A stretch of 64,000 nt of DNA from Dulcicalothrix desertica PCC 7102 (lineage in GTDB: Bacteria > Cyanobacteriota > Cyanobacteriia > Cyanobacteriales > Nostocaceae): the NCBI RefSeq assembly GCF_003991905.1, contig NZ_RSCL01000038.1, positions 1-64,000 of the forward strand, read 5' to 3'. The notes under the pieces are model-generated. The model saw nothing but the letters and a program-made list of their open reading frames with translations, searched no databases and was not told the origin of the DNA. Both the position numbers and the translations under genes were made by a program. Shown one piece after another: positions 1 through 64,000 of the stretch. Every line of letters starts with the position of its first letter. The stretch's first letter is position 1.

Positions 1-43
1 GCTGTGTTACCTCATGTAGATGCATTTCCGTATTTATATATCT

Positions 44-1552
44 TTACATAGTTTGGTTTATTGGCGCCGACTTACTTATAGAAACTTGTAAATGCTGCGA
101 ACCTATCCACGAACTTGGGTTATCCAACCATTCAGTAATCCTTCTCTTGAAAGAAACACCATCAAGTTTTGAATCTTCAAATTGACTATTTGCATTTCTA
201 GGCAGTTTTTTCAACAACTCCAATATAGGACTCTTTGTTTTTTCAGCTAAAGACTGTTGAGCAACAATCATTAACCGAGAAAGTTGACTGTTAGTTAACC
301 TACAAGGATTAAAATAAAGACTATCAATTTTTTCTAAAAGCAACCTATCTAGCTTCTGCGATAACAATCTTTCTGCCATTTTCACTGCAATCTTCTGGTC
401 TTCGCTCTTTGCTTCCAGCTTTGCTTCTTCCAATTCAACATCATCATCAAGCAACTTAGCTCTGAAATATGGAAGTTCCTCCAACCAATTAATTGCTACT
501 CTGCCAAAACCATCAACCCTTCTTTCCCCAATACCTCTATTTTCCAGATTCAGAATTTTCTCTGCTTTTAATTCTCCACTATAACTAAATACAAAAACAC
601 TACCTGCTGAAAAAGCTGGTACTTGGGGTAAAGGTAATCCCCATTTACGGTTAAAACCACCGACAAGAACGGTACTAGTATAACTATCCTGTAATTCTAA
701 ACCTACATCTAAATATTCTTGTAGAAGCTCAGTTACCAACTCAGCTTCTGGATTTACTATATAATGACCCCATTTATCCCGTAAAATTAAATCACTTAGC
801 AGGGTAACACGAAGTAATTCTCTTTCTCCCCTACAAGAAGCATCAATTCCTAATTCACTCCAATCATCAAACTCTTGAACATTATTAATTTCTGTATATC
901 CATAACCTGCACTTTGGGAACCACCTAACCAAACCTTGCTCTGTTCCAATAAAGGTTTAATTTTTTTGACATCATTTGGGTTATCGCAAATAATCGCAGC
1001 TTGAAAAGTTTGCCCAGATGATAATGCATCATAACGAAAAACGGCGCCGCTGCCATCAATACCTTTACCTTTTTTCCGATTCCGCATATTGTGGATATTA
1101 ATATGGCGCCCTTCTTGGTACAATATAATATCCCTGTCATCATCAACAGTACAACAAAAACTCTCATCTAACGACTTATATGATAAATCCTCATCATGGC
1201 ACCGATAACTAAAATCATAAACATTCATTTCTCCATATCTAGAGTACTTATCATCTTTTATCTTTAACCAAGATAAAGGTATAGGTAAAGTTCGCTTCTC
1301 CTGCTCACCACTATATAGATAAGCATTTAAATAACGACTTTCCCCACTAAAAAACAACCGCTTTACATCCGGTAAAGCTAAAATATCATCATTCTTACCT
1401 AACCCACACCCTTGCAGATAACGACTAATCAACAACCCCCTTATCACACTTCCGGGAATATAAGAAAAAGACACATCACTATTTGGGTTTCCTTGAAACG
1501 AAGTTACTAAAATAGGTTGCTTAGTATGTAGCAGAAAAGTAATAACCTTCAT
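44..1552 (-). CDS. csx10: Csx10-like type III CRISPR RAMP protein
   Basis: This 502-residue protein is likely a backbone subunit of a type III-D-like CRISPR effector complex that holds crRNA. The N-terminus reads like Csx10: a beta strand, then GNPNSD near residue 22 and YIPGSVIRGLL near residue 32, the usual RAMP opening. Glycine-rich loops follow (GGSQSAGYGY near 211 and GIGERRVDGFGR near 340), which suggests two RAMP folds. It starts 2 nt after the stop of the Csm3-like gene and is the last gene of the operon visible here; anything further downstream lies beyond the window edge. The family assignment rests on the N-terminal motif and the gene context. The C-terminal 120 residues were not recognised. 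Confidence 0.75.
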   Translation of the reverse strand: MKVITFLLHTKQPILVTSFQGNPNSDVSFSYIPGSVIRGLLISRYLQGCGLGKNDDILALPDVKRLFFSGESRYLNAYLYSGEQEKRTLPIPLSWLKIKDDKYSRYGEMNVYDFSYRCHDEDLSYKSLDESFCCTVDDDRDIILYQEGRHINIHNMRNRKKGKGIDGSGAVFRYDALSSGQTFQAAIICDNPNDVKKIKPLLEQSKVWLGGSQSAGYGYTEINNVQEFDDWSELGIDASCRGERELLRVTLLSDLILRDKWGHYIVNPEAELVTELLQEYLDVGLELQDSYTSTVLVGGFNRKWGLPLPQVPAFSAGSVFVFSYSGELKAEKILNLENRGIGERRVDGFGRVAINWLEELPYFRAKLLDDDVELEEAKLEAKSEDQKIAVKMAERLLSQKLDRLLLEKIDSLYFNPCRLTNSQLSRLMIVAQQSLAEKTKSPILELLKKLPRNANSQFEDSKLDGVSFKRRITEWLDNPSSWIGSQHLQVSISKSAPINQTM

Positions 1553-1554
1553 CT

Positions 1555-2244
1555 TTACACCCCCTGCTCAAAATCACGAAAATGCTTTTGCGTAACATCA
1601 ACACCCTGAAAATTATGTAAAGTACAACAAACAAAACCACGTCCTCGGTTACGTCCACTACCAACCCGTCTTAAAGCCAAAGCTCCCAGCGCTAAAAGAG
1701 CTAGCATATCCTGAGTTGGTTTGTCCTCAAAAAAAAGCTCTGCAGTAAAACACAAATCTCGTACAATAACCCGACTCGTGCGTAAACTAGTTTTTACAGG
1801 AACACCACTTACCGTATCAATAGCAGTTTGACGACGAATAGTAGTTAGAGAAGAAAGAACATCAAACTCAGTTAACTTTTTCACATAACCACTATTATTC
1901 CTCTCTCGATACTCCTCCTGTTTCAACTGCAAACCAACAGCTTCTCGTAACTTCCCAGGTAAATAAGCATCACTAACATGCATTTTAGACGTAGTACCCA
2001 GCGTACTACCAGATACCCCAAACAAATTTTCCGCAGTAACTTGCCATCGCGAAGAACTTTCCCCAAGCACAGAAATCACATTATCACATTCCTCACTCAA
2101 CAACCCTTTTAAAGTTCTTCCCCGCAAATAAGGAAAACCATTTACATCATGCTCAACTTCTTGGTCAACCAACCCTGCGACCCCATCACCACGTCCAAAA
2201 GTCGTATCACTCAGCAGTCGCATTTTAAATTTATAAATCTCCAT
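1555..2244 (-). CDS. Csm3-like RAMP (Cas7) subunit
   Basis: This 229-residue single-RAMP protein is a probable Cas7-type backbone subunit of the type III complex. It has a RAMP N-terminus (FGRGDG at 16-21, GFPYLRGRTLKGLL at 36-49) and a C-terminal glycine-rich loop GSGRNRGRGF at 195-204. Asp27 sits in GLVDQEVEHD, where Csm3 proteins carry the aspartate that cuts target RNA, so target cleavage looks possible; this alignment is by eye. Its ATG overlaps the stop codon of the upstream cas10 gene by one base (TAATG), which indicates translational coupling. Only one Cas7-type gene is visible, so the complex would be built from repeated copies of this protein. Confidence 0.8.
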   Translation of the reverse strand: MEIYKFKMRLLSDTTFGRGDGVAGLVDQEVEHDVNGFPYLRGRTLKGLLSEECDNVISVLGESSSRWQVTAENLFGVSGSTLGTTSKMHVSDAYLPGKLREAVGLQLKQEEYRERNNSGYVKKLTEFDVLSSLTTIRRQTAIDTVSGVPVKTSLRTSRVIVRDLCFTAELFFEDKPTQDMLALLALGALALRRVGSGRNRGRGFVCCTLHNFQGVDVTQKHFRDFEQGV

Positions 2245-3878
2245 TAACTCTTCTCACGTAAAGAAACATAAAACTCTAAAGCTTCAATTGCATCAAAATA
2301 ACCACAAACTCTTTCACCCTCCCTATCAACCCAACCACATTTATAAAAATCATCATTTGTTGACTTTTCAAAACGTGGTAAATACTCTTCAGTTAAACCA
2401 CAAACCTCTAAAAACTGCTTTGTTTTATCCTTACCTTGCCGTAAATGTTCCCGTAAAGCTATAACCTTATTACGACGACCAGCCCAATTATCATCCGTAT
2501 TAAACTTATTTACAACTGTAGTAAAATCTTCCCAATTACGCCAATCATCATCAGAATACAAGTACATAGGTCGCATAGTCAAACAACCTTCAAAAACTTC
2601 ATACTCACGCTGACGAATTTGGCTAATAGAACCAGATAATCCACTAGCTGCAATATGCCAATCCAAAGCAGAAAAATCCTTACATCCCAAACGTTCCTTT
2701 TCCTCACGCATAAAAATTTTAGCATTCCTGCACAGCGCTTCACTTAATTGATAAGCTCTTGCAAATGGGTAATGTGTTTTAACAATAGCAATACCCGCAC
2801 AAGCAGTTAAATCTTTACCATCTGCAATTTTTTTAGATTCAAACTCTTTAAGATATAGAGCAGCAAGAGACAACCCCAAACGACCATCACAAACGAACGT
2901 AACATCATCACCTCCATAAACAAGGGGACGGAAAGGTAAAAACTTTTTCCCATCTCTTTGCGTAACAGAAAACTCTTCCTGTAAATCACCATTAGCTAAT
3001 TTAACAACTTTCCTTGCAACATCTTTTAGAGCTTCAATACCAGCTTGGTTAACAGTTTTTGACAAATTACGCATAGCGGTAACGTAGTTACGGTCAGACT
3101 TACCCTTGCCATACTCCTTAAAACGGTTCCCCATACCATTTCCATCAGCATGAACAATAGCGATATAACTACTTTCTCCTTCCGACCGACCTAAATCATC
3201 AACATCATATGGAATTTCATAATCATGCTGTAAATCCTCCTGAAAAATCAAACTTTTAAGCTTTTCATTAGCAGGAGCTTTATTCTTAGAATCAACAACT
3301 CTCAGCTTCTCAACAATTTCTCTAGAAACAGGGTAACTAGCAGGAACACCAAAATTATCACTTACATCAACAGCAGACAATCCTGTAGAAACACAATTTG
3401 CGGTAACACTCAAACCAAGCAAAGGAGTCGAAGGATTATACGCGCGCTTCTTGCGTTCCAACTCCTTCATCAATCCATCAACGACATCTGCTAACCCCTT
3501 CCCCCATTTAAAATAATCACTATGAGCTACCACAATTCTCAATCCGGGAGCATCTCTTAAAACCTTCTCGCTTAAAGCTTTAGTAAACCTAACGGCGCCA
3601 TCTTTCTGTTTAAATAGAACAACCGCATTACCACCACCAGTATATATCAACTCAGCATCAAGGTCATCCAACTCAATACATTTCTCTTCCGAACATTCAT
3701 CATAAGTATATGCATTTGTACCAAACTCAGATTTAAGAATAGACTTTACCCAATCATTAGTCGTCTGTTCTACAATAAAAGAGGCGCCGATATTTTCGCG
3801 TAAACGATTACTGCCAAAAATATAAGATTGAATCCCCGTCGTATCAATTACAGTTGCAATATATTCATTCATAGTCAA
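2244..3878 (-). CDS. cas10: Small HD-less Cas10-like cyclase subunit
   Basis: This 544-residue protein is a Cas10/Cmr2-like large subunit, the enzyme that makes cyclic oligoadenylate when a type III complex binds target RNA. The cyclase palm is intact: DGNGMG at 245-250, GGDD at 322-325, and the typical AGIAIVKTHYP segment from 361. A first palm-like domain is suggested by YTGGGN at 79-84. No N-terminal HD nuclease domain is present and no four-cysteine zinc finger was seen, so it is much shorter than the usual 750-1000 residues. DNA cleavage by this subunit is therefore not expected. It lies 2 nt after the CARF gene and is coupled by TAATG to the csm3-like gene. Confidence 0.85.
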   Translation of the reverse strand: MTMNEYIATVIDTTGIQSYIFGSNRLRENIGASFIVEQTTNDWVKSILKSEFGTNAYTYDECSEEKCIELDDLDAELIYTGGGNAVVLFKQKDGAVRFTKALSEKVLRDAPGLRIVVAHSDYFKWGKGLADVVDGLMKELERKKRAYNPSTPLLGLSVTANCVSTGLSAVDVSDNFGVPASYPVSREIVEKLRVVDSKNKAPANEKLKSLIFQEDLQHDYEIPYDVDDLGRSEGESSYIAIVHADGNGMGNRFKEYGKGKSDRNYVTAMRNLSKTVNQAGIEALKDVARKVVKLANGDLQEEFSVTQRDGKKFLPFRPLVYGGDDVTFVCDGRLGLSLAALYLKEFESKKIADGKDLTACAGIAIVKTHYPFARAYQLSEALCRNAKIFMREEKERLGCKDFSALDWHIAASGLSGSISQIRQREYEVFEGCLTMRPMYLYSDDDWRNWEDFTTVVNKFNTDDNWAGRRNKVIALREHLRQGKDKTKQFLEVCGLTEEYLPRFEKSTNDDFYKCGWVDREGERVCGYFDAIEALEFYVSLREKS

Positions 3879-3880
3879 AC

Positions 3881-5173
3881 CTATAACACTGGGCTATTAA
3901 TTTCAATCCATTGCTTCAACTTTTTCTTAAATTTATCAGTTTGAAGGTCTTTACTACCAAAAACAACAACTTTCTTATCCCTCAAAGTAACTGCTAAATC
4001 ACGCTCAATACCATCAGGATAATTATTAAAACATACCAAAGCAACCCTTGCTTCATCACCACCTAACTGTCTAGCTCTTAAATGTGCTTCAAACAATTTT
4101 TGCTTACAAATTGGCTTAAAACCAGAAGTTGTACAAGATAAAGCAAACAACTGATAATCCCGCATAAAAGCAACATCAAACTCAAACCTATCGTACTTAT
4201 CATTTCCACTAGCTGGGTCATCAATATGAAAAGACATAGCACACTCGTGAATAGCAGGGAACCCAGAAACAACACTCTTTACCATCTCCAAAACATAATG
4301 CTCTAACCAAATACCACTTAACCAAGCACAAGCATCAGAATATTGAGCAAAACCCTTATTTTTAAAACTTCCCAAATCCAAATTTCCTTTCTTATCCAAA
4401 ACATCAAAATTATCTAAAATAACTTTAATCTTTTCCGGCGCCGAATTTAAGCTAACGATAGTATTAGCTTGGATTAAATTTTCACTCCAAAAATTATCTT
4501 TATCCTTCCTTCCATATTCCAATTTATCTCTACACCAATTCTGCCACTGTCCTGCTATACTTGACGCACCTTTTGAAGTATCTGATAAATAAGCATGAAG
4601 AAACTCTTCTGCAACATTATATAATATAGGGGTATAATTTGGTGGATTATGTTGCTTCCATCGTAAATTATGTAGACTAAACAGTTCTGCAAAGTTGACT
4701 TGAACATCAACAGGAATTGCACTAGGGGATTTACCCTCACGCTCAATCAACATTTGTAAATTGCGCGCATCCAAATAACTATACTGAGGATTGCAATCTT
4801 TTACAGCATCCAATACCGCGCGGTAAGCATTTACAGACATTGCCTTCGTCCCACCAGTGTAATTTATCCCCAAATTCAACTCATTTGAACTTTTTTTAAG
4901 ACCTTCTACATATTTCCCAATTGTATCTCTAATATATTTAGAATCACCTTCTTTTTTATCTAGAGAAATAGTCTTAACCTTAATGGGTTTTAACTTATTC
5001 TCTAAAATACGTGCTTCACCAGACGTATTAGTACTATGTACCAGATAAACCGTTCCATTCTCTTTCAGTAAAACCTTCGCTGCAACATAGTTCGGTAAAG
5101 GATTTTCACCGACAAGGAGAAACAAATGGTCTACTTGATCTACATTGTTAGTGTTTGGTTCAGCTATACTCAT
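3881..5173 (-). CDS. CARF protein of Card1/Can2 (DUF1887) type with altered nuclease motif
   Basis: This 430-residue protein is a likely cyclic-oligoadenylate sensor of the type III system. The N-terminal CARF domain shows VGENPLPNYV at 21-30 and NYTGGTKAM at 104-112, both typical of Can2/Card1 proteins. The C-terminal half matches the DUF1887 restriction-like nuclease: GIWLEHYV with Glu291, and FEFDV with Asp333. The following strand, where active relatives have E-x-K, reads LSCTTS (Ser346, Thr348). The usual catalytic Glu and Lys are therefore absent, so the protein may be a sensor without classical nuclease activity, or may use other residues. It is the first gene of the cas10 operon, 235 nt downstream of the Csx3 fusion gene. 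Confidence 0.82.
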   Translation of the reverse strand: MSIAEPNTNNVDQVDHLFLLVGENPLPNYVAAKVLLKENGTVYLVHSTNTSGEARILENKLKPIKVKTISLDKKEGDSKYIRDTIGKYVEGLKKSSNELNLGINYTGGTKAMSVNAYRAVLDAVKDCNPQYSYLDARNLQMLIEREGKSPSAIPVDVQVNFAELFSLHNLRWKQHNPPNYTPILYNVAEEFLHAYLSDTSKGASSIAGQWQNWCRDKLEYGRKDKDNFWSENLIQANTIVSLNSAPEKIKVILDNFDVLDKKGNLDLGSFKNKGFAQYSDACAWLSGIWLEHYVLEMVKSVVSGFPAIHECAMSFHIDDPASGNDKYDRFEFDVAFMRDYQLFALSCTTSGFKPICKQKLFEAHLRARQLGGDEARVALVCFNNYPDGIERDLAVTLRDKKVVVFGSKDLQTDKFKKKLKQWIEINSPVL

Positions 5174-5408
5174 AGGTTTAATATACTATTGTTTGTTTTT
5201 ACTATACTTACTTTAGTCTTAAATTAATCTGATACATGCTAAATTAGTAATTTAACTTAAATTGACTCAATTAATAATCTAAACAGACATAAAGAGGTAG
5301 CTAAAAATACGAAAATTATGTTTACTATCATAAAAAAATCGGTTAATTCGAGTCCAAATAGGTTAAGTATTAGGCTAGAAGGCAATATTTATTTCTCTTC
5401 GTTTCCTA

Positions 5409-6326
5409 TTACCCCCTACTCAACCCGACTAAAACGCGCGCTAAAGCTTTTACCATTTCCCGTCCCGAAACATCCTCACCTCTTTCAAGACAATGAACAC
5501 TACCCGTTAAAACAGGCGCCTCTTCTTCAATAACATCCCGTTCACCATCTATATCACTATAAATTATTGCCACTACTTTTAACCCCAAGGACTCACAAAA
5601 CTCTTGCCATTCAGGAATTTTTTCTTTCTCTCCAGATAAAATCACAGCATGGGTAGCTTCCCGCATAATAACGCGATTTTGTTCTGAGGTCTTTCCACCA
5701 ACATCAATAATATTAAGAGGAGTATTGGCACTTCGCACCCAACCTGCTGCTAACTTGGCAAATTCGTCTGTAAATTTGGCTTTATATTCCTCTTTCAACT
5801 GCATTGCTAGCTCTGGGTCACGCTGTGCTGCTTCAGAAAACCAGGCGCCTTCACCATCAGGACAAGCGGTAATAACATAAGGATAAGGCGCCCCCTCAAT
5901 GCCAATTACAGCTTGCTTCAAACCCTCGCGCAAACAAGATTTTCCTGACTTTCGAGGGCCACAAATCACAACTTTTGGGTTAATTTTATCTTTTTGTGGT
6001 TCATTAGTTTCAATGATTTCGCCTATTTTATATGCGGGAGTATGGGAAACTGCTGTAATAAAAGTTTTGTATCCTTTTCTGCCAATCTTTGGGTCAAAAA
6101 TAGCTATGGCGCTGTAAAGTTCAGATACTTTATGCGCTATCAAATAACATACAGGCAAAGACGCAGGTCCATCAATCATTAGTAACTTTCCACCAGAAAG
6201 CTCACCCGATGCTATCATCTCATCTAAACGTGCGGCAGCATCCTTAACTATCTGGTCGCCGTGAGCAGGTTTTGCAAAGCCTACTTTCAGGATGTCACCT
6301 TCCAGGCTAATGTTATACGTACTCAT
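5409..6326 (-). CDS. csx3: Csx3 ring nuclease fused to a P-loop NTPase-like domain
   Basis: Residues 1-105 of this 305-residue protein are a Csx3 (Crn3) domain, a fold that degrades cyclic tetra-adenylate to switch off type III signalling. His65 and Asp78 (in FDPK) stand where Csx3 catalytic residues are expected. Residues 115-305 form a nucleotide-binding domain with a Walker A motif CGPRKSGKS at 122-130 and a switch-like IIDVGGKT at 206-213. Csx3 fused to an ATPase-like domain is known in cyanobacteria; the role of the second domain is not settled. It lies 44 nt after a free-standing csx3 gene on the same strand, so the two are probably co-transcribed, upstream of the CARF and cas10 genes. 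Confidence 0.85.
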   Translation of the reverse strand: MSTYNISLEGDILKVGFAKPAHGDQIVKDAAARLDEMIASGELSGGKLLMIDGPASLPVCYLIAHKVSELYSAIAIFDPKIGRKGYKTFITAVSHTPAYKIGEIIETNEPQKDKINPKVVICGPRKSGKSCLREGLKQAVIGIEGAPYPYVITACPDGEGAWFSEAAQRDPELAMQLKEEYKAKFTDEFAKLAAGWVRSANTPLNIIDVGGKTSEQNRVIMREATHAVILSGEKEKIPEWQEFCESLGLKVVAIIYSDIDGERDVIEEEAPVLTGSVHCLERGEDVSGREMVKALARVLVGLSRG

Positions 6327-6370
6327 AAAATCTGATAGTAGTTGTACTCGAAACCCCTATACAGCAAATA

Positions 6371-6676
6371 TCAATCTATCATATCACCCAAATTATACTC
6401 AGGATTATGTGTAATACAAATTACGTACTTTCCTAATTTTGGGTCAAAACAACCAATGGCGCCGAAAAGGTGGCAAAGTCGATGTGCTAAAACAAACGCC
6501 ACTGGAATTGATACCGAGCCGTTAATTTTGAGTAATTGCCCACCTCGCAGTTCACCAGACTTTACCATCTCCTCCAACCGCGCGGCAGCATCTTTAACGA
6601 TTTGGTTATTTTGTGCTGGTTTACCAAAGTCAACCAGCAAGGTATCCTCATTTCGCTCAATGTTGTAAGTAACCAT
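6371..6676 (-). CDS. csx3: Stand-alone Csx3 ring nuclease
   Basis: This 101-residue protein is nearly collinear with the N-terminal domain of the neighbouring fusion protein: His65 and Asp78 occupy the same positions, and segments such as QIVKDAAARL are identical. Its predicted role is cleavage of cyclic tetra-adenylate, as in other Csx3/Crn3 proteins. I place the start at 6676 and not at the upstream in-frame ATG at 6694, because a strong ribosome binding site AAGGAGGTAAG lies just before it and MVTYNI then aligns with MSTYNI of the partner. It is the first gene of the leftward cluster and is divergent from the WYL-type regulator, with only 100 nt between the two starts. Confidence 0.88.
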   Translation of the reverse strand: MVTYNIERNEDTLLVDFGKPAQNNQIVKDAAARLEEMVKSGELRGGQLLKINGSVSIPVAFVLAHRLCHLFGAIGCFDPKLGKYVICITHNPEYNLGDMID

Positions 6677-6776
6677 TGCCTTACCTCCTTGCATGGCTAC
6701 ATCATAAACTATACTTGGAAGACGCTACTTCCAGCATATTTTAACTTAGATTAATAGCAACAAAGGATTTAAGATT
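6677..6776. promoter_or_regulatory. Divergent promoter region between csx3 and the WYL-type regulator
   Basis: This 100-nt gap separates the divergent starts of csx3 and the regulator gene. It carries the csx3 ribosome binding site at 6681-6690 and an AGGA-type site for the regulator near 6764. No clear operator repeat was seen. The arrangement suggests that the regulator controls both directions, but this is inference from position. Confidence 0.4.
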
Positions 6777-8231
6777 GTGGTTAATGAATTTCAAGATACC
6801 CCCAGTGTTGAACTGTTGCAGTGGTTAGCGCGCGGTTCATTAAAGCAAAATTTACTCCGCGCGATTCGTTTATGGGTGTGGTTATATACCATTTACGGAG
6901 ATAAAACAGTGAAGCTTGATTTACCCAACGGATGGAGTTACAGTGATTGGCGCCCTCTATTTTTTAGCGAAACTCATCCTCAAGGAGAACAAATTCCAAC
7001 AGTACATGATGCAAACTGCGCTTGTGCGAAAACTGTGAGAGAGTGGTTATTTACCTCAGCAACGGGAATTGCCCCAGATGCATGGATAAAAGCAATAAAA
7101 TCACATTACTGTCATCAGCAAAAACAAAACAACAAAAAACACGGTGATAAGTCGAGCGAATTAGAAAACGCCGAAACAGAATTACTAATTTTTGATTCTC
7201 AAGATAAAAAAAACAAGAAAACTTTAGAACAAATCTTGGACTTGCGTTTATTTGCGGTTACTCGTCGTACCCTTCAAAGAGACTTAGAAATTTTAGCCGA
7301 ACTAGGTTGGCTAAGATATGAAAACCAAAAATACTATAACGTTACGAAATTTCCATCACGTCCTGTAAACAGTTGTGAAAATATACCTCTAAAAAGCGAC
7401 TACGAATTAAATTTCATGCACGCTGATTTAGCTTGTATTGCAGAAAATCTTTCAAATCAAATTAATGGTGTGCAACGCTTCTTCCTGCAACTCGATTACG
7501 TAACTTCTAACAAAAAGACAGATTTAGTCGATAACTGGCATAATGAATTGAAAGAGTTATGGAAGCGAACTCCAGTACCTCCTATCAAAATCACATATGA
7601 CAGTGCAAGAGTAGGAGGTAATGTTGACTGTGTTGTATTTCCAGTTTGCATTTACTATATGCAAAGGACTGTTTATTTATGCGCTTGTGGCGACAGTCCT
7701 GATAGAACAAGCGATTGGTATAATTTTCGTATTGACCGTATTCAAAATATTACTCCGTTAACATGGAATTATCCACATATTCCTAACTACTTACAACAAC
7801 GTTACAAAAAAGCATCCTTGCCAACTCCAGATGAAATTGCTATTGCAATAGACCAAACAGCTTGGGGATTTGATTTTTACTTAAAATCACGATTAATGAT
7901 ACTAAGATTTGACGACGATTACGATAACCGTTATATTCGCAATACCAATCGTCACGAAACTTTTAAACGCATAAATTACGAAAAAGCAAAAAATCTTATC
8001 GTTAAAGAAACCATAGAACCAGACCACCGAAAAATACTACTTAACGTATTACAAAATCGCTCACCACAAGACGCTTATTACCAAGCCAACTATCGCCATA
8101 AAGATAATGGTATCATGATGCGCTTACGAGCATGGCGCCCAAGATGTGAAGTCTTATTACCTTTTGATTTACGTCAAAGCATCGCAAAAGACGCCGCAGA
8201 AGAGTTAAAGCTCTATCAAGACAAGTTTTAA
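6777..8231 (+). CDS. CRISPR-associated winged-helix/WYL-type regulator (TIGR03985-like)
   Basis: This 484-residue protein resembles a cyanobacterial CRISPR-associated family (TIGR03985) that I recognise by layout. A winged helix spans about 155-188 (VTRRTLQRDLEILAELGWL), followed by a WYL-like domain around 290-345 with VYLCACG and YNFRIDRI. WYL regulators bind nucleic-acid-like ligands, and one represses a CRISPR operon in Synechocystis. The start is GTG with an AGGA-type site 9 nt upstream. It is transcribed away from csx3 and is probably the transcriptional regulator of the module. Direct control of the cas genes is inferred, not shown. Confidence 0.7.
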   Translation: MVNEFQDTPSVELLQWLARGSLKQNLLRAIRLWVWLYTIYGDKTVKLDLPNGWSYSDWRPLFFSETHPQGEQIPTVHDANCACAKTVREWLFTSATGIAPDAWIKAIKSHYCHQQKQNNKKHGDKSSELENAETELLIFDSQDKKNKKTLEQILDLRLFAVTRRTLQRDLEILAELGWLRYENQKYYNVTKFPSRPVNSCENIPLKSDYELNFMHADLACIAENLSNQINGVQRFFLQLDYVTSNKKTDLVDNWHNELKELWKRTPVPPIKITYDSARVGGNVDCVVFPVCIYYMQRTVYLCACGDSPDRTSDWYNFRIDRIQNITPLTWNYPHIPNYLQQRYKKASLPTPDEIAIAIDQTAWGFDFYLKSRLMILRFDDDYDNRYIRNTNRHETFKRINYEKAKNLIVKETIEPDHRKILLNVLQNRSPQDAYYQANYRHKDNGIMMRLRAWRPRCEVLLPFDLRQSIAKDAAEELKLYQDKF

Positions 8232-8571
8232 ATTTAATTTATATTTATTTGTAATAGAAGACGAGAAAGACGGCGAATCTGACTCGTAACCTCTTAACAT
8301 ACTAGTACACCAAGGCAAAAGTCAAAAGTCAAAAGTCAAAAGTCAAAAGTCAAAAGTCAAAAGTCAAAAAAATAACACTTATACTGTAAGCTTTTTACCC
8401 ATTTCAAATGGTAGGTTTATTTCCGCCATCGCGTACTAGTACCTTGATCAGCTTGTAATGGCTATTTTTGTGCTTCCGCTTTTGGGAGGATTGCTATAAT
8501 TTCACAGTATTAATATTAATACAGAGTTTACGTTGCATAAAAACAAATAAGTAGTGTATTTAATTCAAACA
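8232..8571. other. Intergenic stretch with heptamer repeat
   Basis: This 340-nt gap between the convergent regulator and xisI genes holds the AAAAGTC tandem repeat listed separately. The rest is AT-rich, with no open frame or RNA gene that I recognise. No CRISPR repeats are present. Confidence 0.6.
8317..8365. repeat. Heptanucleotide tandem repeat, 7 copies of AAAAGTC
   Basis: Seven perfect head-to-tail copies of AAAAGTC are seen. Short tandem heptamers of this kind (STRR) are characteristic of heterocystous cyanobacteria. The copy number probably varies between strains. Confidence 0.95.
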
Positions 8572-8907
8572 TTACGCTACGCCATAGCCAGTATATGGGC
8601 GTTTATATGGTGGATGTAATCCTAATACAATATCCTGCTTCGGTACTCCCATCTCTACTAGTTCTTCGGCAATATCTAACTCTGTCATATTGCGCTGTAT
8701 CCAAATTTTACCGTCTTTAATATCTATATGGATAAAACAGCTATATATACGCTTTAGTTCTTCCCAACCAACATCTAGCAACTGATAATGGTCGTGTTCC
8801 GTGTCAAAAACTAATTGACACTCAATATTAGGATTATTCGTATATAATCCTGCTCGCTCTATTAAGAGCTTACGAATACACTGACGATAATGTTCTATTC
8901 TTTCCAT
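8572..8907 (-). CDS. xisI: XisI family protein
   Basis: This 111-residue protein matches XisI, first described as a controlling factor for excision of the fdxN element in Anabaena. Recognisable parts are the N-terminal YRQCIRKLL and the C-terminal segment VGWEELKRIYSCFIHIDIK, then ELVEMGVPKQDIVLGLHPP. XisI is normally made with XisH. Here its start overlaps the end of the xisH frame by 13 nt, which indicates a coupled pair. XisHI pairs are scattered in many copies across cyanobacterial genomes, often far from any excision element, and their molecular action is not established. The gene itself looks intact. Confidence 0.9.
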   Translation of the reverse strand: MERIEHYRQCIRKLLIERAGLYTNNPNIECQLVFDTEHDHYQLLDVGWEELKRIYSCFIHIDIKDGKIWIQRNMTELDIAEELVEMGVPKQDIVLGLHPPYKRPYTGYGVA

Positions 8908-9312
8908 TCAACAATTTCCTCCTTGTCTGGGTTATAAACAACAAGTTTAAGTTGGTAAGTTTTTACAGCTTCTTGAACAAAGCGCTGCTGAAAAAATGTG
9001 GTAAACGTCTCAAAAGGAACTGCTAAATAAATAGTTCTATCAGGTTCAGTCATTTGTAAACCAAGGCGGTAGTTTAAAAATTGACCCAAAGTCCACATGA
9101 AAATCAGTAATTGCCGAAGTTCTCAAAAAACTTTTGATTTCAACCGCTATTTTTCGCTCAGATTTTTCTGCTGCTAAAATCCTTTCTGCTGCCAAATCAA
9201 TGTCAAGCTGAACTTCTTCTATCTTTATTATGAGTGGATCGGCTGTAATTATCCACTGTTGTTTTATTAAGGCTTGTCTTACAGCATCATGAAATCGGTC
9301 TTTGGCAGGCAT
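8895..9312 (-). pseudogene. xisH: xisH with a one-base frameshift
   Basis: XisH is encoded in two overlapping frames. Residues 1 to about 75 (from MPAKDRFHDAV, through the nuclease-like IAVEIKSF) are read from 9312. The rest (LGQFLNYRLGL to the C-terminal IVEWKE) is read from another frame down to 8895. Removing one base from the AAA run at 9088-9090 (plus strand) joins them as FHVDLGQFLNYR and gives exactly 138 residues, the normal XisH length. The E-x-K of a restriction-like fold is kept. This is either a recent mutation or an assembly error in a short homopolymer. The partner xisI is intact. Confidence 0.9.
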
Positions 9313-9522
9313 TTGTTTTTATAAGCTTTATTATTTTTAACATTTTATACACAGCTAGGCGCCTCTAAATAAGCTCTCTGTAAAAACATAATTAATCCCT
9401 ACGGAAAACTCCCTGGTTTATGTGCCTCTACTCTGTGCCCTCTGTGTCTCTGTGGTAAATAGTAGATTTATTACAAGAGTGAGATGGGCTTTCATCTTAC
9501 TTCTGTCTTAATTATTTATTTA

Positions 9523-9554
9523 GAGGCAGGCAGGGATGCCTGCTCCACAAGAGG
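9523..9554 (+). repeat. Dispersed repeat copy (GGCAGGGATGCC type)
   Basis: About 32 nt contain GGCAGGGATGCC followed by a CCACAAGAGG end. Similar copies are at 17867-17899 and, inverted, at 28226-28260. The core GGCAnnnATGCC is an inverted repeat. Confidence 0.65.
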
Positions 9555-9562
9555 TAATTATT

Positions 9563-9584
9563 AGCCCCCCTTATTAAAGGGGGT
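9563..9584 (-). terminator. Possible aspS terminator hairpin
   Basis: Just downstream of the aspS stop codon, CCCCCCTTATTAAAGGGGG can fold into a C/G-rich stem with a small AT loop. It resembles the C/G-run element at 56301-56370, so it may also be a repeat. Confidence 0.45.
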
Positions 9585-9593
9585 TGGGGGGAT

Positions 9594-11381
9594 CTATTGT
9601 TTAGGTTTATTAGTAGATGCTACATGCAACTCCTTAAGCTGCTTGCTATCTACACCGCTAGGCGCCTCTGTTAAAACACACCTTGCTTGCTGAGTCTTCG
9701 GAAAAGCAATAACATCGCGTATAGACTCTTCGCCAGCAAGTAACATCACCACTCGGTCTAAACCAAACGCGATACCACCATGCGGAGGCGTACCATATTC
9801 AAATGCTTCTAATAAGAAACCAAATTTACCCTGCGCTTCTTCGGGTGAAAGTCCTATGGCTTCAAATACTTGCTCTTGAATGTCGCGTTGGTATATACGT
9901 AAACTACCACCACCGATTTCAAAGCCATTTAACACTAAGTCGTAAGCTTGCGCGCGCGCGGTCTTCAAGTCGTTAATATCATCAGGGTGCGGCGCCGTAA
10001 ATGGGTGGTGTAATGCTTCGAGTCGTTTCTCATCAGCATTCCACTCAAACATCGGAAAGTCAACAACCCATAACAAATTAATTTTCTCAGGGTCGATTAA
10101 ATTAAATTCTCTAGCGACAAATTGGCGCAATCTATCTAAGGTCTTATTTACAGTTGGGGCATCTGCTGCAGCAAATAGTAGTAAATGACCTGGTTTGGCG
10201 CCTGTACGAGTTAGAATTTCTTGTTTTTGTTCTTCTGTGAGGTTGTCTTTGATGGCGCCAATTGTATCAATTTCACCGTTATCGCGTACACGAATATACG
10301 CTAAACCCTTGGCGCCTGCTTCACTTGCTTCTCTAAATATATCGCCACCTGGTTTGATACGAACATTAGAAATTGCATCGTTACCGTTGGGGATGGGCAA
10401 TATTTTAACTATGCCACCGTTTTTGATGGCTTCGTTAAAGACTTTGAAGCCACTGTCTTTCAAAATATCAGAAACGTTAACAAGTTCTAACTCATACCGA
10501 GTATCGGGTTTATCACTGCCATACTTATCCATTGCCGACTCATAAGTAATTTGAGGGAAGGGATGTTGTAATTCAATACCTTTTACGGTTTTAAAGATGT
10601 GACCAACAAGCTTTTCGTTCAACTCAATAATTTCGGGTTGCGACATGAAACTCATTTCCATGTCTAATTGAGTAAATTCCGGTTGCCTATCCGCACGTAA
10701 GTCCTCGTCACGGAAACAACGCGCAATTTGATAATATCTATCACACCCCGACACCATTAAAATTTGTTTGAACAACTGTGGTGACTGTGGCAGTGCAAAC
10801 CATTCTCCGGCATTTACACGACTTGGTAAAATATAATCACGGGCGCCTTCTGGTGTCGAACGAGTTAAAATTGGGGTTTCCACCTCAATAAACCCTTCAT
10901 AGTCTTCTAAATAGCGACGCATTGCTTTAACAACTTGATGGCGCAATTTTATATTGTTCGCCATTCTCTCGCGTCGCAAGTCTAAATATCTATACCTCAA
11001 CCGCACTTCTTCCCGCACTGGGTCAGTATCCGCACTCGATACTTGAAACGGTAATTGTTTACGAACGCCGTTAAGAAGTGTTATTTTGTCGGCGTAAATC
11101 TCCACTTCTCCTGTCGGAATACGCTCGTTTAATGATTCGTCAGGACGTTTCGTGACTCTACCGACTATTTCTACTACGTACTCACTACGGAGAGCATTCG
11201 CGGCATCATATGAATCTGGGGTGCGCTGCGGGTCGCTGACTATCTGTACGATGCCATCGCGGTCGCGTAAATCTAAAAATATTACTCCTCCGTGGTCACG
11301 GCGCCTATCTATCCATCCATACAGGGTGACAGTTTTTCCAATATGTTCGGAACGGAGTTCGCCGCAATAATGAGTTCGCAT
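9594..11381 (-). CDS. aspS: Aspartyl-tRNA synthetase
   Basis: This 595-residue class II synthetase charges tRNA-Asp in the cytoplasm. The N-terminal anticodon-binding OB fold is clear ([15 protein letters not shown], then LDLRDRDG). Catalytic-core motifs include [17 protein letters not shown] and, near the C-terminus, the class II motif 3 region [14 protein letters not shown] bacterial GAD insertion occupies the middle third. The length matches bacterial AspS. Cyanobacterial AspRS may be non-discriminating and also serve tRNA-Asn; I did not test that. It is followed by a C/G-rich hairpin and is transcribed alone. Confidence 0.97.
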
Positions 11382-11559
11382 AGGTTACTTTTCTTAATTT
11401 CTTTTACTAGAGAATGATTCGTTGACTTAAAGCTAATACATTATCTAGCATCACCTGTAATTGTAGTAATTCCCGCTCAATAAAAATCAAAAATTTCATT
11501 TGTCAAGATTTTATGCTTAAATTTGTCAGCGATTACACTAAATGCTTACTTAAATTTTT

Positions 11560-12312
11560 ATGCAAACTGACCCCAATAACCCACCACTGCCCGACTTAAC
11601 CCCACCTGACACTCACTCACAACAACAATTTTTGATACCACGCGACAGGCACCGTAAATTTTTCTGGACGTATGTACTCATGACCATAGTTGGGTGGGTT
11701 GTCGGTGGGATTGCTAGCATCGCTATTGAAAGAGTTATAAACGAACAATTTATAGTTAAAGCGACTCCCGAAGTTCAAACACTTTGGTTCACCTGGGGAA
11801 CTTATGTTAGCTTAACTGTCTTTGCCCTTATATTTGGCGCCGACCAAGCACTTGTAGTACGCCGTTACATTTCTGGATGGTGGTGGTTACTAGCTACAAG
11901 CTTTGGCTGGTTAACTGCTATAAAAGTTTCTAACGTCTGGCGAGAGTACATCGAAACATTCGGAGCCTCTCTAAACCGTGAGTTAACACCCGAAGAAATT
12001 ATTATTCTAACTATAGCCTCTACTGTTGCCTTCATTTTCTCCGCAATCTGGATAAGTTTTTTCCAATGGGTAGTACTGCGACGCTACACCAAACAATCTT
12101 GGTGGTGGAACTTTATTAACTCATTGGCATTTGCGCTTATCAGTTTTTTGGTATGGTTACTATCTCTAGCTCAAGATTCTATTCCAGAGGTTTACCGCGA
12201 TTTAGTATTGTATTTGTGCGAACAAGGACTCACAGCACTAATTATTGGAATTATTCCCGCAATTGGTTTTTGTCGTCTTAAAGCACGTGGAATACAAGCT
12301 GTCAAGGAATAA
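11560..12312 (+). CDS. Six-helix membrane protein of unknown function
   Basis: I do not recognise this 250-residue protein. A proline-rich cytoplasmic-like N-terminus (residues 1-30) is followed by about six hydrophobic segments, beginning near 34, 76, 103, 143, 184 and 213. Two WWW patches (near 107 and 187) and basic RRY motifs after helices 2 and 4 suggest an internal duplication of a three-helix unit. It sits 20 nt upstream of the oligopeptidase gene on the same strand, so the two are probably co-transcribed. No catalytic residues stand out, and transport or anchoring roles cannot be told apart. Confidence 0.65.
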   Translation: MQTDPNNPPLPDLTPPDTHSQQQFLIPRDRHRKFFWTYVLMTIVGWVVGGIASIAIERVINEQFIVKATPEVQTLWFTWGTYVSLTVFALIFGADQALVVRRYISGWWWLLATSFGWLTAIKVSNVWREYIETFGASLNRELTPEEIIILTIASTVAFIFSAIWISFFQWVVLRRYTKQSWWWNFINSLAFALISFLVWLLSLAQDSIPEVYRDLVLYLCEQGLTALIIGIIPAIGFCRLKARGIQAVKE

Positions 12313-12332
12313 ACGTTATTAGGAAGCTTATA

Positions 12333-14411
12333 ATGCACGATAATATGACGCAAAATCAATCGACTCCACCTGTTGCTCAAAAACAGCCATATGTTCTAGA
12401 GTTACATGGCGACCGTCGCATCGACAACTATTTTTGGATGCGTGATATCGAGAACCCTCAAGTCACTGCTTACCTCGAAGCTGAAAATACATACACTGAA
12501 GAGGCAATGAAGTCAACTACTGATTTACAGCAGCAGTTATATGACGAAATTCTTTCTCGCATTAAAGAAACTGATTTATCTGTACCAGTTCGTAAGGATA
12601 ATTATTATTACTATTCACGTACCGAAGAAGGTAAAGCATACGCTATTCACTGTCGCAAACAAGGGAGCTTAGAGGCGCCTGAACAAATTCTACTCGATGA
12701 AAACGAACTTGCAGAAGGGCAAGAGTATTTTAACGTCGGAGTTTTTCAAATTAGTCCTAATCACGAAATACTTGCGTATGCTGTTGACAACAATGGTTCT
12801 GAAAGATACACAATTTATTTCTTAGATTTAAAAACGTTCAAGTTATATCCAGAGACTATATCCGATACATATTATTCCTTTGCGTGGGCAAATGATAATC
12901 AAACAGTTTTTTATACAAAAGTTGATGAAGCAAATCGTCCTTTTAAACTTTTTCGTCACCAATTGGGAAAACCACAAGAAGAAGACGTTTTAATTTACCA
13001 TGAGCCTGATGATTCCTACTTCTTATCTGTAGGTAAAACTCGTAGCGAAGCTTACATTGTGATGAGTTTGGGCAGTCAAGTTACCTCCGAAGCTCATTTC
13101 CTCGATGCCAATAACCCCTTAAAAGGCGCCTTTCAAATAGTAAATCCGCGCGTTCAAGGTGTAGAATACGAAATCGAACATCATGGTGATTACTTTTACA
13201 TCGTTACCAATGATAAGGCAATCAACTTTAAATTAATGAAAGCTCCGGTTGCTTCACCATCACAGCAAAACTGGGAAACGGTAATACCCCATCGTGAAGA
13301 TATTATGCTGTCGGGTGTCAGCTTATTTGCTAAACACTTGGTCATTTATGAGCGCGTAAATGGCTTACCATGTGCAACCGTTCAAAACTTAGAAACGAAT
13401 AAATCCCAAAATATCACTTTTCCCGAACCGACATACGGATTCTTTGAAGGCAGCAATCCAGAATTCAACACCAATATTCTACGCTTTACTTACACCTCAT
13501 TAATTACACCTCCATCTGTATTTGACTATGACATGGAGACAAACGCGCGGGAATTGAAAAAAGAAACTGAAGTTTTGGGTGGATACGATAAAACTCAATA
13601 CGAAAGCGAAATGCTTATAGCTACCGCATCTGATGGCGCCAAAATTCCTATATCTATCATTTACAAAAAAAATACAGCTAAAAAAGGTACAGTTAAAAAT
13701 GGGCAAAATCCATTATTCTTAACAGGGTATGGTTCCTATGGCTATCCATATCCAGCAACATTTTCATCAAGCCGCTTACCTTTATTAGAGCGTGGCTTTG
13801 TTTTTGCAATTGCTCACATTCGTGGTGGTGGAGAATTTGGACGTAAATGGTACGAAAGCGGTAAGTTCCTAAACAAGAAAAATACCTTTACTGACTTTAT
13901 CACCTGCGCTGAATATTTAATCGAGCAAAAATGGACATCCGAGCAACACCTCGCTATTTCTGGTGGTAGTGCAGGTGGACTACTAATGGGCGCCGTCATT
14001 AACATGCGTCCCGACTTGTTTAAAGTAGTCGTTGCTGATGTACCCTTTGTAGACGTAGTAACAACAATAGCCGACACATCACTACCTTTATCAGCTATCG
14101 AATGGGATGAATGGGGCAACCCTAACGAAAAAGTTTACTACGATTACATGAAATCTTACTCTCCTTACGACAACGTAGAAGCAAAAAACTATCCCCACCT
14201 ACTTGTCACAGCAGGTTTAAACGACCCGCGCGTTAAATATTGGGAACCTGCAAAATGGACGGCAAAACTTCGAGAACTCAAAACCGACAAAAATATTCTA
14301 CTGCTAAAAACAAATATGGGCGCCGGACATGGTGGCGCCTCTGGACGCTATGAAAGCCTAAAAGAGCTAGCGTTTGAATATGCTTTTGTTCTCACTTGGC
14401 TAAAAAACTAG
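12333..14411 (+). CDS. Prolyl oligopeptidase family peptidase (oligopeptidase B-like, S9A)
   Basis: This 692-residue serine peptidase should cut short peptides in the cytoplasm. The C-terminal alpha/beta-hydrolase domain holds the triad Ser546 in GGSAGG, Asp631 in LNDPRV and His666 in GAGHGG. The N-terminal half is the beta-propeller, opening with RIDNYFWMRD, typical of oligopeptidase B and prolyl oligopeptidase. The segment AHIRGGGEFGRKWYESGK is typical of the B subgroup, which cuts after basic residues. The start at 12333 follows AGGAAG; an in-frame ATG 12 nt later is an alternative. No signal peptide is seen. Confidence 0.92.
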   Translation: MHDNMTQNQSTPPVAQKQPYVLELHGDRRIDNYFWMRDIENPQVTAYLEAENTYTEEAMKSTTDLQQQLYDEILSRIKETDLSVPVRKDNYYYYSRTEEGKAYAIHCRKQGSLEAPEQILLDENELAEGQEYFNVGVFQISPNHEILAYAVDNNGSERYTIYFLDLKTFKLYPETISDTYYSFAWANDNQTVFYTKVDEANRPFKLFRHQLGKPQEEDVLIYHEPDDSYFLSVGKTRSEAYIVMSLGSQVTSEAHFLDANNPLKGAFQIVNPRVQGVEYEIEHHGDYFYIVTNDKAINFKLMKAPVASPSQQNWETVIPHREDIMLSGVSLFAKHLVIYERVNGLPCATVQNLETNKSQNITFPEPTYGFFEGSNPEFNTNILRFTYTSLITPPSVFDYDMETNARELKKETEVLGGYDKTQYESEMLIATASDGAKIPISIIYKKNTAKKGTVKNGQNPLFLTGYGSYGYPYPATFSSSRLPLLERGFVFAIAHIRGGGEFGRKWYESGKFLNKKNTFTDFITCAEYLIEQKWTSEQHLAISGGSAGGLLMGAVINMRPDLFKVVVADVPFVDVVTTIADTSLPLSAIEWDEWGNPNEKVYYDYMKSYSPYDNVEAKNYPHLLVTAGLNDPRVKYWEPAKWTAKLRELKTDKNILLLKTNMGAGHGGASGRYESLKELAFEYAFVLTWLKN

Positions 14412-14813
14412 AAACCCTTGTTCTTACGTTACATGTAACGTCTCTACATGTAACGTCTTTACTTGCCAATATTGAAACATTCGTTGCAATGGCGCCTAAA
14501 TTTGCCTTGCCATCAAATCACAACAATTTTGTATTTCATAATACTGTTTTTTTACATATACTGTGGATATTGCTGAAATTAAATCATATTTCGCTCTGTG
14601 CTTTAAGGTTCGTTACGTGAATATCTTGCCCAATGCATAAAAATTTATATGTTAATCACAAATAATTGCAAAGTTACAAAAAATTAACTGTAACAAAAGC
14701 ATTCTAAGAAATTGCCGACAGGCGTTAAAGTATTAAATAGCTAAGTTGGAACCTTATAGTGATTAAAAAACTCTAAATAACTAAATTGTTTAAATAAAAA
14801 ACAATAATGAAAA
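14412..14813. other. Intergenic stretch with palindromic repeats
   Basis: This 402-nt AT-rich gap holds the ACGTTACATGTAACGT palindrome at 14426-14441 and a partial second copy, CATGTAACGTC, shortly after. These belong to the GTAGAGACG dispersed family. An open frame from 14396 overlaps the peptidase end and includes the repeat, so it is not credible as a gene. Confidence 0.5.
14426..14441. repeat. ACGTTACATGTAACGT palindrome
   Basis: This perfect 16-nt palindrome lies 15 nt after the peptidase stop, and its core is identical to the one at 59202-59229. It may serve as a transcription terminator stem. Confidence 0.7.
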
Positions 14814-14840
14814 TTGATTCACATATTTGGAACTATACAT

Positions 14841-15644
14841 ATGTTTATATTTAATACATACTCATTACCGCCAGACTCGAATACAACACATACACTAGTT
14901 TTAGTCAATATAGAAAAATCTTCATCTGTAAAAGTACAAAATATTACACAGAAACCAGCGACTAATAGAATATCGCAGAGTCGAGAAATAATTGATGACG
15001 CGCAGCTACAATCGTTGAAGAGACAGCTTTTTAATCAAGTTAACGCATCTTGGGCACAAAGAAAAACACTTAGTTACGATTTAGTATATAAAGTGGCAAT
15101 GGGCACTAATGGAGAAATAATTGCTTACGAAGCAGTAAATCAAATTGCACGTAATCAAATTGGCAAAACTCCTTTACCCAAATTAGTTTACGGTCCAAAG
15201 GACTCTGTTTCACAGACAAAGCAACCCTTTGGAAGTTTCCGTGTTGTGTTTCGTAAATCAGGAGTACTAGAAATTAGTCCTTGGAGAGGGTTTCGCACGA
15301 CTCCTGATGTTATAGGTGATAAAATTACCAATCCTAGACAGCTAAGAAGACTACAACGACAACTAACAAGTACGTTACGTCAAAATTGGGAAGGTAAAAC
15401 AACGGCAAAGCAAGATTTAAAGTATCGTGTCGCTGTAAACAAAAATGGTGTAGTCGCTGACTACGAACCAATTAACCAAGTTGCATACGACCATTTCCGC
15501 GAAACACCCTTACCCATGATATTCCAAGAACTTCACGGTTCCAACATCGCTGCTCCCAAAGATAAAGAACCCCTAGCGCATTTTCGCGTCGTCTTCAAAC
15601 GTGACGGTTCATTACAAATTACACCCTGGCGAAAATTACGTTAA
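14841..15644 (+). CDS. Protein with two tandem copies of an unrecognised domain
   Basis: This protein has about 267 residues, counting from the ATG at 14841; a TTG at 14814 would extend it by nine. I do not recognise the function. The protein is an internal duplication. Each half holds a pattern of LxRQL, then W, then DLxYxVAxxxNGxxxxYExxNQxA, then TPLP, then a closing FRVVFxxxGxLxIxPWR. The N-terminal 40 residues are not similar to either copy and have no clear ribosome binding site, so the start is uncertain. No signal peptide or membrane helix is seen. It stands alone between repeats. Confidence 0.65.
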   Translation: MFIFNTYSLPPDSNTTHTLVLVNIEKSSSVKVQNITQKPATNRISQSREIIDDAQLQSLKRQLFNQVNASWAQRKTLSYDLVYKVAMGTNGEIIAYEAVNQIARNQIGKTPLPKLVYGPKDSVSQTKQPFGSFRVVFRKSGVLEISPWRGFRTTPDVIGDKITNPRQLRRLQRQLTSTLRQNWEGKTTAKQDLKYRVAVNKNGVVADYEPINQVAYDHFRETPLPMIFQELHGSNIAAPKDKEPLAHFRVVFKRDGSLQITPWRKLR

Positions 15645-15646
15645 AT

Positions 15647-15676
15647 GTAGAGACGCGAGGAACATCGCGTCTGTAC
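15647..15676. terminator. Bidirectional terminator-like inverted repeat
   Basis: GTAGAGACGCGA and TCGCGTCTGTAC pair around a six-base loop, with one mismatch. The hairpin lies between convergent genes whose stops are at 15644 and 15681. It is a member of the GTAGAGACG dispersed repeat family. Confidence 0.65.
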
Positions 15677-15680
15677 GGAG

Positions 15681-16580
15681 TTAGGAGTTAATTATTAAAA
15701 CCCCATTATCCCCATCTAATGTTGCATTGGCGCCTACAGGCAATGCAGCATTACAACCATCATGTCCAAAAGGAAGTTCAGAAACAACGGGAATACCCAA
15801 ATCTCCCAAACGCTCTTTCAATACCTCCTCAACTTTAAAACTTGGTATATTTACAGGTGCCTCACATTGACTAAACCTGCCAATAGCAATACCGCGTACT
15901 TTTTTTAAGGCGCCACTCATTCGCCATTGTGTTAACATTCTATCGATACGATACGGAGCCTCTCCTACATCTTCAATTGCCAAAATCACATTATCAAATT
16001 CCGGTTGATAAGAAGTCCCAAGAAGATGAGTTGCAACCGTTAAATTTGCTGGTAATAATACACCACTTACCACACCAGAACCCCAACCATTACCCTTAAT
16101 AGCATCAATACTACGACCTTCCACCCAATCAAATAACCGTTGTTTTGACCATTCGGGTTCCTTTTCAAGCGTTGTTAATACAGGTGCATGAACTCCAGAA
16201 ATTCCTACCTTATATAAACTCCACAGTAATGCTGTAATATCAGAGAACCCAATCAACCACTTGGGATTTGTAACAGGCGCCCAATTCCAATTTTCTAAAA
16301 GACGAGTACAGCCAAAACCACCCCTAGCACATAATATCGCTTTACACTCCGGGTCTAACCAAGCATCTTCAAGATGATGGCGCCTTTGATTATCTAACCC
16401 AGCTAAATAACCCCATCGGTCATTAATGTCAGAAATAATATCAACACGATAACCACGACTTCGCCATACCTCGACACCTTGCACAAATGGTTCTAAAGAA
16501 CGCAAAGTACCACTGGGAGCAATTACTCGTAGTAAGTCTCCTGGTTGTAATGGTGGTGGAGTAACAATTTGGGACTGCAT
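15681..16580 (-). CDS. LD-carboxypeptidase (peptidase family S66)
   Basis: This 299-residue protein is a probable muramoyl-tetrapeptide carboxypeptidase that trims the terminal D-alanine from recycled murein peptides. Family hallmarks are PGDLLRVIAPSG near the N-terminus, the ARGGFGCTRLL segment, and the nucleophile Ser113 in GFSDITALLW. The Glu of AIEDVGEAPYRIDRML and a later His in PFGHDGCNAALPVG are also as expected. No signal peptide is seen, which fits a cytoplasmic recycling enzyme. The MccF group of the same family, which confers microcin resistance, cannot be excluded by eye. It starts 23 nt after the foldase gene ends and is likely co-transcribed with it. Confidence 0.9.
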   Translation of the reverse strand: MQSQIVTPPPLQPGDLLRVIAPSGTLRSLEPFVQGVEVWRSRGYRVDIISDINDRWGYLAGLDNQRRHHLEDAWLDPECKAILCARGGFGCTRLLENWNWAPVTNPKWLIGFSDITALLWSLYKVGISGVHAPVLTTLEKEPEWSKQRLFDWVEGRSIDAIKGNGWGSGVVSGVLLPANLTVATHLLGTSYQPEFDNVILAIEDVGEAPYRIDRMLTQWRMSGALKKVRGIAIGRFSQCEAPVNIPSFKVEEVLKERLGDLGIPVVSELPFGHDGCNAALPVGANATLDGDNGVLIINS

Positions 16581-16602
16581 GAATAGTTCAATTAATCTAA
16601 TT

Positions 16603-17325
16603 TCAAATATATTGTTGAGCTTCTGAGTTTAACCATTGCTTAAACATATGATTTAGTAACTCTTTATACCGTACCTCCGTTAACTCGGCTGGTATAAGTT
16701 CTTCAACCCAAAGCAAATGATAGCATCGTTCTATTTTTATCGGACCAATCAATTGCTGAGGCGATGTATTAAAAACAACATTTGCAATCTCCGGCTCGAT
16801 TTCCCAACGATAAACTTGCCCTTCATACCCACACTGGCGCCTGCGGTTTAAGTCGATGTCATAATTATGTGCAGCCGTGTAAAAGCTAATTTCTCTTTCC
16901 TCAATTTGATAATAAAGTTCTTGAGCGAGCTTATCGTCTGTTACTACTAAACGGTATAAAATAATCTGCTCAAACTCCGCACGGTTCTGTACAAAAAACT
17001 TTTCGACTTCCTTGCCAAACATCTCTTGCGCTAACTTGTGTGCTAGCAGTCGGTTCCGAATACCAACTTCCCAGTCGTGAGGAGTAATCATATTGTTGGT
17101 TAACCAAGCTACGGTATCCGCAGCTTTTTCTAACCGCAGTTCCCGACGCTGCTCTGTAGCTTCTTTTTCTATCTCTAAACTACTAACGCTTATTCCCCGC
17201 TGTTGTGCAACAAAAGCGATTACTCTTTGATACAAAATATTTTGGCGCGTTTCTTTTAAGCTCATTTCCTGTTTGAGATAGTCTACTATTTCTTCTGCCT
17301 CAACATTTGTCTTAAAATCGCTCAT
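16603..17325 (-). CDS. Parvulin-like peptidylprolyl isomerase/foldase
   Basis: This 240-residue protein has a helical SurA/PrsA-like N-terminal part (about 1-115) and a parvulin-like segment (about 115-215). The latter has FYTAAHNYDID, CGYEGQVYRWEIEPEIANVVF and GPIKIERCYHLLWVEE, matching the parvulin end motif. No signal peptide is present. In cyanobacteria such proteins often sit next to C39-peptidase ABC exporters and HlyD proteins and are thought to assist export. Here hetC lies about 2.5 kb upstream on the same strand with hetP between them, which fits that association. The exact substrate is unknown. Confidence 0.75.
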   Translation of the reverse strand: MSDFKTNVEAEEIVDYLKQEMSLKETRQNILYQRVIAFVAQQRGISVSSLEIEKEATEQRRELRLEKAADTVAWLTNNMITPHDWEVGIRNRLLAHKLAQEMFGKEVEKFFVQNRAEFEQIILYRLVVTDDKLAQELYYQIEEREISFYTAAHNYDIDLNRRRQCGYEGQVYRWEIEPEIANVVFNTSPQQLIGPIKIERCYHLLWVEELIPAELTEVRYKELLNHMFKQWLNSEAQQYI

Positions 17326-17900
17326 TGTATTATTTGTATCTTACTAGCTTTCAGGGTATATTATTTAGCTGCATATTGAGTAGCCTTTGCTACTAATTTT
17401 TATTCAAACTTTAAAAATCATAACGCTTAATAAAAAATTGGAAGCTACAAAGTATAGCTTCCATGATTTGTGATGAAATAATCCTAATTGGGAGGATTCG
17501 GATTATTTAGATGTTGAAACAGATAGAACAATCAAACTCGCGTATCGTTACATATTCTTACTCATGACTTTATATGGTATGAAGTAAGAAATAGCCACCA
17601 ACTGTAACAATACCACTATCAACATAAATTAACGTACCTAGTTTGTTTGCCGTTCATCATCTCCTTATTCATAATATATTAATGTAGTAAAATTTCACCC
17701 TTCATAACCCGTCATAACTCGTTTTCTGCTATATATCTAATGTATAAAATATTTTTGCATGTTATTTGCCATTTTGGCAGATTATTACAAAGAAACTGTA
17801 AATTGATGTTCGGTATGTTTAAGTAGTGTATGAAGTATTACATGGGTAAGGATGTTGAAATGTTGTAGGGCGGGCAGGGATGCCCACCCCACAAGAGGGT
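17326..17900. other. Intergenic stretch downstream of hetP
   Basis: This 575-nt AT-rich gap contains the dispersed repeat copy at 17867-17899 next to the hetP stop. Otherwise I see only low-complexity AT sequence and no convincing gene, RNA or operator. It probably carries the promoter of the foldase gene. Confidence 0.5.
17867..17899 (+). repeat. Dispersed repeat copy (GGGCAGGGATGCCCACC type)
   Basis: This copy contains GGGCAGGGATGCCCACC followed by CCACAAGAGG. It closely matches 9523-9554 and the inverted copy at 28226-28260. It lies just downstream of hetP and could fold into a small terminator-like stem. Confidence 0.7.
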
Positions 17901-18359
17901 TTAGTTGAATTCACACATTTTTAGGCAACTATTTTGTTTGTCTGGCTGTAACTGTGATTCGTTGGAAAGGTTTTCGTGCATTTGCGCTGATAACCATTTG
18001 TCTAAATTACCTCCTCTAATTTCTCTTTTTTGCTTGCCCACTACTTCCATGTATGCCAAGTCTTTAATTTTGCTTAGACAACTTGATGGAATGCTGTTGT
18101 GAGAAGACTTCTCAGATGCTGGCGCCGCACCATTATTATCTTTCTGGCTGTTTGCCTTTTCTTGCGAGTTGTCTTTGAGCAGTCGGTTGTAAGTCCGATA
18201 AGGGATATAATGCAGAGGGTTATACCCAGCAAAGCGCAACATTAATACACAAGCCCAAGAATATTTGCCAGCTAAAATTGCTTCAACTACTTGGTCAAAC
18301 TGTTCAGGGTGAACAGGCTTCTTAAAATTGCTACTTATACCAGGATTATCTTGACTCAT
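17901..18359 (-). CDS. hetP: Heterocyst differentiation protein HetP
   Basis: This protein of about 152 residues matches HetP, which acts downstream of HetR to commit vegetative cells to the heterocyst fate. The conserved core is very clear: [40 protein letters not shown], and [20 protein letters not shown] choose the ATG at 18359 because [12 protein letters not shown] then aligns with the known N-terminus; upstream in-frame ATGs at 18371 and 18419 are less likely. As in Anabaena it lies downstream of hetC, but here a 144-residue gene intervenes. A HetR-type operator lies 920 nt upstream. Confidence 0.95.
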
Positions 18360-18452
18360 GGTTTCACTCATTAAATAAAATAAAATGGAATCGAAGTAAA
18401 AGACTCTATTGAATATCAACGACTAACAATCTTAAGAGATACTTACCATTAG

Positions 18453-18887
18453 TTATTCCTCAAAAAACATATCGACTACTCGATAAGTGTGGACAAATCT
18501 AACGTGTGTAGGCTGCTTGGTTTGATACTTGATATCCGCCTCAGTGCTTTGAAATTGTTTTGGTATAATTTTGATAGCAGTTTGATAATTTACTGAATTT
18601 ACTGTTTTAAACGCTTTTTCTCTGCCAATTGATGGCGCCAATTCAAAATGCAAGCTAGCTTCTTCAACTCTGGTATTCATTGCCCAAATCAAGCTCATTG
18701 CTAAAAAAGCAATGCCGCTTAAAACTACTAGGTAAGGAACAACCAAGGGTTGCCGATTCAATATCGTCTGCAAAGATACCGAATTCACCCTATCTTCCAT
18801 AAATGATGTACTTACCTCCTTAGTTGGTACAAAGGAAGTAAGCTCGTTTGAGGTTTTGACTGCATTTGACCTGATGATTCTTTTCAT
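18453..18887 (-). CDS. Single-helix protein, possibly an HlyD-like stub
   Basis: This 144-residue protein lies between hetC and hetP. A 45-residue cytoplasmic-like N-terminus is followed by one membrane helix at about 45-69, ending in LIWAMNTRVEEA. That helix-plus-acidic boundary resembles the start of HlyD-type membrane fusion proteins, which partner C39 ABC exporters. The remaining 70 residues show no HlyD lipoyl or barrel motifs, so it is either a truncated fusion protein or a different one-helix partner. The resemblance is by eye and weak. It reads in the same direction as hetC and hetP and is probably carried on the long hetP transcript. Confidence 0.55.
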   Translation of the reverse strand: MKRIIRSNAVKTSNELTSFVPTKEVSTSFMEDRVNSVSLQTILNRQPLVVPYLVVLSGIAFLAMSLIWAMNTRVEEASLHFELAPSIGREKAFKTVNSVNYQTAIKIIPKQFQSTEADIKYQTKQPTHVRFVHTYRVVDMFFEE

Positions 18888-19822
18888 TAGTTGACCTATG
18901 TCGAAATCTAACTGTTTATCATCGATACTGTTCGCTTGAAGCCATGCTCAAGGTGACAGTATTTGCTGACTGTTGGTAGATGCAGTTTTATCCTCTCAAT
19001 TATTGGCGCCATCAACTTATTGATTTAACTAACTTGAGATAAATAGTATTACTCACTACGTTTTCCCCATTGATTAAGTATTTGTACATATGCCACTGAC
19101 TCCACACAGGAAAATGTTTAGCTTTAGCTTGAAATAACAACATTCGTACTTACACTATTTTTTTCTGTGGATGTCATCTGCCAATCTGGCACCTTCTTTG
19201 TCAAATTTACTCAATCATTTTTCAAATTCACTTAAGTGATGTGCAACTTCACGTTTTGTCCCCTTGTTATTAATTGTTGAGGGGTCGCACCCCCCACTGT
19301 GACTAGGTTTTATTTTTTTGTTCTAGCGAATTGCCCCCAGAAAATTGTAGCACTAACTGAGGTTTGTGAACCAACGATGAAGAAATAATTTGTAGGTAAT
19401 ACTGACAAAATTGGTGGTGGTGCAACTGCATATCAATAATTTTTTTACAGTTTGTTAAGGAAGTAAGTTTTTTTGTTAAAGTTATTGCTACATAAGCATT
19501 TAGCTCGAACATATCAATGCTAATTTCTAGTGAACTAATTATAATTTTTGTATTAAAGTAGGTTTTCACCCGGATGACTTTTTTAGCAGTACTGGTTTCA
19601 ATATAGTAACTAAGGGTTGTAAATCATAAGACGTAGCAACCCAGGAAGTGGTAAAAACACTCAATATATGGTTTCTAACAAGCTGATTGTTGTAATTACA
19701 GAATATTTAAATGATGCGATACGTAAAAATTTTAGGTAATCTAGCATTAAAAATAATCTCCTAACTAGTATTCGATAATTATTTGCAATTACTTGAGGAT
19801 AAATAATTAATTAAAGTTAGGT
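18888..19822. other. hetC-hetP intergenic region
   Basis: This 935-nt region holds the HetR-type operator at 19279-19295. A perfect CACTTAAGTG palindrome lies nearer to hetP, at about 19231-19240. A minus-strand frame of 88 codons (19303-19569) has low-complexity content and no family resemblance; I do not call it. In Anabaena the equivalent region drives hetP from a distant HetR-dependent start. Confidence 0.65.
19279..19295 (-). promoter_or_regulatory. HetR-type binding site upstream of hetP
   Basis: The 17-nt sequence GAGGGGTCGCACCCCCC is a near-perfect inverted repeat. It closely matches the hetP promoter operator bound by HetR in Anabaena (GAGGGGTCTAACCCCTC). It has the same arms and three-base spacer, with one arm mismatch. 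It lies about 390 nt upstream of the 144-residue gene and 920 nt upstream of hetP. Confidence 0.85.
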
Positions 19823-22800
19823 TCACCGCGCTACTAAGTGTGAATACAACTGGCTTTTTGCGAATAATTCGTGATGTCTGCCAATTTCAACAATGATACC
19901 TCTATCCAGCACTAAAATACGGTCAGTGGCGGAAAGGTGACTCAAACGGTGACTAACGATAAATGTTGTACAACCAAGGGCGCCACGTGAAAGGTTCTGA
20001 AGAAGTAAGTTTTCGGTTCCCACATCAAGTGCGCTCGTTGGTTCATCTAAAATCAACATTCTCGGTTTGCGAATCAAAGCCCGAGCTATGGCAATTAAAT
20101 AATGCTGCTTTTTAGAGAGTGTTTTTGATGGGGCGCCAATCAAAGTGTCGTAGCCAGAGGGTAGTGACTCAATAAAATCGTGGGCGCCAGCAGTTCGAGC
20201 CGCATTTTTGACTTCTTCAAACGTAAATGGGCTGAATAAGGTTATATTTTCCAAAACAGTTCCTGAAAATATAAATATAGAAGCTGGCACAACTCCTAAC
20301 TGCGTCAAGAATGTTTGAGATGACACCGTGCAAATATCATGTCCATCAATCAAAATCCTGCCAGAATCTGGTTTATATAAGCCACACAGCAAATTTAACA
20401 GCGTTGTTTTACCTGCACCACTGGCGCCAACAATACCAACTGTTTGCCCAGGTTTAATCACAAACGAGATGTTTTGCAGTGCGTTACGCTCCTCACCTTG
20501 ATAGTGAAAGCTAACATTCTCAAAACGAACTTCACCTTGAATCGGCGGCAACTCTAACTCTTCATCCCTGATTTCAGGAGAGGAAAGCAAAACATCGTTG
20601 AGTCGTTCGATAGAAACAACCACAGAATGAATATCGTTTTTCAACTCAACTAACGCCAAAATCGGATTGACAATGCTACTAACGAGCATAGTAAAAGCTA
20701 TAAACTTACCGAACGATAGCTGGTCATGTATCATCAAGCTCGCTGCGTACCATAAAACTAAAGTACTACTAGCGTGATTTATCAAATTATTAGTAAGTTG
20801 TAAGTTATTTGAGAGTCTTTGATAGCGGAGTCGTGTTTTGATAGTGTTTACGAACCGTTCTTCCCAGTGCCAACGCATCCATCTAGAGGCGCCGAAGCTT
20901 TTGATTGTAGTAATACCCGTTATCATTTCATTTACAGTATGATTCTGCACTGCTGTATCAATAGCGAGTTCTCGCGATATGCGTTTTAATTTCTGACTTG
21001 TATTTATTGTGAACACAGCAACTGGTACAGTTAACGCAAGAACAAGTAGAGCTAGGCGTGAATTGTAGTAAGCGATTAATCCTAAACATAAAAATGCACA
21101 TAGCGCATCTAGAGTGATACCAAACGCACGACGAGTCAAAAATGTTTGAATTTTGTGGTTTTCCTCAACACGACTGATAATGTCTCCTGCCTGTCGCTGT
21201 TCAAAAAACTGCAATGGTAATTCCAAAACATGGCAGATAAAATCGCTCATCAAGCTAATATCCATATGATTTGAGAAATAGTCGAGTAGGTATTGACGTG
21301 CTGTTTTGATACAGAAGCGCCAAATACCAAAGACCAAAAAGCCCAAAGCAAAAATATTTAGTGCTACAGACATGCGTGCAGGTATTACCCTATCGATAAC
21401 AATCTGAGCTATTACTGGCATAACTAGCCCAAAAACTTGCATAACTAATGATGCAATCACAATTTGTAGAACTAAAGATTGGTACTTCCACAGTGACTGC
21501 CCAAAATAAGCAAGTGATGTTTTCTCGTCCAGTAGTTGTTGTAATCGTTCGGTTGGTTCCAGCATTAAAGCATAACCAGTCCAGTTAGATTCAAATTCTG
21601 ATATAGGTAACTTTAGCTTGCCGACTGCTGGGTCAGAGATGACTACATAATTAGAACGAACTCCCCAAACAACAACATAATGATTACCTTGCCAGTGGGC
21701 AATCCACGGAGAATGGCGCCAAGCAAGAGCGGTCAAATTAGCTTGTACTGCTACTGAAGAATAACCTAGATTGACTGCTGCATCAGCTAAAGATGAAAGC
21801 GTGGCGCCAATACGATTTGTTTGGGACGAACGACGTAATGTATTTAAACTAACTTTTTTACCCCAGTATTTACATATCATCGCCAAACACGCGGCGCCGC
21901 AATCTGATGAACTTTGCTGTGCAATAAACGGATATTTTTTGTTGTATCTTTGTTTGTTGTATTTCTGACTCTGTTGACAAGTATTATTATTTAATTCAAA
22001 GGTAGTTGCTGTTTGGATACTGTTTGATTCAACTTGATTTAACTCAGCTTGATGTAACTCAACTTGATGATTTTCTTCGTGAAAGTTCTGTGATGGTAGA
22101 AACAGTTTGACCAGTTCCCAATTTTCAACAGGTAGATGACATACAACTAAATCAGTTTCTGCTTTGAATGCAGGTGATGCAATATCCGGATAACCCCAGC
22201 TATAACCAACTTGAGCATCTTGCTGCTCAGTGCGACCAGACATTAACCAATAACGTCCCAAGGAAGCAGGAGTCGCTGACGGTAATAATTCACCTGTGTT
22301 AACTGTACGAAGCGCAAAGTACGGTGATATATGCTGCAAAGTTTGACTTGTTAAAGAGCGCAAAGAAGTGCAGGTTTTCCAGAAAATCATCTTTTGCCGC
22401 GTTTCAACAGTATCAAGAAGATATGATTCAAAATTTTCAGCACGTTGTAACCAAATTTTTAAATTAGCTTTTGCCAACTCCGCTATAGCAACATTGGAAG
22501 CAGCAACAGCACGATACGATAATAAATTCGGGTAAAATAACCCATCTGCACCAAAACTTTCTCCAACATCAAGCAACTGCGCTGATACATTACGTGCAGA
22601 CTCTTGTTCATACCCCAATAACCTTACACGTCCCCTGCAAACCAAATAAAGGGTGTCTTTTGGATTTTCATAGTCCATCAACTCATCACCCAGCGAAAAC
22701 TCTTTCACCCTCCAAGCTTCATAAAACTCCGCTGTAAAACTGAGACTCGTATCCGTTGCAACTAACCTAAATAATCGGTTAATAGTTGCTTCAGGAGTGG

Positions 22801-22873
22801 GAGCAAGCACATTATCAACATGTAGATGATTTAAATGCTCTCCCTGAACTCGTAACAACGGAGAGAAGTTCAT
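19823..22873 (-). CDS. hetC: HetC: C39-peptidase ABC exporter with cyclic-nucleotide-binding-like domain
   Basis: HetC (1016 residues) is needed for heterocyst maturation. Domains in order: a cyclic-nucleotide-binding-like domain (about 45-145), a degenerate second such region (to about 260), a C39 peptidase (313-435; Cys325 in SSSDCGAACL, His398, Asp414), six membrane helices (about 465-740), and an ATPase. The ATPase has Walker A GASGAGKT at 816-823, Walker B LILDEP from 940 and the H-loop His975. Two motifs are off-consensus: the signature reads LSKKQ at 919-923, and the Q-loop glutamine is replaced (VVPASI at 861-866). It should cleave and export a peptide. The assignment rests on architecture plus the downstream hetP. 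Confidence 0.93.
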   Translation of the reverse strand: MNFSPLLRVQGEHLNHLHVDNVLAPTPEATINRLFRLVATDTSLSFTAEFYEAWRVKEFSLGDELMDYENPKDTLYLVCRGRVRLLGYEQESARNVSAQLLDVGESFGADGLFYPNLLSYRAVAASNVAIAELAKANLKIWLQRAENFESYLLDTVETRQKMIFWKTCTSLRSLTSQTLQHISPYFALRTVNTGELLPSATPASLGRYWLMSGRTEQQDAQVGYSWGYPDIASPAFKAETDLVVCHLPVENWELVKLFLPSQNFHEENHQVELHQAELNQVESNSIQTATTFELNNNTCQQSQKYNKQRYNKKYPFIAQQSSSDCGAACLAMICKYWGKKVSLNTLRRSSQTNRIGATLSSLADAAVNLGYSSVAVQANLTALAWRHSPWIAHWQGNHYVVVWGVRSNYVVISDPAVGKLKLPISEFESNWTGYALMLEPTERLQQLLDEKTSLAYFGQSLWKYQSLVLQIVIASLVMQVFGLVMPVIAQIVIDRVIPARMSVALNIFALGFLVFGIWRFCIKTARQYLLDYFSNHMDISLMSDFICHVLELPLQFFEQRQAGDIISRVEENHKIQTFLTRRAFGITLDALCAFLCLGLIAYYNSRLALLVLALTVPVAVFTINTSQKLKRISRELAIDTAVQNHTVNEMITGITTIKSFGASRWMRWHWEERFVNTIKTRLRYQRLSNNLQLTNNLINHASSTLVLWYAASLMIHDQLSFGKFIAFTMLVSSIVNPILALVELKNDIHSVVVSIERLNDVLLSSPEIRDEELELPPIQGEVRFENVSFHYQGEERNALQNISFVIKPGQTVGIVGASGAGKTTLLNLLCGLYKPDSGRILIDGHDICTVSSQTFLTQLGVVPASIFIFSGTVLENITLFSPFTFEEVKNAARTAGAHDFIESLPSGYDTLIGAPSKTLSKKQHYLIAIARALIRKPRMLILDEPTSALDVGTENLLLQNLSRGALGCTTFIVSHRLSHLSATDRILVLDRGIIVEIGRHHELFAKSQLYSHLVAR

Positions 22874-22916
22874 GGGGATTCTATTTAAGTACGCTTATGA
22901 AATTAGAAACAAGCTG

Positions 22917-22968
22917 TCAATATCAAGCAATAAACTTTCTGCTAAGTTGACTTTCAATATCAAGCAAT
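22917..22968. repeat. Pair of 15-nt direct repeats in the hetC leader
   Basis: TCAATATCAAGCAAT occurs at 22917-22931 and again at 22954-22968, 37 nt apart. Both copies lie between the NtcA-type site and the hetC start. Flanking bases are also similar. The function is unknown; it could be a regulator site or a duplication. Confidence 0.85.
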
Positions 22969-22987
22969 TTATTTTTAGACATCCGAA

Positions 22988-23001
22988 GTAAAATCCTTTA
23001 C
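22988..23001 (-). promoter_or_regulatory. NtcA-type site GTAN8TAC upstream of hetC
   Basis: GTAAAATCCTTTAC is an exact GTA-N8-TAC palindrome, 115 nt upstream of the hetC start codon. NtcA is known to activate hetC in Anabaena. A -10 box of TAN3T form at the usual spacing of about 22 nt was not clear; the nearest (TAAATT) is about 16 nt downstream. Confidence 0.75.
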
Positions 23002-23556
23002 TACCGTTCGTTCAACAGGTTAAAATGTGCTTTTAGTTACAACATTAACACCTTATATTTGTTTACTAGACTGTGTTGTGGAATTACATCAAACATAGGG
23101 TTGTACTGAAACCACATCTTCGACATACTACTTGAGCTACTAAAGTACCTAATTAATTTGTAATACATTTTTATAATGTTTTGACTTATTTCTTTAAAAA
23201 ACTTCTTGTGCTTTATCAAAATTTCACTAAAAACTAAATTGATTTTCATTCTTACCTACATCAGTGCTATGTATATTTAAGAACTAATTATGATGCTTTT
23301 AAAGTTGCTAAAACAAGGATTTTATGATTAAATTACAGACTGTAATGTAAAAAATGTTGACACTTATGGTATTATTCTCTGTTTGAATAAAATTTTTTAC
23401 AAGCATTTTGTTACTGAGAAACATTTGAAGATTTGTAATGAAGGTAGCAATGTGAGTTTAGCCAAGTATCTTGCTTTTTCAAAGATATTTGACTAATAAA
23501 CTCACACTACTTTTCTACCAACCTAGTCATCAATCCGGAGAGGGATGTCAAAAATG

Positions 23557-25977
23557 TCATGAAATGCTGATAGATTGATTCATGGTTAGATAAATTCCCC
23601 AAATAGCCATTGCCCGTAAATAAACGCAGGCACGGAAAGTCCCAGAGGCAGTAATCGCTTCGGGAGTACGGAATTGCAGACCATTAGAGTAAACTTGTTG
23701 AACAACGGCTTCGGTTAGTTTAAAAGCTTCGTCTTTCATGCCCATTTGCACCAAAAAGGCAGCTAAACCAAAATTAATACCCGTCCAAACTTCTAGTGGG
23801 TGTGTTGCTTTGGGGTTTTCGGGGGAACCATCTGCTTTTAACCCATTTGCGGCGCCAAATTTACCGTCATTAAACTTGAGAAAGCAAGCTTCGTAAACTG
23901 TTTTTAGGGCAGAGTGAGCGCATTCAATCGGAACAATATCAGGTAATCCTAACAATCTGGCGTAAAATTGACCACATAGTTGGTCAGCCATTACAACATC
24001 GGAACCACTACCGCTATCAAGACGATAATACTGTCCATTCCAAAGTTTTGCTTGGTAAACAGGCAACGATTGTTCTAACCAAGATTGAAACGTATTGATA
24101 CTCTCATCAAGTTCTGGGGTATCGAGTGCTGCGTCCGCTATTTTCAAAATTGTCCCCATAGAAATTGCCGCTTGCAACGCTGATAACCATAAACCACCGC
24201 AGTAAGCGCTAACTCCTTGTAAACGCCAATCATCAAAAGTTTGGTCAGGCGCCCCAGAGTTTTCAGGAATACCGTCATTATCCAAATCAAACCCTTTAAG
24301 ATAATGAAGGGTACAAACTACAGAGTCCCAACATTCTTCCAAGAACTTAAAATCACTACCACCCGTCAGAATAAAATCACGATACACCTGTAGTACAAAA
24401 TCACTACCTAAATCTTTCCACAAATTACAATCTTGGTAAGCAGTGTAATTAGTTTTTTCCCAAACATGTTCATTCGGCGCCCCTAAATCGTGAGGAGTGG
24501 CATTTTTAGCTTTGCGAATAGCTAATGGACTTTCGGCACCAATAACATAGTAATACCCAATCACGCGGGTGCGGTCATCACTGTTAGGAATAGCGCGTGC
24601 AAAAGCACGTATTACAGCTTTTTCCAATTCTGGGAACAGCATCAACAGTCCAAATGAACCATAAAGACGCACATCCAAACTTTCATACCAGCGATAATCT
24701 AAACATTCCAACACTGCAAACTGCCCGTAACGGTCAATATCAGTAGCGGCACTCCACAGCGTTCCACCAGCCGTCAAATCATAAAGTTCGTTAAACAAAG
24801 CCATTTTAAACCAGTCGGGTAAATCCTGACGGTCAAGAATTGGTTGTTGCCATGCTTCTATTTGGCGCCACCATTGTTGATATTCATCTAATGCAGTAGA
24901 TGCAATAGCCCAAGCACTCTTACCACTACGTCCAAAAAAGTCAGTGTAGCGACGATAATATTTAACACCCTCGGCAAATTCAGTAACAGGAAAATTCCAA
25001 GCCAATGTAAATGGAATTTCTAATGTTTGCCCAGGTTGTAATGTTATTCTTACAGCTAACGCGGTGCCGACTTGTTCAGTGTGGTCGGCGGGTGTTGCAT
25101 CTAATATATTAGGTAACGAACCATCACTTGCAAAGCTGTTCCATACATCCTCACCTGTACCAACAGGATTAAAACGAGTATGATAAAACACCTCAACACC
25201 TGGTTGCTTACTAGTAGCAATACACCACTCACCTTCGCCTTCTTCGGTTGGTGTAACAATTCCAGAACGAGCTAAAACGCAGCCAATTTTATCAGTATTT
25301 TCAACTATAAAATTATAATTATCTTTACTCTCATTCAAACGTGGCTGATATTCGTATACTGGACTACCATCATCGCGAAGTACAATTTCTGGTGATTTTG
25401 AAGCATTAGTAAACCAGCCCACCATATTTTGCCAGGTAAGCATAATGCTGATAGTAACAGGCGCCTCCGTTCGATTAGTCGCTTTCCAAACAAATACAGC
25501 TACAGGATAACTACTCTCTTTATAATTATTTGCCCAAATTGGTGAAAACTGCGTGCAACTTAATTGTACTTTCGTTTGATGTTCGTATACAAACCAACTA
25601 CGGGGATATAAAGCGTGATAAGTACCATTCGTATCTGACGGGTACCACTTCCAACTTTTGAGACTACCATCTTGCGGCGCCTCAGTGGACAAAGCATAAG
25701 CGGTCTTTGTATTTTCAGCATCTTCAAAAACACTAAATTGACAAGCGGGGATATTTTGAAAAACATGCTCCCCACCATCGATATGCCAAAAATTAAAATC
25801 ACCACGCGAAGAACGTCCAATGCAACCGGCGCCGAAACCACCCAAAGGCATACCATGCCAAGGGCCATCATCTATATTACTTGCATAGCGAACAGTATAA
25901 GGCTGACTCCAACCCAAACCAATGGGACGATTCCAGGCACAAGCAGGGATTCCATTCTTAAATTGTGTCATTACCAT
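23557..25977 (-). CDS. GH116 beta-glucosidase (GBA2-like)
   Basis: This 806-residue glycoside hydrolase belongs to the family of human GBA2 and the bacterial GH116 beta-glucosidases, which release glucose from glucolipids or other beta-glucosides. The N-terminal beta domain opens with GPWHGMPLGGFGAGCIGRS. The helical barrel has ECLDYRWYESLDVRLYGS, holding the expected Glu nucleophile, and GAPDQTFDDW, holding the expected Asp acid/base. The C-terminal end WTGINFGLAAFL is also typical. No signal peptide is seen, so it should be cytoplasmic. It stands alone, convergent with nothing and separate from hetC. The natural substrate cannot be told from sequence. Confidence 0.93.
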   Translation of the reverse strand: MVMTQFKNGIPACAWNRPIGLGWSQPYTVRYASNIDDGPWHGMPLGGFGAGCIGRSSRGDFNFWHIDGGEHVFQNIPACQFSVFEDAENTKTAYALSTEAPQDGSLKSWKWYPSDTNGTYHALYPRSWFVYEHQTKVQLSCTQFSPIWANNYKESSYPVAVFVWKATNRTEAPVTISIMLTWQNMVGWFTNASKSPEIVLRDDGSPVYEYQPRLNESKDNYNFIVENTDKIGCVLARSGIVTPTEEGEGEWCIATSKQPGVEVFYHTRFNPVGTGEDVWNSFASDGSLPNILDATPADHTEQVGTALAVRITLQPGQTLEIPFTLAWNFPVTEFAEGVKYYRRYTDFFGRSGKSAWAIASTALDEYQQWWRQIEAWQQPILDRQDLPDWFKMALFNELYDLTAGGTLWSAATDIDRYGQFAVLECLDYRWYESLDVRLYGSFGLLMLFPELEKAVIRAFARAIPNSDDRTRVIGYYYVIGAESPLAIRKAKNATPHDLGAPNEHVWEKTNYTAYQDCNLWKDLGSDFVLQVYRDFILTGGSDFKFLEECWDSVVCTLHYLKGFDLDNDGIPENSGAPDQTFDDWRLQGVSAYCGGLWLSALQAAISMGTILKIADAALDTPELDESINTFQSWLEQSLPVYQAKLWNGQYYRLDSGSGSDVVMADQLCGQFYARLLGLPDIVPIECAHSALKTVYEACFLKFNDGKFGAANGLKADGSPENPKATHPLEVWTGINFGLAAFLVQMGMKDEAFKLTEAVVQQVYSNGLQFRTPEAITASGTFRACVYLRAMAIWGIYLTMNQSISIS

Positions 25978-26125
25978 TGCAGCGTTAATATTACGCTCTT
26001 GAAATTAACTCATCAACTCTATATTCCTCAAGTCATTACTAGAACAGTTAACTTGAAAAAACGCATCCCAGTTGTAAACCAATAGTAGTACGGGCATCAG
26101 TGCCCACCTTTTACCATTACCATCA

Positions 26126-26752
26126 TTACGGTGCCAAATAATACTTATTTAAACGAAATAACAAATCATTATACAACTCATCAAATGTAAAACAGTATAC
26201 ATGTTTAGAATTTACAACCAAATTTTGTTGGCGCCAAGCGAGTCTCTTTTTCTCTTTCACTTCTAGATATTCTGTCCTACCAATAAATAGTAATCCAATA
26301 TAATCAATATTTCTGCTATCAAACCGACTTTCAAAATCATCCGTTTTCTCTAAGTCGTCTAGTTTCCAAAACCAATCAACTACTTGACTGAATCCTTTCT
26401 CGAATCGTGGCGACCAATCCGGAGAATATTTGCCTGTCTTTTTAACAAAAACACTGTTAGGTCTTGCATCTTCAAATTCAATAAAGCAGTAAGATTTTGT
26501 CACAGAATCACCAACAACTAAGTCTGCCGTAAAATCTCCAAAGATGTCATATTCAAATGCCAGACGGTCATACCTGCTAATTTTTATATTATAAGAAGCA
26601 AGAAATGCGGATAAATGAACTCTATCCCGAAAGAAAGGTAAAATATCCTCTTTCTCTGATAAAGATTTTTTGCTTTGTAGCAGTGCTTGAAATTCTGCAA
26701 GTTGAGAACGGCAGATTGACAAATCAAAATCAATATTTATAAAATTTTTCAT
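26126..26752 (-). CDS. Shedu-like nuclease-domain protein (DUF4263)
   Basis: This 208-residue protein resembles the nuclease domain of SduA, the single protein of the Shedu antiphage system. Restriction-like fold elements are seen: Asp77 in FTADLVVGD, then IEFEDA with Glu92 and Glu94. The typical downstream GKYSPDW segment and Q123-V-V-DW127 follow. The E-x-E form in place of E-x-K is usual for Shedu-type proteins as I know them. It lacks the long N-terminal region of full-size SduA, so it is a minimal version. It lies 22 nt after a RelE-like gene on the same strand. Defence activity is inferred from family resemblance. Confidence 0.72.
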   Translation of the reverse strand: MKNFINIDFDLSICRSQLAEFQALLQSKKSLSEKEDILPFFRDRVHLSAFLASYNIKISRYDRLAFEYDIFGDFTADLVVGDSVTKSYCFIEFEDARPNSVFVKKTGKYSPDWSPRFEKGFSQVVDWFWKLDDLEKTDDFESRFDSRNIDYIGLLFIGRTEYLEVKEKKRLAWRQQNLVVNSKHVYCFTFDELYNDLLFRLNKYYLAP

Positions 26753-26774
26753 TAAATTGAATTAAGCTATCAAA

Positions 26775-27059
26775 CTATTTGCTGGCACGCGAAAACATTT
26801 TGAGTGTATCTTGAGTTACCAGGTCTAAAACCTCTATTTCATCTTTTGCAGTAACTTGTATAATTGCTCTAATATTAGAGTCAATTTTTAAAAGATATAA
26901 AGGCTCTTCAGTTTTCAATTTGACAATATTATCCCCTAAACCATTATTTACACCTGATACTGTTAATTTGTCCAAGACTTGCCAGAAACTATTTAATTCT
27001 TCCGTTGTAAGAGTATCTAATGCTACTTGTGAACGCTTATGCATTGTTATTTTATACAT
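26775..27059 (-). CDS. RelE/ParE-like protein
   Basis: This protein of about 94 residues has a RelE-like layout: KRSQVALDTLTTEELNSFWQVLDKL, then a strand pair ending LYLLKIDSNIRAIIQV, then EIEVLDLVTQDTLKMF. Such proteins are usually mRNA-cleaving or gyrase-inhibiting toxins paired with an antitoxin. No antitoxin gene is visible on either side, so it may be an orphan or a housekeeping relative. An in-frame ATG at 27161 would add 34 residues that do not resemble the family, so I prefer 27059, though neither start has a good ribosome binding site. It sits directly upstream of the Shedu-like gene. Confidence 0.6.
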   Translation of the reverse strand: MYKITMHKRSQVALDTLTTEELNSFWQVLDKLTVSGVNNGLGDNIVKLKTEEPLYLLKIDSNIRAIIQVTAKDEIEVLDLVTQDTLKMFSRASK

Positions 27060-27230
27060 ATATTTTTTAATTAAACTAACATATTCTAATATTTTAGCGC
27101 TTGAAACAGATCTAATAAATTTAGATTTAAAATTCTTTACTTCTTGAAAAATTAATTTCATATTATCAAGTTAAAATTTTCCAGTAACTTCCCATCAAAA
27201 TAACAGCAAGTTACTGCTGGTATTCTGGTA

Positions 27231-27773
27231 CTATTTTAAATCTAATAAACCTTCTTCCTTCAACTTTGGGTTAAATCGAATCTGAGCTTGTAAACCGCGT
27301 GCTTCTAAAACTTTTAAAATCTCTGCCTCTACCCGACGAGCGACATTCTTAATAATTTTAATTTGCGCCATCTCATCATTATTGGGACTGTTATAATTAA
27401 CTTTCTCCTCCTCAGTCATCAAATTTTTAACATTTACAGGCTGAGTCCAAACATCTTTACTCTCACTATTACCAGCAGGAACGGCGCCATTTTCTTCAAT
27501 CCAAGCTTTTTCAATATTTTCCAAAGTCGCACGACTAGGACGTTCAATCGTTTGAACCTTAACCCAATAGCATTTATCAGGCAATCGAACCAAATGCTGC
27601 CTTAGACTTAAATAAACATCGCGCGAATATCCAATAAATTGTAAATTTTTATCGGTATCAAAAATTGCATACACACCTATTTTACCTTGAAACTGTTCAG
27701 GCAATTGACCGTTCTCGTCAATATAAGGAATGTATTCCAGAGCAGCTAAAGCAGCATAACTTTCTGTTGTCAT
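27231..27773 (-). CDS. GIY-YIG nuclease-domain protein
   Basis: This 180-residue protein has a GIY-YIG fold in its first 100 residues: GVYAIF at 33-38 (the GIY position) and LQFIGYSRDV at 44-53 (the YIG position), with a Glu in WIEENG near 93. The C-terminal 80 residues include KNVARRVEAEILKVLEARG and no further recognised domain. Related small GIY-YIG proteins are common in cyanobacteria and their role is unclear; they lack the partner domains of UvrC or homing enzymes. It is upstream of the RelE-like and Shedu-like genes on the same strand, possibly in one unit. Confidence 0.8.
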   Translation of the reverse strand: MTTESYAALAALEYIPYIDENGQLPEQFQGKIGVYAIFDTDKNLQFIGYSRDVYLSLRQHLVRLPDKCYWVKVQTIERPSRATLENIEKAWIEENGAVPAGNSESKDVWTQPVNVKNLMTEEEKVNYNSPNNDEMAQIKIIKNVARRVEAEILKVLEARGLQAQIRFNPKLKEEGLLDLK

Positions 27774-27864
27774 AACAAAGTATAAATTTTATCTTAATTA
27801 CGTTTCTACACTTACAATAAACGTCTATTGTACAGCAGAAGCGTACTTAAGAGAAATTGTGAAG

Positions 27865-28200
27865 CTATGACGACATTATTTCAACGACACGGCGCCGCTC
27901 TATTAGAGTTAAAGAAAACCAAGCTTGCTGTTCAAACTCGCCATATAAATTTAAGACTTCGTTGATTTCATTAGACGACGTAGCAGACCGATATGCTTCA
28001 ATTAGCAAATTCACAGGATTTTTTTCTAACCCCAGACTTAAAAACAATAAAAGACCGAGTTAACCAGCACGACTTAGAAATTCAGTTTCTGAAGCAAGAA
28101 CTCCTGGGGGAGTTATCCGCCTGAGAGAGGAAAACAAATCTCTCAGGCAGTGGCAAAACCGTGTTCTAAACACAGTTCAAGAAAATACCCAGCAATAATA
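27865..28200. pseudogene. Remnants of small coiled-coil genes
   Basis: On the plus strand, a frame from an ATG at 27993 reads KTIKDRVNQHDLEIQFLKQE and then hits a stop. The next 70 nt in another frame read RLREENKSLRQWQNRVL, ending at a TAA near 28198. Together they look like one helical coiled-coil protein broken by a frameshift in the GGGGG run near 28108. An overlapping minus-strand frame (27865-28047, TTG start) reads ALTLIERRR-like text and could instead be a gene fragment. I recognise neither, and only one strand can be real. Confidence 0.3.
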
Positions 28201-28225
28201 AATGTAATTGCAGAATTCTTATACA

Positions 28226-28260
28226 ACTCTTGTGGAATGGGCATCCTTGCCCGTCCCTCC
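28226..28260 (-). repeat. Dispersed repeat copy, inverted
   Basis: Read on the minus strand this is GGGCAAGGATGCCCATT followed by CCACAAGAG. It matches the copies at 9523-9554 and 17867-17899. It lies in the gap after bcsA. Confidence 0.65.
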
Positions 28261-28415
28261 AATCCAACCTGCCTATTTAAATGTATATTTTCTAACACAC
28301 AAATGCATAACCGATAAACAACAGGTCATGCAAACAAAGTACAAATAAACAAATCCCGGCATCAAAGAGAAACCGGGACAACAAGAATATTGTTATTTTT
28401 ATTACAGTACTAGTA

Positions 28416-31019
28416 CTAAAGCGCTTGTAACAGTTGTTTAATTTTGGTAGATTGACGCTCTCTAAACTTCTCAGGGAAATTCATTTCAATTGCAAGACCA
28501 TTACCAGTTTCAATTACCGAGGTAATTTCTGCAACAAAACGATTAGGAGAAGCAGGCGCCGCTTCTTGACTCAATAATAAACCAACGAGTGGTTTACTTT
28601 TTTGCATTGATTGCAAATCTTGCTGCGTCAGTGTTTTATCAGAAGAAACAGCACGCTTACTATTTAACTCTAAACGTAAACCTGTAACCCCAATTTCTGT
28701 AGCCACACCTGGGAAGAAATGACCGTCCCAATAAATTTGACCGTGCGCTTGCACTTGCTTGCGAACTTTTTTAGTTTGTGTTGATTTCATGTCACGTAGC
28801 GAACGAGTCAAACTAGTAGCTAAGAAACCAAGCGAAGCAAAAGGTTGGTCTGCGTACTCACGGTTTTGAGAGTACCACTCGCGAACATCTGAATAAATAA
28901 CCAAAGTCAAAGCGTCTCTTTGGTCATCAGTAATATTTATAAAGTCAATTGCGAGATGAGTTTCTGTGTCGTTTACTGGTGATAGACGTATAACCCTTGC
29001 GGTAAGTGTTGCGCGTGCGGTAAAGTCACCATGAACTTCAATTTGAACTTCATCAGGCAAATTAGGCCAAGATTCAAGCTTAACTAGTGCCCCAGTTTCA
29101 GAAATATTTATCGTTTCACCCATCAAGGTTTGATTATCGACGGAAATCATTACAGCTAAACGACGCTGTAATCTATGGGCTGTACGGATTTGCGGTTGTT
29201 CAAAACCTACTAGCAAAGCACTCGATAGCAAAATTATATTAAACCCTGACCATATTGTGTTCACCATTACAGCTTGCCAGTCTTCAGGACGTAGCAACAA
29301 CCAATATGGAACGGCAAGTAATGAGCAAACAACTAAAGCGGTAACTACAACTAAACCGCGCATTGACTCCCAGTCAAAAGTTCGTTTGCTAATATTAACG
29401 CCTTTATCAGTCACGTTAAACGAACCCATTTTCGGATTAATCAGCGCTAGCAGTGTTACCCATCCAGCTTGGAACGACATCACAAACTCAAATATTTCGT
29501 TCCAGAAGGAAAAACGGACGTGCTTATAAATAATATGGTTGGTAAACAGCGATAGCAGAATGTGTGGAACTGCGTAAGCTAGAGTTTCAATACCAAGACC
29601 CTGCACGGAGTTGATACCAAACAGCAAAAACAAAGTCGGCGCCACAGCATATACTAGTCGCGGATATCCATACAAAAAGTGTGATGTTGCACTTAAGTAA
29701 CAAATTCGTTGTCCTAGAGATAGCTTATGTTTGAAATTTAACAACGGGTTTTCGAGACGAAGAATTTGCGCCATCCCCCGTGCCCAACGAACCTGCTGAC
29801 CAACATAAGCGTTGAAGGTGTCAGGCGCCAAACCAGCCACCATAATTTTGTCGTAATAAACCGACTTATAACCACGTCCGTGTAAACGTAATGCAGTGTG
29901 ACAATCTTCGGTTACTGTTTCTACTGCAATTCCTCCAACTTCAAGAGCATGGTCTTTACGAATTATCGCTGCCGAACCACAGAAAAATGCTGCGTTCCAA
30001 AAATCGTTTCCTTTCTGTAACACCTTATAAAATAATTCGTTACCAACAGGAATTCGACCACTGGTAACTAAATTTCTCTCAAAGGGGTCAGGGTTATAAA
30101 ACCAGTGCGGTGTTTGTACAAACGAAACTTTAGGGTCGTAAAAGAAACCAACCGTATGCAGCAAAAATTGACGGGATGGGATGTGGTCGCAGTCAAGAAT
30201 CATTACCAAATCGCCATGTGTTTTCCGGAACGCAGTATTAATGTTTCCTGCTTTGGCATGTTCGTTATTATCGCGCGTCATGTGAATGCAGCCAAGTTCT
30301 TCGCACATCTGTCGAAGTTGTTCACGGCGCCCACGAAACTTTTCACGACGCGGGTCATCCTCTTTATAACGTTCAGGACGACCGTCATCGAGAACATAAA
30401 CCGTTTTCTTTCCAGGTGCATATTCACAAGCTTGTGCAGCTAGCGCAGTTTTGCGAACAAGGTCAACGTCCTCGTTATAGGTAGGAATATAAATATCTAC
30501 CGAATACCATTCTTCTTCGGGAATAGCATTAAGACTGATTGGTTGACGTTCTTTAATTTTCAATGTTTGAAAATACGCCAAAACCAATGTCAAAATAGCG
30601 TATAGCTCGGCGGCAAACAGTAATCCACAAGCAATACCATTTACCCAAGTATCAAAGTTAAGAGTATAGCTAACGCGATAATATAAATATCGCATTGTTG
30701 TTACTATACTTAACCACACCATGAATAAGTGATAGTACTGGCTAATATCTATCGATGATTCTTGTTCTTCTGCACGAACAATTATTTGACCCAGCACTAC
30801 TAAAAAGACTGAAATTACACCTTGCTGCCAAACTTCTAACGGCGTAATAATCAGTGGAATTGATATTACTAAAGATAGTAGTACTAACCACTTAAACTGC
30901 TTAATTCCTACTTTTTCAAGCGCACGGTCAAAAAATCTCGGCGCAATCTCAGCGATAAATTTAGTAAGAAAATTATGCGCTTTTGGTGTTGGAGGTGTTC
31001 TAAATGAGGAAGAAGACAT
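28416..31019 (-). CDS. bcsA: Cellulose synthase catalytic subunit BcsA
   Basis: This 867-residue inner-membrane glycosyltransferase polymerises UDP-glucose into cellulose and passes it through its own channel. Membrane helices flank a GT2 domain with Asp211-Asp212 (VLDDG), DCD at 276-278, TED at 370-372 and QQVRW at 408-412, all intact. After further helices a PilZ domain follows (HRLQRRL, then NISETGALV), so c-di-GMP should switch it on. It is the last of five genes on this strand, 128 nt after bcsB. The C-terminal 150 residues, a second possible PilZ-like region (GVTGLRLEL), are longer than in E. coli BcsA. Confidence 0.96.
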   Translation of the reverse strand: MSSSSFRTPPTPKAHNFLTKFIAEIAPRFFDRALEKVGIKQFKWLVLLSLVISIPLIITPLEVWQQGVISVFLVVLGQIIVRAEEQESSIDISQYYHLFMVWLSIVTTMRYLYYRVSYTLNFDTWVNGIACGLLFAAELYAILTLVLAYFQTLKIKERQPISLNAIPEEEWYSVDIYIPTYNEDVDLVRKTALAAQACEYAPGKKTVYVLDDGRPERYKEDDPRREKFRGRREQLRQMCEELGCIHMTRDNNEHAKAGNINTAFRKTHGDLVMILDCDHIPSRQFLLHTVGFFYDPKVSFVQTPHWFYNPDPFERNLVTSGRIPVGNELFYKVLQKGNDFWNAAFFCGSAAIIRKDHALEVGGIAVETVTEDCHTALRLHGRGYKSVYYDKIMVAGLAPDTFNAYVGQQVRWARGMAQILRLENPLLNFKHKLSLGQRICYLSATSHFLYGYPRLVYAVAPTLFLLFGINSVQGLGIETLAYAVPHILLSLFTNHIIYKHVRFSFWNEIFEFVMSFQAGWVTLLALINPKMGSFNVTDKGVNISKRTFDWESMRGLVVVTALVVCSLLAVPYWLLLRPEDWQAVMVNTIWSGFNIILLSSALLVGFEQPQIRTAHRLQRRLAVMISVDNQTLMGETINISETGALVKLESWPNLPDEVQIEVHGDFTARATLTARVIRLSPVNDTETHLAIDFINITDDQRDALTLVIYSDVREWYSQNREYADQPFASLGFLATSLTRSLRDMKSTQTKKVRKQVQAHGQIYWDGHFFPGVATEIGVTGLRLELNSKRAVSSDKTLTQQDLQSMQKSKPLVGLLLSQEAAPASPNRFVAEITSVIETGNGLAIEMNFPEKFRERQSTKIKQLLQAL

Positions 31020-31147
31020 TTTTATTTTTGATTCAAGATTTTTGATTTTTGATTATTGTATGGGCAGGTTTACGAAAGTTTTAATTCAATTTTAGGTTAT
31101 TCGTTAACCTGCCCTTACTAGTAGGGTGGGCAGTGCCCACCTTACTA

Positions 31148-33568
31148 CTACCCTTTTTCCTCTGTGTTTAAACGCTTCAGATATAACTGAACAATTCCAA
31201 ACAGCAAGAGCGATGAACCCAAAATTCCAACAATCAATAGCAACCAATTATCTTGAATTAATCGTGATATTTTGCTGAGTGGAGATGTATCTTCAACGCG
31301 GCTAACACTGGGAGAATCTTCAAAGAAAGCAAGTTGAAAAGCGTCTGGGTCATATGGTGCAGGGTCTTTTTTGTCACTACTAATTAGTACTGTATCCTGC
31401 TTAAGTTGGAAGAACCAAGGGTCTTGATTAAGAACTTGTCTCACTCGCTCTAACCCTGTTTCTGTTTGAGCAGTCAAAGCCAAAACAACTCGCTGATTAT
31501 TCCAAGGAGAAATAACCTGCTTAATCATTCCTTGCGTGTCTTGCGGAGTTACTACACTTGCTTGCGCTGTACCCCTGGTAAACTGCTGACTCAAATTAAA
31601 TCCAGATGTTTTCAACGCATCTGGAAGCGGGAATTTCTCACGTGTACCAATCGCAACTAAATTATCTTCTTTGCGAACTGTTTCCGGTATATTTTCTTGT
31701 GTATAAACGTCAAGTTTAACTGAATCAGATTTGCTTAATCTTCCTAGACGTTCGCTAAATTCCAACATCGTCAGCATATCTGTAGCAGATGGATTTTGCG
31801 GCATGACGATAGCTGTTTTAGATAAATCTTGAGGCGCCGCAAATGGATAACCAAATTTGAGTAAGTTTAAATCTGGTAGCTGAACGGAAGTTTCGCGTTT
31901 CAAATCAAAGCTTGTATCCTCATGAACAGTACCTGTTAGCTGCTGGTCTGAAGGAAACTGACATTTTTGTTTATCAAATGCTTCACGCGCATTCATCCGG
32001 AAAAAGACTTGTAGCTTTGAATCAGGTTTTACAAGGTTTGCAGGTAAATCGACTTTTAATGATTTTCTAGATTCTCCTGACTCGTTTGTTAAGCGCGCAC
32101 CACCAATAAAGTTACCGTCTAAAAAAACCTGAACCGCAGAAGTACGTGGGTTAACTTGTGGACCATAGCTATATACCAAATTCATTGAGCTACCACGAAC
32201 AAACCTGTCATCAGGTAAAGCGCGGAAGTCAATATCTACTGCTGGCGCCCCTGCACCTTGTACAGTTACATCTTTAAACCGCTCGTTATTAACTGCGGTT
32301 CTAAGGTCGCCAAGTTTAAATGAATTTGTTTCTGGCAAATGACGCGGCCATTGACGGGCGCCTGGAGTTGTTGTTTCTTTAATTTGGTCAACATAAACTA
32401 CTTGACCTGTGCCCATTTTTCTTAAATCGGGCTGTGATAAAAATCTGGAAGCTTTTTCAACAGCTTTGGCACTATTACCCGTAACGATAAGAACTGGCGC
32501 CCCACCTTCTTTTTTAGAGCTAGCTAAAATCAGCACTCCTCGTTCATTGGGCACTGGATTATTACTACTATCCAGAACTTGCCCACCTGCAATTTTTAAT
32601 GGTAAATCTTTTAGCTCTGCTAACGCGGGTTGTTCGCTAGGAGTTCCAATAATAACTAAGCGCTCGCCATCTTTAACAGATGCAACGCTAGACACCATGC
32701 TAGTTTCAATCGGACGGAAATCAGCTAACCGTCCTAATGCAGCTTGGAAACGACCTGCGGCAGTTAACCATGATGCAGAAGCTTGACTTGGTTGTAAGTA
32801 AGCAATCTTATTTGTTTCTAATCCTAAATCATCAAAGATGGGAAACGGATAGCGGCTAAAGTTAAGCGCTAACGGCTGTCTTTGGTATTTGAAAGTAATC
32901 TTAGAGTCGGGTAGAATTTCTGTCCACAAATCAGGACTGTTTGGGTCACTACATTCTGGCGAATTATTTTGCTGACCTACTACTGTTAGCTCGTTATACT
33001 CTTGAAGTATGTTTGGTGGAATATTTACTAGCAACTGCCCGACTTGAGACTGCTTGCGGTTAAGTGGTGTACTACCAACACTTCTACCATTAACAAGCAC
33101 TGTTAAATTCGAGCGACTAGCATAAAGCGATGGTGAATGCTGAAAACGAATTAACGCTTGTACTGTTCCTGTACCGCTATCAATTTTCCAGCCACGAGGA
33201 CGGGTAAAACCTAAACGAGCTTCGGAGTAAATACCGCGTAACCGCATTCTGTTACCAACAATTGGACTGCGATTAAACTCCAGATTGTAGGTGGCTAAAC
33301 CTTTTGCATTTGCTGTGGTAGATGCATTTGCTGTGGTAGATGCATCTGCTGCATCAGTTGTTTCTTCGCTCTTTACACTATCGGTCTTTTTGGGAGTTTG
33401 AGTTGTCGGTGTAGCTTGTGCGAGTATTAGTTCTTGCTCTGCCACACCATTAACGTCTTCGCTATTTGTTGCACGTGCGCTTGGCAGTGCATTGGGGAAT
33501 AGCAGCAAGCAGAAAGTGACAACAAACGCTTTCTTACTGATTTGGGAAAGAAGAAACAACTGTTTCAT
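31148..33568 (-). CDS. bcsB: Cellulose synthase periplasmic subunit BcsB
   Basis: This 806-residue protein partners BcsA and guides the nascent glucan through the periplasm. It has a signal peptide (about 1-33), a low-complexity Thr/Ala linker (residues 50-90), and repeated beta-rich carbohydrate-binding and flavodoxin-like modules such as SRFLSQPDL and FLDGNFIGGARL. One C-terminal membrane helix (near 770-795, LLLIVGILGSSLLLFGIVQ) anchors it beside BcsA. The motif pattern LNRKQSQVGQLLVNIPPN is typical of BcsB. It lies between the GH8 gene and bcsA. Confidence 0.94.
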   Translation of the reverse strand: MKQLFLLSQISKKAFVVTFCLLLFPNALPSARATNSEDVNGVAEQELILAQATPTTQTPKKTDSVKSEETTDAADASTTANASTTANAKGLATYNLEFNRSPIVGNRMRLRGIYSEARLGFTRPRGWKIDSGTGTVQALIRFQHSPSLYASRSNLTVLVNGRSVGSTPLNRKQSQVGQLLVNIPPNILQEYNELTVVGQQNNSPECSDPNSPDLWTEILPDSKITFKYQRQPLALNFSRYPFPIFDDLGLETNKIAYLQPSQASASWLTAAGRFQAALGRLADFRPIETSMVSSVASVKDGERLVIIGTPSEQPALAELKDLPLKIAGGQVLDSSNNPVPNERGVLILASSKKEGGAPVLIVTGNSAKAVEKASRFLSQPDLRKMGTGQVVYVDQIKETTTPGARQWPRHLPETNSFKLGDLRTAVNNERFKDVTVQGAGAPAVDIDFRALPDDRFVRGSSMNLVYSYGPQVNPRTSAVQVFLDGNFIGGARLTNESGESRKSLKVDLPANLVKPDSKLQVFFRMNAREAFDKQKCQFPSDQQLTGTVHEDTSFDLKRETSVQLPDLNLLKFGYPFAAPQDLSKTAIVMPQNPSATDMLTMLEFSERLGRLSKSDSVKLDVYTQENIPETVRKEDNLVAIGTREKFPLPDALKTSGFNLSQQFTRGTAQASVVTPQDTQGMIKQVISPWNNQRVVLALTAQTETGLERVRQVLNQDPWFFQLKQDTVLISSDKKDPAPYDPDAFQLAFFEDSPSVSRVEDTSPLSKISRLIQDNWLLLIVGILGSSLLLFGIVQLYLKRLNTEEKG

Positions 33569-33729
33569 GAGACATTACACAATAAAAGGATAACTAGGAT
33601 ATTGGTGATAATTAAGCCTGTCTTGTCTTCGTTATAATTACCAAAAAGAATTTGTTCTTTTTATAACCTATAATTGACTCTCCAATCTTGATGCTTTATT
33701 AAAGACATTAAGAAGAAGGTATATATCAC

Positions 33730-35001
33730 TTAGCGCAACAATTGCTTCGGTAGTACCGAAGGACTGACTAAGCCTAACCAAGCAAGGTTTTGAGTATAAT
33801 ATGATGAATAGTCATCCCATATACCTTCTCTATATCTAGGTAACAATTTTTTCGCCAATATTTCTTGCCCAAGTTCTGGTTCAATAATTGCCCAAGCAGA
33901 AAACAGCATTGCATACTGCGATGTCGCTTCGTAATCAACTAGTTTGTTACCCTGTAAATCAACGCGCGCGGGCAGTTTGCTTTGTGTACGCCACATTTTC
34001 TTTAAATGTTGCGTTGAGTTCTTTAAATACTGTTTTGCCTGACTCGAATTAAACCAGGCAGCATCTAAACCTACTCGCCACCAAACCCTATAAGCATCAA
34101 AGCTATATAAAGTTTGGATTGGGCTATCAGAGGGCAACGCTTGATATTGACCTGTTTTGATATCTAAAGATACCCAGTCGCTAGGCAAACCAACTTTTGA
34201 AACCTGGGTAGATTTTTCAAGTATTTGATAGCTAGTTTCAACCAATCCCAACCAATCGTGTTCACGGTCAACGGTAGCGAAGATACGAAATGCATACGGC
34301 GCCAAGTACGAAGGGTTCAGATGCAGTGTTGAAGGATTTGGAACAAAAGCAGCGTATGGGCCTGGTAATAAATACGGTTTATTTAGAGGACCAGGAGCTA
34401 CAGATAGGCGCCACAAATCTTTGAGTTTTGTACGTGCCAATTCTAAATATTCAGGACGATTCCAACGACGCGCTGCAAAAATTAAAGCGGTAATCGCATC
34501 AATATCACCATCACTAGCAAAATTGTTATCGATAGAACCCCAACTTCCATCAGCGCGCTTGCCCCATTTCCAAGCCCACAAACTATCAGTTTTTTGTCCT
34601 TTATCTTGTCGCTGGAGATTATTCTCACCCCATTTCAGAGTTAAAGCGAAAGTCTCAGCATCATCAATCAATACTGCTCGTAACATGGCATATGCTTGAC
34701 CTTCACTAGTAGAACGGTCGCTGGCTTCGTAATCAATTACCCGTCCATCACTTTGAATAAATCGACGGCGATAGACATCCCAGCTTTGCGCCAATAATTC
34801 CCGATTAGGAGTAGATGGGGGCAAAGCAGCCAGAAAGGTTGAAGCACTACCATCAACAGATGGTTGGGTAGAACTTAATGATGTATCTACTGATTTGTCT
34901 GTAGACTGTTTAACAAACGAATAACCTGAGAAACAACCATAAAGACCAATCGGTATAACAATTGCCAATAATAAGGGAAGTTGCCGCATCCTAAGAACCA
35001 T
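33730..35001 (-). CDS. bcsZ: GH8 endoglucanase, BcsZ-like lipoprotein
   Basis: This 423-residue family 8 glycoside hydrolase probably trims cellulose during synthesis, as BcsZ does. The catalytic Glu100 lies in RSTSEGQAYAML, and the DGD cluster 164-168 in FASDGDIDAI includes the family's second acidic residue. The N-terminus is a lipoprotein-like signal ending IGLYGC (Cys23), with Tyr at -2 being slightly unusual, so periplasmic anchoring is likely. Its place between the TPR gene and bcsB matches bcs operons of other bacteria. An alternative start is the Met at residue 5. Confidence 0.93.
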   Translation of the reverse strand: MVLRMRQLPLLLAIVIPIGLYGCFSGYSFVKQSTDKSVDTSLSSTQPSVDGSASTFLAALPPSTPNRELLAQSWDVYRRRFIQSDGRVIDYEASDRSTSEGQAYAMLRAVLIDDAETFALTLKWGENNLQRQDKGQKTDSLWAWKWGKRADGSWGSIDNNFASDGDIDAITALIFAARRWNRPEYLELARTKLKDLWRLSVAPGPLNKPYLLPGPYAAFVPNPSTLHLNPSYLAPYAFRIFATVDREHDWLGLVETSYQILEKSTQVSKVGLPSDWVSLDIKTGQYQALPSDSPIQTLYSFDAYRVWWRVGLDAAWFNSSQAKQYLKNSTQHLKKMWRTQSKLPARVDLQGNKLVDYEATSQYAMLFSAWAIIEPELGQEILAKKLLPRYREGIWDDYSSYYTQNLAWLGLVSPSVLPKQLLR

Positions 35002-35165
35002 TGGATTTGAAAAACATTGGCCAAAGTCGAAACTTAAAACAAGAAGTAAAGGGCAAAAGGATAAAAGGATAAAAGGAAATTTTTTATTTAAAATTTATCC
35101 TTGTGCTTATTATTCCCGAATTATCTTTGACTATTAACTTAGGGCTGCAAGTTTCCTTTTTCAAT

Positions 35166-35263
35166 AGGACTTACGCACAGAAACCTGGTTTCTACCCAAA
35201 ATCGTCGTTTTTATTACAAATTATCGACCAAAAAACCAGGTTTCTAGGATTTTTGCGTAAGTC
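35166..35263. repeat. AGAAACCTGGTTTCT inverted-repeat element, long copy
   Basis: AGGACTTACGCACAG and AAACCTGGTTTCT are followed, after a spacer, by AACCAGGTTTCTAGGAT and TTTGCGTAAGTC. The ends are inverted repeats. A shorter copy is at 42311-42357. It lies between the GH8 and TPR genes. Confidence 0.8.
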
Positions 35264-35293
35264 GTGTTCAAGTTTTGGCGCCACTATTAATTA

Positions 35294-37648
35294 CTATTTG
35301 CCTCCCCGTCTCAAATAATCTTCCCAAGGTGGCTGAAATCCACGACGTTGTAAGAATTCCTCTTGGACTTGCTGCATTCGTTGTGACAACTCAGGGTCGG
35401 GAGAACCTTGACGCATTTTCTCGACCTGTAAATTTTCCATTTGCGCGAGCGCGCTCAACGGTTTGTCTAAAATTGCTGTCAAATCGGCAGCAGCACGACG
35501 TGCATCTAAATCTTCGGGCTTTTCTTCTATGATTTTTGAGTAAATACCTTCTGCTGTCGCAAATCGCTGTTGCTCAAATCGAATACCACCCAGTGCTGAT
35601 AGAGCAGCAAGATTATCTGGCTGTTGCGCTAATACACTTTCATAAATTTTGCCTGCTTGATTCAAGTCACCTGCTGCTCTTGCTAGCTGGGCTTGTAATT
35701 CAAAAGTACTGGCATTTTGAGGCAATCTTGCTATTAACTGTCTGACACGAGCGCGTGCTTGTGCTGGACTGCGGTCAGAAATAGCTTCAATTACCCGCAA
35801 TTGCATGGCAATATTATTAGGGTCTATTTCAGCTAAGTAGTTATAAAGCGCTTCGCGTTCAGGATAAAGCGGTAATATTTCCACCAAGCTATATAACTCA
35901 GGTGGTGTATTCGTTGCTGGCTGTGTTGATAACCAATTTTCTAAAACGCCTTTAGCTTCAGCTTCAGATATGCGACGAGCTTGATAAGCTATAGCTGCTC
36001 GTCCTAACAGCATTTCTTGGCTTTGCGGATTACGACTTATTAATTCGTCATATACAACCAACGCTTCGTCGAAACGTTTTTGCTGCCGCAAAATTCCAGC
36101 AAATCCTCGTAATCCAGCATCGTAAATGTCGGTACGGTCAGGTTTACTCTTCAGTAAAGCTTGGTAACGTCTCAGACTTGCATCTAAACTACCTTCGCGA
36201 CGCTCGATTTCTGCTGCTAATAGCTGGTGTGCTAAATCTCTAGTGCCTGCGGGAGTCGCTGTATAAGAAGCTAAAGCTTGTCTGGCGCCTGCTGTATCAC
36301 CGAGTTGCAAGTACATTTGTGCAATTCGGAAATATAACATTGGCACATCACTACGACTAGCCGCCAAACTTTGATATACAGGTAAAAACTCTGAATCTGG
36401 TGTGCTAATTTCTGCTAAGGCAACAGCTAATTGTTGTTGCTGTACAGAGTCAGAAGGTAGTGGTTGCAGTGCTGAACTTAAGCGTTGTCGTAAATCATCA
36501 CGAGAAATAAAGCCAAGCTTATTTTCTAACGCGAGTTGCCGCACTAACAAACTTCTATCATTTGGTTGCTGTGAGACTAACTGACGATAAAGTTGAACTG
36601 CTACTTGCTCACCATTGGGCAAACCACTAAATACATCCGCAACTTCACGTACAAGTGATGTTGATGGGTTCGGAGTTGCAGACAGAGCTTGACGGTAAAG
36701 CGTTGCAACTTGCTGTGAAATAGCCGGATTATTCGAGCGTCTGCGAATATCATTAAGCGCGCGAGCTAAGGGCAATACCGCATCAGGTCTACCTTGCAAC
36801 GGTTGTAGTGTTGCCACAGCTTGGTTTGGTTGTTGGTTCGCAAGGTACGCAACAGCCAATTCTTTGCGCGTTTCAATTCCTGTTCGGTCAAGACCAGAAG
36901 AACGCTGTAGTTGTGCTTCTAAAACCTGGACAGCAGCAGCAGCGTTACCACTTTCACGCAGCGCTTTTCCGTAGGCAACAGCTGCATCACCAACAATTGG
37001 TTTACCTGTGCTGCGATAACGGTTAAATAATTCCACAGCTTTAGCAGAGGCGCCGTTGTAAGTGTATGCTTGTGCTGCGTTTATTATCGTTTCTGGTGCT
37101 GGATTGTTTGCCAGCACAATTTCAAAGTCAGCAACTGCTTCAGCCTGTCTACCTTGATAAAAGTAAAGAATAGCCCGTAAATTACGCGCTTCTAAGTCAT
37201 TCGCATTTTGCTGTAATACTCTAGAAAGTGCTTGAATACCTCCTTGTTGCCACTGTGGTTTATAAGTACCAAATAATCCAATTGTTTTTAAGGCCAATTG
37301 GTTATTTGGGTCTTGTGCTAATACTCGTTGATAAGCATTCCACGCATCATCAATTTTACCTGCTCGTTTATAACCAATAGCTAGTCCCAGCTTGGCTTGT
37401 AACGATTGTGGATTGCTTTTTAAAGCTTGTTGAAAAGCTTTAATCGCATCATTCACCCAACCTTTTTTGAGAAGGTTAAACCCTCGTTGCTCTGCTGAAC
37501 TGCCCCTTTGAGCAACAGCAGGAGCAATCAGACCTATAGGTGATGCGGCAACAATACTAAAAACGAATAAGTACAAAGGAAAAAAGGAAAGGGTTTTAAT
37601 TGCCGCTTGTACCCAAAAGGAACTTTTACCTTTTTGCTCAATACTCAT
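35294..37648 (-). CDS. TPR-repeat protein of the cellulose cluster (BcsC N-terminal function)
   Basis: This 784-residue exported protein has a signal segment (about 15-45) followed by about fifteen to twenty helix-turn-helix TPR units running to residue 740. An example is AFQQALKSNPQSLQAKLGLAIGY. BcsC of other bacteria joins such a TPR array to an outer-membrane barrel. Here the TPR part ends without a barrel, and the barrel is encoded by the gene immediately upstream. The start ATG overlaps the stop of that gene by one base (TAATG), so the two are translationally coupled. The probable role is periplasmic scaffold for cellulose export. Confidence 0.85.
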   Translation of the reverse strand: MSIEQKGKSSFWVQAAIKTLSFFPLYLFVFSIVAASPIGLIAPAVAQRGSSAEQRGFNLLKKGWVNDAIKAFQQALKSNPQSLQAKLGLAIGYKRAGKIDDAWNAYQRVLAQDPNNQLALKTIGLFGTYKPQWQQGGIQALSRVLQQNANDLEARNLRAILYFYQGRQAEAVADFEIVLANNPAPETIINAAQAYTYNGASAKAVELFNRYRSTGKPIVGDAAVAYGKALRESGNAAAAVQVLEAQLQRSSGLDRTGIETRKELAVAYLANQQPNQAVATLQPLQGRPDAVLPLARALNDIRRRSNNPAISQQVATLYRQALSATPNPSTSLVREVADVFSGLPNGEQVAVQLYRQLVSQQPNDRSLLVRQLALENKLGFISRDDLRQRLSSALQPLPSDSVQQQQLAVALAEISTPDSEFLPVYQSLAASRSDVPMLYFRIAQMYLQLGDTAGARQALASYTATPAGTRDLAHQLLAAEIERREGSLDASLRRYQALLKSKPDRTDIYDAGLRGFAGILRQQKRFDEALVVYDELISRNPQSQEMLLGRAAIAYQARRISEAEAKGVLENWLSTQPATNTPPELYSLVEILPLYPEREALYNYLAEIDPNNIAMQLRVIEAISDRSPAQARARVRQLIARLPQNASTFELQAQLARAAGDLNQAGKIYESVLAQQPDNLAALSALGGIRFEQQRFATAEGIYSKIIEEKPEDLDARRAAADLTAILDKPLSALAQMENLQVEKMRQGSPDPELSQRMQQVQEEFLQRRGFQPPWEDYLRRGGK

Positions 37649-39735
37649 TACCGTCCTCTCCCCCTTGGGGTTATATCAAAATCAGATTTCACCCTGACAC
37701 CAAGGACAGTTTCCTCGAAACTATCGCGTCCCTGCACCGTAAAGCCAAGTCTTAAATTAGATAAAAATGGAAAATCGTAGTACATTTCTAGTACGTCAGG
37801 ACGGTCTCCACGGCGAAGTGAGTCACTTGTTAGAGCTTGCCCGTAAGCTATTCCCAGTCGGTCATCTGGGGTAAATAAATCTAACAAACTGGCGCCCAAA
37901 ACGTAAGTATCTGCACTCCTATTGGCATCGCGGTTTTCGTAGCGACCGTAGCGACCGAATAATCCCAATTTAAGATTGGGAATAAAAACTTCGGCGTTTA
38001 AACCGTATGCTTCTTCACGGTCATCACGAAGTATTCCAAACTGCCCCGAACCTCTAGCAATGCTGAATATTTCTGGGAAAGAGTCACGGTTGCCTCCATC
38101 TCGGTCGGTAGCATAAGTACCACGAATAATCGCGTTACCATACCGAACACCGACTTCTCCAGCAAACCCATCTAAAGTAAAATTACTTAGGCTATTGGAA
38201 GAAGAAAATACAGCAGCTTTTGCATCTATATTATCTGTAACGCTCCAGTTTACAAGTAAACTAGGACGCGAAGCAATACCTGTTGCTGCTAAAGCTGGGT
38301 TAGTTTGAAACACTGGATTGAAAAACTGACTGGCGCCATCTTTAGCAAAGCTATTACGGTCAAAGTACGAAGTTAAATCTAACTGACCAACAACAAAGCG
38401 CAAATTAGGTAAACCCGAAAGCGAAGTAGCAAAATATAATTCGTTAATGTTCAAACCTTCGTTACGCGAGTCAGTAAAAGTACTACCATTACTAACCAAG
38501 TCAAGCGTTGCGCCAAATAAAACATTTGGAGTCAGTGGATAAATTCCTGCGACTCGTGCCCGTGCCGATGTTTCTTTTTGGGTAACGTATACACCTTCTA
38601 CTCTCAACGTAGGTTCCGTCAACGCAGTACTGTTTAGTAAAGGCCCCGCTTCTGTTGATGGTCGTGTTGTTCTTTCTGGTCGAGCCTGACTTTGCAGTCG
38701 CTCTTGTCTTATTGCCTCACTTTGTGTTGGAAAAGTTCCACCTTGCGAATTCAAAATCTGGTTAAATGTGGGGGCAACCGATGTAGCCATAGATTGGTTC
38801 GGGTCACCAACAGGAGCATTAAGAATTTGCTCGTATGAGAGTGGTGCGCTTTGAGTCGGCGCCTGTCCAACACCTGGTTGAGCATTAAGAATTTGCTCGA
38901 ATGTTAGAGGAGCGTTGCTATTAACAAAAGATTGATTTACAACTTTTTGACCATTAAGTAATTGATTGAAAGTTGGTGCTGTGCCAGTTAAATTAGCCTG
39001 GTTCGCTCTAGATGTGGTCGAACTATTTAATAGCTGGTTAAAAGTTGGAGTTGTGTTAGTAACTAAGTTTGTGCCGAACTGTGATGATTGACTTTCACCA
39101 ACCAGTGGAGGTAAAGGAGCAACTGCACCGTTACTGGGCTGCGAATTTAATAATTGATTAAATGTCGGTCCCGTCCCAGGCGCCATTCCAGGTGCTGTAA
39201 ACTCTTGGGTATTTGTATTACCCGATTGACTATTGAACTGCCCTAAATTTTGCGATACCAATGAACTACTTTGTTGTAGTCCTATTGAATCTGAACTATC
39301 TCCACCAATAGCTGAAAACTGCTGTGTCTTCAAAGGCGTAACTGGTGTGGGATTCTTAGAACGTCGAGAAACGCTTTGGCGTGTATTCTTACTTTCCTGA
39401 ATAAACGAGTTTTCTAACTGACCAAGTGATTGAGTTGCCTCATTTGAAAGCACCAAATTATTGACATTTGCAAAACCTGTGCTATTGGGCAATACAGCAC
39501 TTGTTTGCTCACCAGGTGGTGGTGGAACAGACTGTGGCGTCTGAGACTTTGTAGGAGGTGACTTTGGTACCGACAACAAGTCCCCAGCAGATTGAGGATT
39601 GACTTGAGCTTTAATGGGTTGACTCGTCGCAAACACCCAGAGAAAAGAGGTGGAAGCAGCGCACATCAACAGGTAAAGCTTGTATGTCGGTCTTGTGGAA
39701 GTAAATTTATGACGATCAAATACAGTGGGCAACAT
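37648..39735 (-). CDS. Outer-membrane barrel protein with six TFNQLLN-type motifs
   Basis: This 695-residue protein has an N-terminal signal (about 18-44), a long disordered Gln/Ser/Asn-rich segment (45-370) and a beta-barrel (about 375-695) with alternating strands such as LRVEGVYVTQKETSARARV. The disordered part holds six copies of a seven-residue motif, TFNQLLN or close variants, at 191, 231, 255, 278, 300 and 323, most preceded by Pro. It is the first gene of the cellulose cluster and overlaps the TPR gene. I infer it is the outer-membrane exit pore, with the motifs as possible docking sites. No family name was recognised. Confidence 0.75.
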   Translation of the reverse strand: MLPTVFDRHKFTSTRPTYKLYLLMCAASTSFLWVFATSQPIKAQVNPQSAGDLLSVPKSPPTKSQTPQSVPPPPGEQTSAVLPNSTGFANVNNLVLSNEATQSLGQLENSFIQESKNTRQSVSRRSKNPTPVTPLKTQQFSAIGGDSSDSIGLQQSSSLVSQNLGQFNSQSGNTNTQEFTAPGMAPGTGPTFNQLLNSQPSNGAVAPLPPLVGESQSSQFGTNLVTNTTPTFNQLLNSSTTSRANQANLTGTAPTFNQLLNGQKVVNQSFVNSNAPLTFEQILNAQPGVGQAPTQSAPLSYEQILNAPVGDPNQSMATSVAPTFNQILNSQGGTFPTQSEAIRQERLQSQARPERTTRPSTEAGPLLNSTALTEPTLRVEGVYVTQKETSARARVAGIYPLTPNVLFGATLDLVSNGSTFTDSRNEGLNINELYFATSLSGLPNLRFVVGQLDLTSYFDRNSFAKDGASQFFNPVFQTNPALAATGIASRPSLLVNWSVTDNIDAKAAVFSSSNSLSNFTLDGFAGEVGVRYGNAIIRGTYATDRDGGNRDSFPEIFSIARGSGQFGILRDDREEAYGLNAEVFIPNLKLGLFGRYGRYENRDANRSADTYVLGASLLDLFTPDDRLGIAYGQALTSDSLRRGDRPDVLEMYYDFPFLSNLRLGFTVQGRDSFEETVLGVRVKSDFDITPRGRGR

Positions 39736-39924
39736 GTCGCCTATTTTTATGATTTGTAAATTTTGTGGTTGGTAGATGTCGCCACTTTAGCAAATAATGT
39801 GAGTATATTCGAGGACAGTGTACATATTTTGTCGAGGATAATCAATTACATCAAGAACACATAAATCTTTTTATTTAATACCACTTTTTCGACAAAAATC
39901 GGGCAAAATAAAGGCAATACATCC

Positions 39925-40740
39925 ATGAAATTGCACTATCTAAGTAAATTTTCTATGTACAATCCTTATTTAGCTCTAAATCGCTATCGTTTCCGAAAAT
40001 ACACCACCAAAGCTCTACTAACACTAACTTCTTTGGTATTACTTGTTACAAACTACGGATGTACACAAAAAGCACAAAACGAAGTTAAGTTAGAAATAAA
40101 AAACGTACAAGCAGCAGGTGGTAACGGTGTATATACAATTACAGGTGAAACAAACTTACCTGAATCGAGTCAAGTTGCAATTACTGCGGTTCGTTACCTC
40201 AGTTCTAGCGAACCACAAACTGTAGGTGCAGATTTGGATGCCGACCGTTCCATCCTTGACCGCAAGATAGTGGAAGTGAAACAGGGCAAATGGGAAGCAA
40301 ATTTAAATATTTGGCAAGTCGCACCAGACGGCAGCTACAAGGAAATTTGGCAGAAGAATCAACAATTCTCAAAACAAACTCCAGAAAGCGATGTAACGTT
40401 TACAGCTACCTTTGACCCACAAAGTCAAGCTCCAAGAATTCAAAACCAAGAAAATCAAACATCAATCGAGTCAGCACCACAAGTTCAATTGCTTGAAGGT
40501 AAGTCATTGCGCTTTACCAATCAAGGAGAAAGATACGTTCAAGCCAGCTTATCTCAAGAAATTCCATTACCGGCACTCAAAACTGTACCACCACAGCAAC
40601 TCGCAGAAGATATTAATGATGGTTGGGGAAATAGATATATTATTCAACCATTAGCTACTGCTTCTACATTCACTCCACCGACTATAGGCAAATCGAGGCA
40701 AACTAATGCCCCTCTCTCAGCAAGAGAATTTTTACGCTAA
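39925..40740 (+). CDS. Exported lipoprotein-like protein of unknown function
   Basis: This 271-residue protein has an unusually long, basic N-terminus and then a hydrophobic segment ending LLVTNYGCTQ, a lipobox-like site with a poor residue at -3. The mature part has a beta-rich domain of about 90 residues (VYTITGETNLPESSQVAITAVRYL) that resembles carbohydrate- or peptide-binding folds of lipoproteins, then a less structured tail. It is divergent from the cellulose cluster, with 189 nt between the starts, so shared control is possible but not shown. Function unknown. Confidence 0.65.
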   Translation: MKLHYLSKFSMYNPYLALNRYRFRKYTTKALLTLTSLVLLVTNYGCTQKAQNEVKLEIKNVQAAGGNGVYTITGETNLPESSQVAITAVRYLSSSEPQTVGADLDADRSILDRKIVEVKQGKWEANLNIWQVAPDGSYKEIWQKNQQFSKQTPESDVTFTATFDPQSQAPRIQNQENQTSIESAPQVQLLEGKSLRFTNQGERYVQASLSQEIPLPALKTVPPQQLAEDINDGWGNRYIIQPLATASTFTPPTIGKSRQTNAPLSAREFLR

Positions 40741-40757
40741 CCAACAATTAAAAAACA

Positions 40758-40786
40758 TTGGGCAAGTTGTTTACCAACTCGCCCAA
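40758..40786. terminator. Bidirectional terminator
   Basis: TTGGGCAAGTTG and CAACTCGCCCAA pair with one internal mismatch around a short loop, between two convergent genes (stops at 40740 and 40810). A-rich and T-rich flanks suit both directions. Confidence 0.8.
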
Positions 40787-40809
40787 ATTTAATAATCTTT
40801 CTATTGAAT

Positions 40810-41685
40810 TTATTGAAACCGTGTCTCGCTTGAATTTGGCGCCTCGTAATAAACTTGAAATTTATTTGGAGTTGTTTGAACGCTTGCCCCTTGAGGTATT
40901 TGCTGCATACTGTTCTGCATAGCTCGCATCTGCTCCATCATTTCTCGAAGTTGTTGCTGTATCGCTTCAAAGCTTCCTTCAGAAGTTAGGGGTTGAATGT
41001 GGCTATCATTTACAGATGCTTTATCCGCAACTTGATTTGGCTTATCGTAATTTAAGAAAGCTTGAGCCGATGCCGCAGACGCAAACGATGATGCCACGCT
41101 TGTAACAGTTGTAGGTTGAGAAGGCATCACCCTCGCTGCGACTTTTGGAGTTGCCATTGGTTTTGGCGCCATAGTTGGCACGGAACTTGGAGAGTATTGC
41201 TGATACTTTTGGGCTGAAGTTTGTGCAATAACTGGCTCTTGTACAACAGGTTGATTCACAACTGCGGGTAAAGCTTTAAGCGCAGGTTGGTCGAAAGGCA
41301 CTTCATCATCTAAAAAGCTAGCCAGTCCAGATACTTGTAACCTTGACTCGGAAAGCTTCAATTCTTTGAGTAGTTTGTCTTTCTGTTGCAAATCGTCTTC
41401 TAGGGTAGTCAACTGATGTTGAAACAGTGATGATTTACGAGCAGAAGTTCGCCACCCACCTATTGCTGCAACCCCAATCCCAACTCCAAAACTTAAAGCC
41501 GTTACAAATACTACATATGGAGGAGCAATATCTCTGATTCTGCCATCAAAAACAGGTTCCTCTTCATATCTAATGCCAACTGGCTTGTCACCCATCATAG
41601 CTAGAGGCAGGCTCATTGCAGAAAACACCCCTGCTGCGGCAATGACTGGTGGTAAAATAAATTTTCCTAATGCTGAGAGGCTCAT
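40810..41685 (-). CDS. Membrane-anchored coiled-coil protein of unknown function
   Basis: This 291-residue protein has two N-terminal membrane helices (about 8-30 and 52-76). A coiled coil follows (about 85-120, LTTLEDDLQQKDKLLKELKLSE split over heptads), then a long Pro/Ala/Ser-rich region (125-230) and a final amphipathic helix (240-270, with EMMEQMRAMQ). The soluble part should lie on the cytoplasmic side. I do not recognise a family beyond its cyanobacterial look. It is convergent with the lipoprotein-like gene. Confidence 0.65.
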   Translation of the reverse strand: MSLSALGKFILPPVIAAAGVFSAMSLPLAMMGDKPVGIRYEEEPVFDGRIRDIAPPYVVFVTALSFGVGIGVAAIGGWRTSARKSSLFQHQLTTLEDDLQQKDKLLKELKLSESRLQVSGLASFLDDEVPFDQPALKALPAVVNQPVVQEPVIAQTSAQKYQQYSPSSVPTMAPKPMATPKVAARVMPSQPTTVTSVASSFASAASAQAFLNYDKPNQVADKASVNDSHIQPLTSEGSFEAIQQQLREMMEQMRAMQNSMQQIPQGASVQTTPNKFQVYYEAPNSSETRFQ

Positions 41686-42580
41686 GTCTTATTTATGTTT
41701 CAGTTACTTGTCAAAGTTAATATACATCTGCGCTAGCGCAGTAACAGCAATCACCCTGTAAAAAATATATCAGGCTATATCAAATTTTTACCGCGCACTA
41801 AGTGTATACGATTACTGCTTTAGTATCCAATTTAGTCTGTATATCAAAGATTTTCAATATATTGCTGATGAAGAGACGTATACCTTAATTAAATTTTTGA
41901 TGAATTTTACTTTATAGACAATGTATCAATTGTGTGCTTGTACTGTTGGCGGTTTTTATGTAATATTACTGTATTTGAACCGAGCTTATTAGTTATAGTT
42001 AAAACATATATTTGGCTAAACGATATTCAAAATCTTGCAAGCTCGATTATTTCTGATGACTTTAAATCAAAATTAATACAAAGCAAACAATATAAACATA
42101 AGTAATTTCATGGTCTATTAATAGTATATTTATTTTGATAAAATTACACAAATTGCCAGAATTATGAACTAAATAGAAGCTAAACTTGCGTATTGTTACT
42201 ATCATTATTGTTAATTTTTGATTAATAAGGCTTTTAACAAATATCTGCTAATTAGTGCTTTTGTATTGCCATTCGTTAGCTCTGTACTGACGACAAAGCG
42301 CAAAAAAATTAGGACTACGTACAGAAACCTGGTTTCTAAGATTTTTGCGTAAGTCCTGAAAATATTAAATAGTTATAATCGTAAAAAAAGATAGAAGATT
42401 TAATTTTTGTTGAAATAGTTAAATCAACTAAATAGCTATATAGTAATATTTGAAAGTCAAGCAGGTATTGGTCGAGAAAAATTTTTTCTTGAAATCTTTA
42501 CATTGTCAAGAAGAATGCTATATTAGTAAATCTAGTAGTGTGTGTACATTTTATAGATATTAATTTTTTGGAAGTTACCA
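41686..42580. other. Intergenic stretch upstream of rpsT
   Basis: This 895-nt AT-rich region holds the inverted-repeat element at 42311-42357 and presumably the rpsT promoter. No open frame, RNA gene or riboswitch was recognised. Confidence 0.55.
42311..42357. repeat. AGAAACCTGGTTTCT inverted-repeat element, short copy
   Basis: AGGACTACGTACAG and AAACCTGGTTTCT run directly into AAGATTTTTGCGTAAGTCCT. The ends AGGACT and AGTCCT are inverted. It is the compact form of the element at 35166-35263. Confidence 0.8.
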
Positions 42581-42880
42581 GTGGCGAATAATAAGTCAGC
42601 TCTCAAACGTGCCAAAATCGCAGAACGCAACCGGATGCGTAATAAGTCGTATAAGTCGGCGGTTAAAACCCTGATGAAAAAGTACTTCGTGGCATTAGAT
42701 GCTTATGCTGCAAGCCCGACTGAAGAGTCAAAAACAGAAGTAATGGCTCGCATGTCTGAGGCTTATAGCAAAATCGATAAATCGGTTAAACGCGGTGTGC
42801 TTCACTCAAATAACGGCGCCCGGAAAAAGTCTCGACTCGCAAAGCGTCTCAAGTCCGTAACCCAAGTAGCAACCGCTTAA
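42581..42880 (+). CDS. rpsT: 30S ribosomal protein S20
   Basis: This 99-residue basic helical protein binds 16S rRNA in the small subunit. The N-terminus [20 protein letters not shown] and the later [16 protein letters not shown] are diagnostic of S20. The start is GTG, preceded by GGAAG. It heads the conserved cyanobacterial order rpsT-tatD-rpoB-rpoC1-rpoC2, although hisD, often just upstream of rpsT in related genomes, is here 14 kb away. Confidence 0.97.
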
Positions 42881-42960
42881 GTAGCGCATAACCTTATATT
42901 CGGGGCGCCGTTAAGACGCGGAAGCTAATTGAGGGGCCAGGTAATTCATGAACGTTAAAA

Positions 42961-43746
42961 ATGCAACTGATTGATACCCATGTACACCTCAATTTTGAGG
43001 TTTTTCAAGAAGATTTTGCTTCTGTACGCTCACGATGGCAAGAAGCTGGTGTGGTACATTTAGTCCACTCATGCGTCGAGCCATCAGAGTTTTCCAGTAT
43101 TCAAGCCATTGCAGCGCGCGTGCCTGAACTGAGCTTTGCAGTCGGTTTGCATCCTCTTGATGCTTCTAAATGGACGATGGAAACCCAGTCCGTAATAAGT
43201 TCTTTAGCGTCGTCAGATTCGAGAGTTGTGGCAATTGGTGAAATGGGGCTAGATTTTTATAAGGCAGATAATTACGAGCAACAATTACTCGTATTTGAAG
43301 CGCAGTTAGAAATCGCAACTGATTTAAATAAACCAGTAATCATTCACTGTCGTGATGCGGCTTCACAACTCAAAGAAGTTCTTCAACGTTGGAAAAATCT
43401 TAAGGGTGAGCGACTACGAGGTGTAATGCATTGCTGGGGTGGTACACCCGAAGAAACTCAATGGTTTATGGACTTGGGGTTTTACATCAGCTTTAGTGGT
43501 ACCGTCACGTTCAAAAATGCCAAAGAAATTCAAGCCAGCTGTAAAATTGTTAGTCCAGAAAGACTTTTAATTGAGACAGACTGTCCCTTCTTGGCGCCAC
43601 ATCCGAAACGTGGAACAAGACGCAATGAACCATCATATGTCCGTTATGTAGCTGAACAAGTTGCTACACTGCGAGGTGAACCACTTGAAACAATAGCGAC
43701 TCAGACTACCCAAAATGCTTGCCAACTTTTTGGATTAGCACTATAA
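42961..43746 (+). CDS. tatD: TatD family metal-dependent DNase
   Basis: This 261-residue amidohydrolase-like nuclease shows the metal ligands of the TatD family: DTHVHLNF at the N-terminus, GEMGLDFY with the central Glu, IIHCRDA and MHCWGG with two His, and [11 protein letters not shown] with the final Asp. TatD proteins act as 3'-5' exonucleases in DNA repair or degradation in the cytoplasm. It begins 80 nt after rpsT on the same strand, a conserved arrangement. Confidence 0.95.
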
Positions 43747-44427
43747 AGTCAATTTATACTATATAATTAGTCTGACTTCACAAGTAATTAAGATGGGGGA
43801 TAAAATGTGCTAAAATTATTTCCTCCAAAAACTGATGGTTTGCGTCATAATGGGAAGTGTGGCAAATCGAGCCTGTATACTGCCTGTCTACATAAATATT
43901 TACAATCTCGTAAACCCGCAGCACCTTCGCGCCAGCACAAAGGACTGGTAGTCTATATAGACTATTATCTGCTTACTCAAGGTCATCCCGAGTCTTGATT
44001 AAAAATTGTCAACTTTACACAGTACGATAAGTTAACTATATAAAAATCTTATTTCCTACAAGTCATAAATATTTAGACAGTTGTAGCAGACACGGCGCCT
44101 ATCCAGCCAATTTAAACATTACCAACTTGGTTCGATAGTGCCTACTATCACTAAGACCGCGCTTTTGGAGGGGAAGTGAGCAAAGTAAAAATACACAATC
44201 AGCGCTCTCATCTTAAAGTAATTGCGCTAATAGCGAATTCTTGGCAAATATACCAGAGAGTGAGGGTAATTACCCTTGCTAAAATTACCATGAACAAATT
44301 AGACAACCGCTTCATAAATTTAGTGGAGCTATTTTAGCAGCATGGCAAACTTGTAAATGCTGGTATACAGTTCGCTTTTGTTGTATTAATTCTTCAGTTT
44401 ACTCATATTGATGATAAAGGTAGAGGC
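43747..44427. other. rpoB leader region
   Basis: This 681-nt gap before rpoB carries a small hairpin GATAGTgcctACTATC at 44134-44149 and probably the rpo operon promoter. A 63-codon GTG-started frame at 43807-43998 has no family resemblance and is not called. No ribosomal-protein leader motif was recognised. Confidence 0.5.
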
Positions 44428-47400
44428 ATGACTAACGACTCAATAATGGAACCCGCCTTTCTATTACCCGACTTAATTGCTATTCAGCGTTCTAGTTTTC
44501 GCTGGTTTTTGGAAGAAGGGTTAATAGAAGAACTAAATTCCTTTAGTCCCATCACTGATTATACGGGTAAGCTCGAGCTACACTTCTTGGGTCAAAACTA
44601 CAAAATGAAGGAACCCAAGTACAGCGTTGAGGAAGCGAAGAGACGCGATAGTACTTACGCTGTACAGATGTACGTGCCAACTCGCTTAATTAATAAAGAA
44701 ACGGGGGAAATCAAAGAGCAAGACGTATTTATTGGTGATTTGCCTTTGATGACAGACCGAGGCACGTTTATTATCAATGGTGCTGAACGGGTTATCGTCA
44801 ATCAAATTGTTCGTTCTCCTGGCGTTTACTATAAATCAGAAATCGATAAAAACGGGCGCCGTACTTATTCAGCTTCGTTGATACCAAACCGAGGAGCTTG
44901 GCTGAAATTTGAAACTGACCGTAACGATTTGGTATGGGTACGTATCGATAAAACTCGTAAATTGAGCGCTCAAGTGCTTTTGAAAGCGCTTGGCTTATCA
45001 GACAACGAAATTTTCGATGCTTTACGTCACCCTGAGTATTTTCAAAAAACAATTGAAAAAGAAGGACAGTTTTCCGAAGAAGAAGCGTTAATGGAACTGT
45101 ACCGTAAGCTCAGACCAGGTGAACCTCCAACGGTATTGGGAGGACAACAACTGCTCGACTCGCGGTTCTTCGATCCTAAACGCTATGACTTAGGAAGAGT
45201 AGGTAGATATAAGCTCAATAAAAAACTGCGTCTTTCGGTTCCCGAACCAACGCGCGTTTTGACTCCTACCGACATATTAGCAGCAGTCGATTACCTGATC
45301 AACCTTGAATTTGATATTGGTAACACTGACGACATTGACCATTTAGGTAATCGTCGAGTCCGAAGCGTAGGAGAATTATTACAAAACCAGGTTCGAGTTG
45401 GACTCAACCGTTTAGAGCGGATAATTCGCGAACGGATGACAGTCTCTGATGCAGAAGTATTAACTCCTGCTTCGTTAGTTAACCCAAAACCATTGGTTGC
45501 TGCCATCAAAGAATTCTTTGGTTCTTCGCAGTTGTCGCAATTCATGGACCAAACTAATCCTTTAGCAGAATTAACCCACAAACGGCGCCTTTCTGCACTT
45601 GGTCCTGGTGGTTTAACTCGTGAGCGTGCAGGGTTTGCGGTTCGTGATATTCACCCCTCACACTACGGACGAATTTGCCCGATTGAAACACCAGAAGGTC
45701 CAAACGCGGGTTTGATAGGTTCACTCGCAACCCACGCGCGCGTCAATCAATATGGCTTTTTAGAAACACCTTACCGTCAAGTTGAAAACGCCAAAGTTCG
45801 GTTAGACTTGCCCGTTGTTTACATGACCGCAGACGAAGAAGATGATTTGCGGGTAGCAGCAGGTGACGCGATGACCGACGAAAACGGTTATTTAAAAGGA
45901 CAAGTTCCTATCCGTTACCGTCAGGAATTTTCGACCACAACCCCAGAACAAGTAGACTGTGTAGCTGTATCACCCGTACAGATAGTCTCAGTTGCTACAA
46001 GTATGATTCCATTCTTGGAGCATGATGACGCGAACCGAGCGCTGATGGGTTCCAACATGCAACGTCAAGCGGTGCCACTGTTAAAACCAGAACGCCCATT
46101 AGTCGGTACAGGTTTAGAAGCACAAGGCGCCCGTGACTCTGGGATGGTAATAGTATCACGTACAGATGGTGATGTATCATACGTAGATGCTACGGAGATT
46201 CGTGTTCGTCCAAGAATCAAGAATGCTGACGGCGAAATTTCCACAAAAGCATCAGATACGAGAGAAATAAAATATTACCTTTCCAAATACCAGCGCTCAA
46301 ACCAAGATACCTGTTTGAATCAGAAACCCTTGGTGCGGATGGGTGAAAAAGTAGTAGCTGGGCAAGTACTCGCTGATGGTTCTTCTACCGAAGGTGGAGA
46401 ATTAGCACTCGGACAAAATATTGTCGTCGCGTACATGCCTTGGGAAGGTTACAACTACGAAGACGCGATTTTAATTAGCGAACGATTAGTACAAGACGAC
46501 ATATACACCTCAATCCACATTGAAAAATATGAAATTGAGGCACGCCAAACCAAACTAGGTCCCGAAGAAATTACGCGAGAAATTCCCAACGTTGGGGAAG
46601 ACGCATTACGTCAACTCGATGAACAAGGCATCATTCGTATCGGCGCCTGGGTAGAATCTGGAGATATTCTCGTAGGTAAGGTAACACCCAAAGGTGAATC
46701 TGACCAACCACCCGAAGAAAAATTATTACGAGCAATATTTGGTGAAAAAGCTCGTGATGTTCGTGATAACTCGCTGCGTGTACCAAACGGTGAAAAAGGA
46801 CGGGTCGTTGATGTCCGCCTATTTACTCGCGAACAAGGCGATGAATTGCCTCCAGGTGCTAACATGGTAGTACGTGTGTATGTAGCACAAAAACGTAAAA
46901 TCCAAGTTGGCGATAAAATGGCAGGGCGCCACGGAAATAAAGGAATTATTTCCAAGATATGTCCTCTAGAAGATATGCCCTACTTGGCAGATGGCAGCAC
47001 AGTTGATATCGTGCTAAATCCTTTAGGTGTACCTTCGCGGATGAACGTAGGACAGGTATTTGAGTGTTTACTAGGTTGGGCAGGGCACAACTTAGGAGTA
47101 CGCTTCAAAATTACCCCATTCGATGAAATGTACGGAGAAGAATCTTCGCGAGCCATCGTCCACGGCAAATTACAAGAAGCGCGTGACGAAACAGGAAAAG
47201 ATTGGGTATATAACCCGGATGAACCAGGAAAAATCATGGTTTACGACGGACGTACAGGCGAACCATTTGACCGTCCAATAACAGTGGGTGTTGCCTATAT
47301 GCTCAAGCTCGTACACTTAGTAGACGATAAAATCCACGCCCGCTCAACAGGCCCCTACTCACTTGTTACGCAACAACCCTTGGGTGGTAAAGCACAACAA

Positions 47401-47760
47401 GGTGGACAGCGTTTCGGAGAAATGGAAGTATGGGCACTCGAAGCATTCGGCGCCGCGTATACCTTACAAGAATTGCTAACCGTCAAATCTGACGACATGC
47501 AAGGACGTAACGAAGCTTTGAACGCGATAGTCAAAGGCAAAGCTATTCCTCGACCTGGTACGCCTGAATCATTCAAGGTACTAATGCGCGAGTTGCAATC
47601 ACTTGGCTTAGATATTGCGGTTCACAAAGTGGAAACCCAAACCGATGGAAGCTCACTCGACGTTGAAGTCGATTTGATGGCAGATGTTGGTAATCGTCGT
47701 ACACCACCACGACCCACCTATGAGTCTCTATCTTCTCGCGACGCAGACGAAGAAGAGTAA
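44428..47760 (+). CDS. rpoB: RNA polymerase beta subunit
   Basis: This 1110-residue catalytic subunit of RNA polymerase is of normal cyanobacterial length. Clear landmarks include the rifampicin-pocket region [21 protein letters not shown] with [12 protein letters not shown], the [20 protein letters not shown] segment, [15 protein letters not shown], and [13 protein letters not shown] near the C-terminus. The rifampicin-site residues look wild-type. It starts at ATG after a short AG-rich stretch and is followed at 213 nt by rpoC1. The gap contains repeated sequence, which is unusual for this operon. Confidence 0.99.
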
Positions 47761-47890
47761 TGAGTGCGCTCGTGCGCTCGTAATGAGTACTGAGTGATGA
47801 GTGATAAGTGATGAGTGATAAGTAGAAAGAAGTTTTAACTCATAACTCCTAACTCCACTCAGCACGCAGCACTCAGTACGAGCGCACTTA
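47761..47890. repeat. ACTCAGCAC/GAGTGATGAG-type repeat block between rpoB and rpoC1
   Basis: Tandem GAGTGATAAGTGATGAGTGAT units are followed by ACTCAGCAC and GCAGCACTCAGTAC in the reverse sense. The outer ends GTGCGCTCGT and ACGAGCGCAC are inverted repeats. The whole block can fold into a long stem. The same family occurs at 49903-49993 and 62480-62526. Confidence 0.75.
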
Positions 47891-47973
47891 AAAATTGAAT
47901 ACTCCTCACATCACGGTGAATAGCTGTGTATTTAAACAACTTGTTAAGTTTAATTCCGTCCTAAGAGATAAAA

Positions 47974-49851
47974 ATGAGACCAGGTCAAAACAATCAGTTC
48001 GATTACGTTAAAATCGGCTTGGCTTCACCCGAACGAATTCGCGTATGGGGTGAAAGAACGTTACCCAACGGTCAGGTAGTCGGAGAAGTTACCAAACCGG
48101 AAACGATTAATTATCGTACTTTGAAACCAGAGATGGATGGGCTTTTTTGCGAGCGCATCTTTGGTCCAGCAAAGGATTGGGAATGTCACTGTGGTAAATA
48201 CAAGCGCGTCCGTCACCGTGGTATAGTTTGCGAACGCTGCGGTGTGGAAGTTACTGAGTCGCGAGTCCGGCGCCATCGCATGGGATATATCAAGTTGGCT
48301 GCACCAGTAGCTCACGTTTGGTATTTAAAAGGTATTCCTTCTTATATATCCATCCTGCTTGATATGCCGTTGCGGGATGTAGAACAAATAGTATATTTCA
48401 ACTCTTACGTTGTATTAAATCAAGGTAATGCGGAAACGCTAACCTACAAGCAACTTCTTAGTGAAGACCAGTGGTTAGAAATTGAAGACCAAATCTACGC
48501 CGAAGATTCTCAACTTGTTGGTGTTGAAGTAGGTATTGGCGCCGAAGCTTTATTAAGATTGCTTGCCGATATTAACTTAGAACAAGAAGCAGAAAACCTT
48601 CGCGAAGAAATTAACACAGCCAAAGGTCAAAAACGTGCCAAGTTAATTAAGCGTCTGCGGGTTATTGATAACTTTATCGCGACTGGAAGCAAACCTGAGT
48701 GGATGGTAATGACGGTTATTCCCGTAATTCCACCAGATTTACGTCCAATGGTGCAACTCGATGGTGGACGATTTGCCACCAGCGACTTAAACGATTTGTA
48801 CCGTCGCGTAATTAACCGTAATAACCGACTAGCACGTTTACAAGAAATTCTGGCGCCAGAAATCATCGTCCGTAACGAAAAACGGATGTTACAAGAAGCA
48901 GTAGACGCGCTCATCGATAACGGTCGTCGTGGACGCACCGTAGTCGGCGCCAATAATCGTCCATTAAAGTCATTATCTGACATTATCGAAGGAAAACAAG
49001 GACGATTCCGTCAAAACTTACTTGGTAAACGGGTTGACTACTCAGGTCGTTCGGTAATCGTAGTTGGACCAAAATTACACATTCACCAATGTGGGTTGCC
49101 ACGAGAAATGGCAATTGAATTGTTCCAACCGTTTGTTATTAACCGCTTAATTCGCAGCGGTATGGTTAATAACATCAAAGCAGCCAAAAAACTAATTTCA
49201 CGTAACGACCCGCAAGTTTGGGATGTTCTTGAAGAAGTAATCGAAGGACACCCAGTAATGCTAAACCGGGCGCCAACGTTACACCGTTTAGGTATTCAAG
49301 CCTTTGAACCAATATTAGTAGAAGGTCGGGCAATTCAATTACACCCCCTCGTATGTCCAGCATTTAACGCTGACTTCGACGGTGACCAAATGGCGGTACA
49401 CGTCCCACTTTCTTTAGAATCGCAGGCAGAAGCACGCTTGTTAATGCTAGCTTCAAATAACATTTTGTCACCTGCTACAGGTAGACCAATTATTACCCCT
49501 AGCCAAGACATGGTCTTGGGAGCATATTACTTAACTGCAGAAAATCCTGGTGCAACAAAAGGTGCTGGTAAATATTTTGCCTCACTAGATGACGTAATCA
49601 TGGCATTCGAGTCAGCGCAAGTCGATATCCACGCTTATATATATGTCAGATTCGATGGAGAAGTAGAATCGGACGAAGCAGATACAGTGCCTATCGAAGA
49701 AAACAAGAACTCAGACGGAACTGTTACAAAAATGTACAAATACCGCCGTGTTCGTGAAGATGATAAAGGAAATGTACTTTCTCAATATGTACGCACTACG
49801 CCAGGTCGCGTTATTTACAATAAAGCAATTCAAGAAGCACTAGCAAGTTAG
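47974..49851 (+). CDS. rpoC1: RNA polymerase gamma subunit (N-terminal part of beta prime)
   Basis: This 625-residue protein is the cyanobacterial and plastid-type split of beta prime. The zinc ribbon is formed by Cys71, Cys73, Cys86 and Cys89 in [19 protein letters not shown]. The catalytic magnesium loop NADFDGDQM lies at 465-473. It works with rpoC2, encoded next. The start ATG is 213 nt after rpoB. The stop codon overlaps the first bases of an inverted repeat. Confidence 0.99.
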
Positions 49852-49902
49852 TAGAGACGCGATTAATCCCTTCGGGAAATCCTCCGGATAACGCGTCTCT
49901 AC
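49851..49902. repeat. GTAGAGACGCG inverted repeat at the rpoC1 stop
   Basis: GTAGAGACGCG and CGCGTCTCTAC enclose 30 nt that include an inner stem, CCCTTCGGG. It begins on the last base of the rpoC1 stop codon. It is a member of the family at 15647, 54105 and 59202, here inside an operon. Confidence 0.8.
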
Positions 49903-49993
49903 CAAGTGCTGAGTGCTGAGTATAAGAAGTACTCAGAACTCAGCACTTCAATACTCAGCACTTCAAAACTCAGCACTCAAAACTCAGCACTTT
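49903..49993. repeat. ACTCAGCACT repeat block before rpoC2
   Basis: Multiple copies of CTCAGCACT, separated by TCAATA or TCAAA spacers, follow GTGCTGAGTGCTGAGT in the opposite sense. The block can form a stem. It lies directly before the rpoC2 start. Confidence 0.8.
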
Positions 49994-50004
49994 TAACTTA
50001 TATT

Positions 50005-53000
50005 ATGGCTAACGAGAATTATGTTTTTCGTAATCGTGTAGTTGATAAAGGTCAACTACGTAATTTAATTTCTTGGTCTTTTATTAATTACGGAACAGCG
50101 CGTACAGCAGTAATGGCAGATAAACTCAAAGCTTTGGGTTTTCGCTATGCGACAAAAGCAGGGGTCTCCATCAGTGTTGATGATTTGATGGTTCCTCCAA
50201 CCAAGCGTAGTTTACTTGAAGCTGCTGAAGAAGAAATTAGCGCTACAACAGAACGCTACACTCGTGGTGAAATCACAGAAGTTGAACGTTTCCAAAAGGT
50301 AATTGATACTTGGAACGGTACAAGTGAAGCACTTAAAGACGAAGTTGTTCGCTACTTTAAGAGTACCAACCCTCTTAACTCTGTATATATGATGGCGTTC
50401 TCTGGCGCCCGTGGTAATATTTCCCAGGTACGGCAATTAGTTGGGATGCGGGGTTTGATGGCAAATCCGCAAGGGGAAATTATTGACTTACCAATTAAAA
50501 CTAACTTCCGTGAAGGGTTAACTGTTACTGAGTATATTATTTCTTCTTACGGTGCCCGTAAAGGGTTAGTTGATACAGCGTTACGTACAGCGGACTCTGG
50601 TTATCTTACCCGTCGTTTGGTGGACGTATCTCAAGACGTAATTATTCGGGAAATAGATTGCGGTACAGACCGTGGTATTCCAATTACTGCTATGACCGAA
50701 GGTGATAAAACCTTAATACCTTTGGCAACTCGTTTGATGGGACGAGTAATTGGTGAACAAGTTCGTCATCCCAAAACTAAAGAAATTATTGCCGAACGTA
50801 ATACACCCGTTACCGAGGAATTAGGTAAACGTATTGAAAAGTCTGGTGTGCAATGGGTAGTAGTACGTTCTCCTCTGACTTGCGAAGCTGCGCGAAGTGT
50901 TTGTCAACATTGTTACGGATGGAGTTTGGCACACGCCAAAATGGTAGACTTGGGCGAAGCAGTGGGAATCATTGCCGCGCAAAGTATCGGTGAACCTGGT
51001 ACCCAGTTAACCATGCGTACTTTCCACACAGGTGGTGTATTCACTGGTGAGGTTGCTAAACAAGTTCGCTCTGAACACGAAGGCGCCGTTAAGTTTACCA
51101 AAAAATTACGAACACGTCCTTACCGAACTCGTCACGGTGAAGATGCTTTGTATGTAGAAACCAACGGTAACATCACAATTGAAGATAGCGCGGGCACCGT
51201 TACCGAAGTTGCTATTACCCAAGGAAGTACACTTTACGTCAACAGTGGTCAAAAAGTTAAAGTCGGGCAACTCGTTGCAGAAGTTTTATTACCTGGACGT
51301 GGACGTGGTAACACCGAAAAAGCAGTAAAAGACGTAGCTACCGACCTTGCAGGTGAAGTTAAATTTTCTGAAGTTGTCGCAGAACAAAAAACCGACCGTC
51401 AAGGCAACACAACTACCACTGCATCTAGGGGTGGTTTGATATGGATTTTGTCGGGTGACGTATATAACTTACCACCAGGCGCCGAACTAGTTGTAAATAA
51501 CGGTTCGAGTATAGAAACAAACGGGGTACTCGCAGAAACCCAACTTACAACAGTTCATGGTGGTGTAGTACGTTTGCCTTCGATTGAACCAGGTAAAAAT
51601 ACTAGAGAAATCGAAATCATTACCGCTTCGGTAGTTCTCGACTCGGCAACCGTAACTAAAGAAAGTACTCAAGGTCGCAATAACTATTTGGTAACAACTG
51701 GAAATAACCAAGTATTTAACCTACGTGCAACTCCGGGTACAAAAGTGCAAAACGGTCAAGTCGTCGCAGAACTTATTGACGACCGCTACCGTACCACCAC
51801 AGGTGGTTTACTCAAGTTCGCAGGTGTGGAAGTCCAGAAAAAGGGCAAAGCCAAACTTGGTTACGAAGTCACCGTTGGCGGTAGCCTATTATGGATACCC
51901 GAAGAAACACACGAAGTTAACAAAGATATTTCATTGTTACTTGTCGAAGATGGTCAATTTGTCAACGCTGGCGATGAAATTGTTAAAGACATCTTCTGTC
52001 AAAATAGCGGTGTTATCGAAGTCACCCAGAAAAACGACATTCTCCGCGAAGTCGTAGTAAAACCAGGTGAACTACTAATGGCCGATGACCCAGAAGCAGT
52101 AATGGGACGCGATGGAACATTTGTACAGCCTGGTGAAGAGTTGATGGGGCAAGTCGCCACAGAACTACGATATATCGAGTACGTCGAATCACCCGAAGGT
52201 CCGGCATTAATATCACGTCCTGTTGTGGAATTTGCTGTACCTAGCGAGCCAGATGTGCCATCAACAACATCTGTAAGTCAACACACGGGACGTTCGATTC
52301 AACTACGAGCTGTACAACGCCTTCCATACAAAGACTCAGAGCGCGTTAAGTCAGTAGAAGGTGTAGAACTTCTACGTACACAGTTAGTATTAGAAATCGA
52401 CGATTCCGTAGGAGACCAAGACCACAATGCTTCACCATTGGCAGCGGACATCGAATTAGTACCAGATAGTGAAGACTCTGATATTCAACGTTTACAATTA
52501 GTAATCCTCGAATCACTCGTAATTCGTCGCGATATTTCCGCAGATGCAACTCAAGGATCGACACAAACTAATCTTGAAGTCGAAGATGGACAAACCATTG
52601 CTCCTAATGCTGTAGTTGCTCGCACCCAAATTCTATGTAAAGAAGGTGGTGTTGTGCGCGGTGTCCAAAAAGGCGCCGAAGCTGTTCGTCGTTGTTTAGT
52701 CTTACGTAACAACGATGTTCTAAACTTAACCGCAACTGGGGCGCCTCTCGTAAATAAAGGCGACTTAATAGTTGAAGGTTCTGCCATTGCACCAGGAGTA
52801 TTTGCTCCTGAATCTGGACAAGTAATAAGCGTATCTTCTGGTACAGATAACGGGGGAGCAAACTCAGAAGCCGCGTTAGCGACTTCTGGTTCAACCATCA
52901 AAATACGTATCGGGCGCCCTTATCGCGTTAGTCCTGGTGCAGTACTCCAAGTCGAAGATGGTGGCTTAGTACAACGGGGTGATAACTTAGTACTACTCGT

Positions 53001-54054
53001 GTTTGAACGTGCCAAAACTGGGGACATTATCCAAGGTCTACCTAGAATTGAGGAATTGCTCGAAGCGCGCAAACCGAAAGAAGCTTGTATATTGGCAAAA
53101 CGCAGTGGCGAAGTCAAAGTCGTTTATGGCGATGGCGATGAAGCAATTGGACTTAAAGTTATTGAGTCAAACGGCGTTGTTACAGATTACAATCTTGGCC
53201 CCGGACAAAACTTAATAATCTCCGATGGTCAACAGGTTTCGGCTGGGCAACAACTAACCGATGGTCTTGCTAACCCCCACGAAATCTTGGAACTGTTCTT
53301 CAACCTTGGTCATGAAGACGGTATTTATGCCTGTGCTAGCGTTGCTCTACAAAAAGTTCAAAACTTCCTCGTTGACCAAGTGCAATCAGTATACCAATCT
53401 CAAGGTATTGATATTGCCGACAAACACATCGAAGTTATCGTTCGTCAGATGACTTCTAAAGTGCGCGTCGATGATGGTGGTGATACGACAATGCTACCTG
53501 GTGAGTTGGTTGAGTTGCGCCAAATCGAGCAGGTTAACGAAGCAATGGCAATTACAGGTGGCGCCCGTGCCCAGTACACACCAATGCTGTTAGGTATTAC
53601 TAAAGCATCTTTGAATACCGATAGCTTTATTTCTGCCGCATCATTCCAAGAAACAACACGGGTATTAACGGAAGCTGCAATCGAAGGGAAATCTGACTGG
53701 TTGCGCGGTTTGAAAGAAAACGTAATTATTGGACGTTTGATTCCCGCAGGTACAGGTTTCAATACTTACGAGGAGCCTGGTATCGTTGATGACTACTCAA
53801 CTGATATGGGTACTGGTGTTTTAGATGAGGTCGAAGACTCTCTCGACATGGTTCTTGATGACCGTACCGCACGTAACTATAACTTAGATGCTCCAGGTCT
53901 TGTTGATGGTAGCTACGGTGGCTCAACTCGTCGTAATAACTCCATTCTTGATGATGAAGACTTCATGGTGTCAGAAGTTAGCGACCTTGCTGACGAGGAC
54001 GACTACGAAGAAGATGAACCTGATGATGCAGAAGAAGATGATTTTGAAGAATAA
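50005..54054 (+). CDS. rpoC2: RNA polymerase beta prime subunit (C-terminal part)
   Basis: This protein of about 1349 residues is the cyanobacterial second half of beta prime, with the trigger-loop region ([17 protein letters not shown], and later the [21 protein letters not shown] block). The large middle insertion of sandwich-barrel hybrid motifs, special to cyanobacteria, covers roughly residues 350-950. The C-terminus is acidic. I choose the ATG at 50005, giving [15 protein letters not shown], since the open frame further upstream runs through repeat DNA and is not conserved. Spacing from rpoC1 is 153 nt. Confidence 0.98.
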
Positions 54055-54104
54055 AGACAATTTGTCTTTCTCTTTCAAAATATCTTTGTAGAACCCCCTA
54101 ATTA

Positions 54105-54130
54105 TAGAGACCGTAAATTTACGGTCTCTA
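54105..54130 (+). terminator. Terminator of the rpo operon
   Basis: A perfect 26-nt palindrome, TAGAGACCGTAAA paired with TTTACGGTCTCTA, is followed by TTGTG. It lies 50 nt after rpoC2 and before the convergent cellulase gene. Its TAGAGAC ends resemble the GTAGAGACG repeat family. Confidence 0.8.
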
Positions 54131-54152
54131 TTGTGTATATATGTATACTGGT

Positions 54153-55766
54153 TTAGGATGCGATTGTGACTTTGACGTTTCGCGGTAGATAATCGGCGCC
54201 ACCACTATTTAATTTATTGGCACAAAAACCAAGATCACGAACTTGATTTGGCTCAATTACCCGTCCCCAGTCTAATGGCGTAACTATGTACTCACTGCCT
54301 TTCTGTTTGAAGGTGCCATTCCAAGAGTTGTTAATAGCAGCTTTATCCATATTGAATGTGAGTTGCCAATTTTGAACCTTTGTTGAGTTAGAATTTCCTA
54401 CTTTAAAAGTCACACAAAATCCTGATTGCCAATCAGAGTCTGTTGTTGTTGTTACTTGAAGCTGCCCAGAGGAAGAAGATAAACGAGAAGCAGATGTAGG
54501 TGATGATACAGGCGCCAAAAGTAGTTGTTTTGTTGGCCCATTTGTTGTACGTGCAACTGGTACTGGTGGCTTATACTTAACTGGCAATATCCTCGAAAGC
54601 ATTACTTGCTTAGGAGCGTCGATTGTTTGCCAATCTGAGAGCAAAATTCCAGCAGTATCGGAACTATTAGGATTCCAACTCCAGTAGGCGTAACTTAAAT
54701 TTTTATCGCGGATAAAATCAACTAGTTTATTTTGCCAAATACCCTCAATTGAACTTTTATCTACTTGTTTACCACCAAATTCACCAATCCAAATTGGTGC
54801 TATTTTTTGACGCTCAATGTAATAAAAACCTGTTTCCCACCGCTGAAGCATATTTTTGGGAAAGCTTTTATCGGAAAAATAAGGCTTATTAAACACACCT
54901 GGCCCGTATTCGTGTGGCGAATAAACTATTTTGTTGCGTTTTTTTAACCGCACTCTAAAACGTCTGACACCTTCTAAGTTACCTCCCCACCAATGGTTAG
55001 TTAACTTTTGTCCTGGTACGTTTAACTCTACTCCCTCAACAATAATTAACCAGTTGGGATTTATCCTCAAAATCGCATTCCCTGCGCGCTCGGCAGCTAG
55101 GCGCCAGTCTGTACTTAGGTCATTTGTACCCCAACTTGCTCGACCATGTGGTTCGTTTTTCAAGTCGGCGCCAATGATATTAGCTTGATTTTTGTAGCGT
55201 TGCGCTAATAGGCGCCAGGTGTCAATCCAGTCAGCTTCGGTAAAACCATCGCCATACCACAGTTCCGGAATACGTTTGGTATTAAGACGGTGACTATCAA
55301 GAACAATCATTAACCCTTGACGTTCGGCTTCTTTAACAACAATATCCATCACTTCAAGGGGTGTTTTACCCTCAAGTTCTTTATTACTGCCTATTGTGTA
55401 ATTAACAGCAGAAATACTATCACTCCGTAGTGCTTCGACTGAATAGGGTAAGCGAATGGTGTTATAACCTAAACTTTTAATCTGAGAAAGCATTTCTTTA
55501 TAGTCACGTGACCATAATCCATGCGGTACATGAGTTTCAGTTTCCATCCCAAACCAGTTTACACCTTGGAGTAAAACAGTCTTTCCTTTCGCGTCAATAA
55601 TTCTTGTTCCATTTGTAGATAGTGGAAACTCAACATTCATCGCAGCAATAGCAGTATTGCCCATCGTGCTGTTAGGTAATTGACTCAATAACCCACTCAA
55701 CAACACAACTAATGCAACAGTAAATACAAAAAATCGTTGGTAAAACTGAATTCTTCGCCTTTTCAT
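54153..55766 (-). CDS. Secreted GH5 cellulase with C-terminal CBM2
   Basis: This exported protein of about 537 residues has a signal anchor (FFVFTVALVVLLSGLL), a GH5 catalytic domain (about 45-375) and a type 2 carbohydrate-binding domain (about 430-537). Numbered from this start, Glu205 lies in KNEPHG and Glu329 in WIGEFGG, the expected acid/base and nucleophile. The binding domain has the usual two Cys and Trp pattern (SGFCVTF, NWQLTF, DLGFCAN). I use the ATG at 55766; the frame opens upstream with a GTG at 55814 that would spoil the signal peptide. Probable substrate is cellulose or a related beta-glucan outside the cell, perhaps the product of the bcs cluster. Confidence 0.92.
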   Translation of the reverse strand: MKRRRIQFYQRFFVFTVALVVLLSGLLSQLPNSTMGNTAIAAMNVEFPLSTNGTRIIDAKGKTVLLQGVNWFGMETETHVPHGLWSRDYKEMLSQIKSLGYNTIRLPYSVEALRSDSISAVNYTIGSNKELEGKTPLEVMDIVVKEAERQGLMIVLDSHRLNTKRIPELWYGDGFTEADWIDTWRLLAQRYKNQANIIGADLKNEPHGRASWGTNDLSTDWRLAAERAGNAILRINPNWLIIVEGVELNVPGQKLTNHWWGGNLEGVRRFRVRLKKRNKIVYSPHEYGPGVFNKPYFSDKSFPKNMLQRWETGFYYIERQKIAPIWIGEFGGKQVDKSSIEGIWQNKLVDFIRDKNLSYAYWSWNPNSSDTAGILLSDWQTIDAPKQVMLSRILPVKYKPPVPVARTTNGPTKQLLLAPVSSPTSASRLSSSSGQLQVTTTTDSDWQSGFCVTFKVGNSNSTKVQNWQLTFNMDKAAINNSWNGTFKQKGSEYIVTPLDWGRVIEPNQVRDLGFCANKLNSGGADYLPRNVKVTIAS

Positions 55767-55861
55767 ATTGGGGGGTATATAGCATTGTATGTGTACCAAG
55801 ATTTCCTTTGCCACTTGGATATTTTCCTGTCACAAAGTTTGCGCTCTACCAATCAGCTATA

Positions 55862-55881
55862 CATATGATTCCCATCATATG
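55862..55881. promoter_or_regulatory. Inverted repeat CATATGAT-N4-ATCATATG
   Basis: A perfect 8-bp inverted repeat with a four-base spacer lies about 95 nt upstream of the GH5 start. Its form suits a dimeric regulator. No known operator matches from memory. Confidence 0.45.
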
Positions 55882-56300
55882 CACAGCGCCATTGTTCGTC
55901 CACCCTACCAACTAATTTTAGTTAGCACTCTTAATATTAGTCGAACAATATTTATATAATTACTTTACATATACTTCACATTGTCTTTACCTAAGTCAAT
56001 TTTTATTGTGTTAAAAGCAAATACAGTAATCAAATTTTAAAAAATTATTTTACTTGCCAATTGATTTAAACTGAGATTTAAAATCAGGTACGTTGTAAGC
56101 ATTATTTCTTGCTAAAATTGAAGTCTTTTTTCATTTTATAAATTTTATCTACTCTATTTTCATGATGTTTGTTATTATAACTATTCATTGATTTACTATT
56201 ATGTTAAATATATATTTATAGGGATAATGTATAAATACCATAATTTTAACTATGTACTTTTTGAGTTATATCAATACTGCTCGGTTAAAAATCTAATCCC

Positions 56301-56370
56301 CCAAACCTTCGCGACTTCGGGGGCTTTAAGTTTTCTTTTCCCCGCGAAGAGAGCGGGGGGCTAGGGGGAT
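56301..56370. repeat. C/G-run inverted-repeat element
   Basis: Runs of CCCCC and GGGGG (TCCCCCAAACC, then CTTCGGGGGC, then CCCCGCG, then GCGGGGGGCTAGGGGG) can form nested stems over about 70 nt. A shorter relative is at 9563-9592. It is probably a mobile miniature element. Confidence 0.6.
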
Positions 56371-57279
56371 AAATTCGGGTATACAAACTTTAATCGAGTT
56401 ATATTGTGAGCTATATATATCTCGATGGCTGCTTTATTAAAAATGTTCCCAACTATTATGAAATAGTTTAACTACTTAATCATATATATGTTTGTTTGCT
56501 ACTTTCATAACAAATTATTTAAATCTATTAACGTTTTTTGATTCAATGCTAAATTCAATTATACAAGTATTTATACTTAATTGAGTAAAATGGTTATGAC
56601 AAAAGCTAAAGAAACGTACAGATAATAGAATTTACAGTAATGACGATAAAACAAAATAATTCCATGAAAGGGAGTTAGACAAAAACGGCATGATTGACGA
56701 TTTATGGGCATCTTCGTTTGCGGTGCCCCGTTAAGCTCTGTAATTATTAAGTTGTAAAATTAAATGTGTGATATAAATTAAAATAGGTTACAATTAAATA
56801 CTCAAGCATTAAGTCACTGTTTTTGACTTTGACCTGAAACGCAGGCGTGCTATTTATCGAGCATAGTAGTCAGGTAAAGGAGGGTGGTTGGAACGTTCTA
56901 TAATTATTAAGTAACACAGTCAAGCATCCGCGCGTTTTGGCTCAAGACCAAAGACTAGCAATAAAGTCATAAAAACAAGCATTTTTGTTATCATTTACTT
57001 ATCCCCAATTACCCATGCGGCTTAAGCTTATTCTAACTATGTAATTTGTACGAGTATTATGGGTGATATCTATCGGTATCATACCATTGACTACTAGCCA
57101 ACCGAAAATCAAATAATGATAACTATGTGCGGCAAGTCAACTTGCACTTGTAGTGTCAAAAAAAAATCCAGGTTAAGCTAGAAAAGAAAGTTTGAGTTAA
57201 GCTTCCACTCTCCAGTGGTTTTAAGTAAAACTCATTCTCACACCGGGTATATTCTTAAAGTTGGCATTGTCCTTACTCC

Positions 57280-58605
57280 ATGCTGCGAATCATCACTCAG
57301 CAGGCAGACGTTCGAGCAGAACTACAACGCATCTGCGATCGCACTCACTCAGAACAAGTTGTTCATAAAGAAGCAACAGTACGCGAAGTGTTGCAAGCAG
57401 TCCAACGCCAAGGCGATAAAGCTGTATTGCATTACACTGCGGAATTTGACAATCAAGTTTTAAAAGCACCAGAACTGCGCGTTTCTGCCTCAGAAATCGA
57501 CGCAGCTTACGAAGCGGTGTCAAAAGAACTACTTGAATCAATTCGGCTCGCGTGTCGGCAAATCGAGGCATTTCATCGTCAGCGTGTCCCTAAAAGCTGG
57601 GTACACTTTGGTGATGATGATATTGTTCTTGGCAAGCGTTACACTCCTGTAGACCGTGCAGGGCTATATGTACCTGGTGGTCGCGCATCGTACCCAAGTA
57701 CGGTAATCATGAACGCCATTCCGGCTAAAGTCGCTGGTGTCCCTCGCGTTGTTATGGTGACACCTCCAGGTACAGGAAAAGGTATTAGCCCAGCAGTATT
57801 AGTAGCTGCACGCGAAGCTGGTATTAATGAAATATACAGAATCGGCGGTGCCCAAGCTATTGGTGCGTTGGCGTATGGTACTGAAACAATACCAAAAGTT
57901 GATGTAATTACAGGCCCAGGTAATATTTACGTTACCCTAGCCAAAAAGCTAGTATACGGTACTGTTGGCATTGACTCCCTGGCAGGACCAAGCGAAGTAC
58001 TAATCATCGCTGACGAAACGGCAAATCCTGTTCATATTGCCGCTGACTTGTTGGCGCAAGCCGAACATGACCCAATGGCAGCAGCCATATTACTAACAAC
58101 TGATGCAAAACTAGCCAAAAATGTCCAAGTGGCAGTAGAAAGACAGCTAGTAGACCATCCGCGACAACTAGATACTGAAAAATCGATTGCTCACTATGGT
58201 TTAATCGTAGTCGTCGAATCGCTATCAGCCGCAGCTGAACTATCGAATGAATTTGCACCCGAACATTTGGAGTTAGAAGTCGAAGACCCTTGGGCGTTGT
58301 TAACCGACATACGTCACGCAGGTGCGATTTTCTTAGGACATTCCACTCCCGAAGCTGTTGGTGACTACTTAGCTGGCCCTAACCATACGCTTCCTACTTC
58401 AGGTGCTGCTAGATATGCTTCTGCGCTTGGTGTCGAGACTTTTCTAAAGCACTCAAGCATTATTCAGTACTCACAAATAGCACTCGCCAAAGTCGCAGGC
58501 GCCATCGATTCTCTAGCCACTGCCGAGGGTTTACCTTCTCACGCTGATTCAGTAAGGCGCCGAGTACAGAAAGAATCAGATTCTGAGTTAGATAACCCAG
58601 ATTAG
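57280..58605 (+). CDS. hisD: Histidinol dehydrogenase
   Basis: This 441-residue enzyme does the last step of histidine synthesis, oxidising histidinol to histidine with NAD. Landmarks are PVDRAGLYVPGGRASYPST, GGAQAIGALAYGT, VDVITGPGN, the metal-site Gln/His in LLAQAEHDP, and the catalytic Glu-His of FAPEHLEL. The ending SGAARYASALGVETF, with a later His, completes the site. The length is normal. The only HIP1 octamer (GCGATCGC) I found in the window lies in this gene near 57336. The gene stands alone here. Confidence 0.98.
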   Translation: MLRIITQQADVRAELQRICDRTHSEQVVHKEATVREVLQAVQRQGDKAVLHYTAEFDNQVLKAPELRVSASEIDAAYEAVSKELLESIRLACRQIEAFHRQRVPKSWVHFGDDDIVLGKRYTPVDRAGLYVPGGRASYPSTVIMNAIPAKVAGVPRVVMVTPPGTGKGISPAVLVAAREAGINEIYRIGGAQAIGALAYGTETIPKVDVITGPGNIYVTLAKKLVYGTVGIDSLAGPSEVLIIADETANPVHIAADLLAQAEHDPMAAAILLTTDAKLAKNVQVAVERQLVDHPRQLDTEKSIAHYGLIVVVESLSAAAELSNEFAPEHLELEVEDPWALLTDIRHAGAIFLGHSTPEAVGDYLAGPNHTLPTSGAARYASALGVETFLKHSSIIQYSQIALAKVAGAIDSLATAEGLPSHADSVRRRVQKESDSELDNPD

Positions 58606-58745
58606 GGTCAAAAGCAGGGGAGGCATACCCCTACTTCCACTTCATCAATTGTTAATTTTTCCTGCTTAATTTTGGCAAAAATGCCCATTAGGCTGCAAAC
58701 TAAAAGTTTAGGGTAATACAAACCTTTCCTTGGTACTTTTAGTCC

Positions 58746-58757
58746 AGGAGCGCTCCT
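58746..58757. promoter_or_regulatory. Palindrome AGGAGCGCTCCT just before the usp ribosome binding site
   Basis: This perfect 12-nt palindrome ends one base before the CGGAGG ribosome binding site of the stress-protein gene. A hairpin or protein bound here could affect translation; this is inference. Confidence 0.4.
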
Positions 58758-58769
58758 CGGAGGTTGACA

Positions 58770-59198
58770 GTGGTGCTTAACAAAATTTTAGTGGCTTTGG
58801 ACGATTCGGGAATAGCCGACCGAGTAATTGAAACGGTACATCGTTTGGTACTTCCGAGCGATGGTAAAATTATTTTTTGTCATGTTTTTCCAACATCAAA
58901 CTCGTTAGATGACCTTCCTTGTGACCGTCCACATCCCGAACCGTCGGCTACTTTATATCAACAAGTTGAAAAACAGCTACAATTATACCAAAGCGAATTA
59001 AGAGTCGATAGCGATATTGAACTAGTTACTGGCGACCCCGCAGAAGAAATCATCCGTCTTGGCAATATTTATAAAGCCGACCTAATTGTAATAGGTAGTC
59101 GTGGCTTAACAGGGATGACACGCATTGTTAAAGGTTCTGTCAGCAGTCAAGTAGTTGAAGATGCACCCTGTTCTGTTTTAGTTGTAAAACCTGGTTAA
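58770..59198 (+). CDS. Universal stress protein (UspA family)
   Basis: This protein of about 142 residues has the UspA fold. The N-terminal KILVALDDSG and the C-terminal nucleotide-binding motif IVIGSRGLTGMTRIVKGSVS, followed by APCSVLVVK, place it in the ATP-binding group. The start is set at the GTG at 58770, six bases after CGGAGG; the earlier TTG at 58764 would touch that site. It is followed by a perfect palindrome, probably a terminator. Its stress role is not specified by sequence. Confidence 0.93.
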   Translation: MVLNKILVALDDSGIADRVIETVHRLVLPSDGKIIFCHVFPTSNSLDDLPCDRPHPEPSATLYQQVEKQLQLYQSELRVDSDIELVTGDPAEEIIRLGNIYKADLIVIGSRGLTGMTRIVKGSVSSQVVEDAPCSVLVVKPG

Positions 59199-59201
59199 AT
59201 T

Positions 59202-59229
59202 GTAGAGACGTTACATGTAACGTCTCTAC
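59202..59229. terminator. Perfect 28-nt palindrome, terminator-like
   Basis: GTAGAGACGTTACA and TGTAACGTCTCTAC form a perfect hairpin directly after the usp stop codon. The core is identical to 14426-14441, and the outer arms match the repeats at 15647 and 49851. Confidence 0.75.
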
Positions 59230-59270
59230 TAGTAATATTTTGCTAGTATAAAACAAATTATACACTGCAA

Positions 59271-60593
59271 ATGCTACTTAACAACCGCTACCGTGTAATA
59301 CAAACTCTGGGAAGTGGTGGATTTGGTGAAACTTTTTTAGCAGAAGATACCCAAATGCCATCACTCCGTCGTTGTGTTGTTAAGCAGCTTAAACCTATTC
59401 AAAATAATCCCCAAATTTATCAGCTAGTACAAGAACGTTTTCAACGCGAAGCAGCAATATTAGAAGAATTAGGTGGCGCCCATACACAAATACCTATTTT
59501 ATACGCTTACTTTCAATCAGATGGGCAATTTTACTTAGTTCAAGAGTGGATAGAAGGTGATACTCTCACGCGCAAGTTTTTACATCAAGGATTGTGGAAT
59601 GAAAATCAAGTTCGTGAATTGCTTGTAAATTTGTTACCTGTTTTATCTTACGTTCACACCAAACATATAATTCACCGTGACATTAAACCCGATAATATTA
59701 TTGTGCGGCGCCAAGACGGTAAACCAGTTTTGATTGATTTTGGCGCCGTGCGCGAATCGATGGCGACTGTGTTAAACTCCCAAGGTACACCCACTAGCTC
59801 AATTATTATTGGTACACCAGGTTACATGCCATCTGAACAAGCAGCTGGTAGGGCAATGTATGGAAGCGATATATATAGTTTGGGTATAACAGCTATTTAT
59901 TTACTAACAGGTAAACAACCGCACGAGTTAGAAACCGATGTCCAAACAGGGGAAATAATTTGGGATAATTTTGCTTCTCAAGTTAGTCCTGCATTGAAGC
60001 AAATCTTAGATAAAGCAATTAGATATCATCCCCGTGAACGCTACTTAAGTGCGTCAGACATGCTTTATGATTTGAAAAGCACTGCACAAACGATATATCA
60101 TAACGTCCAAGAAACAGTACATAAAACAGTACAGGTAGCGCCACAAACATCACTGCCACCAGTTACTACTACAAGTAAAAGTCGAAATAGGATTTCTAGT
60201 GCTAGCTTAATTTTGGCAGGAATCATTGGCGCCTTAATAATTTTACCTTTAATTACTAAATTTTCTCCTTTTCAAGTTACAGATACAAAAATACCTACAA
60301 ATATAGTTAGTAATGATTATTATTGGCTATCACAACGACCAGTAACCGATGCTGATTTAAAAGGAAAAAGTGCTTTGGAGTTGGATATAATGCGTAATTC
60401 TATTTTTGCGCGATTAGGGCGCCGTTTTGACACTCCAGGATTACAAAGCCATTTTAATCAACAGTCGTGGTATCGTCCGCAATACTCTCCAAAAGAATTT
60501 GACTCCTCAAAATTTCTATCAGATTTAGAAATGAATAACGCTGCCTATATTAATCAATATCAAACAAAAAATAATCTACACTACTTTAGGTAA
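59271..60593 (+). CDS. Membrane serine/threonine kinase with YARHG domain
   Basis: This 440-residue kinase has an N-terminal catalytic domain (about 8-270) with the glycine loop GSGGFGETF, Lys38, His135-Arg-Asp137 and Asp156-Phe-Gly, all intact. One membrane helix (about 313-332) follows, and then an exported C-terminal YARHG-type domain (SALELDIMRNSIFARLGRRF). The outside domain may sense cell wall or surface ligands. It is a close paralogue of the next gene, 91 nt downstream, and the catalytic domains are nearly collinear. The name of the substrate is unknown. Confidence 0.92.
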   Translation: MLLNNRYRVIQTLGSGGFGETFLAEDTQMPSLRRCVVKQLKPIQNNPQIYQLVQERFQREAAILEELGGAHTQIPILYAYFQSDGQFYLVQEWIEGDTLTRKFLHQGLWNENQVRELLVNLLPVLSYVHTKHIIHRDIKPDNIIVRRQDGKPVLIDFGAVRESMATVLNSQGTPTSSIIIGTPGYMPSEQAAGRAMYGSDIYSLGITAIYLLTGKQPHELETDVQTGEIIWDNFASQVSPALKQILDKAIRYHPRERYLSASDMLYDLKSTAQTIYHNVQETVHKTVQVAPQTSLPPVTTTSKSRNRISSASLILAGIIGALIILPLITKFSPFQVTDTKIPTNIVSNDYYWLSQRPVTDADLKGKSALELDIMRNSIFARLGRRFDTPGLQSHFNQQSWYRPQYSPKEFDSSKFLSDLEMNNAAYINQYQTKNNLHYFR

Positions 60594-60684
60594 ATTTATA
60601 ACTGGTCAGTGATACACTGCTGATTTATACAGAAGTTGTAGAATATTAAGGCAACACCCTTGTCATGAACGCTCAATTACTGTA

Positions 60685-62433
60685 ATGCTGCTCAATACCC
60701 GCTATCGCGTGATACAGACTCTAGGAAGCGGTGGGTTTGGAGAAACCTTCCTTGCTGAAGATACTCAAATGCCATCCAAGCGTCGCTGTGTCATTAAACA
60801 GCTAAAACCAATCAATAACAATCCTGAAATTTACCAACTTGTTAAGGAACGGTTTCAGCGCGAAGCGGCTATTCTAGAGGAACTTGGTGATAATAGTAAT
60901 CAAATTCCCCGGCTATATGCCTATTTTTCTGAAAATGGACAGTTTTACCTAATTCAAGAATATATCGAAGGGCAAACTCTCAACGCCAAAGTCCAATCTC
61001 AGGGTGTTATGAGTGAAAATGCCGTTCGCGATATTTTAATTAGTCTTTTACCTGTACTTGATTATGTTCACGGTCGAGGTATTGTTCACCGTGATATCAA
61101 ACCTGATAATATCATTATTCGTCACCTTGATGGTAAACCAGTACTAATAGATTTTGGCGCCGTGAAGGAGACAATTGGTACAGTTGTTACACCCTCTGGT
61201 AATTCCACAAGGTCAATAGTAATTGGAACACCAGGATTTATGCCTAGTGAACAGTCGGTAGGTAGACCAATGTTTGCTAGTGATATTTATAGTTTGGGAA
61301 TGACGGCAATTTTTTTACTAACAGGTAAATTGCCCCAGGAAATACCAAACGACCCAGCGACAGGTGTAATATTATGGCGCCAGTATGCAAGTTCTTTGAC
61401 ACCAGGTTTTGCAATGGTGTTAGATAAAGCCATACAGTTTGTGCCTCAGCATCGCTTCAATAGTGCTAGAGACATGCTTATTGCTTTACAATCTCAAAAT
61501 TCCGCTTCTATACCAACGGTCCCTTACTCCCAACCCCCCAACTATAACCAAGCTTCTTATCCACCACCACAAAATACGGTTCCCATCAGTCCTGCGAACC
61601 AACAATACCAACAATACCAACAACCAAATACACCACCCATTAATCAAAACAATGCACCTCAAATACCACGTTCGAGTAATACAAAAGGCATTATAATAGG
61701 CGCCGTAATTGGTGCTGGTTTACTTAGTGGTGCAATAGTTCTAGCTTCAATGTTAAATCGTCAAGGTCAACAAGTTGCAGATACAGACCCTACACCTGTT
61801 GCAACATTGAGCGAGCAAACACCAACACCATCTCCAACACTAGACGACTCTGAACCACCTGTAATATCAAGACCTAAAAATCGAATTACCCCTAGACCAA
61901 TCCGAACACGTGAACCAGAAGTAGTTCCAACTCCTATAGATTCAGAATTTCCAACCGATACTTCAACACCAATTGAAACAACAGAACCTTTACCATCACT
62001 GTCTCCAACTCCAACACCTGAAATTACAAATACAAAAGCTCCAGATGTAGTTGTTCCTACAGTAATACCAAAACAAACACCATCAAATCCACCACAAGCA
62101 CAATCATCACCAACAGAGTTTGTAGAAAATTATTACAACGGTATTAATAATAAAAACTTACAAAAAACTTGGAATCAGTTGACTCCGACTTTGCGAAGTA
62201 ATCGTAAACTTCACCCTAGAGGTTTTGATTCATACATTGGTTGGTGGGATGGACAAGTTCAACAAGTTCAAGTAGATAGAATTAATTTAGTAGAGCAAAA
62301 TGACTCAAGAGCTACAGTCGATGCACAATTGAATTATGTGCTTAGGAATGGTAAACAAGCTCCTGCTTCGGTACGTTTTTCCTTGGTATGGGACGCTGAG
62401 TCTAACCAATGGCTAATTAGTGATGCTCGATAG
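60685..62433 (+). CDS. Membrane serine/threonine kinase with C-terminal NTF2/ARC6-like domain
   Basis: This 582-residue kinase has an intact catalytic domain (about 8-270: GSGGFGETF, Lys38, HRDIKPDN, LIDFGAVKET). A disordered Pro/Gln/Asn segment leads to a membrane helix (about 334-355, IIIGAVIGAGLLSGAIV). A Pro/Thr-rich external stalk of 120 residues follows. The last 110 residues (FVENYYNGINNKNLQKTW to the end QWLISDAR) look like an NTF2-like or ARC6 IMS-type domain. The catalytic half is very similar to the kinase upstream, so the pair arose by duplication and exchanged sensor ends. Confidence 0.92.
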   Translation: MLLNTRYRVIQTLGSGGFGETFLAEDTQMPSKRRCVIKQLKPINNNPEIYQLVKERFQREAAILEELGDNSNQIPRLYAYFSENGQFYLIQEYIEGQTLNAKVQSQGVMSENAVRDILISLLPVLDYVHGRGIVHRDIKPDNIIIRHLDGKPVLIDFGAVKETIGTVVTPSGNSTRSIVIGTPGFMPSEQSVGRPMFASDIYSLGMTAIFLLTGKLPQEIPNDPATGVILWRQYASSLTPGFAMVLDKAIQFVPQHRFNSARDMLIALQSQNSASIPTVPYSQPPNYNQASYPPPQNTVPISPANQQYQQYQQPNTPPINQNNAPQIPRSSNTKGIIIGAVIGAGLLSGAIVLASMLNRQGQQVADTDPTPVATLSEQTPTPSPTLDDSEPPVISRPKNRITPRPIRTREPEVVPTPIDSEFPTDTSTPIETTEPLPSLSPTPTPEITNTKAPDVVVPTVIPKQTPSNPPQAQSSPTEFVENYYNGINNKNLQKTWNQLTPTLRSNRKLHPRGFDSYIGWWDGQVQQVQVDRINLVEQNDSRATVDAQLNYVLRNGKQAPASVRFSLVWDAESNQWLISDAR

Positions 62434-62437
62434 TTAG

Positions 62438-62526
62438 TTAGGAATTAGGAATTAGGAATTAGGAATTAGGAATTAGGAGTTATGAGTTATGAGTGCTTTT
62501 TACTCAGCACTCAGCACTCAGCACTT
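62438..62526. repeat. TTAGGAA heptamer array plus ACTCAGCAC repeats
   Basis: Five TTAGGAA copies and one TTAGGAG follow each other at 62438-62479. GAGTTATGAGTTATGAGTGC and ACTCAGCACTCAGCACTCAG follow in the opposite sense and can pair. The block lies between convergent genes. Confidence 0.85.
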
Positions 62527-62530
62527 TCTA

Positions 62531-63118
62531 CTAATTTGCAACTTCTGCCATTTCAATAACGCGCCCATCATAATCTTTAACCAAAAAGTTCATGGGCTTG
62601 CGACTGCGAATTTTAAATTTCAAGCCGCGTACTTCCACACGCATTAAAATCAACTCTAGTGCATCGTTGTCGAAACAAACGTGACGCTGTTGATTTTTGG
62701 CACCTAGACTGGCGCCTGTAATAACGTGTAGTTGGGTATTTTTCTTGAGTTGATACCAAAGCCCCTCACTTGCATTACTCATACTACGACTTCCCGAATA
62801 GCTGGGAGTTGTTGACATGTATAAAGGGTCAATTCCGGCGGCGCCGATGGTTTGTTCGTAATTATAGTAATAGTGCAGAGGTACTTCAGCAGCAGGTAAA
62901 TCGAGCAAACCTTCGTATAATTGTCGAGCGATTTCTAAATCTGACACCATTACCGTGTATACTTTTGGCGCACTAGTCAAAAACATCCACATGGCGCCAG
63001 CATAAGCTGCCAGCAGCATTACCATAATGCCTTGGGTGGACATTAAACCATCCAGCGCAGGCAAGAACGACGCCAGGGTAAGGTGAGGAAAGGGAGCTAA
63101 ACTAACTGCTATAAACAT
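62531..63118 (-). CDS. Glyoxalase-like domain membrane protein
   Basis: This 195-residue protein has one or two N-terminal hydrophobic segments (about 5-20 and 30-48) followed by a single vicinal-oxygen-chelate unit like that of glyoxalase and bleomycin-resistance proteins. It contains YTVMVSDLEIARQLYEGLLDLP, then LELILMRVEVRGLKFK and a closing VKDYDGRVIEMAEV. Such proteins are frequent in cyanobacteria. Metal-binding residues for glyoxalase activity are not obvious, so the function is open. It is convergent with the second kinase gene. Confidence 0.75.
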   Translation of the reverse strand: MFIAVSLAPFPHLTLASFLPALDGLMSTQGIMVMLLAAYAGAMWMFLTSAPKVYTVMVSDLEIARQLYEGLLDLPAAEVPLHYYYNYEQTIGAAGIDPLYMSTTPSYSGSRSMSNASEGLWYQLKKNTQLHVITGASLGAKNQQRHVCFDNDALELILMRVEVRGLKFKIRSRKPMNFLVKDYDGRVIEMAEVAN

Positions 63119-63334
63119 GAAAACCGGAGTGTTTTATATAAAGGAGCCAATGACAAATTGTATGGAGATTAGGACTTAAATTATAAGTCTGTGTTTCCAG
63201 TGTATCAATTACAAACAAGTCTAAACGGTTGCGCTTTAATCATACCTTCCCCAAAATAGGCAAAAAATAACTAAACTTTATCTTGCTTATTTTAGTTATT
63301 AGTAACAAATTTCAATTATCTTTCGTTACGACCC

Positions 63335-63967
63335 GTGCAAATACCACACTTCCCCGAAGCTAACCACCCGCTTGTGAAATCACTGTTTCACCATAGCGAC
63401 CATGAACTGTTAACTTTATTCCAGCAGCATCCGGAGGCTGGTAAGTTCTTCACGGCGATGTTTTGCCGCTATAGTCCTATAGTTTACACCTTGATTCGCC
63501 ATTCTGCTCGCTCACCAGTTCAAGCAGATTATTTATTTGCTCTCACATGGAAACATGTGTACCATGAACTTGCTGGTCTTGATTTAAATCAGCAGATTAA
63601 CGAGAACTTAACGCTGCAAAATTGGCTGATTAACATGACAGCTTATTGTATCAACGAAATTGAATTACCACCCACAGAAGCAATTCACTATTCACTCAAA
63701 GCGACATCACCACCATTATGGTGCTATGTCGAACAAGCTTTGGAACAATTACCCCCAGTGCTGCGCTTAATGGTTTTGATGGCACAAACATTTCATTGGA
63801 GCGAAACCCGCATTGCTGCTTACCTTCAAGCCGAGGGTGAGAGTATTGCGCCTCATGAAGTAGCAAATTTTCTTCAGGAAGGTTATCGTATGTTAGAAGA
63901 CAAATTGCCGACAGACATACGAGCCATATATTTAGGCGATAATATTCTTCCGGCAGCTTCTCAGTAG
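63335..63967 (+). CDS. ECF-like sigma-70 family protein
   Basis: This 210-residue protein appears to have a sigma region 2-like part (about 45-90, FCRYSPIVYTLIRHSARSPVQADYLF) and a region 4-like part (about 130-195, ALEQLPPVLRLMVLMAQTFHWSETRIAAYL). The sequence is well diverged from housekeeping sigma factors, so promoter recognition may be special, or it may be a sigma-like regulator. The start is a GTG at 63335 without a clear ribosome binding site; no better in-frame start was found. No anti-sigma gene is visible before the window ends 33 nt later. Confidence 0.7.
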   Translation: MQIPHFPEANHPLVKSLFHHSDHELLTLFQQHPEAGKFFTAMFCRYSPIVYTLIRHSARSPVQADYLFALTWKHVYHELAGLDLNQQINENLTLQNWLINMTAYCINEIELPPTEAIHYSLKATSPPLWCYVEQALEQLPPVLRLMVLMAQTFHWSETRIAAYLQAEGESIAPHEVANFLQEGYRMLEDKLPTDIRAIYLGDNILPAASQ

Positions 63968-64000
63968 TATTACCGTCATGTGTGTTCTTTTTGTAAAAAT

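Follow-up and report, generated by a model that had tools for sequence, protein, structure and literature searches.

GGCGCC is an alternate highly iterated palindrome of the genus Calothrix, its excess probably arising through DNA repair

The window analysed here comprises positions 1 to 64,000 (64 kb, forward strand) of contig NZ_RSCL01000038.1 from Dulcicalothrix desertica PCC 7102 (GCF_003991905.1). A direct count revealed 113 copies of the palindrome GGCGCC (span 63..62998, unstranded), close to the roughly 110 claimed in an earlier note on this DNA. The copies start at 63, 1043, 1105, 3594, 3783, 4437, 5515, 5844, 5887, 6458, 6949, 8134, 9358, 9661, 9991, 10197, 10254, 10311, 10842, 11300, 11836, 12674, 13125, 13635, 13989, 14319, 14334, 14491, 15729, 15909, 16276, 16379, 16836, 18121, 18634, 19005, 19979, 20132, 20183, 20423, 20888, 21715, 21803, 21893, 23851, 24248, 24476, 24864, 25460, 25676, 25828, 26230, 27483, 27891, 28555, 29638, 29824, 30326, 31833, 32244, 32357, 32496, 34298, 34407, 35277, 36284, 37049, 37891, 38332, 38858, 39179, 40838, 41165, 42815, 42904, 43593, 44094, 44855, 45584, 46126, 46642, 46925, 47449, 48269, 48538, 48852, 48946, 49269, 50404, 51082, 51478, 52672, 52740, 52913, 53560, 54195, 54511, 55100, 55167, 55211, 58498, 58556, 59475, 59707, 59742, 60228, 60418, 61156, 61376, 61699, 62711, 62840 and 62993; ORFs of at least 150 aa hold 103 of them. 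HIP1 (GCGATCGC), the palindrome favoured by most cyanobacteria, has its sole copy in the window at 57335..57342 (unstranded), within hisD (57280-58605), as the note had also stated. At the window's G+C of 39.9%, 4.0 copies of GGCGCC are expected from base composition, 5.9 under a first-order and 5.1 under a second-order Markov model. The large excess claimed earlier is thus borne out at 19- to 28-fold rather than about 30-fold, with four to six sites expected instead of three or four. The maximal-order Markov expectation (54.5) is inflated by the sites themselves, since 113 of the 120 GGCGC words in the window sit inside GGCGCC.

Across the whole genome (11.42 Mb) there are 19,393 copies, or 1,698 per Mb, compared with 1,766 per Mb in the window. 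The reversed control, CCGCGG, occurs once genome-wide but is itself avoided and is therefore a poor control taken alone. Under a second-order Markov model, the observed-to-expected ratio (O/E) of GGCGCC was 22 in a 464 kb sample of the PCC 7102 genome and 18.6-24.4 in 400 kb from each of three congeners, and GGCGCC was the top palindromic hexamer in all four genomes sampled. HIP1 showed no genome-wide excess, with 58 copies in 11.42 Mb against 62 for its reversed control. After Markov correction in these samples GGCGCC hence stays far from expectation, and HIP1 regains no normal density elsewhere in the genome; on these two points the earlier note had let its proposal stand or fall.

A comparison of related genomes, also called for in the note, placed GGCGCC at 1,150-1,711 per Mb in all seven genomes of the genus, whilst none of 210 other genomes of the family exceeded 111 per Mb. 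HIP1 was low in all seven (3.6-22.6 per Mb). A survey of the order covered 388 genomes, 71 of the family (3 of the genus) and 317 others. The genome G377 looked high and was considered as a second GGCGCC lineage, but its 12-kb sample has a G+C of 52.7% and 22 copies of HIP1, such that composition accounts for most of its GGCGCC level.

The phenomenon is not new. GGCGCC was reported as the alternate HIP of a congener, Calothrix PCC 7103, by Elhai (2015, PMC4390886), who held alternate HIPs to be sporadic and to reach ~500-2500 per Mb; our HIP1 density for PCC 7103, genome G060 of this comparison, is 14.1 per Mb and matches Elhai's 14. The note was therefore right to suggest a switch of iterated palindrome in this lineage, with GGCGCC in excess and HIP1 lost, although this was already in print for PCC 7103. 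GGCGCC is an alternate highly iterated palindrome (HIP) of the genus Calothrix: it is a GC-rich palindrome and an extreme genome-wide O/E outlier, HIP1 is low or absent, the genome densities fall within the published range, and a methyltransferase predicted to be able to methylate GGCGCC is present. The genus-wide range, the methyltransferase link, the decay footprint, the bias over one-off words without saturation and the plasmid enrichment are new.

This protein, MTase A, is a putative m5C methyltransferase of BsaHI/HindV type (GRCGYC). It occurs in all seven genomes of the genus (at the same locus in six), is 79-99% identical among them and has a dN/dS of 0.05-0.15 (15 pairs from six orthologues). 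It matches PF00145 (E 7.9e-66), and the m5C catalytic motifs PPCQ, ENV and QxRxR are present in six of six orthologues checked. The GRCGYC specificity is predicted; MTase A shares 55% identity with a plasmid gene that carries the annotation hindVM, and the TRD motif xRR..x10..T(I/V)..x3..NRP, found in all seven genus proteins, is common to nuclease-paired homologues and absent from four proteins outside the genus that fall in the wider cluster (L114, L115). The assignment of GRCGYC as the target cut by the nuclease-paired homologues is based on PF09519 and on PMC2413257, which gives the central C of GRCGYC as the base methylated by M.BsaHI.

Many MTase A homologues adjoin PF09519 nucleases, and GGCGCC is nearly absent in genomes with an intact methyltransferase-nuclease pair. 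The cognate nuclease was found in none of the seven genus genomes, compared with 43 of 210 other family genomes; the solitary methylase raised as a possible cause in the earlier note thus fits. An orphan methyltransferase alone is not sufficient: a full-length homologue was present in 50 non-genus genomes, and in the 13 of these that lacked an RE_HindVP match GGCGCC still did not exceed 43 per Mb. CL1, an m5C methylase cluster of ~370 aa found in 7/7, is also present in both HIP1 genomes compared (68-73% identity) and is therefore not the explanation of the switch. A 425-aa m5C methylase, candidate DmtC (putatively CGATCG-specific), has a match at E <= 1e-80 in 203 of the 210 other family genomes but in none of the seven of the genus; it is also absent from seven other genomes, which keep HIP1.

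A mutational footprint points to the modified base. Among 528 site observations at Gly-Ala codon pairs, base 3 had changed from C to T in 31 (0.059), equal to the rate in GGC codons elsewhere (56/941; 0.060). The second site codon, with the first intact, had changed in 6 of 528 (18/528 in any combination) against 115 of 1251 GCC codons elsewhere, a 2.7- to 8-fold reduction, and other changes to the first site codon were just 1.7-fold rarer than in the control (6/528 versus 18/941). The inner C thus decays to T as in unconstrained codons whilst the second codon is held, which we infer to be the footprint of GG(5mC)GCC. The inner C of GGCGCC is probably methylated and, judging by the sequence of MTase A, the orphaned BsaHI/HindV-type GRCGYC methyltransferase would be the enzyme that 5-methylates it (GG5mCGCC). 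The neighbour most in excess was GGTGCC/GGCACC (O/E 1.65, and 0.43 in HIP1 genomes); one other reached 1.15 and seven fell below 1. Relative to synonymous one-off words in genes, the ln odds of GGCGCC were 4.2-5.3 for five of the six, and relative to neighbour words between genes 3.3-7.5 for eight of the nine. GGCGCC is therefore favoured by e^3.3 or more over one-off words at every position, the decay product excepted. The order GGCGCC >> GGCGTC (0.23-0.34) > GACGTC (0.04-0.15) fits a G-5mC rule.

Site gain and loss were assessed in ~102-240 kb of aligned sequence. Under a stationary model, sites were gained by T->C at 21 times (14-35) the control rate. Majority-scored gains may be parallel losses, so likelihood fits were used; of the values tried, gains of 5-40 times control were acceptable and 1 times was worse by 4.95 lnL, from few events.

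Occupancy was high, with 1165 of 2365 Gly-Ala pairs written GGC GCC where 57 were expected (20 times codon expectation). GGCGCC fills 51% of synonymously allowed places, compared with 75% for HIP1 in two HIP1 genomes. Kilobase saturation (near 1 per kb) was not seen in Gly-Ala occupancy against distance, which was 0.49-0.68 from 60 to 960 nt off the next site and lower beyond; in G000 alone it dropped at long distance from 0.49 to 0.37 to 0.25, the opposite of saturation. Site pairs less than 60 nt apart looked strongly depleted in a first, uncorrected analysis. Unstratified permutation is unreliable because Gly-Ala-rich genes confound it, and permutation within gene and phase shrank the depletion to 0.39 at 6-24 nt and ~0.75 at 24-60 nt. 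The effect was weaker between genes, from few close pairs (6 versus 9.7 expected, 15 versus 18.3 expected), and absent on plasmid2 of NIES-4105 (103 successive pairs below 60 nt versus 112.6 expected, four stretches). Short-range exclusion was therefore rejected as a general site property; it is perhaps a coding or mRNA effect, maybe hairpin avoidance.

Plasmid2 carries 4.85 GGCGCC per kb between genes, a 154-fold enrichment, compared with 51-fold between chromosomal genes. Across 200 kb of sampled sequence it reaches 3,220 per Mb, above the published range and twice the genome density, a result from one plasmid in depth that leaves the chromosome-organising protein once suggested as a cause unsupported. 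A relative of MTase A is encoded on plasmid2 itself, which may make the density there atypical; plasmid 1 of NIES-4105 has just 620 per Mb in 50 kb sampled.

The GGCGCC excess probably arises through DNA repair, and we prefer biased repair or conversion guided by methylation to selection for site function. The full proposal, in which biased conversion in repair follows 5-methylation of the inner C by the orphaned GRCGYC-type enzyme, has in our judgement an even chance of being correct. Two chromosome copies differing at one site would pair in a putatively polyploid cell, and only the site-bearing strand would carry G-5mC, so that mismatch repair would copy from that strand. Such conversion, itself hypothetical, would raise GGCGCC wherever resident DNA recombines, however dense the sites nearby already are; GACGTC, lacking G-5mC, would be left untouched. 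The mechanism would be Elhai's G-meC repair idea, shifted from the replication fork to the recombination heteroduplex. The repair bias suggested earlier is thus our favoured reading, although the data divide it only imperfectly from selection at the site level, which predicts the same equilibrium statistics.

More tentatively, and with somewhat less than even confidence, GGCGCC and by extension HIP1 may be a molecular drive, in which the word would be marked by an orphaned restriction methylase, non-sites would be converted to sites by G-5mC-directed repair of recombination heteroduplexes in polyploid cells, and the word would spread through all resident DNA, plasmids included, without a function of its own. 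Counting against the main proposal of biased conversion are those shared equilibrium statistics, the thin support for raised gain, the finding of no Vsr nuclease (PF03852) in the seven genus genomes, the small deficit of first-codon changes, the sparse plasmid 1, the insufficiency of an orphan methyltransferase, and a conservation rank for GGCGCC of only 229 of 1515 in the close pair G065 to G060.

Selection for site function is the less likely reading, though a serious one. Here a protein would read GGCGCC (in Chi-like recombination, self-marking against nucleases, or segregation) and site loss would cost fitness. GGCGCC was indeed the most conserved hexamer in all three comparisons with the outgroup G062 (72-76% versus a mean of 43-44%; among hexamers aligned in 60 or more copies), the second site codon is held, and by our own arithmetic ln odds near 4.4 would match a scaled coefficient of ~4. 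HIP1 is reported to be maintained by selection (Xu 2018, as cited in PMC6604393). Conversely, every one of the 1,150-1,711 sites per Mb and the intergenic sites of plasmid2 would need selecting, occupancy gave no sign of sites mattering more where scarce, and the reader protein would need to have switched specificity from HIP1, as Elhai argued.

Elhai's original model, whereby new G-5mC at the replication fork steers mismatch repair to keep site-creating mutations until about one site per kb is reached, is disfavoured and in our view improbable. It agrees with the footprint at base 3 and with the G-5mC rule, but occupancy beyond 960 nt is lower rather than higher, plasmid2 far exceeds such a ceiling, and the second site codon is better kept than GCC elsewhere though little of the genome is far from a site. 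Vsr-like very-short-patch repair of T:G at the methylated C (GGTGCC to GGCGCC) would account for the raised T->C gain, but is very improbable given the absence of Vsr from the seven genomes, a bias that is no weaker at base 6 or against transversions, and an excess rather than depletion of GGTGCC. Codon, amino-acid composition or local G+C, to which the location of most window sites inside ORFs might point, is refuted by an O/E of 19-24 after second-order correction, by the Gly-Ala codon excess and by the enrichment between chromosomal genes.

The cause of HIP1 abundance in cyanobacterial genomes has been in question ever since HIP1 was described in 1995. Elhai (PMC4390886) gave two arguments for selection of HIP1, one being that alternates are sporadic and non-persistent; contrary to this, GGCGCC has been retained across a genus comprising seven or more species. 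The base-3 footprint, the all-position bias, the lack of saturation and the intergenic plasmid enrichment are quantities that drive and selection would explain differently, and one candidate methyltransferase has been singled out.

HIP1, whose core is methylated, resembles GGCGCC as a GC-rich palindrome with high occupancy of synonymously allowed places. The word and the methyltransferases differ, and in genes GGCGCC is depleted within ~24 nt of another site whilst HIP1 is not (a weak test for HIP1). With the BsaHI/HgiDI/HindV GRCGYC restriction-modification systems, MTase A shares family membership by sequence and TRD; unlike them, the genus lacks the nuclease family and has GGCGCC in excess rather than nearly absent. 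CCGG in Helicobacter is likewise a methylase site in excess, described without an accepted explanation in PMC4687349, where its ratio peaks near 1.4-1.5 against 19-24 for GGCGCC, the expectations differing in kind. The closest precedent is the alternate HIP of PCC 7103 (Elhai 2015), with the same word, genus and HIP1 loss, which the present analysis extends to seven of seven genus genomes, three sampled plasmids, site conservation and a decay footprint.

The excess of GGCGCC that the earlier note reported was confirmed and is large: the window contains 113 copies, with 4.0 expected from composition and 5.1 to 5.9 from low-order Markov models. HIP1 occurs there once, at position 57335 within hisD. 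Other features of the window are type III CRISPR-like genes (RAMP, Cas10/Cmr2 palm) at 44-8231, accompanied by genes for a Card1-like CARF nuclease and a WYL-domain protein, and, at 28416-37648 and 54153-55814, cellulose synthase-like genes encoding a glycosyltransferase with PilZ, BcsB, GH8 and TPR, together with a GH5-CBM2 cellulase. Across the whole D. desertica genome (11.42 Mb, with the window on contig C38), GGCGCC was counted 19,393 times and the reversed control CCGCGG once; the 58 copies of HIP1 represent no excess over the reversed control. GGCGCC was also the top over-represented palindromic hexamer in all four congeners sampled (O/E 18.6-24.4; 400-464 kb each). In the NIES-4105 sample and plasmid2, CGCGCG (O/E 4.5) and GCGCGC (2.0) were over-represented too, most highly in NIES-4105, and are perhaps a second, weaker favoured word. 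Avoidance of other palindromes was extreme in the window and four genome samples (400-464 kb), with CCGCGG present once in 11.4 Mb and TGCGCA, TTCGAA and GTCGAC seen zero or one time per sample; in the four samples GATC (O/E 0.11-0.22) and GGCC (0.14-0.21) were both avoided.

The range of the palindrome was assessed in a family survey of 217 genomes, 7 of the genus and 210 others. By their records, the congeners of D. desertica are Calothrix PCC 7103, HK-06/NIES-2101, NIES-4105, PCC 7716 and two MAGs (G063 and G064). All seven genus genomes carry 1,150-1,711 GGCGCC per Mb; the maximum outside the genus is no more than 111 per Mb, in a genome where CCGCGG outnumbers GGCGCC. HIP1 ranges from 3.6 to 22.6 per Mb across the genus, an interval entered by a single genome among the 210 (G182; 3.2 Mb, 9 per Mb). 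The suggestion that this lineage has switched its iterated palindrome is borne out, though the switch was already known for a congener, PCC 7103, whose 14.1 HIP1 per Mb equals the 14 reported by Elhai (2015, PMC4390886). In an order survey, one further genome of 3.8 Mb (G273) had 9,489 copies of GGCGCC and 2,450 of the control, the former being about 30 times the number in its four congeners in that survey (304-343). A 10-kb sample of it (G+C 55%) contained 27 copies, with about 4 expected, and no HIP1, making it a possible second GGCGCC lineage.

The bias is strong within and between genes. GGC GCC encodes 1165 of 2365 Gly-Ala pairs, where codon use predicts 57. With codon frequencies outside sites as the reference, it is preferred over five of its six one-off synonyms with ln odds of 4.2-5.3, and over GGTGCC with 3.5. 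In chromosomal intergenic DNA the word reaches 1.05 per kb, 51 times composition; between genes of four chromosomes the ln odds relative to composition are 3.3-6.1 over eight of nine neighbours. Gly-Ala occupancy did not climb over kilobase distances as the nearest other site became more remote: it was 0.49-0.68 at 60-960 nt and lower beyond 960 nt. Pairs of sites less than 24 nt apart are about 2.5-fold depleted in coding DNA of four genomes, with no such depletion on plasmid2 of NIES-4105.

This plasmid (AP018292.1; loci L251 47987-50000 and L254 1-986) is unusually dense in GGCGCC. Across four 50-kb stretches sampled from its 366 kb, 644 sites were counted (3,220 per Mb), of which 242 lie in 49.9 kb lacking ORFs of 60 aa, 154 times composition. 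Between its genes the ln odds against composition are 3.7-7.5 over eight of nine neighbours, two of the eight being absent. Over GGTGCC/GGCACC they are 2.6-2.7 across chromosomes and plasmid2. Plasmid2 encodes its own relative of MTase A, the m5C methyltransferase of BsaHI/HindV (GRCGYC) kind; its annotation also lists an RNA polymerase beta' gene, two Primase 2 genes and a 'bacteriophage protein homolog'. In single 50-kb stretches, plasmid 1 of PCC 7716 carries 1,280 GGCGCC per Mb, and plasmid 1 of NIES-4105 only 620 per Mb with nine HIP1, as if recently arrived from a HIP1 host.

m5C methylases (METHYLTRANSFERASE) were collected as PF00145 matches at 59 fetched loci in the seven genus genomes, some partial matches being left out. 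Two clusters are present in all seven: CL1, which also occurs in both HIP1 genomes compared, and one that contains MTase A (313-335 aa; 79-99% identity among members). In six genomes MTase A is flanked by a RuBisCO-like gene (PF00016) and a conserved gene of about 680 aa, the latter only 172 aa in G064. In D. desertica the RuBisCO-like protein (L090 9768-10961, contig C4) resembles 2,3-diketo-5-methylthiopentyl-1-phosphate enolase, scoring under NCBIfam cut-offs. HK-06/NIES-2101 has an intact MTase A at another locus, and fragments 94-95% identical at contig ends suggest that its syntenic copy was split in assembly. Across 15 pairs of six orthologues, dN/dS was 0.05-0.15.

Outside the genus, 41 loci were examined (39 once duplicates are removed), and in 28 of them (26 of the 39) the methylase directly follows a gene, whole or fragmentary, from a single family. 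All five members scanned belong to PF09519, the HindVP-type nucleases. Among the 21 members longer than 340 aa, all retain the SPERR(F/L)D motif, essential in BsaHI (PMC2413257), and 19 the E(V/I)K motif. A PF09519 nuclease was found in none of the seven genus genomes, compared with 43 of the 210 others. MTase A retains the recognition part (TRD) of nuclease-paired enzymes, and its specificity is therefore probably still GRCGYC.

Could loss of the nuclease alone account for the excess? Full-length homologues of MTase A (58-72% identical) occur in 50 of the 210 non-genus genomes, two with an internal stop. Where the nuclease is intact (n=24), hardly any GGCGCC is left (median 0.7, maximum 10 per Mb); where it is broken or partial (n=13), the median is 1.0 and the maximum 21; where it is missing (n=13), the median is 12.8 and the maximum 43. 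Nuclease loss therefore relaxes avoidance of GGCGCC and does not produce an excess. The lowest HIP1 density among these 50 genomes is 82 per Mb; the genus is set apart from all of them by its additional loss of HIP1.

When hexamers aligned in 60 or more copies were ranked, GGCGCC was the most conserved in all three comparisons with the outgroup NIES-4105 (148/205, 266/352 and 172/240; hexamer means 43-44%). In four closer comparisons it ranked, counting from 0, at 0, 3, 56 and 229, and of three ingroup genomes PCC 7103 had lost the largest number of sites. In Gly-Ala pairs, synonymous change is possible at bases 3 and 6 of the site. Base-3 C-to-T changes were as frequent (31 of 528 observations) as in GGC codons elsewhere (56/941), and other first-codon changes only slightly rarer (6/528 versus 18/941). 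Conversely, the second codon was altered in 6/528 with the first intact and 18/528 in any combination, against 115/1251 GCC codons elsewhere; for base-6 C-to-T the values were 2/528, 6/528 and 61/1251. A second codon held 3- to 8-fold beside a freely decaying base 3 would require a mutation rate at base 3 several times higher, as expected if that base is 5-methylcytosine. Of the neighbours, the decay product GGTGCC/GGCACC shows the largest excess (1.65; GTCGCC 1.15, the other seven below 1), compared with 0.43 in two HIP1 genomes; relative to composition it is enriched 11.6-fold between plasmid2 genes and 3.5-fold between chromosomal genes.

Selection and biased conversion can each produce a constant preference of about e^4 for the complete word, and the two give identical statistics at equilibrium. 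Selection of scaled strength near 4, together with a hypermutable 5-methylcytosine, may account for the pattern. Three facts favour biased conversion toward GGCGCC as the putative source of the excess: the enrichment between plasmid genes, the lack of saturation, and the ranking GGCGCC >> GGCGTC > GACGTC, which matches the number of strands with G-5mC if GRCGYC is methylated. In fits with branch-specific loss, T-to-C gain at the control rate was 4.95 lnL worse than at 20 times control, and among the values tried all from 5 to 40 times were acceptable, which speaks modestly for extra site gains.

In Elhai (2015, PMC4390886), GGCGCC is described as an alternate HIP in PCC 7103 and in 19 kb of Calothrix D253, along with HIP1 loss, two GRCGYC methyltransferases and strong avoidance of GATC, and alternate HIPs were argued to be sporadic and non-persistent. 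Beyond that paper, the literature searched yielded none that brings GGCGCC together with highly iterated palindromes in cyanobacteria, and none joining GGCGCC with Calothrix; within that literature, persistence across a whole genus is therefore new relative to Elhai. To the known switch, our analysis adds its genus-wide range, an orphaned methylase, the base-3 footprint, the absence of saturation and the plasmid enrichment.
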